Part shown: piece after piece, positions 1 through 64,000 of the stretch
Position numbering within the stretch: the first letter of the stretch is position 1
Layout of the letters: every line of letters begins with the position of its first letter
DNA from: Heterotrichella gracilis
Lineage: Eukaryota; Sar; Xanthophyceae; Tribonematales; Xanthonemataceae
Assembly: GCA_032358255.1 (NCBI GenBank)
Contig: JAULBX010009217.1
Coordinates: forward strand, 1 to 64,000
Direction: 5' to 3'
Length of the DNA stretch: 64,000 nucleotides
Translations under genes and position numbers: made by a program
Notes under the pieces: model-generated
Database searches by the model: none
Told to the model about the DNA's origin: nothing
Seen by the model: the letters and a program-made list of their open reading frames with translations, nothing else

Positions 1-3000
1 CTAGGACTGGGGTGAGGCATACCCAGACATGCTAACCTGGCTTCAAAGCTGGAATGCATATACTTACTTACTTACTTTTAGGGTTTACCCAGCATTTATT
101 GTGCAGGCGAGGGCGTGACCTCCGAGCCCTACCGGCTGTACAACCTGGATGTGTTTGAGTACCTGGCTGAGTCCCCCTTTGGCCTGTACGGGGCCATTCC
201 CTTCCTCACGGCGCACAAGCCAAAGCTGCACACGGGGGTGTACTGGTGAGTGTGGGTGGGTGGGTGGGATAGGCGCATGCCAGTGCACAAGCAAATGCAG
301 ATGCTCAATGCATATCCACATTCTTTAATAGAGATCTTTTAAAAGATGCGTGGGATCAATAGATGGTTCAAACAGTGCCAGGAAAGAGCTGCATGTGCAA
401 GACCGACTGCTAATCTGGCTGTATTGCTGGAATGCATGTAACTAACTAACTAAAAGACGCGTGGATACGTAATATTCATGGTGGTACGCCCCATGCCAGT
501 GATGCGCATGCTAATGTCTGGCATGCTGATGCTGCACATGCAGATACAGATCTTATGCACCGCATGCACGTGACCCACACGCCCATGCACCGTCTTCACA
601 TGTGTGGCGCATCTCCCATCCCCTATGCATCCATGCCTCAAAACCCCCTCAAAACCCTCCTCAAACCCTCCATCCCCAGGAACAATGCCGCCGAGATGTA
701 CGTGGATGTTGCTAAGAACGCCACAGGCACCTGGACGCACTGGTTTGCCGAGAGCGGCGCCCTTGACCTGTTTTTGCTGGTGGGGCCCTCGCCGCAGGCG
801 GTGCAGGAGCAGTTCAGCACCATCAGCGGCACCACCGCGCTGCCGCAGATGTTTGCCATTGGGTACCACCAGTGCCGGTGGAACTACAAGTGCGTGGCGG
901 GGATTAGGGAGTTTGGGGAGGGAGATTTCGACATCCCCACTGTGCAGCTTGTGATGTGTAGCAGTGTCTTGTGCAGTCCTCAATGCCACATCCCCGGCAT
1001 CCAATCCCCATTGTGTCATCCTGCCATCCCCAATCCCCATCTGGAAAATTTGTCAATTTCTGGTTGTGGCATCCCTGCAGTCCTCAATTGAACTCCCACC
1101 CTGCTGTGCAATCCCCAGCTATCTCCCCAAGGATAATATCCCCAGCTTCTAACCTCCCACACTGCTGCCTCCCAGGGACGAAGCCGACGTGGCCCAGGTG
1201 GACGCAAATTTCGACAAATACGACATCCCCTATGACGTCATCTGGCTGGACATCGAGCACACAGACGGCAAGAAGTACATGACCTGGGATGCGAACTATT
1301 TCCCAAACCCCGCAAAAATGCAGGAGGATGTGGCGTCCCGGGGACGCAAAACGGTGTGCATCGTGGATCCCCACGTGAAACGCGACGAGGGGTACCCCAT
1401 TTTCAAGGAGGCGCAAGAAAAGGGGTACTTTATCAAGACGCCGGCGGGGGCTGATTTCGATGGGTGCGTGCAGGGAGGGTCATGGGGGCGGCTTGGTTGA
1501 GTGGCAGCGGTAATGTTGTGTGAATTTGACATACAAGCAAATCATTCCTAGACTCTTCAATTCTCCTCACACACGCTTCCATTCCCAGTTAATGCCTGCG
1601 CCTCTTAACCTGCTCACGTCTCCCCCACCGCCCCACACATATATACACACATATTCCACAGGCTTTTTCTATTGTGGAAAATGGCAACTGGCTTTTCGTT
1701 TCATCTCAGGTGGTGCTGGCCCGGTTCCTCCTCCTATCTTGACATGCTGAGCCCAGAGGTTCGGTCCTGGTGGGCTGACAAGTTCCTGCCGAGTGTGTAC
1801 CCAGGCGCCACCCGCCACCTGTACATCTGGAACGACATGAACGAGCCAAGCGTGTTCAACGGGCCGGAGGTGGGTGAGGCCGGCGTGGGGGTTTCATACA
1901 GAAACCTGAGCATCCAAATTCCTCACTAAGGCTACCATGTGCACCACCTCAACCCTGAAACCTTTGACACCCCTGGTCAAACCCCCACAAATAACAGTGC
2001 AAAAGACATCTTTCACAACCCCAGAACCTCAAACCCGAATATGCAGACCTGAACTCCTGACCCTCACCTCAATCACTCAATCACCCACCCCACCTCCCGC
2101 AGGTGACCATGCAGAAGGACAACGTGCACCACCAGGGGGTGGAGCACCGCGACGTGCACAACGTTGTGGGTCTACTCTACCACATGGCCACAGCAGATGG
2201 GCTGCGCAGGAGGGGGGATGCAGTGAATGCGCCCAACGGGGACAGGCCCTTTGTACTCAGCAGGGCCTTTTTTGCGGGGTCCCAGCGGGTGGGGCCCATT
2301 TGGACGGGGGACAACGGCGCGGATTGGGCGCATTTGCGGGTGTCGGTGCCCATGGTGCTGTCGGTCAGTGTGGCGGGGCTGCCCTACGCAGGTGGGTGGG
2401 AAGGGGCGGTGCATTTGTGGGTGCATGTGGGGGGTGAGGGGTGGAGGTACAGGGGTTGTGCACGCAGTGCCATTGCATGGAGAGTATGAAAAAACTTTCC
2501 CTTTCTGTGTACTCCTTGAACCATGTGCATATGCGGGTGTCTGTGCCCATGGTGCTATTGGTCAGTGTGGCGGGGCTGCCCTACGCAGGTGGGTGGGGGA
2601 GCGGAAGCGGATGCGTGTGGGTGCCAGGAGCACAGGCGGTTGGGTTATGTGCGCAGTTTTGAAACATGGCAATCATTGTGGCATGTTGGTGCCAGCCTGT
2701 GCCTCTCTGTGTTCTTTCCTCCCACTCCATGGTCATGGCAATGTGGTGTCCGCACCTAAATCCTAAATCCCCTCCGTGCAGGCGCCGATGTGGGTGGCTT
2801 CTTCGGCAACCCCGATGAGGAGCTTATGACCCGCTGGTACCAGCTGGGAACCTACTACCCATTCTTCAGGGGCCACGGCCACCTTGAAACGAAGCGGCGC
2901 GAGCCTTGGATGTTCTCAGATCCCACCCGCATGTAAGGATTGGAATGGTTGAATAGGCGCCTGTTGTGGTGCAAAAAGTAGGGTATTAGTATTGCAGTGA

Positions 3001-4734
3001 TCTCAGTAGTTCCGGGGTATTCTGGTACGTTGGTTTTGGGGTTTCCGCAAGGGGCTATCTAATGGGCAGAGATGTTGTGGGCTACCAATGAGACCCTGTA
3101 TCCTTAAGACCAATCTCTGCTGAGGCGCATCACCATTCCCTTAAACCTTAATCGACACCTGCCCACAGGCGCATCACGGCTGCCCTGAAGGAGCGCTACG
3201 CCCTCCTGCCCTACATGTACACCCTGTTCCGCCAGGCCAACCTCACCAACCAGCCTGTGCTGCGCCCGCTGTGGTTCCACTTCCCAGACAACCAGGCCAC
3301 CTACGGGATCGACGACCAGTTCATGGTGGGGCCGGCGCTGCTGGTGCGACCGGTGCTGGAGCAAGGTGAGGGGTGGGGGGTGGGGGGGGCTTGGTGGTGC
3401 ATCATGGCAAGGGGGTTGGGGTGGGGGCCTGCCTGACGGGCTGTCACCAATTACACTCTTCAATTTCCCACCCATAAGCACCCTTCACAGGTTCCTCACA
3501 GTAAACGCACTCTTGATCGGCGCCATAGTTTTTCCAGTCCTCACCATCCATTTACCTGATGTTCAGGCGCATCGTAAGTATTCCTGCACCTTTCCCTGGG
3601 ACCTAATTGGTACGATATATACAGGGAATGATTCCCACAACATTTGCCAACAACCCGCTCTTTTTTTCCAATCCCCAGGCGTCTCCCAAGCAGCCCTGCA
3701 CCTCCCCCTGGGAGCCAAGTGGTACGACGCATACAGCGGCTACGCCATCTCGGGCCCAGGCTCCTTGAACCCCGGGGACCACGCGGATTTCACCGTAAAT
3801 GTCACCATCGACAATGTGCCCGCCTACATTCGGGGGGGCCACATTGTGCCCCGAAAGGACCGGGCCCGGCGCTCCACAGCCGCCATGCGGGACGACCCCA
3901 TTACCCTACTGGTGGTTTTGGATGAGGAGGGGCGCGCCAGTGGGCAGCTGTACCTGGATGACGGCTCCAGCCTGGCGTTCCTCAAGGGGGCGTACATCCA
4001 GCGCCAGTTTGAGTTTGCGGGGATGGGGCTGAGCAGCAGGTGGGGGGTGGGGGAAAGGAGGTGGCGGATTGGTGGGACGTGGGTGGAGGTGGAGGTGGGG
4101 TGCACATGCCAGGGAGGTTACCTGTACAAGCCTAATCACAACTCTGATCAATTTCCTGATGAATTTGACCAGTCTGATCACAATATGCTCACAGCCTGTC
4201 AACAGCCCCTATCCACTGTCATAATTCCAACCAAAACACAACCCACTAGAGCCCTAAGCAAATCCCCACGCACAAACCCGATGCATGGGCAGAAGATGTG
4301 GCCTTGAATCGCCCTAACCACACCCCTGATCCCAAAACCCTAGCCACAAACTCCACTCTGCAGGCAATGGTGCGCCGAGGGCGTGGCCCTGGAGGTGCCT
4401 TGAGCAAATCTCCTTCCTTGTTATAAATCCCTAGCCAAAACCCTAATCGCAAACCCCCCCCTGCAGGCAATGGCGCGCAGAGGGCGTGGCCCTGGAGGTG
4501 CCCGGCGCCCATGCCACCAAGGAAACCATCGACGCCATCAAGGTGGTGGGCCTGCCCGAGGGGACCTACAAGGTGTTTGGTGGCGATGGGGCGGAGATGA
4601 GCGTGACTGCTGGGCCCCTGGCGCACCTGCGTGGCCTGCCCAACACCTGCATCATTGTGCGCAAGGCGGGCCTGCCTGTGGCCAGCGACTGGAGCATCCG
4701 CTTTGTCAAGGTGGAGGCGCCGGCTGCACAGTGA
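1..4734 (+). CDS. GANAB: Glucosidase II alpha subunit (GH31), 5' end missing
   Basis: The ER enzyme that removes the two inner glucoses from N-glycans during calnexin/calreticulin quality control. Visible exons are 107-245, 680-889, 1176-1463, 1710-1869, 2103-2391, 2782-2932, 3169-3365, 3679-4039 and 4467-4734; all phases agree and give about 687 residues to the TGA at 4732. Bases 1-106 are intron, so the N-terminus, signal peptide and early beta-sandwich lie outside the window. The GH31 core is clear: YHQCRWNYK, the [15 protein letters not shown] strand, the nucleophile Asp in IWNDMNEPS (codon 1834-1836), the acid/base Asp in WTGDNGADW (codon 2310-2312), and [11 protein letters not shown]. 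The C-terminal beta domains ([20 protein letters not shown]) follow. The family normally pairs with a beta subunit carrying the ER-retrieval signal; none is seen here. Several introns hold copies of the adjoining exon edge (see findings). A lysosomal alpha-glucosidase of GH31 is less likely because the central exons follow the GANAB pattern closely. Confidence 0.95.
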
Positions 4735-6262
4735 GGAGGGGGTTGGGAGAGGGATCTGGCTCGGGCTGGTCCAGTAATTAGTAACCTTGTTCATCTGGAT
4801 CATCAAGATTGTACACATATACCTAGAATATAGGTTTAGCAGGGCAGGCTTGGCTATGGACATCGTTTGTCATTAGTGAAAATGGAGGGTTAGGGGTTAT
4901 GGTTGGGAACGTGGCGTTGCCAGGACCTACCATTGGAGTCTTAAAGGGAATTAGATTTGACAGACTGTGTCAGGCACCCAGGGTGGTTTTATAGCGACTG
5001 TCAGGCTCCAGACTGGTGGTACTCGGTTCCTTTATGACATTGTTGCTCATTGCCATGCTGCGAACACTGTCCAGGTTGCAGGCATGCCAATTGACAAGCA
5101 CCGTGTAGCGGATGGCATAGTATACCAGCTCCACTGGTGTAATTCCTGTACCTGTTTCAGTGTGTTCCAGGTCTCCGTTGGGATTCTCATTGCTCACTGC
5201 TGAGGTACTTTTTGGCTCGAGGGCCTACCGTACCTCATCATTGACGGCTGGGAATGACTTTCTGTTTGTTTGTTAGTAACTCATGGATGAGCCACCATGT
5301 AAACATGGTCGGGCCCAATCCCTAGCACTATGGCAGGGTCCAATCCCTGGCACTATGGCAGGGCACCAGATGTACCCACATGCGACGGCAATTGAATGGC
5401 AACATTTACAGAAATTTGCGGCACAAACTTACACAAAACAGCTGTAAAGCACGTGGTACATGAGTAATGAGTGCTCGACCAGCAGCGCGGCATTATCTCA
5501 GCCTTGACCATGCCTACACGCATATGGGCTACCTGGGAAGGGCTTGAAAAGGTACCCCAAGCCTTGACAACATGCTCACCAAAGCCTAGACAACAAGAAT
5601 GGGCGTGTATGCACTGCCACAGTGGCTCAGGATACAATGCGCAATGCGCCAGTGTGTTGTAGGCACCACAAAGGAGACTGCCAACGCAGAGAGTCAATAA
5701 TTCAATCAATGCAGCGCAGTGCAATGCACACGGGGGAATGCTTGGCAACGACTTTGAAAATGCACGATGCTGCAAACTTGACCCCTCCCACTTAAAAAAC
5801 GGGGAGAAGCAAGTTTGTACTGCACAGCACGTGCAGGCATAATTGCAAGGCAAAGGATTTTGTTGACGTCAACTACTCCAGCCACAGCCAGTCTTGGCAC
5901 TACGTTAGAAAAGGGTGCCATGCACATAGCAAACAGGCAAGTATTACGCTGGATCAAGGTAGACGAAGCAGAGTCCGGCTGAAAACAGGCTTCAGTCTTC
6001 GACAGCGCTGTGTGGGGGCAGGTTTCAGTTCCCGCCTGGTGGAGGGCCCCTGCCACCACCTGCACATAGTGGGGTTTGCCGTGCTGAGGGTTTATGAACG
6101 TCTAGGGTTTGGCATGCTTAGGGTTCACAATCTGCCACCAGCGCCCACACACATTGACCACAGGTCTTTGTGCAGGTAGAATGCAGTGGCAGCATCCCTA
6201 CGTGAACCAGCTGTTCTGCACAGCTTGAACCATGCTCGTAACCCAAGTGTGGCAAGACAGTG
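4735..6262. other. Convergent spacer, no gene seen
   Basis: This lies between the stop codons of the glucosidase II and LSM4 genes and should contain both 3' UTRs. Open frames here are short, biased and resemble nothing I know. A 30-bp stretch around 5312-5362 is repeated in tandem (twice a unit reading aatccctrgcactatggcagg). No RNA gene was recognised. Confidence 0.5.
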
Positions 6263-7240
6263 TCAGTAGTACTGAAAGACCTTGAAAATGTCACACATCC
6301 AAAATGATTCTGGCCTGAAGGGCTGAGCTGGGCAGCACACCGTGGCCTGTGCACGGTCAGCTGCAAGGGGAGTGTGCGCCTTACCTCTTCCTCCACGCCC
6401 TCCCCTGCCTCCCCCCCTGCCGCCATCCTCCCCTCGCCCCATCGAGGAGCGCCCCCGCCCCCTGCCGCCCCTGCCGCCTGCAGGCCTCTTCTCTGCACGC
6501 GCACAAGCAACCAGTGAGTGTCACTTTCATGGGTGCAAACATGGGGGTGGGATGGTCAACTGGTCTGCCAAGGGAACATGCTGATGGTGGGAGTGGGCAG
6601 TGGCGTAAACGCTGCAAGGCCTTACCATCGCGCTTGAAGGTCTCCTCTTTTGCCTTGTCCAAAACCTGCATAGGATTTGTACAAAGTGGAGCGAGGCACT
6701 GGTCTCAACTACCAATGCTGTGCTTCATGCTGGGCAAAAAGTGCGCACAATGGGGTTCTGCCACAGCCACCCACCTCATCAGGCACCCGGAGGTACTTTA
6801 TCGTGTTCCCACGGATGTATGTCTCCGGCAACCTCCAGAAACGGTCACCATCCTGCAAAATGTACCAGTGAGTAAACCGCTGATGCACACCATGACCACA
6901 GCCAGCCAAACCATCCTTGGTGGGAGGAGGCATAAACACACCTTTGACGTGCAGATGACCTCTCGTAGGTGCACGTTCATCCAGCTGTCGCACTGCACCA
7001 TGTGCCCGTTGTACGTCTCCCCATTTTTCAGCTCTACCAGCTGCAAGGTGAAACAGCAATGGGTTGGTGACCAGCCAGGCCCATATGCATCGGTGATTGG
7101 GTGTTTGTGCAGGAACTTTTCGCAGCCAAGAAAGCAGCCAAGAGTCATTTTCAAACTGGAAACACGGAGTGGCAACTTTAGGTGCAATGGCGTACCACAG
7201 GGTGCCCCTGTGCTGTTTTGAGCAGCACTAGTGGAAGCAT
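6263..7240 (-). CDS. LSM4: U6 snRNA-associated Sm-like protein LSM4
   Basis: A subunit of the heteroheptameric LSm rings: LSm2-8 on the U6 snRNA 3' end in the nucleus, and LSm1-7 in cytoplasmic mRNA decay. Exons on the minus strand are 7196-7240, 6942-7040, 6775-6852, 6626-6665 and 6263-6492, in frame, giving 163 aa. Residues 1-14 read [14 protein letters not shown], the standard LSM4 opening; V15 stands where most LSM4s have Met. The Sm1 motif follows ([15 protein letters not shown]...), then ICTSK/DGDRFWR and the Sm2 motif [15 protein letters not shown] at residues 60-74. After VLDKAKEE the tail is rich in RG/RGG repeats, as in animal and plant LSM4. The extreme C-terminus after about residue 125 is less certain: a 24-nt GT...AG segment (about 6371-6394) could be mistaken for an intron, but it is in frame and too short. 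Confidence 0.93.
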
Positions 7241-8245
7241 GGCTCGTTGGCGAGGTTAGGACCGCGTTCGTCTTTAAGCTTACACAGCACAGCAAAATGC
7301 AGTGGCCAGACTAATGTCGTAATAAGCGAAAGCAAAGGGTTGGGTGACTAGTAAGCAGGTGCGAGGCAAGTAGTCTGCGTGCTTTGTTGTGGTCTAAATC
7401 AAAGTGGCATCAACTGGGTATTAGCAACAGCAGAGCAGAAACAGTACAGAAGTTCTTGTACAACGCAAGGGTTGATTCGTAGTGTACATGTGATGCACGC
7501 AAAGAGTGTTTGTTAGAGACAAAGGCACATGATGGACTTTATGATGGGCCACAATGCATGCATATAAAAGAGGTTTCCATCAAATCAATTGATTTAAATA
7601 AATATAATGATTAAAAAAAAATTAACCCAAGCAAAGGGAACCCATTAACGCTGGCTTACTTTCGTGTTCTCCGAGAGCCACACTGCATAGGAATTGGTCT
7701 CAACCATTACAAGGCATAGCCCCGCTGCCTAGTTCACCAGCTGCATAGTACTTTGCAAAGGCAATTCATGGCGCACGACCATGCCATTTACAAACCATTG
7801 TGACACCAAAATGCATCCACACCCACAAAGCTGCCAACAGCACCCACTTGCCACCACCAGCGCCTTCCCCAACAACACACCCCATGTGCCACCCCCACCC
7901 ACCTCCCCATCCCCATCAACACCCCACCACACCCACCAACCAGACCCTCGCAAACCAGACCTAATTGGTCCACCCGCCGCCACCCCCGTCCCACCTCTTG
8001 TCTACCCACCCCCCTCACACCAGCGCGAGCTACTCAGTGCACTCGATCAGCACCTCCTGATGCATCAGGTCCCAAGGAAGACATAAAATAAACAAGGCCC
8101 AACATGAGAAACCCCTTCCCGGCGATGTGATAACCCTTCGAGGCAAAAAGGAACAGAGGCGAGGAAAGGCTGAGCCATGCAGCAGGCAGAGATCATCACC
8201 CCCACGCCACCATCCCTCCTCCTTCCATCACTTCCCCCTCATTCC
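7241..8245. other. Spacer between LSM4 start and IMDH stop
   Basis: Head-to-tail spacer expected to hold the LSM4 promoter and the IMDH 3' UTR. It includes an AT-rich patch at about 7585-7625 and a long CA/C-rich tract at about 7800-8030. The tract opens several unlikely reading frames on both strands. No motif was firmly recognised. Confidence 0.45.
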
Positions 8246-10874
<2,629 letters not shown>

Positions 10875-11445
10875 TGTGCTCGATGGTGGGCTGTGCGTAA
10901 CAATATGTGTCACCCACTGCAAATGAAGACTTGTCGAGTATAAATTGGCGTGCAATTGGGCACACAGCGTTTGGGACCAGAGCACACGCACTTGCACACT
11001 TTCTGCCAGAGCCGGATAGATGAGGCCGCCACTTATTCGTTTGATGAAAGCCAAAGCGGGGAGGAAAATTAATGCAATTTACAATTTATATGGCGGGAAT
11101 GGCGGGAAGCGATGGTGCAGGTGCAGTGGAGGCGGGTCTGTGGAGGCGCTGAAAAGGGTGCTCAGCTTCTCATGCTGACACCATATCTTCCAGACCCGTC
11201 CTACAACAAGCCCAGGTGTACGTGACTTGTAGCCCTTGACGTCCTCCGTGCACGTTAACTGCTTCCCAAGACTGATATACAGCGTACCTCAATCGTGGGC
11301 GTTGCACCTGCGACAATCCCAACGAAATACAACAGTACCCGTGGACGGCAGTAAGCTGGGCACCTCCAAAAAAGGGTGTTTTGGTTGTACAGCTTGAGAT
11401 TTCGTTTTTCGAGAACCATGCACTGACAAAGAGAGCCTCTGTTCG
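10875..11445. promoter_or_regulatory. Divergent intergenic region, IMDH / ABC1 kinase
   Basis: 571 bp separate two start codons pointing away from each other, so promoters for both genes should lie here. A short AT-rich patch (about 11066-11092) sits near the middle. No TATA box or known element can be assigned with confidence; the call rests on gene orientation alone. Confidence 0.5.
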
Positions 11446-14400
11446 ATGCACCGTCCGGCATTGAGCCTGCTGGAGAGGCTTAGTAAGCGATACAGGCGTC
11501 AGGTTTTCAGGGCTGTGACAAGGTAAATTGCCTCCCATCAGCCCTTCCTTGCTCCTGTTCCCACGATCTCCAACCCTTCTGGTTCTTATTTTGTTTTGCT
11601 GCTTGCAGTGGGGCCCCATCACGAGGCTACAGCGTTGTGATCCCAGCGGACGTGCCCCTCCCGGCTGCGTTTCGCCAAAGGCTCACCTCGTTGTGCAATG
11701 CCTCCATCTCAGCCCGTTTACCGGCCACCCTCTTGCCGCCTACGGTGAGGGCGGTGTTCGGTGGGGCCACCAAGGAGGTGAAGGTGGCCCTCACCGAGAT
11801 CCAGCAGTTCAAAAGGGCTCAGCTGGCTGCTGCCAAAGCACGGTTCAGCTCGTTGGAAATTAAGCTGGTGGCGGTGGCCAACTCCCTCTTCTGCGTGTCA
11901 GCCGGGAAGGTGAGCAACAGCTGAAACATGTCAACCAAGGTGCAACAGGAACTGGGCCAGAAGTGGTTGCCCTGATGTATGCATGGGCATGGTGCCACAT
12001 ACAATGCAGAAGCTTGGCCTGCTACACCTTCACCCACACCACTTTTGAAACCATAAACCGTTCAAAACTGCTCACCCATACCACCTGGTGACCCACTTGT
12101 GGAAGGTGGGCACAGGCCATTCAACAGCAACCACAGTTTGGTTCTGCCCCATGCATATCTCATAAAGCACCGTATCAACGCGAGTGAGGCCGCAATAAGC
12201 CCGCACTGTCCTTATATATTGACCACGTTTTAAAAACCTGGCTTCCCTCCCCCCTCCGCAGAACATCCTGCTCATCGGAGCCCCACTAGCGCTCACCCAG
12301 GTGTGGGGCACAGACACCAGCCACTGCTACTCAGTGCCAGCCACCCACCAGCGCACCACCGCAGCCCTGCACAAGCCAGCACCCTCGGTCAGTGCCAGCC
12401 TCACCAACCTCCTAGAGGAGGCACTCACCCTCCTGCGGGGAGCATACCTCTCCCTCCTCTTCCTCCCAGCGCTCCTCACAGCCCCCATCTGCCTCAACTG
12501 GGGATTCCGCCGCGACCTGTGGCTGGACCTAGTCCTATGGACCCTCGAGCAGGCCGGCCCAGCCTTCATCAAATGGGGCCAGTGGGCAGCCACCCGCCCC
12601 GACCTCTTCCCATCAGACCTGTGCGACACCCTGGCGCTGCTCCAAACCGCGGCACCTGCGCACAGCTATGACTACTCGCGGCGCACCATCGAGGCCACCC
12701 TCAACATGCCGCTGCACAAGCTGTTCACCCATTTTGACCAGCGCCCGGTGGCTTCTGGCAGCATCGCGCAGATCCACAAGGCGGTGCTGTCCCCGGGAGC
12801 CGCGCTGGGGACGCGCTACAAGCCGGGGACGGTGGTGGCGGTCAAGGTGCGGCACCCGCGCGTGGGCATCCTGATGCAGCGCGACTTTGTGCTGATGCGG
12901 CGCCTGGCGTGGCTGTGCATGCGGCTGCCGGGCCTGTCGGGGCTGCGCCTGGACGAGAGCGTGGCGCAGTTTGGCGCGCCCATGAAGGAGCAGCTGGACT
13001 TGGCGCTGGAGGGGGAGAACCTGCAGAGGTGGGTGGGAGGGGGAGACTGGATGGTGGTGAAGGGGTGAGGAGGTGTTTGCACATGCGTTGATGCGCGCTT
13101 TCTATATGCTTGGATGCTCAATCCTTATGCATCTGCAAATTTTGGGACAGGCTTTCATTTTGGCATCACGCCTGCCCAGCCGCCAATGGACCCAAACATT
13201 ATAAAACGCCCTCTAAGCGGCACTGACCCCACCTGCCCCCCTCTCAGGTTCACCAACAACTTCCGGCGGTGGCGCAACCTGTCCTTCCCCAAGCCCATCT
13301 ACCCCTTTGTCACCTCGGACGTGCTTATGGAGACCTTTGAGGAGGGGTCGCACATATCCAAGTATGTCAACTCGCCGGGGCACAAGTACAACAGGATGCT
13401 GGCAGGTGCGTGGGACTGGGCGGATTGTGGGCAGGGTTGGGTTGGAGGGTGCGCGGGGTGCACTGGGGGGGCGATTGTGTAACAAGTTTGTTACGACAGC
13501 AGCGTGACATGGGTGGAGCGGCGTAGTTTACTGTTCCTGGAAGCGAGGGTGGGGTGTGTCACTATGCGGGGACATGCGATGGGCTTGGGCGGGGGTTACA
13601 ACGTCATGAATTTGCAGGAACTGGGGTGCTGCACCAAAGGGCAAAAACAGCTTTGTCCTCCCGCCCACCCTCCCTCCTGAACCCTCCCCTCTCCCCCTCC
13701 TGCAGACATCGGCATGAAGTGCTACCTCAAGATGCTGCTCAAGGACAACCTCATCCACGCCGACATGCACCCGGGCAACATCCTGGTGCGGGTGCAGGAG
13801 CCAGCCACCGTGTGGCAGCGCCTGGTGCAGCGCCTGTCCTCCGGCCCCTCGCCCCACCTGGTGCTGCTGGATGTGGGCATGATTGCGGAGCTGACCAAGG
13901 AGGACCAGACCAACCTGGTGGGCTTCTTTAAGGTGAGGATTGATAGTTAGGGGTTTCCCCTGGCTGTGTGGCGTTAGGGAGCCAAAGCACTGTAGGTGGG
14001 GTAGCGCAAGATCTGTTTTGAGTAGTGTTGATGAGCTAGTGGGGTTTTTCAAGGTGAGGGGGTTTTGCAAGGGTTTGCAGCTAGGGTTATTAACCTCTGC
14101 GAGGGTTTTTTGGGAAAGGTGGTGGGTTCCTTATATTGCAACCGGTTACTAACGGCATGCTGTTGCATGCACCCTGGTGTGCCACATGCCTTGTCCTGGC
14201 CTGAAGCACTGCTGCTGCCTGCTTAGGCCATGGTGACTGAACTCTGCTGGTTGCACATGCAGGCCATCACCCAGAAGGACGGGGCTGCGCTGGCTGAGAG
14301 CATCCTGGGGTTCACGGAGCAGCAGCACTGCCTGGTGAGTGGGGTGGACAGGGGTGGGAAGGGGGGGAGTGATGCAGGGAGGGGTTGGATGGCGCTTTCA

Positions 14401-15196
14401 TGGATGCGACATCGCCATCGCCAATGTTGTGGGGTGCTTTGAGGCTGGAAGGGCTTGTCGTGTTCTATGAACTGCTGAGTGGGAGGATGGCGCTTTTGAC
14501 CCCATTTGTGACTTAGCAATCTGGTTGTGCATATAGGTGACAGCCTTCCATGTCCACTCCCGCAGCACATATCCAACCTCAAATCCTATTATTGAAGTAC
14601 ATAATCGCTTCCTATCTAACCTGTCCTTTCCCCTTGTTCCTCCCCAGAACCCCAAGGCGTTTGTGTCTGACATGACTGTCTTCTTTGATGGCCTGGACCC
14701 AGCAACCATCACTGAGCAGACATCGGAAGTGATCGCAGAGATGATGGACATGATCAGGCAGTACCAGGTGGGTGGGGCGCACATTCCAGGCCAGTCATTG
14801 GGAATTCAGTGGGTGTTACCTATGTTGTCGTCCTTTGCATATGTACAGAGATGGGATTTACAGTCTGTCATTGGCTGATTCCCATGGGCAACCTGAAAGG
14901 GGTTTGTGCGCATTTGGGTAAACCCTTGGATACATGTACCGTATCGAGCTAACTGCAGGTATCCAACTGGCCTACTCACTCCCTCCCCCCCCTCTACTAT
15001 CTAGGTCAACCTGAAGGGCATCGTGAGCACCGTTGTGGTCACCACCCTGGTCCTGGAGGGCTGGTCCACCAAGCTTGACCCCGACATCAAGATCATGGAC
15101 ACGCTCAGGGACCTGCTGCCAAAGACCTGGCCCGAGTTCATTCGCTCAACGGTCGACAAGCTCATGACCTCGGATTCACTGACAGGCAGCCTGTGA
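11446..15196 (+). CDS. ABC1/ADCK (UbiB-family) atypical kinase, probably mitochondrial
   Basis: UbiB-family proteins bind ATP and support coenzyme Q or prenyl-lipid metabolism in mitochondria and plastids. Exons are 11446-11522, 11609-11909, 12262-13028, 13248-13405, 13706-13932, 14263-14334, 14648-14767 and 15005-15196; all phases agree, 637 aa. The ATG at 11446 starts a basic stretch (MHRPALSLLERLSKRYRRQ) typical of a mitochondrial presequence. A hydrophobic region around residues 210-225 may be a membrane segment. The family motifs are present: KWGQ (KxGQ) with Lys230, the Ala/Gly-rich replacement loop ASGSIAQIHKA from about residue 290, VAVKVRHP with Lys321, DMHPGNILV with catalytic Asp454, and DVGM with Asp490 in place of DFG. 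The overall layout looks most like the ADCK2 branch, but the branch needs a tree. Intron 5 contains a copy of the end of exon 5 with its donor site. Confidence 0.92.
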
Positions 15197-16983
15197 GGAG
15201 GGGGAATCTTTAGGGTCAGCTTCTTTCCTGTATAATTCCTGCTGAAGAGGGGAGGGGAGGGGGGTGGGGGGGTCAGTTATTGGGATTTGAACGCATTTTC
15301 CGGGGATGCGCCTGGGCCATTGGTGGCGTGCTGTGGGTCATGGCCGCCAGGCAAGGCGGGTGTGGGAGGCATTTTGTGCGCTCCTCCCGCTTCAATCGCC
15401 ATGCAGTACTTTAGTTCCAGCAGCACAACCATGGCAGCAGCCATGGGCGGTGCATTGTTGTACGTCGTTGTTTTAGCTAAAAACTGTTTCCCTATTCTTT
15501 AGTGCGCGAGCCTGGTTGTTAGGAACAACAGGAGGTCAAGCTATTGCCAACATCCGTGTTGTTTTTGGTTCTATTATTTGCAACCACTCTGCAGTAGCAT
15601 CCCGGCCTTTGCATTATTCGGTTGTCTTGTATGCTGTGCACGCCAATTGTCGGCACACGTTGTCAAGTACCTAGGTGGCATCAGTGACACTGCTATGGTT
15701 GCAATTGACAAGCTTTATTGGGCCATTGCTTTAGCGCGCCACAACACGTGCTGCGTGTATGCATTTTACCGTTTTCCCCAGGGTTTCTAGCTTGAATAGA
15801 TATAGGATGGCCATCCTGAGGGTATGCTAGCAGGCGGTGTGCTGCAAAATCAGTTTTTGTGCCGATTATTCTACAGCAACTTGATATTTCTACTGTCACA
15901 ACACCATGAAAAAATGCTCGTGGCGGTTTCCCGAATCCCAACGATTTATTTTCTGGTGTTTCCCAACGTATGGCCCATTTCCCAATGCCCTCACTTTTTG
16001 GACCTATTAGTTTGTAATTAGGTAATGAACGCATCAGGCTATAGCTTCATCATGAAGTTTCCAAAGGTTTTATTTCAACTTGACGCACAGCAACAATATT
16101 TCTGTAATACAGCATGAACCATGTTACAATGTGGGATGGACAAGATGATTGCTGCGGCACTCGTAAACCATGCGTCCTTTATATGCAAATGTCTGAAATT
16201 TACGCTGCATGCGTCGACTGAGAAAGATAAAATCAAGCCTAGGCACTGCAAACGCTGATGAACAACGGAACAAACCTACTTGTTAAGGACTACAGCCTGA
16301 CAGCTGTGGCTCCCATAGTGTGCGTCGTTGCCATTGTCAAATGATGTGCGGCAGTTGGCTGAACCGCCATCGATGTGATCACTTGTGGGGTCCTACCTGA
16401 GCAACAGCCTGTGCCGGGATGTGCTCTGTAACTGGCTAAAAACCGCATGCGCACCATCAACCCGTAGCACCAGACCCAAAGCCACACACTTCATCAGCAT
16501 GCAATCAACGACACGAGTTATCAACGTCAGCTGGGCTGCTTGCAACCCCACAATCAACTGCACGGGGCGAAGCAAGCGTCAACGCCATGCGTACATCCAC
16601 CGCACCAGCTGTCAGGGCATGGCACCCTGGCGAACAGCCGCACCAACCCTCCCCGCACCGTGCCCTGCACCGCCACGTGTCCCCACAGCGCTGCCCTCCG
16701 CAGCGCCAAAAGCTGCGGCCACCCCGCACGCACCGGCCACACGCCAGGTGATCTGCACTCGCGAACCTGGCCGCCGCTGCGCCTCCCGTCCCTCACCAAA
16801 CTGCGGCTGCAAGACTGGCCATCCGCTTCGCTCGCTTGACAACCTTCACGCACCCCACCAGACCCCCCCCTGCGCACGCCTCCCATCCCTCAAAACTCTG
16901 CAGCCGCAAACATCAGCCACCCACCCAGCAGCCAGCGCCCGACTGCAACCACAACCCCCGCACCCCCCACCAACGCTGCCCCC
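15197..16983. other. Convergent spacer with repeated SARNP 3' end
   Basis: Lies between the stops of the ABC1-kinase and SARNP-like genes. The first 1.2 kb shows nothing recognisable. Its right part (about 16780-16983) is C-rich and contains degraded copies of the SARNP terminal codons plus stop region (near 16790-16815 and 16885-16912). The long plus-strand open frame crossing this region is the shadow of the SARNP last exon. Confidence 0.5.
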
Positions 16984-18919
16984 TCACAACTCTGCGGCCG
17001 CTGCAAACCTTGCCGCGCGCGCCGCCCGCTTGGCCGCCTCCTGGCCGTCCTCCACGCCCCCCGCCAGGAACCTCCCCGCGCGTGCCTTGCGTCTCTCCGC
17101 CTCCTCCTGCGGGTCCACCGGCAGCACGATGCCGAAGCGCGACGCGCGGGCCTTCTTGCGTGCCTTCTCCTGGGGAGAAACAATGCACCCATTTCAGCTG
17201 TATTTCATGCTTATTCCAAGAGATTTGATAAGAAATTCAGATGTATTTCATGCTTGTTACAATAAGATTATCATTCCAAGTGCGGACCAGTTGAAAATGC
17301 TGTAGACCACTTCACCTCCTAGGAAGGGGTAGGAATTGGGAAAGCACTTGTGATCAAGCAATGAAGTCCAATGCAGATGGTCTCACGCCCCGGACACATT
17401 TAACACCACTTTTGTGGTAAGCATAATCCCCCGGGCCATGCCATATCATGAGCAATGCACTGACCCATGCAACAATTCAGCGCAAGGGGTACGCCCTCTG
17501 CCTCAGCCTCTGCCTCGCCCACCTCGTCAATGCAGAGGGGAGCCCAAAGCCTGTAACCTAAAACCCTAAACCCTGCACCCACCTCTTCAGTCTCAACTGC
17601 AGCGGGGAGTCCAAAGCGCTTGGCCCGGTCAGCCTTCTTGTCGTCTTCAGGCTTGCCAGCAGCCTGCAGGCGTGGCCACAGGGTGGGTACAGTGGTGTGC
17701 AGAGGCAGGGTGGATGGGTGCAGCGGTGTGGGGATAGCAAAGTGGTGAAGGGGTGTGGGTACCGTGTGTGGGTACCGGTGTGTGGCGTCCGCTATGAGAG
17801 CTGGTGTAATGTGCAGGTGTGCCTTGGCGCCATTTAGGGTTTACAGTGTAGGGTTTTCAAGGTGCGGGAACGCACCTGGGCACCCTTGGCGCCGTCTGTT
17901 GTCGCCAGGCCAAACCTGCAGGACAGAGTTGCGCTTGGTGAGCGACAGCCGTGCGCTTAAGAACCAAACCAAAGCCCAAAAGGTAAGAAAACAGGCACCC
18001 ACCGTTCTGCCCGCATCTGCTTTTTGAGTGGCTCTGGAGCCGCAGATACGCCAAACCGCTGCGCCCGGATCCTCAGCTTCTCTGCTAGCGACATCTCAGC
18101 GGTGGGCTTTGCCTCGGCTGGGGCTGCTGCCTCGGGTGCGGATGTGGGTTGCTCGGGCGCCGACCCAGCCACCTGCACAAGCGATGCATGATGAGAGTGT
18201 GTTGTGGGCAGGATTTAACGCTCATAGCTTTTTCAGAGCAGGTGAACATTCCCCACCGAGCACTTTGTCAGGTTACCTGACTCTAATACCCTGTGCTGCC
18301 GTATATGTATTCCCAGCTGCTATACCAAAGTGGGAGTAGCACACACATTGCAACATGCATACATAGTGACATCTGATATGCACCGCTTGAAAGTGCATGC
18401 AATTAACCTCTGTGCCAAGATACCGTATGCACCAAACGGTGTGCAATATGCTAGCATGTACAACAGGCGGGGGTGGCGACCTGCACCCAACGGTGCAATA
18501 TGCATGCATATGCACCAATCCGTGAATAGTGCTGGACACGCAGCTATGTACTCCTGATGCGCGTGGTGCAACGTGCAACGTGATGAGAGATGGGCATTCG
18601 ACGTACTGGTGCGGACTCATCCACCTCCGATACTTCGGCAGGCGCTGGCGTAGGTGCTGGTGCCGCTGCTGGAGCAGGGGCGGATGCCTCGCTGTCCAAG
18701 GCCTCACGCAAACGGGCCACCAGGTCTTGCTTCAAGCCTTTCGTGTCGAGGTCCCTGTTGGCGAGCTCCTTCCTGAGTTCCTGCAGCGTGCATCAAATTC
18801 GGGATGGTCAGGAGCCCGCCCATGCACATGCATATGCCCAGCAGCTGAAAAAGCTGTCTACAGTACGATGAACGGCGTACATCAACTTTAAGCTTGGATG
18901 GGTCTTCAATCGAAGTCAT
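16984..18919 (-). CDS. SAP-domain RNA-binding protein, SARNP/Tho1/MOS11-like
   Basis: Members of this family bind nucleic acid and work with UAP56 and THO in mRNA export. Exons on the minus strand are 18881-18919, 18607-18780, 18003-18172, 17876-17915, 17583-17663 and 16984-17169; phases agree and give 229 aa. The SAP domain spans residues 8 to about 46 (SKLKVDELRKELANRDLDTK...LKQDLVARLREAL), split by the first intron. An Ala/Pro linker follows. The rest is a series of the family's diagnostic motifs, basic residues then RFG or RF: RIRAQRFG, MRAERFG, RAKRFG, ARASRFG, ARAGRF and RAARF. In human SARNP and yeast Tho1 these motifs contact the RNA helicase. The start is the first ATG of the open first exon and gives a normal N-terminus. 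The shared upstream region with the TMEM65-like gene is 547 bp. Confidence 0.9.
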
Positions 18920-19466
18920 TTTGGAGCCTTAGATGTAGCAATCAGCGGCGCGATGGTGGGACAAAGGTCGGATGTTGCGAAACAAGTTTGGGAACTGATG
19001 GCCGGAATAGAGTAACAGCAGAATCGTGTACTTTGGGGAAATACTCTGCAACAGTCAGTTAACATCAAATGAATTAATACCGGTTTACAATGCTTGCGGC
19101 CGCTCTAGTAAAAGGGATCGCTACTCGAGACCTCTGCAGGGGAGTCCCGCCGCGCACCATGTTCCCCCTTGCTAGAACGTTTATGCACTCATAAGTTATA
19201 GCTGCTAGGTGTCACCCACTGGTTGTTTCAGCGTCTGAGTGCGTTTAACTGGTTACGCAACCTCCAAGTGGCCCCTGCAGCAAGAAGGCACCTGGGTTGT
19301 ACGTTTGAACAGGCGGTCCCATACATGCATGCATGCGTGAGAAGGGCTCCAGGAATGGCGTAGCTGTAGCGTCTTTGTCACCCGTACAATGGTGCCAGTC
19401 TTGGACCCCATGCCGTAAGCTTTGCGCACAGCGCGCTTGTCCCTTTCGTCTTTCACACAAGCGCCC
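18920..19466. promoter_or_regulatory. Divergent intergenic region, SARNP / TMEM65
   Basis: 547 bp between two outward-facing start codons, presumably carrying both promoters. A NotI-like GC patch (gcggccgctctag, about 19097) and alternating ATGC repeats (19324-19336) are present. No conserved element can be named. Confidence 0.45.
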
Positions 19467-21240
19467 ATGTTGGGTGCGGGGAGGAGGTTGTCAGCTGGCA
19501 CACTTAGACCACAGCATGCCCAATGGGCGGTTTCCAGGCTCTGCCAGACGTCCGATGCAGCCCCGGGGGACGACCAGCTAGCCACGCTGGTTTCAAAGTC
19601 CCTCTCTAAGGACCCTCACGCTGCTTCGAAGGAGATCGCGGATAAGATCAGCTCAGAACACAGGGTTGCCCTCATACATGCACTTCAAAAGGCGGAGGGC
19701 ACTCTGGGCTCCAACCTCAAAGACGAGGCGTACATCGAAAAGCTGCTGAAGGCTGCAGACAACCAAGCGCCATATGGGCTGCTGGACAGGTGGGTAGCCA
19801 GGTGGATTGTGCACTGGACATGATGGCATGCCTTATACACGTTCACAACGCCATGCTTTGTACACAAGACGGTACACTGACCCAGAAGAACCTTGCACAC
19901 GCAGTGTGCTGGGCATGGGGCTCGCCTGACTGCTTGACGCCGCAGCCCCGGCACAGTGTGCAGGGTTTGGGTAGGAAAGGGTCGGTATTAGTCATAACCA
20001 ACCCCATCAATACCCTCGTGCCTGGCCAGCGTCAAACTGTACAGTACCCACAATACAGTACTCCATATTACAGTCGCTGTTACATCCGTGAACTGGGCAA
20101 CCATCCTTTTTTGGATGCGCATTGCATTGTGAGAAATATCGCACTTGTTCCATCCTGCAGGCAAGAGCTGGCCGCAGTGCTGCTGCTTGACAGGAAGCTG
20201 CAAGCGTCTGCCCTCAAGCACAAGAGCACCCAGATGCCTTCCTTCAGGACGCTGTTGAGTGTGGCGGTGATTGGCGGGATACCCTTTGTAGGGTTTGGTT
20301 TCATGGACAACGCCATTATGGTGAGAGTCTGCCACTGCGACTGCTACTCGCCTGCTATCCGGTTCATTGTAGCCCACAGGGTTGGCACCTGAGCATCGTG
20401 CACGTGACTACATGTGGCCTGGTTTGCCTTCATTGCCCGCCACCGCCACCCTCTCGTATCCTGGCAGCGGCATTCACCCTACCCACAACACCCTATCTGA
20501 GGGTCGACACAAGGCACTATGTAACACTTAACCAGACTTGGCCCCCTTGGGTAGTTACACGTGCGCCTGCGGGTGGCGCAACCAAAAATGACTGGTCGCT
20601 GACTGCTTTCCTTGCCCGCGCACAGCTCACAGCCGGGGATGTGATTGATGTCCACTTTGGCAGGGCGCTGGGCCTCTCCACACTGGCAGCAGCAGGGCTG
20701 GGCAACCTGGTCGCAGATGTGGTGGGGGTGTCTGTTGCTGAGCAGATCGAGGTACGTGTGTGGCTGTTTGCATTTGGATCTGCCTGTGCAGATCAGCCAA
20801 TGCAGAGTGTTGAGCTTGGGCTGCCATGCAGGTGTGGACGTCCAAACGCTTCAAGCAGCCGGTGTTGTCGGAGATGCAGCATAGGATGGCTCGGACACGT
20901 GGTGAGTGGCACGCATTGCATATGCGTTGATTTCTTGGCAAATATAACATAACACAGTATAACATCCATGATTTTTATAAATGTTTTTGGTACAGTGAGT
21001 GGGGGTTGTTGCACAGCACTGCAGCATTCTGTCACTAAGCATCCATGCGGGGCGGGCCATCAATGATCCTCGTTACATCTGAACATGCCCCTCTTGAATC
21101 GAGTTATTGCATCTGCCTCCCCCTAGGGTGCTGACACCTGTCACCCTTCTGCAGTGGCGCGCTTTGCGGGACCCGTTGTTGGCGTCACGATTGGGGGCAT
21201 TCTGGGCTTGTCCCCACTACTCTTTATGAACAGCCCTTGA
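19467..21240 (+). CDS. TMEM65: TMEM65-like mitochondrial membrane protein
   Basis: TMEM65 is an inner-mitochondrial-membrane protein of animals, linked to sodium-dependent calcium efflux; its role in algae is unknown. Exons are 19467-19789, 20161-20320, 20626-20751, 20832-20901 and 21155-21240, in phase, 254 aa. The Met at 19467 is used because an in-frame TAA lies at 19416; the first 35 or so residues (MLGAGRRLSAGTLRP...) are basic and suit a presequence. Residues 40-135 are a soluble region without a family match. The conserved membrane part begins near residue 135: IPFVGFGFMDNAIM (residues 148-161), then GLSTLAAAGLGNLVADVVGV, then VVGVTIGGILGLSPLLF at the very end, three hydrophobic helices with the order and key residues of TMEM65. 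The protein ends soon after helix three, as in the family. Confidence 0.9.
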
Positions 21241-22300
21241 CAGCCGCTGGCACCGGAGTAATGCAAAGCTGGCAGTGACATGTGCCAGCGGATCTGGCAG
21301 CCACCTGAGGGTCAGTCAGCTACACAAGCAATGATTCAATCATATGATGCGCAAGTTATCCCACATTGGGCAGTATTCTTGCACTGATCTTGTATACCTG
21401 GTGCACTTTTTTGGTCTAGATTTGAACGCAGTGTGATTTCCTGCAAATGATACGGAGCTGCGAGCACAAATTCAAGTGCACTGGCAGTGGCCATTTTCCC
21501 TGGGCTCCTCCCTCATCTCAAGGCACATCAGTACCCATGCAAGGGGACGTGGCAGTGAAAGGTAGCGAACCCCACTGTCAATGCGAACACCCTCACCATG
21601 GCCGCCAGTGGCACAATTAACTGGCAGAGCCCATCACCCACATATTCAGCTCACTTCATTGCACTGTAAAGCTTATCCCCAGCTTGCATGGGGTGATTGG
21701 AATTCTCGCTTTAAAGTTGCCCTGCATCTGGGTGATGCACGATTACAGGGACATGCAGGCATGGAAGGGCTTGCCTCCGAGCATATCCATTGCTTGTGGA
21801 CAAAACTTACAATAAGATGTGCCACAGTCAGACTGAATAAGGGCAGCTATGTAGTCTGTGTATGGGGAACCCCTATCACTTCACAGTCTCAGTTCTGCTC
21901 ATCAAACACAGTGGCCATTTTGGCGGGGGTCAGTGTCGCTTGGGTGTGCACACTTGTAGGGATGTGTCGCTTGTCACAAACACAAAATTGCAACAGTTGG
22001 AGCACACTTTTTCTAGGAACTAATAGTATTGAGACAAAAACAATGTCTGCGTAGGCCTGGCAGATACAGCATATTTCGGGTTGCGGAACGGTAGTCGTGA
22101 CAACGCATGCATGCCAGGACATGTTAACCGTTGCTGGTGGGATGGCTTGTGCGCGCGGTTGGGTTGGTTTAGAAACTTGCAGACGTCTGTTGGGCACTTG
22201 TAATCCACATCTGTGCTGCAGCGAGTAGTTTGAGCAGTGATGGACTCCTGGACCAGCAGTCGAGTCGCTTGAGGCTCGAGTGCTACCAAGAAGCAATGCC
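21241..22300. other. Spacer, no gene seen
   Basis: Tandem spacer between the TMEM65-like gene and the next plus-strand gene. Open frames on both strands are short and look random. It should hold one 3' UTR and one promoter; no distinct element was found. Confidence 0.4.
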
Positions 22301-25300
22301 ATGGATGCGTTGGTAACGGTACAAACAGGGACAAGCACAGCCAACTCAGGATCAACGCTGTGCCACCCAACTGAACTAAACCGGTTTAAGAGAATCCTGA
22401 GGCTCTATGGGCAGATTCTCCTGCCCGTCCTTGTTGTGGACGCCGTGATCTTTGGCATCTTCGCCACTGCCTCTTATGTCATCCCAAGTGTCCTGTGCAG
22501 AGACATCATCACTGACGGCACGGTGAGTACAAGGCTATCCCTCGAATATCTCCTTATTCAATAATTGGGCAGCAACCCACTTGTGTGCGGTGCTTCTAAC
22601 CTGCTTGGCAAGGTGAGTGCAGCTAGCTGTGAGAGGTTTGACTGGCTTTTGCTTGCTGACTCTAGCCCTGACGCTTGCGTTTGCAGAACGCCAACCTACG
22701 GTTCAACGAGTGCATCTACGTCACTCAAGTAAACTACTCGAGCCAGACTGTGGGCAAGGCAGTATGGCTGGTGTTTTGGGCCCTTCAGGAGGCATGGATA
22801 GTTGCTTTCCCTGCTATAATAGGATATGCAATGATGGGCCACAAGCTGTGCAAGAGGACGGAAGCCATAGCAATCATTTGCCTGGTGACGTTTCCTGGTG
22901 TGGTACAAATTCTCATTGGCCCAGTCTTTAAGCAGGCTTTGAATCACGAGGTGGTCATTCTTGTGACAGGTAAGGTTCAGCACCCCCACAAGGCCCCTGC
23001 CAGTAAATAGCCGCTCTCTTTGCAGTTGCGCTGCTATGTCTTTTGCTTTGACTGATGTCAGTCTTTTCTGCTGCAGTGGTAGCTAGCTTCTTTGTCAATG
23101 TGTTGGTTGGGTTGGCGTGCAAGCGGTACACCCAGTCTGAGAACCTGACGATGGTTGTGAGATGGATCACGTTGTTCACCCTGGCGGGGACCATGCTCGT
23201 CCTGTACTTGTTCATCATCCCAAGGTACGGAGTAAGACATGGCTTGTGGTTATGTATATATTCTGCCACAAATGCTGGGACAGCAGTTGCCTGCCAAGGT
23301 GTCACTCCTTTCCAATGTATTGCCAACATTTGTGCACTGCCTTGGAGGCATGCGTTGCAGACCACCACCATCAAGCAAAGCTAAATATCAAGATGATTTT
23401 CAACATTCACACCAAAGTTGCTCTGATGTGTCCTGGCAGGCTTGTGACTGCGCGCGTGGGCTCCACAGTGATTGCTGCCTTCAGGCTGGTTGTGCACCCG
23501 CTCATGTGGGGCGTGGTCATGCTCCTGTTCAGACACATGGCAAGACACATAGGTGAGATGATGATCAGAAAATAGCTTTTCTATGGTGGTGTAAGTATGC
23601 AGGCAGAATACTGTCCATGGGAGCAGTGATCAGAGCAAATGGAATATGAATTTCAGCCATGTCTGCAGCTGCTGCATAGCAAATGGCTGTAGAAAGATGC
23701 AGACTGGCAACGCCTGTGTTGAATGACAGATGAGCTGAGTATCAATTCATGGCGGGCAGCCTGCATGTAAATGCCATGCCCCAGCCCCGCAAATCCTTAC
23801 TAATATAACAAAAAAACCCTTTTGCCATGCAGGCCCCACCTCCAACCTCATGCAGGTGGTGTTTGTGCTGTGGCCCGCCACCTACCGCGCCATGTTTGGG
23901 CGCTTCCTGCTGCTGCACCTGGGGCGCACCGGAGGCATCCTGGTGCTCAACTTGGTCATCACGCTGTATGGCCTGGTGGGGCAGCTGGCCATGCGCGATG
24001 CAGATGTCATACTGCTGCGGCTACTGTATGGCAGGTGGGGGACCTACCTGGCATCACTACCTATCATCATGAATAAATCTGGTTCGAGGCCAATGTCCTT
24101 CAAGCAGGGGTTAGCACGTGGCTTATCAATATGATATGTGCATGCTCAACGGTGTATCAGGCAATCATGGAGAACTGGTGGCAACGGCTCGTGGAAAATC
24201 GTGCTAAAGCTGTCAGATCATGTTGTAATTGTTGGGCTGGATTATCCATCCAAGGCAGGGGATATTCACTGCAATTTTACCTGCGTGCATGACAGGCGTG
24301 CAGCTGAGGCCATGGTGGCTTCAAAGGAGGCCACCAAGATGCGGCTGGTGGAGATCTTTACCGATGCAGTGGCAGAGACATCGGGCATCTTGGCTGCAGC
24401 GGCACTCACCAGCTTTGGCCACATCATAGGTGCGGATTGGTTATATCTGCAAGAAACAGACCTGCATAATCACCTGCCCATGCGTTATGCCATTGATGTG
24501 ATCATCCAGACACCGACAAACAATCACAGCTGTGGCGACATGGTCCACACCCACCACCAATCGTTAGGCTGGGCCTAGATCAAGTATGTGAATCCTCTTG
24601 GTGAAATTCAAATGGCGGTTTTTAATTGGACCAATTTGACTCCAATGCAGCGCCACTGTAATTGCTTTTTAAAATTTGACAACCTAAATGGTGGATACCC
24701 CCGTTACCTCATGCACCCCAACATACTCCCAATGGATCCGCTGCAAACCCAGCACCCCAGCATCTCCCCACCACCCCTGCAGGCCAGCCGGTTGACGAGG
24801 GGGAACCTCTCCCCGACACCAGCCACATCTGGTGGTACGCAGCCATCCAGCTGCTCATTACCCTGGTGGGCGACTTGCTGCGCCTGTGCATCGAGGTCAA
24901 GTACCACCACCAGCGTTTTGAGGCGCTGTGGCAGCCGGGCCAGGTGGTGCGGCTCATGCCCTACCTGCTGCTGGTGGTGGCGGTGGGAGGGACAAGGTGG
25001 GCGGGTGGGGGATGGGTGCGCGTCATGATGTACCCCCTGGTGATAGTAGTGAGGCTGACAAGGTAGTGACGGGTGCTAGGGAATCCGGAGAGCCAATGAG
25101 CTTGTCACCGCACGAGGACATTGCATGGAAGGCTATGTTACTGGGGTGGCGGTATATGTGTAGGGTTTAGGGTCTGCGAAATACAATGTGACCACTGCGG
25201 CGCTCACCCACAGCCCAGCCAGTTGAGGTTTTAGGGCTAAGGCCTGGCCCCCACCATGCCCTGCAGGCTGTGCGTGGAGCTCATACTCATCTTCTGCCCT

Positions 25301-25399
25301 GCACCGGCGCCAAACGCAGCGGGCCACGTGCTGCAGTACTGCAACGAACCCAGCTTCCTGCAGAGCCTGCGCTGGACGCCCGAGTACCCGCTGTGGTAA
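22301..25399 (+). CDS. Polytopic membrane protein, family not recognised
   Basis: Eight exons join cleanly: 22301-22522, 22687-22969, 23077-23224, 23440-23552, 23833-24034, 24296-24429, 24783-24996 and 25267-25399, giving 482 aa. That all joins keep frame and remove in-frame stops is good evidence for a real gene. I count about ten hydrophobic helices. They include ILLPVLVVDAVIFGIFA near residue 38, VWLVFWALQEAWIVAFPAI, AIAIICLVTFPGVVQILI, VVASFFVNVLVGLA, ITLFTLAGTMLVLYLFII, GGILVLNLVITLYGLV and AAIQLLITLVGDLLRLCIEV near residue 395. No signal peptide, transporter signature, kinase or channel filter was noticed. The conserved-looking RYTQSENLTMVVRW loop and charged ASKEATKMRLVEIFTDAVAETSG helix may be useful search handles. 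The stop TAA (25397) overlaps a possible donor (TG|GTAATT), so a further C-terminal exon cannot be excluded. Confidence 0.75.
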
Positions 25400-25750
25400 T
25401 TGCAAAGCACGGGTTCCGGAAGGAGATACACAAGCATGAAGTGGGTGGATGGGCCACACCTATTGGGTTTAGGGTATCCAGCATTGTGGTGAATGCTGTG
25501 GCCTCAGGTGAAATGGGACTGTCACATGAATGGCAAGCATTTCGGGCATTGATACAGTATTGTGCCCATGATTCCAAGGTGCTTTTGTATGCACATAATT
25601 ATATAATAATTACCCATCCGTATACGGCGGTGTTCCCTTCATGGCCACAGCAACCGCCTCTGCAGTTCACTTTTGAATTTTTATGTTGGGGTAATGTGCT
25701 GCATACAGTGCATGGGTAGTTGTAGGGTTGCATAGCTGTAGAGCAGTTTT

Positions 25751-25777
25751 GTAGTAGTAGTAGTAGTAGTAATAGTA
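25751..25777. repeat. (TAG)n trinucleotide microsatellite
   Basis: Nine imperfect TAG/TAA units in a row, in the spacer downstream of the polytopic membrane protein gene. Confidence 0.9.
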
Positions 25778-27120
25778 GCTTTTATACCATGTCCTGGGAG
25801 CTGATTGACATATTTTTTCCATTTTTTAGAGGAATGCACACATGTTTTAGAATAAGGGGATATACGCAAACAAACTCGTGGGTAGCACTACGCAAGCAGC
25901 TTGCGTATCTAAAACTGTTTTTGATTTGGAGTGTGGATGAATGCAGACACCTTGACATCCATGATGTTGCTTCATGGCCCTACATGATGTCCGTGTGGGC
26001 AGGTGGTTCAGTTTTGGGACATTAATATTTTGGCAGAATACTCACATCCACGTGGTGCACTGCTGTCACAAAAGCGGGCCTCAAAATAACACTTGTCGCA
26101 AACTAGAATGGTAATGTTGGGCCTGAAGTCAAGGCTACAGTGTGACGGTTGCGTACATGTACACCCGTTGTCCCCAAAAGGCAGAATCTGCCTGATTTCT
26201 GATTTACCTGCTGTAATTGAGGATCGCTTTCAGAGTGAATAAATAATGTTGCTCATAACTGCTGCCGGCAATAAGATTATTGTGGATCATCAGTGCCGCA
26301 GCAAAACATGTTTTGCTATCTGAAATAGAAGTCACATGGTATAGATAAAGCCGGGGCGCAATCATCCTGATTCATGCGTCAAACTCAGCTATGTGGAGTG
26401 ACAAGCATTCTACTCCCTCTGTTTTCAGCTTTAGACCCAAGTTTTACCCATTTGATATTTCTCAGATCGTCGCCTGCTGACACGGGAATGGAAACACAAC
26501 AGGTTCTAGCATTTTAGCGCAAAAACCCTGAAAAATCTGAACTAATCCTTTACAAAAGCCCTACAAAGCCCTAGGCGGCGCACGTTCCCGCCACCTGCAC
26601 TCGACCGCGAGTGCGTGCATAAACGTGAAGCAACGTAAAATTTGTTGCCTGTTGTTATCCAGCTTTAAAGGACGAAGGCACTTTGAGCGCCCGACACCAT
26701 TGCTGAACAGCAGTGGCACACCGACTGCCTGTGGCCCTGAGGTAAGCACAAACCTTGTCGACATGTGCACTCCGGCTTGTGCCGTATAGCAACATAGGAA
26801 CCCACACACTGACAGCCCAAGTTTTGATTTGCTGCACACATATTCGCGCACACAGGTGTGGAGCTCATGTCTCCGGCGCATATGCATGCATAGTGGCGAA
26901 TGCATGCATTCATCTTGACCCTTATGCATGCAGTACGGGCTGCCGGAGTCCCGTGTATTGCGTACTAAAGTTTTGGCACCTGAAATCCTCCAATGTTTCC
27001 CCCTCTCATATGGTTTATAGCCAACACACATGTGCACAGCAAAGAAGGCACAGCTCTTTGCACTGTCAACACCGCCCATACTGCCAGCTGCCTACCACCT
27101 TCCTGTGTGCGCCTTCAGGT

Positions 27121-27202
27121 CTACCCCTACCCCTACCCCTACCCCTACCCCTACCCCTACCCCTACCCCTACCCCTACCCCTACCCCTACCCCTACCCCT
27201 AC
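27121..27202. repeat. (CTACCC)n hexanucleotide repeat upstream of AAMP
   Basis: About 13.7 uninterrupted units of CTACCC (GGGTAG on the other strand) end 110 bp before the AAMP start codon. It resembles a telomere-type repeat but differs from the TTTAGGG motifs elsewhere in the window. If transcribed it lies in the 5' UTR; if translated from an upstream start it would encode Pro-Leu repeats in the AAMP frame. Confidence 0.95.
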
Positions 27203-27312
27203 ACAGACCTCTGCAGCACAACCATTTCGACGCCGCACCTGTCCCACCACACCTGCCAGCGGCGCCCACCCCTACCAACCCCCACTTTAGGCCCCTCGGG
27301 CCCCCATCCCAT

Positions 27313-30300
27313 ATGGCTGCTGAGGGCAGTGAGCACATGGGGGACGCGGTACAGATGGGCAGTGGGGAGGAAGGGTTTATGACGGACGGGGAGGTGCTGG
27401 CTGACCTGGACGGGGAAGGTGCGCAAACCCTAAAACCCTAAACGCCTATGGTAACATGGGGTATGCCTCTCGTTTCCACGCAATGGATCCCGCATTTCGA
27501 TTTGGATTTAGGATTTAGTGCATTTATATGCCCTATATTTATATGCCCTACATCCATGGCTGTGGAGGCGTGATCGGGTATGCCTGTGCATGGGGAAGAA
27601 GAGGCTGTAGCAGTGGATGGCTTTGTGAGGCACAGCACTAATGCTAAGCCTTGGGCATGTCCTACATGTGTGCCCTTTTATTTGCACTAAATAAAAAGCT
27701 GCTGGGATCACCTTTTCACATCAACTGGAGCAGACTTCCGACCTGTTTGCCACCTGAGTCAAGGCACATGGCACGCAGGGGAAGGGGAGGTGCATTATGA
27801 TGATGATGACGAAGGGGATGGACCAGGGGACGACGACAGCATGGGTCAAGGTGGGGAGGACGATGGACAGCAACAGGACGACTCCGTGCACTCCTTCGAG
27901 GCACACACAGGTGAGGAATACCCTTCCAGGGTATTGCATTTGTCTCGTACTGCCTGCAGCCCCTGTTCAGTGGAACTTGTCTCATACTCGCATGTCTACT
28001 TTTGCTGGAGAGCCATCTCCCCACCTGCACTCGCACTGTCACGCATGTACCTTCCCCACACTGGCTCTCTAAACAGGTCAGACATGCCATTGAGCAGCAT
28101 GCATGTGGCATCAGGCGTGGTACCAAGCATGAGGGGAAACTGGAAATACAAATTCTTAAATTGCACGGGGGCGACCCCATCGATTTAGCCCTGCACTTGA
28201 TCGGGAGTGCACCATTGAGCGCATGGTGTCTGTGTGGTGCAGATGCTGTGTTTGCAGTTGCGTGGAGCCCCGTCCACCCAGACATGGTGGCCACAGGGGG
28301 AGGGGATGACCGGGCGTTCATATGGAGGGTAAGTCGTGCATGGTTTGCCACAGCTGGGGAAGGGGAGTTTGTGGGTGGTGGCCATGTGGGGAGGGGAGGT
28401 TGTGGATGGTGGCAATATGGGGAGGGAAGGTCATGCATAGTGGCTGTATGGGGAGGGGAGGTCATGCGGGTGCTTGCATGGGGAGGGGAGGTTATCATGG
28501 TGGCCACATGGGGAGGGGAGGGTCATGCATGGATGTGAATCCCCCCCCTCCTTGCTCACATGGTGTGTTTCAGAAGCCCAGCTGTGATGGTGCACATGGT
28601 GAAAGCCTTTGGCATTGGCCAGGTAGTGAGACCATTGACGCAATGTACTCATCAGTTCCAAGCCAACGCCTTGCTGGTCTCCTGCACCCATTGCGTGTCT
28701 TGTTCAAAATCCTGATCTTGCAAGCCTCCTGCAGGTGGGGCAAGATGCGTATGAGGAGACGGGGGGTGCGGTGCTTGAGCTAGCTGGGCACACAGACTCG
28801 GTGAGGAATGCCTTGGTGCAAACCCTTAACCCCTGATGCAAGCCCCTTGACAGACGCTCAGTGAGCTTACCCTACAGGAAAACGAATGTGAATTTAATTA
28901 TATATAAATCCTTCATGCAAACCCCTTGACAGCACACTCAATGAGCTTGCCCTACAACAAAGAAATTGTAGGTGTTATTATGTTTATATTGTGAATGTCA
29001 TGACCAACTATGCTCTCAAGTCGTGTTGAGGCGCTGAATAAAATCATCCCGCCGGCTGAATGAAGGACTGAATTGGGTGATTGGGTGATTTGGGTGATAA
29101 TGTTTTTGCAGTGGTGAGTTGCTCATATGCTTGTTTTTCTATCAACCCCAAACTCTAAACTGTGACTTGCAATGGTGTCTGACCTGAATGGCAGGGCGGT
29201 GGTGTGTTTTGCTCATCGGCATTTTTCTGCTTGATGCAGGTATCATCCATGCGCTTTAACAGCACTGGATCACTGCTGGCGACCGGAGGGCTGGATGGTG
29301 AGTTTTTGTAAAGTACAGGCTTTGGAGGTGGCGGATGAGCAATTGGGGAAAGTTCAATGCGGGACTGCGTCAGAGCCTTGTCTTATGGATAAAATTATGC
29401 CTTAGGAAATGAAGTTGATTCTTCTTTCACCCTGGGTGCACAATTACTGGCTCCCTGCTGAGGACCGGAGGCCTGGCCAGGAGGCGACAGACCCTGAAAT
29501 TGGAATGTCCCCCAGGGCAGCAGAACCAGCCAAAGTGCCACTGCAGCTACAATCCAAAAGCACACTGATTCCTTTTTAATCTTGCTGCAGGGGTGGTGCG
29601 CGTATGGGACGCAACCTCGGGGGAGTGCAAACAAACCCTGGAGGGTCCTGGGGATGGCATCGAGTGGGTGACGTGGCACCCCCGCGGCAATGTGGTGCTG
29701 GCAGGGTCCGAGGACTTCTCTGTGTGGATGTGGCAGGCCGAGAGCGGGGCATTCATGCAGGTGCGTAGGAGAATCTGATAAGAGATAGGACTGGAATAGG
29801 ACTCTGTAAATCAGTTGGACCCAAGCAGGATGCTCTCCCTTGTGCTGGTGCCAGATAACATCTGTCGTCTGTTTCCTGCTTAGGGCTGTATGTGTAGGGA
29901 AAGGTTTTGGCGTGCACACAGCCGCGTGTTGTGCATCGAAACCCACGTGAAAGGCGTCTAACTGCGTGTGTGTGTCTGCTGTGCAGCTGTTTTCTGGCCA
30001 CACGGGTGCGGTGCGGTGCGGCATGTTCACACCGGATGGGAAGACAATAGTGACTGTGGGAGGGGATGGCGACGCCAGCATGCGGGTGTGGAACCCTAAG
30101 ACGGGGGTTTGCACCTTCACTATTGAGGACCACCCATTCCATGCGGCAGGTGCGTGTGTGCCAATCCCCACATATATGCATGCCATTCCCCACAACTGCA
30201 TGCGTTGATCCCCGTATGTGCAGGCCAATCGCCGAATATGTATGTGGATCCCTAAATGCACACGCCGTTCCCAACACGTGCACCTTCAAGTAGAGCAGAA

Positions 30301-31876
30301 TATACCCAATCATGATGCACAATTTTCTTTTCTATTTTTGGTGCTTTGAAAATGGGTGACATGTTGCCATGTGGCGTGTTCCTATTGGCTCACATTCTGC
30401 CATGTGGCGCATTCCATTGGCTGACATGCTGCCATGTGGGCGTTCCCTCACAGGCCTGACATCTCTGGACATCAGCCCGGATGGCAGCGTGGCTGTGACT
30501 GGTGCAGAGGACGGCAGTGTGCGGTTGACCAACATCAGCAACGGGAGGGTGCTGGGGTCGCTGACAGGTGGGGTTAGGTTTAGGGTTTTGGGCTGACAAC
30601 ATCAGCAACGGGAGGGTACTGGGGTTGCTGACAAGTGGGGTTGGGGTTCATGTTTGGGTTTTGGGGATGACCAACACGAGCAAGAGGGTGAAGGTCTTGT
30701 ACTGATCTGTTAAACATAAATTTCATTGCATTTCCCCTGTCGCTTGGTGCGCGTCTGAAGCTCAGTACTATACGAGGCACATGCGTTTCGGCACCCTAGG
30801 GAGGCAAAAACAAACCCTCGCCAAAATCCTTGTGCTGGTGCAAGGACCCCCACCTAAACCCCCTGAACCCTTGTGCAGACCACGATGAGTCTGTTGAGGC
30901 CGCTGCCTTTGCCCGCTCGCTGCCCATAGCAGTGACTGGGGGCCTGGATGGCAAGGTGAACACATGGGATACTGCAACGCTGTCGCTGCGCGCCACGTGT
31001 CAACACCCAGAGGCAAGTGGAAACCCTGAAATCATGGCCGTACAGTACATGCATAACAGGACATGTTTAAGTTAACCATGCAATCATCTTCTTAATTAGG
31101 TTTTGAGGCACATTGTATAGAGGTGACAGAAGGGATGGGTCCGCCTATAGCAACACGGGCTCACTTGCACAGCAGGACACTGTCAACATGAGATGGCATA
31201 ATAGTGCCAAAACGGCGCTGCTTGGCGCAGCATATGCAAAGCTGACTGCTTGTCTTGCTGCACTGCTGAATGCATGTGACCTATCAATTAAACCCTCGAT
31301 AGACCATTGCTGTGTGTTGAACACCATGTGTGTGTGTGGCGTGCAGGGCGTCGTGCGGCTAGCGATGCACCCTGTGTCCCCGCTGGTGTTCTCTGGGTGC
31401 ATGGACGGGGCGGTGAGGGTGTGGGACCTGCGGTCAGGTGCGCAAAAAAGACCCTACCTGAAAACCCTAGGTAGCAGTGGGCACCCACTCACTGCCATGC
31501 AGCCATGTCTTGTAAAGTTTCATTACCTGGCAGTGTGGTGACAAAACATGGATAACTGGAATCAACCGATGTGTATGCACACAAATTATGTGCACCCACA
31601 CCACGTGCACGTGGGCAGGCGCATTGAAGCCCGCTGTGGGGTGATAACAAATCAAGCATCAAAGCATCAAAGCTGATCAAAGCACAATTATACCGTAGCC
31701 AACAAACGTATTTGTGAGCACAAGTAAAACAGGCGCGTGCGTGTTTGTGCGCAGGTGCCTGCGAGCGCACCTTCCTCGGCCACTCTGCTGCCATCCAGGA
31801 CATTGCACTGAGCCCAGACGGCGCCATGGTGTTGGCGGGGGCGGATGACTGCACAGCCAAGGTGTTCCAGCTTTAA
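27313..31876 (+). CDS. AAMP: WD40 protein AAMP / Sqt1-like
   Basis: AAMP and its yeast relative Sqt1 are WD40 propellers; Sqt1 is the dedicated chaperone of ribosomal protein uL16 (Rpl10). Eleven exons: 27313-27418, 27779-27910, 28243-28328, 28735-28800, 29240-29297, 29591-29760, 29987-30149, 30454-30567, 30879-31012, 31347-31437 and 31755-31876, all in phase, 413 aa. The N-terminal 80 residues are very acidic (YDDDDEGDGPGDDDS), as in Sqt1/AAMP. Then come WD repeats: FEAHTDAVFAVAWSP, LELAGHTDSVSSMRFN, GDGIEWVTWHPRGNVV (the AAMP-specific stretch), LFSGHTGAVRCGMFTPDG, LTSLDISPDGSVAVTGAEDG, DHDESVEAAAF, GVVRLAMHP, and FLGHSAAIQDIALSPDG to the stop. The intron after 31012 starts with GC rather than GT. 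The start codon is tentative because the frame stays open upstream through the CTACCC repeat. Confidence 0.93.
28372..28537. repeat. Minisatellite in AAMP intron 3, derived from exon 3
   Basis: Five to six degenerate copies of a roughly 30-bp unit (core atggtggccacatggggaggg) run through the intron. The unit matches the coding sequence of exon 3 just upstream (atggtggccacagggggagg, in 28283-28310), so the array appears to be amplified exon sequence. Confidence 0.75.
30358..30452. repeat. Three tandem 31-33 bp units ending at the AAMP exon 8 acceptor
   Basis: Units share gctgacatgctgccatgtgg (with variants) and start near 30358, 30391 and 30421. The last runs directly into the splice acceptor of exon 8. 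Confidence 0.75.
31013..31346 (+). other. AAMP: GC-AG intron in AAMP
   Basis: The donor reads GAG|gcaagt and the acceptor gtgcag|GGC. Joining them gives HPE|GVVRLAMHP in the WD40 frame. No GT within reach restores the frame, so a GC-AG intron is the simplest reading; GCAAGT is the usual consensus for this minority class. Confidence 0.8.
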
Positions 31877-32931
31877 AAAGGGAACTCTAAATTCGAAGCT
31901 TGGGCCCAGACATGGCCATGGCAGCAGGGCAATTGCCAAGGTGTTGAGAGGGGTAGAGCCCCTTGAAACGGTGTCTATATGGCTTAGAAAGCTCTTGTGA
32001 GCCAGTGACTCCCTGAATCCTCACTGTGCGTGCCCTTCCTTCCTTCCTTCCTGGCTGAAAAGGAAGTGCGAGAGGGCGCAACACGTAACCCATTGGCCAC
32101 ATTGCGTGGCATGGCATTGCTTTGGGTGGACCAAGTCGCATGTGCCGGGGCCTACACCTATTTTTTCCATACCTTGTAACATACGGCCCCTTGAACGTGA
32201 ACTACTTGGCAAGCCTGAAGGTGATATGCATATAACCTTGGTCAACTGCCATGCATGACTGAGGCCCTCTCCATTCCTCTACTTGGCACACCATACTGTT
32301 GATGGTTTTCCACCGTGCTGGAGCTCCCCTTTGTGAAGCTCGCCAAGGGACAGTGGTTGCTCTCAACCAGCATCGGCAACACGACATGGGTACTGATGCA
32401 TGCATGCATTCGCGCATACTACATGCCTACTGTACAGTTGTAAGCGTCGTTGCAGTGTGCAGCAGTCTAAGCAGTTACCTGCTGGGATGCACCTGGGCCG
32501 AACAACTTTTGTGAAACGTATGTTGCAGACACTTCAGCAGACATCTGTCAGCAGACTTCGTTGGATAGTTAGTTGAGAGGTGTGCAATCCTTCTAACGCT
32601 TTTGGCCTAAAATCCCAGCGCAATTTCCGAAGCAAGCAAAACACCTCCTTCTCGTTTACTACAGGGAGAAGACGTGGTGAAACTAGGATTCAAGCCTCCA
32701 GCTGCTGTAGCTTCAAAGCCAGGACTCGTTCATCCCTCGTTTCCCTCCAGCCCTTATCAGCACACAGATCATCTTTGTGGTTCTTGCGAGGTGGGTGTGG
32801 GTTCCAGGATCTAGAGCTTTGATTCCTACCTTTTTTCCTTGCTTGGAGTTGTTGCACTGGTGTCCAGGCTCTACTTACTGACTGCGATAAACTAACTGTA
32901 CAACTGTGTTGTAGCTCACACCCGGTGCAAC
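31877..32931. other. Spacer, no gene seen
   Basis: Tandem spacer between AAMP and the F-box-like gene. It has a short tract of ccttcctt repeats (32036-32051) and several GCATGCAT runs. No supported open frame. Confidence 0.4.
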
Positions 32932-34370
32932 ATGGCGGGCAGAACCGCCCTGCATATCAGCGACCTACCAGACAGCTGCCTGGTAAACATCTTTGCCAAG
33001 TTCAACGAGTCCCGGCGGACAACCGCTGCCAAAACTGCCCGGCTGGCCCTGGTGTGTTCCCAATGGCTGGACCTGCTGCAAGGGCCCAGCGACGTGTGGG
33101 GAACCATCACCCTCAAACCACCACACAGACCACTCAGCCCAGAGACACTGCAAGGGTTCCTTGATTGGCTGCGGAACAGGCTGCCTGGCACCAATGGCCT
33201 GGACTTGGTGTCGTCCCCCCCGTCGCTGCAGTTTTTGTCAACAGGTGCTGGGTGGCCAACCCAGCGGTGCTGCAGTCGCTGAAAGGGTTGACCCTCACGA
33301 GATCAGACAGGCTTGCAGAGGCTTGCAGGCAGCTCCACACCCTGACTCGCGTCACCTATCTTGGGATACACCCCGCGTTGGGCAGGCTGGAAGCGCTTGG
33401 CTGCCTCAGCCAGCTGTCCACGCTGACTCAGCTCAAGGAGCTGGATATCAGAGTGTCTGTCAACAACCACAGGGTCGCGCCGCCCCTTCCCTACCTGCCC
33501 AGCGTCACCAGCCTTACTGCTGCCTTCATGACAAGTGAGGAGATCGTGGGCTGCCTGCCCAACTTGCAGCGCTGCTTGTTGGACTTGCGCAGCTTTGGGC
33601 CCTGTTCAGTCCCGGCCAACCTGACCCGACTGACTTCCCTCACCAGCCTCACATTGAAGGCAGATGCCAGCCGAGTGCAGTTCCCAGAGGCTTGTCTCCC
33701 CTCCTCGCTGACAGACCTCCAGCTGGGCAGATATGGTCAAGAATGTATATTTCCGAATGACCACGATAGGGACCCTTTCCCAGCGCTCCTGCCAGCCCTC
33801 GCCCCACTGCCCAGCCTGCGCAAGCTGCTGGTGCTGAGCTTTCCCATCTTAGACATGGTCGCCATCGTGTCGAGGCTCACACACCTGGAGGAGCTTGGAG
33901 TCACACACAGCCAGGATGCGCCTGCCGTGTTCACCATCCCAGTCATGCCCAACCTCACGCACCTTGTGCTGAGCGGCCTTGATTGTCGCACCCCGTACAG
34001 TGTGCCCAGCTTTTTGCTCGCCATGCCTCACCAGATGCACCCAGACCTGCGCTGCCACTGCTGGAGGCGTGACGGTGATACTCAGACGCCCAGGCAAGCC
34101 AGCGCAGGCTTCCTCCTGCCCAACGTTGATGTTGGAGGCCCTGTAGTCACCTTGCAGGGCAACTACTGCAGGTACACAATGCAGCAGACCCAGCACGAAC
34201 CTGTTGTAGTTACTATTGGACAGGAGGTGCAGATTGCAGATCACAGGCAGCGGCTGGACCCATCGGACGTTGCTGCACAGTTTGCAGAGTACGCCACTGC
34301 CAAGGCCTGGTTCAACCAACTTGCTGAAGCAGACTTGCTGAAGCAGACTTTAAGTTACTTCAAGGCCTAG
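32932..34370 (+). pseudogene. F-box-like / leucine-rich protein gene, frameshifted
   Basis: An intronless gene in an intron-rich neighbourhood. The ATG at 32932 opens a frame with an F-box-like domain: LHISDLPDSCLVNIFAKF at residues 7-24, then RLALVCSQWLDLLQGPSDVW. That frame ends at about 33282. The rest, to the TAG at 34368, continues in a second frame as irregular leucine-rich repeats (TLTQLKELDIRVSV, LTRLTSLTSLTLKAD, LPSLRKLLVLSFPILDM, LTHLEELGVTHSQD) and a C-terminal stretch CRYTMQQTQ. Comparison with the sister copy at 55375-56816 puts the break near 33245-33258, where about two bases seem to be missing. F-box proteins recruit substrates to SCF ubiquitin ligases; no substrate can be guessed. 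A tiny intron could not restore the frame. The gene may be a recent pseudogene or carry an assembly error. Confidence 0.75.
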
Positions 34371-34857
34371 GCTAGCCATCGGGGTACCGTACTCGGCAGC
34401 AGTTTATTGCTTCAGGAGGGGCAGACAGGACAGACAGAATCAGTGTACTCCCTTTCTTCATTTCTTTTGTAGTGCATGGGGGAGCGTGGTCAGGTTCCTT
34501 ATTGGGAGGTTTCAAGCGGTGGACCATGTACAAATTTGCTGCACTGTGAGGAGGACGGGCTAGGCGGAAGTGGACATCGATTACAGCTTCAATTCAGCAC
34601 CTCGTGGCAATTGCAACTTTAAAGTTGATTTTGTTGGTAATTCTGGTGAATCAGATCCCAGCCCATCTGTCACAGTGTTGAATCCGTTGCAAAGTGCCGA
34701 CACTCTGGCTTATATTATAATGTTTTTTGCTTCTCAACAGTCTGATTCAACGAAGGGTGGGATGCTGTCCCGAGGGCATGGTGCCTGGGATTTGATTTTT
34801 ACTGTACACGCCAATGTGATGTTGTGATTTTACAAAACTTTACGGGCATTTATTGGC
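34371..34857. other. 3' flank of the F-box-like gene
   Basis: About 490 bp with the presumed 3' UTR of the F-box-like gene and sequence leading to the MITE. No gene is supported. Confidence 0.4.
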
Positions 34858-35076
34858 TAATAGCCGTAGCCGCAGTGGTAATTTTGCGCCCAAAATTAAC
34901 TTTTCATCGACTCCGCTAATTGCGCTAATTCGCCGCTCGACGTTCGAATTAGCAGGATTAGCAAAATTAAGCCTATCTGAAGCCAAATCGATGGATAGGG
35001 GACTGTTTACGCCTATGTTCGCGCTAATTTTACGTTAACGTACGACGCTAATACCCCACTACGGCTACGGCTATTA
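34858..35076. mobile_element. MITE with 19-bp terminal inverted repeats and TA target duplication
   Basis: Left end atagccgtagccgcagtgg (from 34860) and right end ccactacggctacggctat (to 35074) are reverse complements with one mismatch. Both are flanked by TA (34858-34859 and 35075-35076). The 215-bp body is AT-rich with many TTAATT/AATTAGC motifs and has no coding capacity. Size, inverted repeats and TA duplication fit a Tc1/mariner-type non-autonomous element. The TA is short enough that chance cannot be fully excluded, but the inverted repeats are clear. Confidence 0.85.
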
Positions 35077-36005
35077 TTTGCCACACAAGCTTAAGCGCAG
35101 CCAATACAACAGTTGATAGCATGCAAGGCTCCGAATCCAGAGTTGTAACAATTACAGAGATGAATTTGGCGGCATTCGGTTGACTCACCGCCTGCCGGCG
35201 GCCCATCATCAATGTGTCATGCACCCGGTGAAATGAATGTTTTAACAGATCACGTGCTCCACAGGGGCCTCTATACCCAAGGCTCGGTCCTTCATGCATG
35301 CCACATCATGTACTGCAGGGCATACAGCTGGCACTGCTTGGCATACCGTATTATTGCAAGCTGAGCTGGCACTGCTTGCAATGCGACCCATGCCATTGGG
35401 GCTTGTGACACGATCAGCTCCGGAAAGCATGCTGCCATGCCACAGCCCGCCACCTAGTCTAGCCCCAGCACTGCACTGCAGACAGAGCGTCGCCTCCCGG
35501 CAACAACTTGAAACCCTTGCCACCAAAACTGCGTCCCCCACCAATCCACCCCCTCAATATGCTGCACCCTCACCACACCACCTGCTCGCCACAATGCGGC
35601 GGCGAGTCGTGGTCCAGCTGGCAACGCCCTGCTGTGCCGCCCCTCTCTGAACGCCAGCCGATGAGCTGGGGCATGCTCCCGCGCCATGTGCACTGCCACC
35701 ACCATCTTTAAAAAAGCAGGCGCTAGCCCCACCTGCACCGCCGCTGGAAAAAAAACTAGCCACGATTTTGCTCTCCCCCGCTCAACCCCGCTGCCACCGC
35801 GCATCAAAATGGCGGCGGCGTGCGGTCCAGCGCCCTGCGCCGGCCCTCCCGGAACGCCAGCCGCTGCACATGCTCGCGCACCTTGTGCCACCACCTCATG
35901 GGAACAGTTGGGGTCCGAGCACCGCGCGCTGCTTTCTGGCACACCGCCGCCTGAAAAAACTGGCCTTAGGCTTGGCTAGCCCTCCCCCGCTGCGCCGCGC
36001 TTGCA
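35077..36005. other. 3' flank of ATAD3 with two extra copies of its last-exon end
   Basis: Sequence 35590-35706 and 35801-35905 are degraded copies of the end of the ATAD3 last exon plus flank (true copy about 36004-36110). They form a tandem array with a period near 200 bp that extends past the stop codon. The rest of the stretch shows nothing recognisable. Confidence 0.7.
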
Positions 36006-39000
36006 TCAGAATGGCGGCGGTGTGTGGTCCAGCGCCCCGTGCCGCCCCTCCCGGAACGCCAGCCGCTGCGCATGCTCCCGAACCTTGTGCGCCACCACCG
36101 ACCTGAACACCTCGGGCGTCAGCACCGCTTTTTGGGCCCCGTACACCGCCGCCTGCACACTGGCCATCAGCTTGGCCAGCTCGCGCCCGCTGAAGCCCTC
36201 GGTGTCGCGCGCCGCCTGGCGCAGCACCTCGCCGTCCACGCCCCGCACCTCGATGCGGTCGGCGCCCAGCTTGCGGCCCCTGCGGAATTAAATACGAGTG
36301 ATTATCTAATCGATTCAATTCCCTCCAGTTGGCAATAGCGGCATTTCTTTTGTTTTGTTCATGAAGTTACATGGTGCCAACTTGCGGCCCTTGCGGAGCA
36401 GTAAATATGAAAGATTGCTTGATTCACTTTTTATTATGCAACTGTTTCCAGGATTATTTGACAGTCACATTCAGGATGCCAATCCGGGCTCACAAGGCTG
36501 ATATATTTAAATACTAAATTGGTGCCCAGCTTGCCCCCTGCGAATGACTAGATCAGCATCACAAAACGAAACTAATATGGCAAAATCACATTCCACCACC
36601 ACCCCACCCACCAGCGCACCCACCTGAACAGCGCCTGCAGCCTCTCCCTGATGCCCCCCGTGCTGCCCGACCCCGCGCCCCCTGTCTGCGTGCCCGCCTG
36701 CACAATGTAGGTGTCCAGGTACAGCTGCAGGATGGACAGGCGCTCATCCTCGCCTGGCAGAGGGAACTCCAGCGCCTCGTCCATGCGGTCAAGCACGGCG
36801 TCGTCAAGGTCGCCTGTGGGACAGGAAGGGCGTCAGTAAAATAGCACTGCAGGAAGTATTGCATTGCAGGCCTTGCACGGGGTTTACACTGCATACCACA
36901 GTACAAAATTCTACAACATAAGCAAAAATCAGCGACTCGTCCATGCAGTCAAGCACGGCGTCATCAAGATCAACTAGGAGGTGGGTGGCAGGAATCTCAA
37001 TGCCCATCCTTTCATTTGGTACGTTGCATTGTATACCCCCATTTTGCCGCGTTTCACTCTTTGGAATCAATATTGTGAATAGATGCAATCTGATGCTGAT
37101 GGATGCCTTGATTGTTTTCAGCAGGCTAGCTGCTCGCCTGGCTCTTTGCATAGAGTGAAGTACATTTCATAAACTCACCTGGCCTGGTTTGTGGCCAGCA
37201 CCACCGCAAAATCCTTTGACCTGGTCCCTACTAAAATCTTGTCCATTACTAATGATTACAATGGGGAGTTATCCACTCACTCACCTGGTCTGCTTATTGC
37301 CAGCGCCGCGAAGTCCTTGGACCTGTCACTACTATGCATACCCATTCCACTCATTACAATGGAAAAGTATCCACTGGCTCACCTGGCCTGTTTGTTGCCA
37401 ACACCACTGCAAAGTCCTTTGACTGGTCCCCAGTCCTGAACAGCAGCGCGTTGAGCGCACCCCGCAGGCCCTCGCTCATGCCATCGCCGCGCTTGCCCAG
37501 GAAGGCATCCGCCTCGTCAATGAATAGCAGCAGGCCCTGGGGGGGTGGGGGGTTAATTTGCGTTGGTGCGTGTGAGTGTGGTGGGTGTGAGCTGGGAGGG
37601 ACACAAACTGTTGTCAACCTTGACCCTAAACCCTAAACCCTTGAACCATGGGGGGCTTGCTCATGCGCTCGCAATGCCCTTGCCAAGGGAGGTGACTGTC
37701 TTGTAAATGAACAGGGAGCAGGTCGGAGGGGGTCGAGGGGTGGGGGGGTGGGGGTGGGTGGGTAGGAAGGGACTTTCAACCTTGTCAATGAACATGAGCA
37801 GGTCCTGGGAATAGGGGTACGGGGAGGGAATAATTCATGCATTGGCACACTCTGCTGTTACATGCATGCAACACCCCTCCTTGCTGCTCTGAACCCTCAA
37901 CTGTAATTGGAACATGGCAACCCCCAAACTCCACCTTGTTGCTCCGCTCCACCCACTCCAGCATACCATGCAGCTGCTCTAAACCCTAGACCCTACACCC
38001 TAACCCACCTTGTTGCTCCGCTCCGCCCAGTCAAACATCTCGTGCAGCTGCGTGACCGCCTTGCCCCCAAGTGGCGCCACATCCCCACCGCTCATGATGG
38101 CGTAGTCCAACCCACTGGTGCGCGCGAGGCGCTTGGCGGCCATGGTCTTGCCGGTCCCGGGGGGGCCTGGGAAGGGGGGAAGGGGGTATAGGGTTTAAAA
38201 ATAGGGTTAGGTTCTGGTGCGCGCAAGGCGCTTTTCGGTGCCGGGAGGCCATGGGGGAGGGGTCTTAGTCACATGCGGGAGGGGTCTTTGACAGCGAGGA
38301 TGCATGCAAGGCCTTGAGTTTGCCAGTGCCAACGGGGCCTGGGTAGGATTCAGGTTAAGATTTTCAGGGGCAAGTCAAAGTTGGGTTTGTATGCCAGGGG
38401 GGCATCCCTGATTATTCAACACAGCATGTGTACGCGGGGCGCCAAGCAGCAGGTGGTTATCGCCACCAGCCCCAGCATGCAACTGTGGTTGATAAGAAAG
38501 TTGATGGTGAATTGAGGATTTTGCGTTTAGACTACAAAATTGCATGTTCACTTTCTTCTGGCCCCCTCCAGCCCGCCCACCCACCGTAGAACAGCATGTG
38601 CCTGAAGGGTGCCCCGTGCGCCTTGGTGTTCGCCGTTACCGCAGCCAGCGCACGCACATGATCATGCAACGCCCCCGGGAGCACCACATCCCGGAAGTCC
38701 TTCTTCACATCCTCAATGGCCTTGGTAGCGAAGGAGCGGCTGCCGGGGAGCAGGCTGCGGCGGGAAGTCTCGCGCACCTGAGGCAGGAGGAGAAGGGGAG
38801 TATTGGTGGTGGTGGTGCAGATTTCATGGGGATGGCAGGGATTGAAGTTAAGCAACAATGAGACGTGATCGCAGTGCGCGGCACATGAAGTAAAATGAGG
38901 TGGGAATCCTCGCTGTTACTTTACAAACCCACTTTCACGCCCACCACCCCCCTGGCGGCGGAGGGGGCTGTCATTGTGGTCCTCACCCGTGCTAATCTGC

Positions 39001-41908
39001 CAGTCGTCTAATTCATCTCATGCATTGCTCACCAGCCTGGGCGTGCCAAACCATCTGTCCAGCGCCTTGCCAGCTGTGCGCGCCCCCTCCCTTGACGAGT
39101 ACACCCCCAGCGCAAGCAGCGTCAACCCCCCTATCCCAGCAGCCAGGCGCTCCTTGTCCGCCAGCAGCGACATCACCCCCCGCCCCAGGTGGTCAAACGT
39201 GGTGTTGATGCCCTCAATCAGCTTCTTGCGCTGCTCCTCGAGCTTGAGCTGGAGCTCCCTGTAGGGGTGGGTGATAGTGGAGGTGTGGGTGTGGGTGTGA
39301 ACGTAGTTGCGACAGGGTGTGTGTAAAATATGCCACCACTATGCCTGTTGGGAGGGGGGCGGATGCCTGTGCCTGTGTATGATGCATGTAGTGGGTGGTG
39401 GGAGGGGTGCGGGTGGTGGCGCATGGCACAACATGCAATGGTACATGGCATGCTGCTGGCTAGCTCTTTGGGTCAGGTTGTTGCAGTTAAATTAAATAAT
39501 AAACACAGCCAACTGTGCCGGCTTCATACAGCTCCAATAAGGTTAGTCATCATCCCCAGAGAGCCAGGTGAAACCCCAATGTGTGTGCAGGTGATTGCAT
39601 TGCATTCTTGTCACATGCTCCCCCTGCCAGCCAAACTCCAATGTTGACATGAGGATGTTGCACTACCAAGTCATAACTTCTGGCAGCAAGAGGCAGGTGC
39701 TTGGTCAAGCGTGCGTTGGCCCTGCCACCATGTCATGCAAACCCTGGGGTATGTGCATTTGCCACATGGCATGCTCACACAGCACCCCCCAGCAACCACA
39801 ACACTGGTATTCCACTCGTAGAATGGATGTAGAAAACTGTTTCCATCCTGTTCTCCCCGCCTCACCTCCTGTAGATGTCCTCATTTGCTCGCCTCTCGCG
39901 CGTCTTGCCCTCAGCCTCAGCCAGAGCACGTTCTCGCTGCACGTCCTTGTCCAACTCCGCCTGTGGGAGTCAGGGTGTGGGGTCAGGGTTCAGAATACAG
40001 GGTTTAATACTTGCTCTCGCTGCACAGTCCTTGTCCAGGTCAGCCTGTTGGAGAGTGGAAGAGAGTTGGGGTGTACGGCATGAGACACAGAGCGCAAAGC
40101 CTGCTCCCGCTGCAAGTTCTTGTCCAGCACCGCCTGCGAGGGTAAAAGCATATGGTATTTATGCTATTAGCGTTTATAACATGAGACCAAATGGTCCATG
40201 TAGGGCTGGCCCTTGGCAGCGGATTGTGACGAAGGAATGCATGGCGCGCTAGGCGATTGGTGTTGCGTGGCATTTGCGTGTTGCCCTTCTCTCCGCCTGC
40301 ATATGCTCCCCCACCCAAATCGCAACCCCTCACTACAAACCGATAAGGTGTAGGATTCAGGCTTTACATTGCTTCTTCCCCACTTGTATTGTGTACTGTG
40401 CACTTCCCCAGCCCACCCACCTTGTACTTCTCCGTCGCCCTGCGCTCCGCCTGGATCTACGCCTCCACCTAAACTGCACCCCATTCCTACATGCTCAAGG
40501 GATTTGGGTGATCTCCTCCTCCACCCAAATTGCACCCATTCCTACATGCTCAGGGTTTTGGGTTTTGGGTTCAGGGTTTAAAGTGCATTTCCCCCGTCCA
40601 CCCACCTTGTACTTCTCGGTCGCCCTCCTCTCCGCCTGGATCTGCTCCTCCACCCGCCGCCGCTCCACCTCCTGGCGCCGGTGGCTCTCCTCCTGCAGCG
40701 CCACCAGCTCGGCGTTGCGTTGCCGCTGCTTGTCGTGCTCCGTGTCCATGCGCTGCCGCGCCAGCTCGTCGTCGTAGCGCGCCAGCTCAGCCTTGATGTG
40801 CGCATTTTGCTGCTGGGCCTTTTGTTGCTCCTGCCAGTGGATCTTCTCGCGCTCCTGCGGGAGGGGGTGGGTGTGTGGGTGGGTGGGGGGTGTGAAGGCA
40901 CAGGTGGGAGTAGCATGCAACATGTGCGCGTGCCCTGCTCGTCTCAGTTGCACACTTGTAGCATCCACCTTTGGGTGACGACAGGCACACCCCATGTCCT
41001 TGACGGGTGTACGCGTGTTGTAGCATGCCAGGCCAGAAGGGCTGTGCAGTGTGGCGTACGACGGACTTGGGGTCACATCAGATGCAGCTGGAGATGCATG
41101 GCCTGGATGCAGCATGGTCCTGGTATAACTGGACGTCAACCTCAACAGCAACGTCTATGCAGCGATGCTGTGGTGGTGGTGGGCTGTTCAACAGGCTTAC
41201 AATCATCGCCTGCTCCGCAGCCACCCGCATCTCCGCCTCCTTGACCTTTGCCTCGGCCTGCTTGGTAACCTCCTGCTGACGGGAAAGCTCCACAACCTGC
41301 GGGCGGGGTGGGTGGCGGTGTGGGGGGTGGGGGTGGTGGGTGACCACACACCACAGCCACAGCCTGGAGCACCCATGGTGACAATGGTAGAGGGCTGTGG
41401 CTGATGGTAGCATCTCTTGTCGATTATGGTATGTGCATATACACGCCGCCCTGCTGTGACTGTGCACGCGAAGCCTGGTGGGAACTGGCAGCTCCCATCT
41501 GGTGCATGTGCATGCAAGGAGCATCGCAGGCATGCGGAGAGGAACCCATGTGAAGCGCCTGAGGCCTGATCGACGTGCTGCCGCATATGCCCAAAACCAC
41601 CACTATGCTAAACACCGGATGTACTCCGATGCCGGTTGCTGCGTGCCACATAGAACGCCGCCGTCACTGTATGCATGCATGCATCCATCGGTGCACGGAT
41701 GCACCACCCATCCACGCACCTTCTTCGCATATGGCGATGCGTTTATTTCTCGTAGCGCCTTGGCACCCCTCTCCAGTGCCTCGGGATCGAACACCGGCCC
41801 TCTCGTGTCCGGTTCGCACGCTGCAACCAGCGCGCTGCAAGACGCCACCGCGCCCCCCGTCGCCATCATGAGGCCACCCCCTCGCCGCACCCACTCTCGG
41901 AACGCCAT
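36006..41908 (-). CDS. ATAD3: ATAD3 mitochondrial AAA ATPase
   Basis: ATAD3 is an inner-membrane AAA+ ATPase tied to nucleoid organisation, membrane contact and cholesterol/lipid handling. Ten exons on the minus strand: 41720-41908, 41201-41296, 40606-40854, 39866-39960, 39033-39258, 38585-38777, 38009-38166, 37383-37536, 36624-36813 and 36006-36279; phases agree, 607 aa. Residues 35-60 match the N-terminal signature [16 protein letters not shown]. Residues 64-225 are a long charged coiled coil ([43 protein letters not shown]). A hydrophobic segment lies near residues 250-266 ([17 protein letters not shown]). Then VRETSR, the Walker A motif GPPGTGKT (350-357), [14 protein letters not shown], Walker [12 protein letters not shown] (404-413), sensor ATNRPG, and [21 protein letters not shown]. 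Its introns are the richest in exon-edge echoes. Divergent with TTC1 (883 bp apart). Confidence 0.95.
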
Positions 41909-42791
41909 CGTGACTAGATAAGGTGCAGGGGAACGTAGTGGTGCTGATTAGCGCTGGTGCTTGCCTGGTAAACCAGCTTTGTATCCAGCCTTGGAGCCTC
42001 GTCACTGAGTAGGGTAAATCCAGTGGTGCAGAAACCCTACAACGCGAGCCGAACCGGCTCCCGCGCAAAAGAAGGTTCTACAGCAACAGCTGGCCTTCTT
42101 TCTTTCGATGGACTGACCCTATCGTCGTTATTGTGAACAACATTGCAAGGTTTGCCCATTATAGAAGCTACTTGTATGTGACGTTCACTCGCCATCAGGT
42201 GATCCTAAAGGTTTGCTTTTCACGATACACACACAACCATGTGGAGGATGAAGTAGTCGACCAGGAGTCAGCAATATTCGTATTGCCAAGCTTTTGGTGA
42301 CACTGGTAGGTTTAAGTGTTTGTGGCTTCAGAGTTGCTGCTGTGGTGTCCTGGGGGGCATGTAGATTATCCATATGTGTTGTGGCTGTATGCATGCATAT
42401 GACTACTACCCATTGAGTCATCAGGCGTGTGGGATGCACTCACCAACAGTGTCAACACGCCCTCGCACTACCTACTGTATTCAAAAAATTGTTTTTTAAG
42501 TGCCAGCCCCTTGTAACCCTCTGCACCACGAAGCATTGAGTTGGTAAGCGCGGCGCCCAAAGGTCCCACCTGTTGGCTCAATGGAGTTCTCTTACCACGC
42601 ACACCTTGCACCATAACCCTATTAACCCTACTCGCTTCTGTGCTTGAGACTGCTGACTACATGCGCTGGCTGTGATAGTGGCCACCTTCTTTCTGGTGAC
42701 AACTGCAACAGCCAGGCGAAACAATTTACAGCAGGGTGGGAAGGAAAGGGAGGCACCCACAGGCACCCGCTGCAACCCCCCTGGTGTGGCT
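41909..42791. promoter_or_regulatory. Divergent intergenic region, ATAD3 / TTC1
   Basis: 883 bp between outward-facing starts. The TTC1 frame remains open back to about 42672, so an upstream non-canonical start or 5' exon for TTC1 is possible. No specific promoter motif was recognised. Confidence 0.45.
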
Positions 42792-45141
42792 ATGACGCCT
42801 GTAGTTGGGGGTGGGGTGGTGATAGAGGAGGTGGTGGATGAGGATGAGGAGGTGTTCCACGAGGTGCAGCACAGCACAGATGGGGAGGAGGAGGACGAGT
42901 TCCATGAAGCGGAGCAGGGCAGCAGGGATGGGGAGCAGGTAGGGGTACACTTGCACAGCACCCGGATTGCGTGTGCAATTGCACCATGGCCATTGTAAGT
43001 AGTGGGGGTGCAGACGCACATGCAACCCAGGTGTGCATAGCATCAGTGGCAGTAAGGATACCCATCCAACCTACTTCCAGTGCATACCCCACTCGCCCCA
43101 GTGCCCACTGCTGTGTTCTGCAATGTCACGCAACCCATGTGCAACCCATGGGGTACCCTGCCGCCACACGGGAGCATGGTCCCGCCCACACCACATTGAT
43201 GCGCCATCACGACCGGCTCAGACCGCATTGAATGCGCTTTTGTGCCCCGATCACACCACACAGAATGCGCGTTGAGGTCTGATCTGAGCCTGATCTGCTG
43301 GTTGGCTGCAGGGGGAGCACAGTGAAGTTTGCGTGAGTGGGGAGGTCAAGGGGGGGGAGGGGGTGGCAGGGGGGACACCACAGGAGGCCCAAGGGGAGGA
43401 AGGGGAGGTGGCGGGAGGGTCACCACAGGAGGCTCAAGGGGGTGAAGAGGGGGTGGAGGGTGAGACACCACCTGGGGTCCAAGGGGAGGAAGAGGAGGTG
43501 GCAGGGGAGTCAACACAGGCGGTGCAGGAAGAGGCCCAGCCAGAGCTGGATGAGGAGGTAGGATAGAATTTTAGGGTGTACGGTTTGCGATGTAGGGTTT
43601 GAAGCTGGATGATGGGTAGGAGGGGGTGTTGTGGGGTGTAGGGTGTATGGTTCGAAAATGGATAGGTGGTGGGGGCTGGTCACCCTGCCGTGGGGTAGAG
43701 GGTCGTCTCTCAGGTAAGGTGTGAGATTTCTGTTGAGAGTTTGGGGTTTAGACCCTAATGCCCATTAGAGGGGTTTGTACAGTAGGATTCAAGGGGTTCA
43801 GCTGCACTGGTACACGCCCCATTGTTCAAGAAGTTAGAGTGTGGTGGCTGTGGTGGATGTTGTGCGTGTACATGAATGGAGCGCTGTCCCCACACACCCC
43901 AGATCCCCCCCCCCCCCTGTAGGAGGCTGTGGCGCGTGCTGCTGAGTGCAAGGCGGAGGGCAACAGGCTGTTTGGGCTGGCGCAGTATGAGGAGGCGGAG
44001 GTGGGTGGTGGTGGCGGTGGTGGTGGTGGTGGTAGTGTTGATGAGGGGAGCCACTCATGTGCACATGCTTGAACACAGCACCACCGACCACCTACACCAA
44101 CATGACACACGCCGAGGCACCTTGGTATGACCCTGATGTATTATTAAGCTTTAGGGCTTTGGAAATCCCTACCCGCACACCCATACCCCCTCTTGCAGGA
44201 ATGCTACACCTCCGCCCTGGCCCTCCTCCCCGCCTCCCGCGCCACCGAGCGGTCTATATGCCTGGCCAACCGTGCCGCATGCTGCGTGCACACCGACCGA
44301 CACGCCGATGCCTGCCGAGATTGCAGCGCCGCACTTGAGGCGCAGCCGGGGTACGTCAAGGCGCTGGTGCGGCGGTGCGGGGCGTATGAGGCGCTGGGGG
44401 ATTTGGAGCGGGCTCTGGCGGATGCGCAGCAGGTGAGGAACTGGATTAAAATATTAACGGGTCGATGGATGACTTGGTTTATTGATTGGTTAATAAGAGA
44501 AGTAGTTGGGAAAGGATATAAGCGTTTGTGTGGGGAGCTGGCGAGCACTGGATGGACAGTAGGCGGGGGTTGTCGTGGGTGCTGGAGATGGATCTATAGG
44601 GTTGTGGGTGCTTGTGAACACCCCAGGGCGCAAGCATGGCTGATCACAGCGCATTTCAGCAGCATTGGTGACAGGTGTGTGTCTATGCAGGTGCTGACTC
44701 TTGCCCCCAACCACCCTGAAGCCAATGCTGCCTCCCGGCGCCTGACACCCCTGGTTGAGGAGCAGAGGGAGAAGCTCAAGGAGGAAACGCTTGGTGCGGG
44801 GAAATACATTATACGTAATTTGAACAAAGAATGAATGTGGATTGTTTCCATTGCACAATCATTTATTACTGGATGGGCTGTGGGAGGAGATGTTGGCTGT
44901 GGGAGAATGAGGGGGTAACAAACCCCCTGAAATGAAAGGTGTCTGGTATGAATCATCGAGGATTATCATCCGCTATTATACCTGAAACCGAATGCAGACC
45001 CCAGCCCCTCCCCTTGCTTGTGCAGGCAAGCTGAAGGACCTCGGCAACATGGTGCTGGGCAAGTTTGGCATGTCCCTGGACAACTTCAAGATGAACAAGG
45101 ACCCAAACACAGGGGGGTACAGCATAAACTTCCAAAATTGA
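42792..45141 (+). CDS. TTC1: Tetratricopeptide repeat protein 1 (TTC1)-like
   Basis: TTC1 is a small TPR co-chaperone that binds Hsp90/Hsp70 tails. Exons are 42792-42938, 43312-43557, 43923-44000, 44199-44432, 44691-44793 and 45026-45141, in phase, 307 aa. The first 131 residues are an acidic low-complexity extension ([12 protein letters not shown], then repeats such as [15 protein letters not shown]) unlike the shorter animal tail. The TPR block begins at residue 132: [75 protein letters not shown], then [11 protein letters not shown]. The end is diagnostic: [36 protein letters not shown], stop. The start is the first ATG of the open first exon and may be too short. Confidence 0.9.
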
Positions 45142-45955
45142 CTCCTGGGAAACTTCCGAAGCGCCTGGGGAAGCGCCTGGAGAAGCAATGTAATGGCAAA
45201 GCAGGCACATGGACAGCGTTGCTGGGGACTAGGCTGACTTGCATTTCATTTTTTCTCTTTTTGTTGGCCTGGACCACCCGCGTGCATGCATGGGCTACAG
45301 CTCCTGGAGTGATTGGCATGCTGACAGCAGTAGATGTGGGCCAACAATCACCGCCATGTTACCGCCATGCCTGGCCTTAAAACATCCGGTTCAGAGTATA
45401 AATCTGCCACATGTGCTGAGGCTACGTTGACAAATTCCATGGGGGGATGGGTTGGGTTGGGTCAAGGTTGCCAAAAGTGACATCAAGTGACATCAATTTT
45501 CGATAAAGGAATGTAATGTAACACAGCCAAGCCAGCTTTCAAGCTTTAGAAGCAACAGAGCAAGTTACAGGCAGGGTCACCGTCAGTCACAATAATTGCC
45601 TGTGTTGATTGGTCAATGGTTTTCAGAAATAAAAAGAATTCCGCTCGGTACCACACATGTACAGTGATCCAAGTTGGCAGCTTGAAGACTGACACTGACA
45701 TGCATGGGCATCCCCAGGCAGCCGATGGCAAAGAGAACCAGTGTCAAGCAACTTTGGAACAATGGTGCACTGCAGAGGTGGCCACATCAAATCCATTGGA
45801 ACGCATTTGCATGCCATTTGCCTAATAGGAGTTAGGCAAGAACACTAGCTTAGCATTCCACTGCACCTTCAGCCTGCATGCAGACTGTGATCAGCGGCAG
45901 GCAACATGGCATGCCCAGCTGGCCTGGTGCACCACCACCACCACCACCTCCCCCT
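45142..45955. other. Convergent spacer TTC1 / SRRM1, no gene seen
   Basis: Contains both 3' UTRs. A TGTAA (about 45189), the polyadenylation signal known from green algae, lies about 50 bp after the TTC1 stop. Nothing else is recognised. Confidence 0.4.
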
Positions 45956-48900
45956 TCACTCCGCCCCCTCCGCCTCCGCCTTGGCCAGCGACTCCAATGC
46001 CCTCTTGCGCAGCTCATCCTCGAGTGCCTGCTTGCGCTCACCCCCTTCGCTGTCAGATCCGCTGTCACCGGACCCCCCGCCGCTCCCCCGTCGCCGCCGC
46101 TCCTTCTTCTCCTTCTTACCCTGCACCACCATGCGCAACAACCATCTTTAAAACCCTGCAGCATCACGCCAGACCCTAAATCCCGACTTCAAATCCCTTG
46201 CCTAGGTTTACCCTCCTGAGAGACCATGCCCCGCCTTTCCCATCCCCTTCCCATACAACCTCGTGCGCACCCTCCACCCCAACCTCAACACCCTTGCATG
46301 GGGTCCAGAGCCCTGCTTTTCCTCCCCTCCTCCTCACCTTTTTGTCCTTCTTTTCCTTCTTCTCCTTCTTGTGCCGCTTCTCTTTCTTGTCCTTCTTGTC
46401 GCGACGCGCGGGTGAGGCGGCACCACCATCGAGGCCGCCCGCCACGTCTGACACAGGGCCGGCAGGGGAGGAGGACCTGCGCGGGGACAAGGGGAGGGCA
46501 GGGGGGTAAGGGGTAGGCCATTTACAGGTGTCCAAATGTGGAGGAGGGCGAATCCTCCCGCAGCCACAGCCCAACACACCTGCAGCACCAGGCGCAGTGG
46601 CAATGCATGTTGGGTGCAGCGACGCCCTTTTAAACCTTGCGTCTTCCCTCAGGGCTTAGTGATTTCTCCCCTCGTGGCTTTTTGCTGGTGGCCTGCCCCA
46701 CCACTCGCTCACCTTGCACACCCCTCCTGTACCCTCCCACACCCCCTCCACCTCGCAAACCCCGATACCCCCCCTGCATCCGTCTCACCTTGCCCCTGCC
46801 TCCTCCTGTGTGCGCTGCCTCTTGGGCGCATCCCCCCGCCCCTCGCTGCCACTCACGCTGTCCGCAGGCCGCTTCTCCCTGAACAACGGCAGCGCACAAG
46901 TAAAAAAACTTTTTAAAGAGCTCACGTACTTACTTGGCCTAATGTTGACTGGGACCCAAGAATCTGATGCATTTGAAGCAGTGTACCAGCACTACTGGTG
47001 GTAGATCTAGTCCTATCTCCAACTACTGGGGGCTGCGCAGCCTGTCCTTGGAGGAAAGAGGAGCTAGCAATGAGCAGGACAAAAATAGATGTATTGTCTC
47101 CCCTGTCCGCTATATCCCCTGCAATGCTCCGCTGAGTGCAATCGTATACCCTATGGGGTGTGGTGAGGGCAGAAGTTGTAGTTGTGCACATCTGCACACA
47201 TGCAGGTTTGTACATGTTGGCCCCGTGATGCTTTTAATATGTGATGCCCCTTGTCATTAGGACCTGCAAGGCGGGGTGCACACCCCCCCAACACCCTCAC
47301 ACACCTCACAACACCACACCACAACCCTTGCATGTGCATTGCCTGCCCCCCTACCTGGGCGAAGGGCCATCAGCTGCAGGTTTCCCTCGTGGGCTGGGGC
47401 TGCGCCTGCGCCGGTCATCTCTACCGGGGCTGGGGGGCCTGCATCAAGAAATGGGGCCAAATTATACAGATCACCAGATTTGCGAAATCCCATTTACAAG
47501 AAATATATAACAATTATACCAAAAGGGCACACGACAAATAAGTTTGTGCGGACGTCATGAGCCTTATACATGCTGGCGTCATGTATAGTGTGCCGGCGCA
47601 CTATACGCGGGCGTGATCCAGCGCACAGCAGCACCTATGTGCATGCCGAAGCCATGTGGGAGCAATGGTATGCGGCGGGGTGTGGGGGCCTCACCTCCTG
47701 GGTGGGGGGCTCCTGGGGGCGGGGCTGCGCCTGCGGGGTGGTGGCGGTGGGGTGCGGCGTGCTGGGCTGCGCGCGGGGCGGCGGTAGGGGGAGCGGGAAC
47801 GGGGCCTGTCCCTGCCTCTGTCCCTGTGCGAGGGTGAGTGTGGTGAGCCTCCCGCCAGCACATCGTTTTTCAGGATTAAGGGTTTAAGGCTCTTATGGTT
47901 TCACCCTGGGGAGGGGATTGGTGGGGTGCACCTCACACAGTGTCCCGACATACCAGGACAACGATTTGCATGTGGATGCCATTGCTGGCGGTACAAATGC
48001 AACTAAACCATATGGCTCTCCACCCAGGTCATGCCACATATTTCCGGCCGAATCAATCAACACCAGAGTTAGCCTGAAGGTAATATGCTGCACCCCCCCA
48101 TGCATGCCCACCCACCTGTCGTCCCGCCGATCGTCCCTCCGCCGATCATCCCGCCGATCCCGCCCCCGATCCTTCCCCCCCTCCTTCTCCCTCTCTTTCT
48201 GCTTCTCCCGCTCCTTCTCCCTCTCTTTCTCCCGCTCTTTTTCCCTCTCCTTGTCCCTCTCTCGTTCCTCCTCCCGCTCTTTGTCTCGCCTGGCACGTTC
48301 CTCCTCGCGTTCCTTGTCTCGCTTTTCGCGCGCCTCCCTTGCCTCTGCGTCGCGCTTCTCGCGCTCCACGTGCAGCTTCTCCTGTGAGGGAACCGGGTGG
48401 GCTAGGGTTTATGGTCTACGGCCACTAGGGTTTAGGGTCTAGGGTGACTAGGGATTTAGGATGGGGCAATGCACTGCTTGATTCCAGGGCCGCCATGAAG
48501 CAACGAAAAGAGGGAATGACTGCCACCAGGCCAACCCTACACCCTATATCGAACACTGCACTCCCTGTGCACACGCAAGTTGGCGATATACCCCCCCTCT
48601 GCTCCCCTCAGCTTTCTGGTCGACGCACACCCTACACCCTAAACCCCACTCACGTTGATTGCGTCCTGCGCCTCCTTTTTCCGCCTCTCCTCCTCTGCCT
48701 TCTCGTCCAGGATCTGCTGGGGAATGCCGCTGATGTTCTGGGAGGCACTGGCAAGCATGCTCCACAGCTCCTGCAGGCAAAACCCTAAGTGAAACCCTTG
48801 AACAACCCTCTCCCTGCACACGCCTAGTGCCGTGCTTTGTAATGTCAATTTGCAACCAACAATCAGCGAGAAAGCAGTGACTGGCTAGGGTTTAGGGTGT

Positions 48901-49797
48901 AGGGTTTAGGGGTCACCTTCATGAACAAGCTGGTGTTCTTTTCTAGGAAGCCAGTGAGGTTGATCTGCAGCTCCCGGGGATCGGCTTTCTGCAGCCACAC
49001 AACACGCCGCTTGCCAACGCACCAGTGCACCAGTCGTTACAGTCGCAATACAAGCTGCCACGCCGAAGAAAGGCTCATGCTGTAGTAATATGGGGTGTGT
49101 TCAGGTGGGTAATGGCGTTTGGGATGGGGAGTGATAGGTTTGGCTGTGTGCATCTTTCGTTGTAACGAGCAGCAGTCACCTTTGCCTTGTGTGCAGGGAT
49201 GACGATCTCATACCCACTGACAACCCCTGTGCATATGCATGCACTTCATGTGCATGCATATAGCTGAGTTGCAGCCATCAGCACCCAGTGTGCATTGGGT
49301 TCTTATGCACCAGGCCTTTGCCACCGCCATTCCCTCACCTGTTTGTTTTCCACCTGCTCGTAGATGTATCCTATGACCACTTCGTCCTCAATCCCCAGGA
49401 GCTCAGTGACCCGCTTGGCTATCCAGGGCTTCATCACGTCCCAGTTGACCTTCTTCATCTCCACTTTGAGGTCGTACTCTTTCGGGAACTTCATCGTTTT
49501 CATCAACTTCTTCTGCTTGCTGCCAGCCACACGTCACTGGTCAGCGTGCAGCATCTTTAGGTTGCATATGCATGGTTATACTGGGCATATGATAGAGCTT
49601 CAGTTGGTGCGGGCGTTTGGCAGCAGCTTGTATAATACACGAGTGCGTGGCGTGTGCCCACTATTGGTGGATGCGTCAGAGTGGGGCACGGTTAGTGCTG
49701 CAACTGTAAGTGGGGACGTCACCACGAGCTTTACTTACTCGCCAAACCGGGAGTCCTGGTCCGCTGACACCCCCCTGAACCCCCCAACCCCTGCCAT
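45956..49797 (-). CDS. SRRM1-like PWI/RS-domain splicing co-activator
   Basis: SRRM1 (SRm160) bridges snRNPs and exonic enhancers during splicing. Exons on the minus strand used here: 49739-49797, 49339-49519, 48917-48988, 48654-48770, 48116-48381, 47695-47823, 47355-47438, 46338-46476 and 45956-46120, in phase, 403 aa. The N-terminus GFRGVSADQDSRFGDKQKK is the family signature. The PWI domain covers about residues 35-110 (MKPWIAKRVTELLGIEDEVV, QINLTGFLEKNTSLFMKELW). Then come AEEERRKKEAQDA, a very long REKER/DKERE coiled coil (exon 5), two RS-like exons (RPRSRSPYRR, RRRRSPSPRG), a Lys-rich block (KKDKKEKRHKKEKK), and the SRRM1-type ending LEDELRKRALESLAKAEAE. A 22-nt candidate exon at 46857-46878 (good splice sites) is left out because it shifts the frame. 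The middle exons are the least certain part. Confidence 0.88.
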
Positions 49798-51300
49798 GTT
49801 GAGGCAAGGTAGCGATACCAGAAACAAATATGGGACTGCAAGTCTTGGGAGGGCAGGGCAGGCTGCAGAAAGAAAGGTGATGGGAAGGAAAGGCAATGCA
49901 CAGCAACTATGAACCGACTCTGGGCAACAGTGGACAATCACATCAGCAGTATGCCTGCATGCAGCCTCCACAGTATCAAGCTATCAATAACGTTGTTGGA
50001 AAGTGGACACGCAGCCTTGAAGGCCCGATAAAAAGTTTCAAACAAACCTGTCCTTGCAAATGCATGCGTGCAACCTCCCCGCTTCTAAACGTTGTGCAAT
50101 CGATCCCTTTCGCGCCTCTTCTTTTGGTGTGCCACGTCACTTGGCAAGTTGGGCTTTTGCACCAAGCCGTGGTCGCTCAAGTTGCATATGCAACGACGGC
50201 AGTGCAGCCGATTGTGCTTTGTCCAAACAGCGTGGGTTAGCTATCGCTGTGGTACTCTATATTGGGACGAGGTTGACCCTGCTTAGCCCATGACTGCTGT
50301 ATAGCCTGGCAGGAGATACAGCTCGACGTTCTGCCTTGCCCAGACCCGTTCTTCGACCCATTCGACACCCCTTGGTACGTCTGCATCGGCTAGTTGGCCG
50401 TTCAGAAATCAGCTTACTTGGTTAAAGGTGGCAGCTTTTGACGCGGTAAAAGCTGAGTCATGTCTTGTGGCGCATCAGCTTGCAAGGAGCAAACGATCGC
50501 GCGAAACCCCATTTTGTTTCCCCAATTCTTGCACCAAAACCGCTATTCTATCGCCCGCGAAAACCGTATCAGTGGGTGTGGCAGTAGCTTTTGTTGCGGA
50601 CGGTCATTCCCGCAGGGGTTGGTGCAGTGTGTGGGTCGCTAGGTGCCTGATGGGCGGGACAGGGATGTGTCCCAATTTGATTGGGTTTGGGCAGTACGGG
50701 CGGTGCTGTTTCGGCGTCCGTGCAGTCCACGAGCAACATTGTACTTGCGGCAAGAAGTCTTCTTTGGGCGGACGTCTTTTAGAGCGAGCTGAAAGCTCTG
50801 GGTGGCAATTCTTTTACCTTGTGTTGCCACCTGGAGTGATAGTGACAACTGTGGCCGTTTCCCAGCTGGTTTCTTCAACGGCTATTCCCTTGTGGCTGGC
50901 CTGCAGCTTACAAGCGTTACACTGTGCACACCACCCGCTGCAGACCTACCCTGTTGGGTCCTGCTGTTCAAGGGTTTTACCCACTGGCTGGTACCCTTAT
51001 TTGCCTCGCTTTGGTGCACCCACGTTCATGGACCACCACACCCACCTACACCAACAGGGTCAACGGTATGCACAGCCTTGGGTGTGCACTGTCACTGGTT
51101 TGCACAGTCTGCATTGTATGGTATCAGTCAGTGCCAGTGACACCTAACCGGGTCAAGTCCCTGTGTTATAGTGCCCCCGCCATCCCAGGAACCCCCCCGC
51201 CCCTCACTACCCCCAAATGGCACCGCCCCCGCCCCCACACCCACACTCCACACTGACACCACCCCACCCACCCGCAGGCTCCCTCTCCTCCGCACCCACC
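49798..51300. promoter_or_regulatory. Divergent intergenic region, SRRM1 / SnRK2
   Basis: 1.5 kb between outward-facing start codons. A 239-codon frame at 50428-51147 has Cys/His-rich, low-confidence content and no motif I recognise. The 70 bp before the SnRK2 ATG are strongly CA/C-rich. Confidence 0.4.
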
Positions 51301-54300
51301 ATGTCGGATTTCAGGGGCAACGAGAAGTACCAGGTGGTGCGGGAGCTGGGCATGGGCGCCTTCGGCCTGGTGGTGCTGTGCCAGGACAAGCAAACAGGTG
51401 GGTGCTAGGCGTGGGGTGGGGGAATGGGGGGCCTTGGGGGCAATTGAGATGATGGCGTTGTGCCAGGCAGGCAAACGAGAGGGTGCTGGGTGGGGTGTGT
51501 GGGGGGTGGGGTGGGGCATGGGGGCAAACGCGTTGAGTACTTGGACAGGCACACAGGTGGGATGCTGGGGTGCTGGGGCGGCATTGGGGCAGTTGCGACG
51601 GTGGTTTTGTGTGAGGACAGGCAGGTGGCGTGAGGGATGACAGACCAGACCATTCTCCATGGTGGCTGAGTGGTGCTGTGCGAGAAGGTGACAACAGCAG
51701 GGTGTTGAGGGGGGTGAGCGGTTTGGAATGGGACGGATGTCACAGGACATGGGCTCTCTCATGGATGCAGCTCTTCCCAATTGAAAGGAATACGCACAGG
51801 TACCATGTCACTAACAGGTATCATTTTTGCTGATCACCTAATAGTTCACCTCGTACAACCCCACCAACCCCACCCCGTCCCCACCATCACCCCCAACCCC
51901 CAGGCGAGGAGGTGGCGGTCAAGCTGATGCCCCGCGGCAAGGGCGTGACTAAGTACGTGGAGCGCGAGATCCTCATCCACCAGAAGCTGTCGCACCCGCA
52001 CGTTGTTGAGTTCCGGGAGGTGTTTGTGACCGACAAGTACCTGGGCATTGTCATGGAGTACTGCGCGGGGGGGGACCTGTTCTCCTACGTGGTGGAGATG
52101 CGGGGGCTGCAGGAGAAGCCTGCGCGGTGGTTCTTCCAGCAGTTCATCCTGGTGAGTTTAGGGTTTGGGGTGGGGGTGGCGGGGAGGGTGGGTGCGGAGG
52201 GGTTTGGGGGCCAGGTGGCCTGGCGCAGCACTGTGAGGGTGTCGCTTGCGGCAAGTTACGCGTAGCACTGCTACTGGGTTGGCATGGAGCAGTAGCGCAA
52301 ATGCATGGCTACATGGCCCACATGGCTACATGGCCTGCTTGGCTACATGCCTGGCTGCTATGGACTTGCCGGGAGATTATTGGCCTGACATGGTACAGGT
52401 GGAGTGCCATGGAGTGCCCAGACTCACCCCTTTGGACCATCTTCAAACCCAAACCCCTATTTACCTCAAAAACCCATGGCAGCCACCCCAAACGCTAGAC
52501 CTTAGACCCTACAATCGTAGACTCCAACCCCGCAGCAGGGCCTTGACTGCTGCCAGCGCATGGGCATCGTCTCCCCAAACCCTGAACTCTAGACCCTAAA
52601 CCCTAATCGGTTGCAGGGCCTTGATTACTGCCATCGCATGGGCATCGTCTCCCGCGATGTGAAGATGGAGAACACGCTGCTTGACGGGGGCAACCCGCCC
52701 ATGCTCAAGATCTGCGACTTTGGGTATGCAAAGAGCGAGAAGGAGCACTCCAAGCCAAAGACAAAGGTGCGCCGCCGCCAGGCACTCCGCACCATGTGGG
52801 GCCAATTGCTCAATGAATTAAAATCACTTTCTATTGCACCTACATCTCTTTATGAGTCATATAATGTTGTCACAAGTTTTAGTGAATTTAAACGCTTTAT
52901 ATTGCATTGAAATATACTACATTTCAACATGGATTATAACAGGATGTCACTGGGCCCAATGCGTGGTTGCAATGGCAATGCCCCTGCTTTCCTGTACCGC
53001 CATAGAGTACCGGTAATCTGACCCCAGTAGGAAATCCAGAAAAGTAACCCTTAAACCTAAAGAGTCGCCCTTGCGCAGGCTGCGCCACCCGCCCATCACT
53101 GCATGGGCACCACTCCCCTGACCCCAAATCCCCGAATCCTGTTCCAGGTTGGCACCCCCGGGTACACCGCTCCTGAGATTCTGAAGAACAAGACTAACTA
53201 TGACGGCAAGAAGGCAGACATATGGTCGGCAGGTGTCATGCTGTTCAGGTGGGGGGGAGGGGAGGGGAGGGGCGCTGGATTGGTCGCAATATGCACATGT
53301 CAGTAGGAATGCTCTTCTTTTCTGTGTGGGTGGGGACGCTGGAGCGTTTTCTGTATGGGTGGTGGGATGGGGAGGGTGTTTTGTACGGGTGAGGAATGGG
53401 GTGCAGAGGTTGCGCTGTACGGGTGGGGCTGGTTGGCGGGGTTTATGCTGTTCGTGAGGGGGGGGATGAGAATATGGAGCGCTGCTGTGCCTGGGTGGGA
53501 ACAGGGCGTGGCAGGCACACCTGGTGGCGCCGTGCACCGACAGTGCAACCCACCACCTGCACCATGCCACCCCTCGTGGCTCCACCCACTGACCCTCTCA
53601 CCCCTCCCCTGCAGCATGCTGTATGCGCGCTACCCCTTTGAGCGGCCCACCGACGACCGCCTGAGCGAGTTTGAGAAGATGCAGATTGTGCTCAAGCGCA
53701 TCCTCAACGTGGATTTCACAATCCCCGGGGATGCGTCCCCAGAGCTGCGCGACCTGCTGCAGAAAATCATTGTGGCTGACCCCGAGAAGCGTGCCACCAT
53801 CCATGACATCTACAACCACCCCTGGTACTGCGTTGACATCCCCGAGGGGATCGAGGCGTTTAATGACGACATCTGCGCAACGGTGCGATGGCATACAAGT
53901 AGTCATAATTGCTATGATCATGAGTTTTGGCTTGCACCTGGGCTTGTGATATTATAATGTATTATATATATTTATATTGATACTGGTGCTGTTGGTGCTG
54001 TGACAGAAAACTTCACTCCCATGAGGCATGCTTTCTCTCAGCACCAAGCACACTACCATTGTAGCTCAAAACATGTCTAACATGCTTTATAAATAAGTAG
54101 TGTCACGTAAAATATAACTGTTATAAAAGGACTCCAAAAGTCGTGGATTCCTGCTGTATCTGCCATTCAAATTTATCCACCCCGTCTCCTTTCTCCCGTG
54201 CAGCCTGTTCGCCGCGCGCAATCTCCCGAGGCCATCAGCGCAGTTATCCAGCAGGCGCAGTCATCCACGGGGGCGATGGAGGCATTCAACCCAAATGACG

Positions 54301-54332
54301 ATGGCATCGCAGACTTTGACTTTGAGATCTGA
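51301..54332 (+). CDS. SnRK2-like serine/threonine protein kinase
   Basis: SnRK2 kinases act in osmotic, abscisic-acid and nutrient (sulfur) stress signalling in plants and green algae. Exons are 51301-51397, 51904-52151, 52617-52766, 53148-53248, 53615-53882 and 54204-54332, in phase, 330 aa. Glycine loop [10 protein letters not shown] (15-24), ATP-binding Lys39 in VAVK, and [18 protein letters not shown] are present. The catalytic loop is VSRDVKMEN (126-134) with Ser127 where most kinases have the His of HRD. DFG is CDFGYAKSE (148-156), with activation segment [12 protein letters not shown] (166-177), and [21 protein letters not shown]. SnRK2 hallmarks are [14 protein letters not shown] and the short C-terminal tail with the acidic end [14 protein letters not shown]. 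Lack of EF-hands rules out CDPKs. Introns 1 and 2 contain exon-edge echoes. Confidence 0.93.
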
Positions 54333-55374
54333 CCTACCTGACACCATTCTCGCCATACCACTGTACGTTTAGCAATAGCAGCAACAACACGCGTCATCGT
54401 GATCATATACCAATGTGCGCCATCGTGATTATATATGTTTCAGTTTTCTGCCCACATGTTGAATGCAGGCCCACGCCACAGCCAGGCCAGTGGGGCAGCT
54501 GCAAGCTCATGGCAGGTTGTGGTTTCTGCATTTCCTTTTCTGCTGCTGTCTCTTAGTCGAGGCCTTGCTTCGTAGGGAAAGGTCACTGGGTTGAGCAAGC
54601 TGAGTGGCATGCATGCAAGGTTTTTCTACTTCCAAATGAAAGATAAATTCTGTCTTACCCATATGTTTCTACTCGTACACTTTTTGCCCTGCACATATGC
54701 ATGCTAATGTGGGATAAAGATACGCAATACTATCTTGTTCGCAAGGGAATACTTTTAATTATTATGAAGGCCTGGTGTTACACTGTTTTGTACGCTTCAA
54801 TACTGTGTGGCTTGTGTCAGTCACAGTGTTATCACTTTCATGAGCCAGTGGCCTTCATCGTCTACCAGCTGTAACTCAAGAGTAAGTGTTTCATTGAATG
54901 TGACATAATGAATCCCGGCTGGCTTAATATCATGTGTTCACAAAGCTAAACCCTTCAAGGTTGTAAGTAGGGTGACCATTGCCACCCCAAGCTGCCCCTG
55001 AAGTTGCAGCCACGGCCACTGCACAGCTAAGTACTGTACGCACAAATTGTCATGTCATGTGATCATTTGATATCAAGATACGCATGGGAAACCCAAGCCC
55101 CACGTCGTCAATATGTATGATATGTATCCTAAATGTCATCTAGAATGTCTGTGGCGCCAAGCGACCTGACTCTGCTGCCCATTTGCTGTTGCGTTGAAGT
55201 GACCTAGCAGTGAGCATGAAGACCCCAATATTCCCTGCTGAAATTGCTTTCCCCTCCCTTCAATCATTTCTGGTTGCGGCACCTTTCAATAGGATGAGTC
55301 ATAATCCATTGGATGCACCAGCCTCCATGTGCCCTGCCTGGAATGTTTCATTGGAATTCACCGACTTCGATTTT
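54333..55374. other. Convergent spacer, no gene seen
   Basis: Contains the SnRK2 3' UTR and the sequence beyond the second F-box-like copy. AT-richer than genic regions. No supported open frame or RNA gene. Confidence 0.4.
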
Positions 55375-56816
55375 TCAGTCTGAGTTGCCTTCCCTGCTGG
55401 GCTTGAAGTATGCCTGCTTCAGCAACCAGGTCTTGGCAGAGGCGTACTCCGCAGCCTCTGCGGCAATGTCTGCTGGGTCCACCTCCCGCCACCCGTCAAC
55501 CGGATGCGACTCAGGATGGCAACAATTGATATTGACTGATTCGTAATCAGGGTTTGCACGATACCGTTTTGGCTGCTGCATTGTGTACCTGCCATAGCTG
55601 CCCTGCAGGGTGACTTTCGGGCCTGGACCACTGCGCAGAATGAAGCCTGCGCGCTCCCGACTGGACGCATATAAGGAAGGAGCCCAGCAGTGGCAGCACA
55701 GGTCTGGGTGCATCTGGCGGGGCATGGGGAGGACGAAGCTGGCAGAATCGCTGGGGTCGCCAAATACAAAGCTTGACAGCATGAGCTGCGTGAGGCTGGG
55801 CATGACTGGGATGTTGAGCTCCCTATCCATCCCCTGGTTGTGCGTGACTCCAAGCTCCTCCAGATGTGTGAGCCTTGCCATCACAGCAGCCATGTCTGTG
55901 ATGGGGAAGCACAGCACCAGCAGATTGCGCAGGCTGGGCAGTAGGGCCAGGGCTGGCAGGAGCGTTGGGAATGGCGGCCCATCCCCCCGCAGAAACTCCT
56001 GCAGAAACTCGTCTGTTTCACCAAACCTGCACAGCTGGAGGTCTTCCAGCGAGGAGGGGAGGCAAGGGCCTGGGAGCTGCACAGGAGTACTGGCATCAGT
56101 CTGTATGGTGAGGCTGGTGAGGGAAGTCAGCCGGGTCAGGATGGCTGGGACTGAGCAGGGCCTTGAGTCATGCAGCTGCACCACGCAGCGCTGCAAAAAC
56201 GGCAGGCTGCGCACTGCTCGCTCCGTTGGCATGAACCCAGCAGTGAGGCTGGTGACGCTGGGGAGGTAGGGGAGGTGTGGCGCGCCTAGCAGGCGGTCTG
56301 AAGCTATGATGCCAAGGTCCTGAAGCTCTGTCAGGGTGGATAGCTGGGTGAAGCTGGCCATTGCCAATATGGTGCGCGGGAAGGCGTGCAGGTGCAGGCG
56401 GGTGAGGCGGGTCAGGGCGCAGAGCTGCCTACAGGTATCTGCAACACTGGCTGCTTGCCCCACCATCACAGTGACTGCAGCACAGCTGGGTTCACGGCAG
56501 CCAGGAGTTGGTGAACTGCCTTGGGGCTCCACAGCCCCGTCTTCCACCACATATCCAAGCGCTTGGTGCCAGGCAGCCTGGTGCTAAGCCATGCAAGGAT
56601 CTCTTGCACTACCTCCTCTGGCCGCCTTCCTTGGTGCCTTCGTCCTGGCCAGTTTTTGATGGTGATGGTCTCCCACACATCGCTGGGGCCTTGCAGCAGG
56701 TCCCTCCATTGGAGACATACCAGGGCCAGCTGGGCTGCTGCATCGGTGTTCTTTGGCAGGTTGACCTTGGCAAAGATGTTCATGAGGCAGCCGTCTGGCA
56801 GGTCGAGTATGTGCAT
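55375..56816 (-). pseudogene. Second F-box-like / leucine-rich gene copy, frameshifted
   Basis: Paralogue of the gene at 32932-34370, on the opposite strand and also intronless. The first frame starts at 56816 with MHILDLPDGCLMNIFAKV, then LALVCLQWRDLLQGPSDVWETITIK, and ends NPAVLQSL followed by TGA at 56466-56468. The second frame then carries the leucine-rich part: TCRQLCALTRLTRLHLH, FTQLSTLTELQDLGI, YLPSVTSLTAGFM, LTRLTSLTSLTIQTD, LLPSLRNLLVLCFPITDM, LTHLEELGVTHNQG, MPRQMHPDLCCHCW and YGRYTMQQ, to the TGA at 55375-55377. Compared with the first copy, about seven bases are missing just after the LQSL codons, so the lesion is close to, but not the same as, the break in the other copy. Confidence 0.75.
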
Positions 56817-57967
56817 GTTGCTGCAAAGCAAGTCAATGGTCAGTAGTGGGCGGGCCCATGTCTGTGGTTGCACTGTGAACAAGCACACAGTCAGTAGTGG
56901 CGTGCACAGCAATGTTGTGCAGAGGAAACTACAGCTTGTTACCCAGTGGGCTATTCCTTGCACGGTGGTCAACGGTTGAAGTGCATGGGATGAACCAAGG
57001 ACAAGATATGAGGCTGTAAGCTACTAGAACCCGCATCCACCTTGCAAGTACCCACAGTGATAGTGATCGTTCTCGTGTGTGTTGTGTGACAAGGAGGTGG
57101 GAATAGGAGTTCTGCTGACCCCAAGAGCTGGAGGTCAAATTCCGGAGCGCCGGAGTGTGTCTGCAGTACAGGACGGAGGTTGTGTGGTGTTTTGACATCA
57201 GGTGCCGTTGAAGAGTTGCGGGTGGGCTTTGCAACGGATAAACCCACCTCAGTGTGTCACAAATTTCAATCGTGATATAGCTGTTATAATAACGTTATCG
57301 TCTGCAAGACCGTCTGGGTGTTCAAATATGTACTTCAAGACCAGGCGGGGAGACAGTCAAGACCAAGAATACTCGACCCATATTAGCATATATCTTTGTG
57401 TATTTGTAAACGGTTGGTGTATCTCAACATAACGGTCTGTTTCACTAGGTTATGGGCCCACATGTCTCTATGGCATGCATGATCGGTTGCAAATGCGTTT
57501 TTTTACACTGCTCAGCTGCTGGTGTCAGTGAATATTCTGCCACGATTTTGCTCAGATACATTACCACGGCGCTTACGTCGTTATTTTGGCCACCTGAAGC
57601 TTATTTTGTTTTACTGTCAAAAGGCACATGCATGCATGCCAAACGAGGATTAGGCATAAGCATCTCGGTATTAGCTAAACAAGGTTAAGCAAACAGTTTT
57701 CTGGACAGCGCTATCACTAGCACCATGTTGAACTGCCACAATGACTCGGCATGACCACTTTGAAGCATACTGGTACAGGGCATGATGCTAAATTTACCCT
57801 TCCTTGTGAAATGGGTGAAAACCACCACCAGTGCGGTAAGCTAAATGGTGACTAAATCCCACCATATGCCACACTAGAAACACTATGAGTCAACCTTTTG
57901 CACTTGCACTGGGGTGAGAAATACATAGACATGGCAACAAGGCTTCAAGCTCAGGGCAATGAGTCAT
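56817..57967. other. Spacer, no gene seen
   Basis: Lies upstream of the second F-box-like gene and downstream of the MYND gene. Open frames are short and unrecognised. ATGCATGC runs occur at about 57474-57482 and 57628-57640. Confidence 0.4.
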
Positions 57968-58015
57968 CTATTTAGGGTTCCTCGCCCTTCGAGCTGCCTT
58001 GCACGCCGCCTTGTG

Positions 58016-61000
58016 CTACGGCCATTGCTGGTTCTGGCAGTCGGTGCTGCAGTAACGCGCCTTGCCGCATGGGCACATGCGCAAGGATACGCCACCCCCC
58101 GCCGCAGCACCACACCCGCTACACATGCGCTTTGACCGCTGCTTTTTATGTATACATATACTGTTTTAAAAAGTCAGCAAAGAGAAAGAGAGAGGAGAGG
58201 AGCAGCAGAAACCACCACACCACACTGCCCCTCACTGGCCTCCTGTGGTGTGCCTGCCAAAATAAAATACAATAATGAATACCCCATATATACAGAAATA
58301 AACATATAAGCGCCCACACCCGAAACCCTAAACCAACTCAACAGGTGTTAGTCCTTGAAAAGGCACGGCAAAGGTTGTAGCAAAGGCAACATAAATAGTT
58401 TGTTGCACCGTCCTCCTCCCCACTCATTACCCTACCATTGGGTGGTCCTGCCAATCCACAAGGTGGAGCCTCCGGCGGCAACCACAGCGGCGCATCGCTG
58501 CAGTAGGCATACAGGTGCATGCCATCCTCTTGCACCGCGTCAGGTGCGGCATACCAGGGCACAAACGTGCTCCATCCAAAGCGGAGAATCTGATGGAGGT
58601 GCGAAGCAGTGCTGTGCCACCGCCACCAGCACCTTGCCTTGGATGCTGAAGACCCTTCCAGCAGGGACTGGTTTCAGTTCTTCTGCTCGCCAATCACCCC
58701 AGCGCACCTCCAGCACCACGTGGTCAAGGGGCAATTGGTCTTCTCTGTGCTGCAGGCACTGCAGGCAGGTGCGCACTGAGTCTTTTGCAACGCTCAATAC
58801 AGTGTTGGCGTACATGGATTGGACACTTTGCATACTAGTTGCACGTAATCCACCGCCCATCCATCAGCCACAGAATTAACCCTCACACAGGCTGGCAACC
58901 CAATTTACGCCATATAATAATATTTCCCCTTCATGACCACCCATGCAGCTCATACATTTCTGTAGCTTTTATCCATCCAGGACCCTTCATTTGGACCCTA
59001 CCTCTGCAATGTGGCTCCATTTGGCGATCCTGCTGGCAGTCAGTGCAGCAATAAGCGTAAACGGCACAGTTGGGGCAGCCACCAAGCGCATACAATGCAC
59101 CACGGCACTGCAATTGGCGCCACCTGGCAGCGTTACCTCCATGGGGTGGGTGGTGGGGCCGCAGGTGCCCTGCTGCGCTGACAACTCCTCACGGCATACG
59201 CGCTGCATCACACGGCACATGCGCCCGGCCTGTAGGGACAGCAAGGGTTGATGAGAGATTTTCATTGCAATGAGCATCAGGTAGATTGCTTGGTAGAATG
59301 TTACGTGGACTGGGAGGTGAATCGTTACATATTGCTGTCGATAGTGCCGCATAGCGCCTGCACGTTTTCCCACTCGCGTGCATGGGCCTATGGAACGGGG
59401 GTGACCATTGCACACCATGCAATATTGCTTAGAAGCTCAATACAGCCCTTCACACTATGATCACAACTAGAATGGAGGGTAAAGGTCGAGAGTACCCTGT
59501 GTAAGGCTTTGCTTTTGAACCCACCTTCTTTTCCAAGTCGCTGGTTACGCACCACGTGGCGGATGCGGAGTCCCAACCCACCTCGCCAGGTGGCAGCTTC
59601 ACATCCACCCGCACCGCCAGCTGCCAGGCGAAGGGCGCCTCCCCAGGGGGGAGCAAGGGGGAGGAACCTGCACACCACCAGAAACGTCAAATGGAATTTC
59701 AATATGTTTCAAGGACTGCGGTTCAGCCAGAACTTGCGAGCAACCGCCCTCAGGGATCTTTATAGGATTTTAGGGTTTTAGGGTTTTAGGCCTTTCAGGG
59801 ATCCAGGGACTCAAACTGTCTCAGAAGGAATATAATGGGTTTCCAAGATTTTTCCTTCGCGCTATGAATGCGACACCCAAGATTGCTGTGTGTTGCAGAA
59901 TTGCCCAGGGTACTAAGATAAGAGTAGTCAGGACTTTATTATCTTATCACCCTTGGTATTTCGCAGAGCCTCAGATCCCCTGCATTCATGGGGGTTGCTG
60001 GATTTGTGGTCCTCCGCACACTCACCACTCCTCTGGATGCACCACCTCCACCCTGTCTGCCCCGATACCCTAAAAGTAAATCCTCAAACCATTTTCTGGT
60101 TCACACGCACCTGCGTCCCCCCTTGTCATCTGAATGACCCTGTTGAGTGCTGCCCATGCACGCCACAGGCTGGGGCGCATCTCAAGCTCTGGCTGGTGAA
60201 GCAGGTACCTGGGGGAAGCACGTGGCATACATCATGTGTGATTATCGTGTGATGATATTTGATTATCGTGTGTTTAGTGAAGCAAGTACCCAAGGGGAGC
60301 ATATGAGGTGTACATGTGATCATGTGTGATGATATGTGATCATCGTGTGATGATATTTGGTGCAGCAGGTGCCTGGGAGGATCAGCAGGTGGGGTGGTGA
60401 GTGGGTGTGGCCCAGGGATGGGACTTGTCACTAAGATCATATGAGAATTGCATTGATAATGCGGTTCTTCAATTTGGTGAATACCACCCCCCTCCACTGG
60501 CCCCCACTTAAACCCACCTGAGCGCCCCCCCCATCACCATAGCGTCATTGTACACCCCCTGCGCCGCCTCCACATCCCCCTCCACCACCATGTCCCACAG
60601 GCACTCCTCCACCAGCTGCCCCATGGTGGCCGGGGGTGGGGGCGACAGGTAGGGGCCAGAGGCGCAGGGGGGGAACAGGCCGGGGGTGGCAGAGGAGGGC
60701 ATGTCAGAGCCCGCCAGGGGGTGAACAAAGGTATTGGCTTTACCAGGGTACATGTAGAAAGCAGGGACTGCCACGTCCAAGGATTTGCTGCACAGGCACA
60801 AAAATGGATGATTAATGCAAGGCAGGAAATGCCCCGCCGTACTTTCAGCGGGGTACATGTACAAGGCATGGAATGTAACATTGAAGAAATGGCTGCACAG
60901 CAAAAAGACTGATGTAAAAAAACGTGGGTGCTGTTTCATCAGGGTACCAAATAGCGAGGGGCCCACCTACATTTGATGGGACAGGGCGGAAGCAACTGGG

Positions 61001-61343
61001 AAACAATGGTGCTAGGTATCAGCCAACCAGAGGTGCAATAGGCTACAGGACAAATACCCTAGATTAAACCCCAAACCCTAGAGCAGACCCTAGCCCACCT
61101 CGGGCTGCTTAGAACGGCCCCGAGCACGTTTGTGTAGCCCGCACGCTGCATGAGGCGGGCCAGAGGCGTGGCAGGGCATGTGGAGGAATGCGCTGACGCG
61201 CCCACGCGGGAGGTGCGCACAATCAGCGCGGCGTGGAGGGTGCGAGTGAAAGTGCAGCAGGTGTGGATGGGGGGGCCGCGGGGTTGTCCTGCAAATCCCT
61301 TGGTGAGCATGGCGCAGGTGGGTGCCAGGACCTTGGTCTGCAT
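58016..61343 (-). CDS. MYND zinc-finger protein, family unknown, model incomplete
   Basis: Minus-strand exons that join in phase: 61099-61343, 60518-60787, 60111-60208, 59525-59667 and about 59002-59229. A 3' set also joins in phase: 58633-58834, 58431-58589, 58016-58138. The link between the two sets does not keep frame and is unresolved. Recognisable parts: SPPPPATMGQLVEECLWDMV, then RYLLHQPELEMRPSLWRAWA, APFAWQLAVRVDVKLPPGE, and at the end FGWSTFVPWYAAPDAVQEDG followed by a MYND finger (CSGCG...CPCGKARYCSTDCQNQQWP). The finger is cut by TAG at 58016-58018, before the expected final His and Cys; reading on gives HKAAC and a second TAG at 57968. A second, different MYND-like coding segment lies at 59002-59107 in another frame. 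MYND fingers bind proline-rich partners; no further function is offered. The start (61343) is a guess. Confidence 0.45.
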
Positions 61344-61818
61344 TTATGGATGAGGGCTTAGGTATAGGGTTAAGTTTGTGAGCATGGCGCAGGTTGGTGC
61401 CAGGACCCTGGTATGGATGAGCAAGGGGAGGGTGGTGGTGTCTTAGAAAATACTTACCCTAAATAGTTGACCTCCCATGAATTGCCAAACAAGCTCGCAG
61501 CCCAGTGTTCACTAATTTCTGTACCCCACGGTAGGCATATTCCAGTGACTACAGGTCTAAGGCACTCTCACAGCGAGGCTGACACTTAATATTGCGCCAA
61601 TCACTTGACTAACATGAATTTTCTGGATAATAAAGGCTCTCCTATGGGCGTACAAGATATGCTCTGACCACTTGACAAACGCTCTTCCCAAACCACAGAT
61701 GCAAGGCATTATACAGCAATCCATTACTAATGGCATTAGCATACTGCAAGAGAATATTCAGAAATGAGTCACGCCTCATGCCTGGTCGCCAAGTGGCGCC
61801 TCCACCACCGTTTCCTGC
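61344..61818. other. Spacer, no gene seen
   Basis: Lies between the MYND gene 5' end and the chitinase stop. Sequence 61375-61420 repeats the putative first-exon region of the MYND gene (gtgagcatggcgcagg, also at 61301-61319). Otherwise nothing is recognised. Confidence 0.4.
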
Positions 61819-63272
61819 TCACGTTGGGGTGCCTGTGCCACACGGCACTGCTATGCCCTGCCCCACCTGCAGCGCAGCCTGGTCCACGCCTGGGTTGAGG
61901 TCAACCACATCGGACAGACCCACCCCCAGGCTCTGCGCTATGGACCACAGGGTGCTCCCCGCCTGGATGCTGTATGCGCACACGCCTGGCGCTCCACTGG
62001 GACTAGCTGGAACCCCAGGGCTGTCCATCACTCCAGAAATGGCAGGAATTCCAGGAGATTCATTGGTGCTGGACAGTGCAGCAGGGCCCTGTGCAGGGCT
62101 GCCCGTCACACTGTTATTAACTGGATACCCGCTGAAACCAATCGCACCACCTGTGGGTCTGTTGGTTTGCCCCGCACACTGGTCGCCAGCTGCCGCCGCC
62201 ACGGGGCACGCTTGAGGAAGCGCCAAGTGGCATGCCCTGGGTGCCCGCCATGTGCCTGCCACTGCCCTCAGCAGCTGCTGTTTGTCGTCCTGCTCAGCAT
62301 CCCATGAGAACACGCCCAGGAGCTGGCGGCTGGCGACCCAACACACCTGCGCAGAGGAGCATGGGGGTGGGACAATGGGTGAATGGCGGGTGGCGGGCAG
62401 GAGATGCGGTTGCATGGGATCACATGTTCAACCAAGCAAATGCAAAGGGGCAGCTTTTAAAAATGCATATCCAACAACGTCATTGCAACATCACCTAACC
62501 CTGTGGGTAACCATTTTGCATTGTGGGTTCAAGCGTGCATGCGCAGTGCATTGCAGCCAAATGTCTGGCATTATTTTGCACTGTGGAAATGGTGTGCACA
62601 GGGGCAGACATCCAGGCATATCTTCATTACCATCTGGCTCACCCACCTTTTTCGACAGCGTCTCCTGGTTATCGAAGGCCACCCAGTACTGGTTGTTGGG
62701 ACCATACTCCGTGTACGCCACCATTGCCTGCCCATCCATCACCAGTTTACCTCCACCCTGGGCCAGTGCCTGCTTGACTTCAAACCAAGCCAGGCTGCCA
62801 GGCACCTGAGTGCGGTCGCCAGGCGGGGCAGGGCCTGAGCACAGCAGCACAGGTTTGAGGTGCAGGTTGTTCAACAACAGGCGGAATAGCGCGCAATTTA
62901 ATTTCGGTTACGATTTAATTCAAAGGATTTGTTCTTGATTTGTTTATCGCCTACTTTACTGTAGTCAAGGAGTTGAGAGCTGTGTGGGACGCGCTCATCA
63001 ACATTTGCAGCAGATGCATTGCATCCATGCCATCCAGTATGATGCGCGCTTAATTCAGTCAAGCCATCGACAACTTAGTGGGTCCAATCACATTTCTGGC
63101 GCAAGCAAGAAACTCACTGCTGCAGTGATGTAGGTACCATTTACGCATTTAGCCACCTTGCGCCATCATCAACATCCACATGCCCATGCACAAGTCCTGG
63201 CCCCACACCCACCCACCGCACCTGTCACTCTGGCAATGCCCGGCGCCAGTCCTCCCAGAGGGCTGAGACCCA
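61819..63272 (-). CDS. GH18 chitinase-like protein with C-terminal LysM, 5' end missing
   Basis: Three 3' exons on the minus strand: 63222-63272, 62647-62834 and 61819-62346, in phase, about 255 residues visible. The first two encode the end of a GH18 catalytic barrel: GLSPLGGLAPG, GSLAWFEVKQAL, then VAYTEYGPNNQYWVAFDNQETLSKK, equivalent to the W-V-x-Y/F-D-x-x-x-S segment before the last strand. The last exon continues VCWVASRQLLGVFSWDAEQDD, the final barrel strand. A Cys-containing, Pro/Ser/Gly-rich linker leads to a LysM domain (YSIQAGSTLWSIAQSLGV...VVDLNPGVD...LQVGQGIAVPC) ending four codons before the TGA. The catalytic DxxDxDxE motif should lie upstream, beyond the window. GH18 enzymes hydrolyse chitin or related glycans and LysM binds N-acetylglucosamine polymers; wall remodelling is a reasonable inference. 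Confidence 0.82.
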
Positions 63273-64000
63273 CTGAAAGGATTAACCGAGACGTTGATTT
63301 TTGGGGATGCCAGGATGGGAACGACAGGTGAAAGATTGGATTGATAGGATTGATATCTTGGGGATGATAGGATAAGCGGAGCCAGGGATGGGGGATGAGG
63401 TTGATAGGGTGCAGTGGGGATGAGGGGTGTTAAGACCAGAGACAGCTGAGCCCAACTGAGCATGGGCAGCTGCAACTCCAATGCCAGCACAGCAGCTTTA
63501 TATGTCAGGTAATACAAAACACCAAAAGTCTTTCTGAAAGCACCCATCACACACCAGCTGACGTGGTATTTACCTTTATTTGTACTTATGGGAGCTATGA
63601 GAGGTTGAAAGCAGGATGCCTTTTCTACAGAACACGATGCATGCATGCATGTGCATACGCATGACCCATGGTGAACAAAGGTCCCCGTCGAACGTGCACT
63701 ATGGGTTCCGGATATTTGAGGTACTTTTTTAAGCGAACAAGCGAAATACGACTGCTGGTATCTTGGCGGCTGGAAAAGGCTCGTCATGATTCGTAAGGAC
63801 CCTCGGACAAAAGCGAACCGTGGTACACCTTTGTCCGTAGCCGTCACCGGACCTCAGCTGTGGCTACATAGCCACCACGTACGGAGTGATGCAACCATTG
63901 GGTTTTACATCTTCTCTACACTGGTATTGTTGATGACATTGTGGGGAGGCTGGCCACTGGGTGCCTTCAAGCATACCAGGCACCCAGTGCAGGCAAACCT
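63273..64000. other. Intron or 5' flank of the chitinase gene
   Basis: No GH18 exon could be found on the minus strand in these 728 bp, so they are taken as intron leading to exons outside the window. About 63295-63425 has tandem GGATTGATAGGATTGATA/GGGATGATAGG-like repeats. Alternating ATGCATGC lies at 63637-63652. Confidence 0.4.

Follow-up and report, generated by a model that had tools for sequence, protein, structure and literature searches.

Decaying copies of exon edges in introns of Heterotrichella gracilis, probable survivors of local direct duplication

Internal gene duplication, by an account attributed to Gao and Lynch in 2009, is reportedly ubiquitous and affects 8-17% of genes in six genomes. 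The copies described here, which we call echoes, resemble it in that exonic and intronic segments within a gene are duplicated and survive by selection, but the share of sampled introns concerned, about one fifth, seems high, and homology between the spacers is often missing. In the tandem-duplication model of intron gain, as set out in a review (PMC3443670), an exonic AGGT segment is duplicated and the local duplication provides additional splice sites, as it could here; what differs is that existing introns grow and that no new introns were found. For the potato RdRp gene, a report (PMC4974935) describes how tandem duplication of an intron-exon junction created an intron, next to an 83 bp intronic duplication in the same gene; the tandem unit across an intron-exon edge is alike, but a single gene is concerned and its duplication made an intron. 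Introners (PMC9860276) also change introns genome-wide, green algae included; however, they share sequence between genes, whereas the echoes copy their own exon.

The window, a stretch of 64,000 nucleotides, was searched for local direct repeats that align without gaps (lag 12-600, score at least 14). It holds 114 such segments, simple-sequence arrays included, whereas three dinucleotide shuffles in blocks of 500 bp gave 2, 2 and 1. Our main survey covered 294 kb of the same genome with 170 confidently predicted introns and 340 edges, leaving out of the counts the pieces L001, which is part of the window, and L002 and L016, which are low in GC; the exons and introns are predictions of a home-made gene finder. 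Echoes of an exon edge were found in 35 of the 170 introns, 41 in total, at 17/170 donor and 24/170 acceptor edges. The preliminary description of this DNA had reported such copies and proposed counting them against shuffled and non-boundary controls, and its observation withstands that count, because every control gave zero: shuffled introns, mid-exon segments (0/152, from 0/71 and 0/81), exon 3' ends compared with unrelated introns (0/170), and inverted edge copies (none in 170+170 edges). What was found in the survey, as in internal duplication, are thus two similar direct copies within a gene; in a hold-out set of 40 kb and 15 introns, 4 introns carried an echo, with none in shuffles and one inverted match. 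On the other hand, the statements that nearly every gene is affected and that introns are filled with copies went too far, since only the 35 introns carry one and their distribution is patchy (0/13 introns in L007, 0/15 in L009, 5/7 in L021 and 10/37 in the window). A search with 229 exons found donor-side copies in the intron that follows the exon and acceptor-side copies in the one that precedes it, a single exception apart; several edges carried multiple copies, and two exon-interior segments also matched introns. Repeats of intron flanks were weaker (intron start 8/154, intron end 6/154, shuffled 0).

The echoes and related repeats in the genes named in the window are the following.

2330-2400, plus strand: glucosidase II exon 3' end with donor (exon 2103-2391; repeat search, Pfam GH31)
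2527-2597, plus: glucosidase II donor echo in the downstream intron, copy of 2330-2400 at lag 197 with its donor intact
3564-3624, plus: glucosidase II acceptor echo of exon start 3676-3736, lag 112
4332-4399, plus: glucosidase II acceptor echo of exon start 4435-4502, lag 103
9255-9299, minus: IMDH donor echo of exon 9405-9628, lag 145 (Pfam Iso_dh)
9323-9358, minus: IMDH second donor echo of exon 9405-9628, lag 109
9793-9819, minus: IMDH donor echo of exon 9866-10076, lag 61
10129-10170, minus: IMDH acceptor echo of exon 9866-10076, lag 76
14036-14059, plus: ABC1K weak candidate donor echo of exon end 13915-13938, lag 121, score 14 (Pfam ABC1 in upstream exon)
30597-30648, plus: WD40 (AAMP-like) donor echo of exon 30454-30567, lag 67, near-contiguous tandem unit
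35801-35888, minus: ATAD3 copy of the C-terminal coding end (36003-36090), past the stop codon, lag 202
36377-36397, minus: ATAD3 acceptor echo of exon 36084-36279, lag 111
36930-36971, minus: ATAD3 acceptor echo of exon 36624-36813, lag 160
37187-37220, minus: ATAD3 far donor echo of exon 37383-37536, lag 203
37255-37302, minus: ATAD3 near donor echo of exon 37383-37536, lag 98, intron flank similar too
37780-37809, minus: ATAD3 acceptor echo of exon 37383-37536, lag 268
37931-37977, minus: ATAD3 donor echo of exon 38009-38166, lag 74
38214-38233, minus: ATAD3 acceptor-side echo of exon 38009-38166, lag 99
40027-40053, minus: ATAD3 nearer partial copy of the acceptor of exon 39866-39960, lag 84
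40105-40136, minus: ATAD3 acceptor echo of exon 39866-39960, lag 173
40280-40337 and 40510-40537, minus: ATAD3 further partial copies of the donor of exon 40606-40854
40398-40469, minus: ATAD3 donor echo of exon 40606-40854, lag 185
52535-52575, plus: SnRK2-like kinase acceptor echo of exon start 52613-52653, lag 78 (Pfam Pkinase in preceding exon)
61300-61343: local repeat with 61375-61418, lag 75

Pfam placed eight of ten predicted exons above cut-off (GH31, Iso_dh, ABC1, WD40, AAA, ATAD3_N, Pkinase, PWI); one of the other two had TPR matches near the cut-off and one had none. Most of the cases first named were recovered, with echoes in the glucosidase II, IMDH, AAMP-like and SnRK2-like genes. 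The match reported for ABC1K is present but weak, with 24 bp and a score at the threshold, and that reported for a MYND gene is a real repeat, but the MYND identity found no support, a Pfam search of 60520-60786 returning nothing at E<=0.01. In ATAD3, eight edges have an echo and three of these have at least two copies, in keeping with the earlier remark that one edge may be copied several times. The claim of copies past the ATAD3 stop codon likewise stands, and a third copy of the coding end lies at 35634-35666. The gene finder itself called a donor at 36084; from the translation and from the C-termini of ATAD3 proteins, we take the frame to continue to a stop near 36006. The ATAD3 coding end would then be duplicated at a place where no splice site is expected.

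We consider it probable that the echoes are survivors of local direct duplications made without regard to gene structure. Short local segments, with lags mostly of 50-250 bp, would be duplicated in direct orientation irrespective of exons, perhaps by replication slippage, staggered-break fill-in or local template switching. A duplication wholly within an exon would be kept only if it preserved the frame; one spanning an edge would be harmless while the outer edge is spliced, with one copy fixed by selection and the intron copy free; and one wholly within an intron would let both copies drift, so that they lose recognisability sooner. Selection and decay would determine which pairs remain visible, edge-spanning pairs persisting because selection holds one copy still, and introns would become about one lag longer and dotted with decaying exon edges. 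Echo-bearing introns are indeed longer, as had been proposed (medians of 418 vs 288 bp, an excess of 130 bp; Mann-Whitney p=1.4e-7, 170 introns), and the hold-out points in the same direction (p=0.21).

Several lines of evidence bear on this explanation. Firstly, within-exon pairs persist only in frame: 9/9 exon-exon pairs, some of them repetitive protein stretches, have lags divisible by 3, whereas the lags of the 47 exon/edge-intron pairs are split 14:17:16 by remainder. Secondly, exon and echo differ at codon positions 1, 2 and 3 by 10.9, 11.3 and 19.4% (40 echoes; these statistics omit one, L006 8486, from a repetitive exon), a pattern that fits what would be expected of one neutral and one constrained copy. 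Decay in the echoes, at their splice sites as well, looks about neutral in rate, which supports the preliminary description's idea of later decay: 11 of 17 echo donors score at least 5 where 8.7 are expected under neutrality, and 8 of 23 echo acceptors where 10.5 are expected. That selection keeps the echoes as working decoy splice sites or cassette exons is therefore very unlikely; the 11 donors do score like real ones, but this retention is near the neutral expectation, differences at codon positions 1 and 2 are unrestrained, and 47 of the 59 indels in 2,247 alignment columns have a length not divisible by 3. Thirdly, an edge-blind simulation yields an age-dependent ratio of 0.13-0.55 for detected intron-only to edge pairs; the sequence itself has 13 intron-intron pairs, including one at lag 1,440, against the 47 above. 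A process directed at edges is not required, simulated random duplications giving a similar intron-only share, and the special role first ascribed to exon edges is not borne out, given also that in-exon duplications occur.

Pair density falls fourfold from the neighbourhood of exons to more distant sequence (0.62 vs 0.16 per kb), a difference for which lower detectability may account. Pairs at least 95% identical number 5/139, and because very young pairs are so scarce, a process of constant rate does not fit. Against edge-blind duplication stand the missing spacer homology, the wide block gaps, these few young pairs, the density near exons and the two exon-interior matches. In the first sample, lags peaked strongly at 98-113 and at 180-209 bp (31 where 12.2 were expected, and 27 where 10.1 were), in bins chosen post hoc; the hold-out, with 3/20 and 2/6, did not confirm the peaks, which were set aside.

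Whole junction units were thought to have been duplicated in tandem, which is true for part of the echoes. However, the alignable blocks lie at least 45 bp apart in 24/40 echoes, and the spacer between edge and echo shows homology to the stretch beyond the echo in only 7-8/38 cases at p<=0.01 (8-13 at p<=0.05; mismatched controls, 13-17/120 at p<=0.05). When contiguous tandem units were simulated at the measured divergence, 109/114 spacers were detectable, and block gaps of at least 45 bp arose in 7-33% in ten of fourteen settings and in 43-48% in the other four. The six echoes of 90-96% identity all showed no spacer homology at p<=0.05. The mostly absent spacer homology resists a simple tandem-duplication model. 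Spacers were also considered as mobile elements with long target duplications, but a comparison of 20 of them with the sample turned up no more than short or telomere-like matches, several of which were themselves further echoes.

Based on this, copying linked to splice edges deserves consideration, in which fragments with the edge and a short piece of intron would be copied anew to a distant place in the intron, or gene conversion would renew old echoes from the exon; we regard it as unlikely. Somewhat less likely still is the specific form in which edge fragments that carry the splice site and very little intron sequence enter the neighbouring intron time and again, in direct orientation and about 70-240 bp away, by templated copying or conversion, continually seeding decoy splice sites. 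Such copying would suit spacers mostly devoid of detectable homology despite young echoes, similarity that runs at most 14 bp into the intron in 19/40 echoes, and alignments that reach the exon edge in 34/41 echoes, set against the empty mid-exon controls. Mismatches are also clustered in 36 echoes (p=0.0025), but the statistic is reproduced when plain duplications of mixed age are simulated, and the conversion reading was therefore dropped. Ongoing conversion is further opposed by the few pairs above 95% identity, and edge-linked copying by the blocks less than 45 bp apart in 16/40 echoes and by the in-frame exon duplications and the duplicated ATAD3 coding end, which are events without splice edges.

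The creation of new introns, also suggested earlier, left no sign in the 170 introns, where exon end and intron end matched at best in 13/25 bases and intron start and next exon start in 14/25, raw figures without a control. Mobile elements of the introner kind, or tandem duplication that leads to intron gain, are a highly improbable source of the echoes. Introners are reported mainly from fast-evolving lineages such as green algae (PMC9860276), but genome searches with pieces of 0.4-16 kb yielded dispersed elements, gene-family members and exon-like stretches, with no repeated introns among the matches listed. Near-identical introns at unrelated sites were absent among the best candidates from searches with pieces of the window, L008, L020 and L021; the matches listed held no usable allelic or paralogous introns for a presence/absence comparison, and window positions 37000-39000 had no match in a phage collection. 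Collapsed or mis-joined reads are an equally improbable source. The assembly is a draft of 903 contigs, one of them bacterial-looking, and the scarcity of near-identical pairs could reflect collapse; however, the copies diverge by 10-20% and their substitutions follow codon structure, and the two low-GC pieces contain 0 pairs in 20 kb, although the ordinary pieces L018 and L030 have none either.

Differential survival can thus lend duplication that is blind to gene structure the appearance of being aimed at exon edges. If the density holds genome-wide, the introns of this alga would harbour many decoy splice sites whose usage RNA could reveal, and the genome would constitute a natural experiment in intron lengthening, with thousands of duplications in which one copy is fixed by selection.

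The preliminary description had claimed that copies of exon edges occur in the introns of nearly every gene, and that they arose by edge-centred tandem duplication of junctions. The copies themselves (echoes; decayed copies of an exon's 3' end, or donor echoes, and of its start, or acceptor echoes, within the adjoining intron) stand as an observation. When the 60 terminal exon bases (less 3) were compared with the adjoining intron, taking a score of at least 14 as a match, 17/170 exon ends matched the downstream intron and 24/170 exon starts the upstream intron, and 35 of the 170 introns bear an echo. Shuffled introns gave 0 matches at either edge, as did exon ends against unrelated introns (0/170), mid-exon control stretches (0/71 and 0/81) and, in the first sample, inverted copies of exon edges (0 on both the donor and acceptor sides). 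Intron starts (8/154) and intron ends (6/154) also matched the remainder of their own intron, at lower scores than the exon edges. In a search with 229 whole exons, copies of the donor side lay downstream and those of the acceptor side upstream in all cases but one; two copied segments derive from exon interiors. The median length of echo-bearing introns is 418 bp, versus 288 bp for the others. In the hold-out, echoes were present in 4/15 introns, with 0 shuffled and 1 inverted match; the length difference had the same direction as in the first sample and was not significant (p=0.21).

These results come from a eukaryotic assembly of 68.5 Mb in 903 contigs, whose GC content is about 55% in the window. 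Judging from the genes and the telomere-like motifs of the window, the genome probably belongs to the green plant lineage. Twenty-nine pieces of 10 kb were drawn from this genome, and two with a GC content of about 35% (L002 and L016) were excluded; the first sample, window counted in, amounts to 294 kb, and four later pieces (L027-L030) form the hold-out. L002 (G000:C1:20001-30000; 36% GC) belongs to the 894 kb contig C1, and its frames are long and intronless, L-aspartate oxidase and a type IX secretion plug protein among them; C1 is probably a Bacteroidota contaminant or symbiont within the assembly. L016 (G000:C100:20001-30000; 35% GC) carries an RNase H-like frame. The exons are predictions of a small gene finder trained on this sequence itself (276 exons with a score >12 in the final training round), and all tests use the 170 introns that passed the filter. 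A Pfam scan of ten predicted exons placed eight above the family cut-off, one with TPR matches around it and one without a match.

Across 40 echoes, exon and echo mismatch at 10.9% of first, 11.3% of second and 19.4% of third codon positions, and the 2,247 alignment columns contain 59 indels, as should be expected of a neutral copy paired with a constrained exon. Splice sites are kept in 11/17 donor echoes and 8/23 acceptor echoes, about what neutral decay predicts (8.7 and 10.5, respectively).

Of local direct repeats, the window contains 114 ungapped segments at a score of at least 14, versus 1-2 in each of three shuffles. The 200 kb made up of the earliest 20 pieces, both low-GC ones counted, yielded 108 non-overlapping pairs versus 0 shuffled. 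When copies up to 1,500 bp apart were allowed, the lag (the distance between the two copies) was <290 bp in 158/167 pairs. Its peaks, at about 105 and 190, were absent from the hold-out. L029 (G000:C476:100001-110000) has 22 local repeat pairs per 10 kb without any confident intron, including a 173 bp tandem stretch with a lag of 110 and copies about 92% alike.

The edge need not be special, because of a frame rule within exons, a copy of the ATAD3 coding end and an edge-blind simulation. Firstly, the lag is divisible by 3 in 9/9 pairs within a single exon, some of which are repetitive protein stretches, and exon-intron pairs show no preference for frame. Secondly, the coding end of ATAD3, a minus-strand gene in the window, has a copy past its stop codon, where a splice site is not expected; the gene finder placed a donor here, and the frame running to the stop codon is a reading of the translation that also rests on comparison with ATAD3 C-termini. 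Thirdly, when contiguous duplications were placed at random on these gene models and then decayed, the ratio of intron-only to edge pairs among those detected was 0.55 at 12% divergence, falling to 0.13 at 20%. The observed numbers are 13 and 47; several of the 13 are echo-echo pairs, and one has a lag of 1,440. Pair density is four times higher near exons than far from them, within the 1.3- to 5-fold, depending on age, that weaker detection of doubly drifting copies could give according to the simulation counts. The edge-centred appearance is mostly a survivor effect, although the copies at the edges are real.

The spacers do not fit this picture. An echo that belongs to a contiguous tandem unit should be separated from its exon edge by a spacer homologous to the sequence on the far side of the echo. 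At the measured echo divergence, 109/114 simulated spacers were detectable. Observed homology at p<=0.01 was 7/38, and with other gap costs 7-8/38 versus 4-5/120 mismatched controls; at p<=0.05 it was 8-13/38 versus 13-17/120. None was found among the six echoes of 90-96% identity. For simulated spacer and gap figures to approach the observed ones, older ages (16-25%) are required, whether or not large indels are included; these simulations overshoot the echo divergence at codon positions 1 and 2 (15-22% versus the observed 11%). Alignable blocks lie <45 bp apart in 16/40 echoes. The remaining echoes may have originated as dispersed local copies, or through repeated duplication rounds with loss of the middle copies, or a faster turnover of intron sequence may be responsible. 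One ATAD3 exon end has two echoes, with lags of 98 and 203, and its intron flank is shared with the lag-98 echo only.

The sample also contains other repeated sequences:

Window 34856-35076: MITE-like element of about 220 bp with inverted-repeat-like ends; 15 further genome matches listed (72-96% identity).
L021 707-879 and L008 1219-1329: SINE-like dispersed elements of 110-170 bp with simple tails of TAA or TAAA repeats; about 35-40 matches listed for each.
LRR-like multigene family, represented twice (window 33165-34370 and 55375-56583): >12 matches, most of which are 67-71% identical at the DNA level.
ATAD3 intron, window 36445-36500: 56 bp sequence with six copies elsewhere among the matches listed (83-88%), of which two lie close to the start of a contig.
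Telomere-like CCCTAAACCC motifs: 32 per 57 kb of introns, 0 per 63 kb of exons and 55 per 174 kb of other sequence.

Tandem genomic duplication is among the proposed mechanisms of intron gain (PMC3443670), duplication of a junction is described in potato (PMC4974935), and Introners are treated (PMC9860276). The titles and abstract openings of the literature searched mention no exon-edge copies in algal introns. The echoes are a dense, real example of internal gene duplication, and the absent spacer homology is the part of the finding that deserves pursuit.
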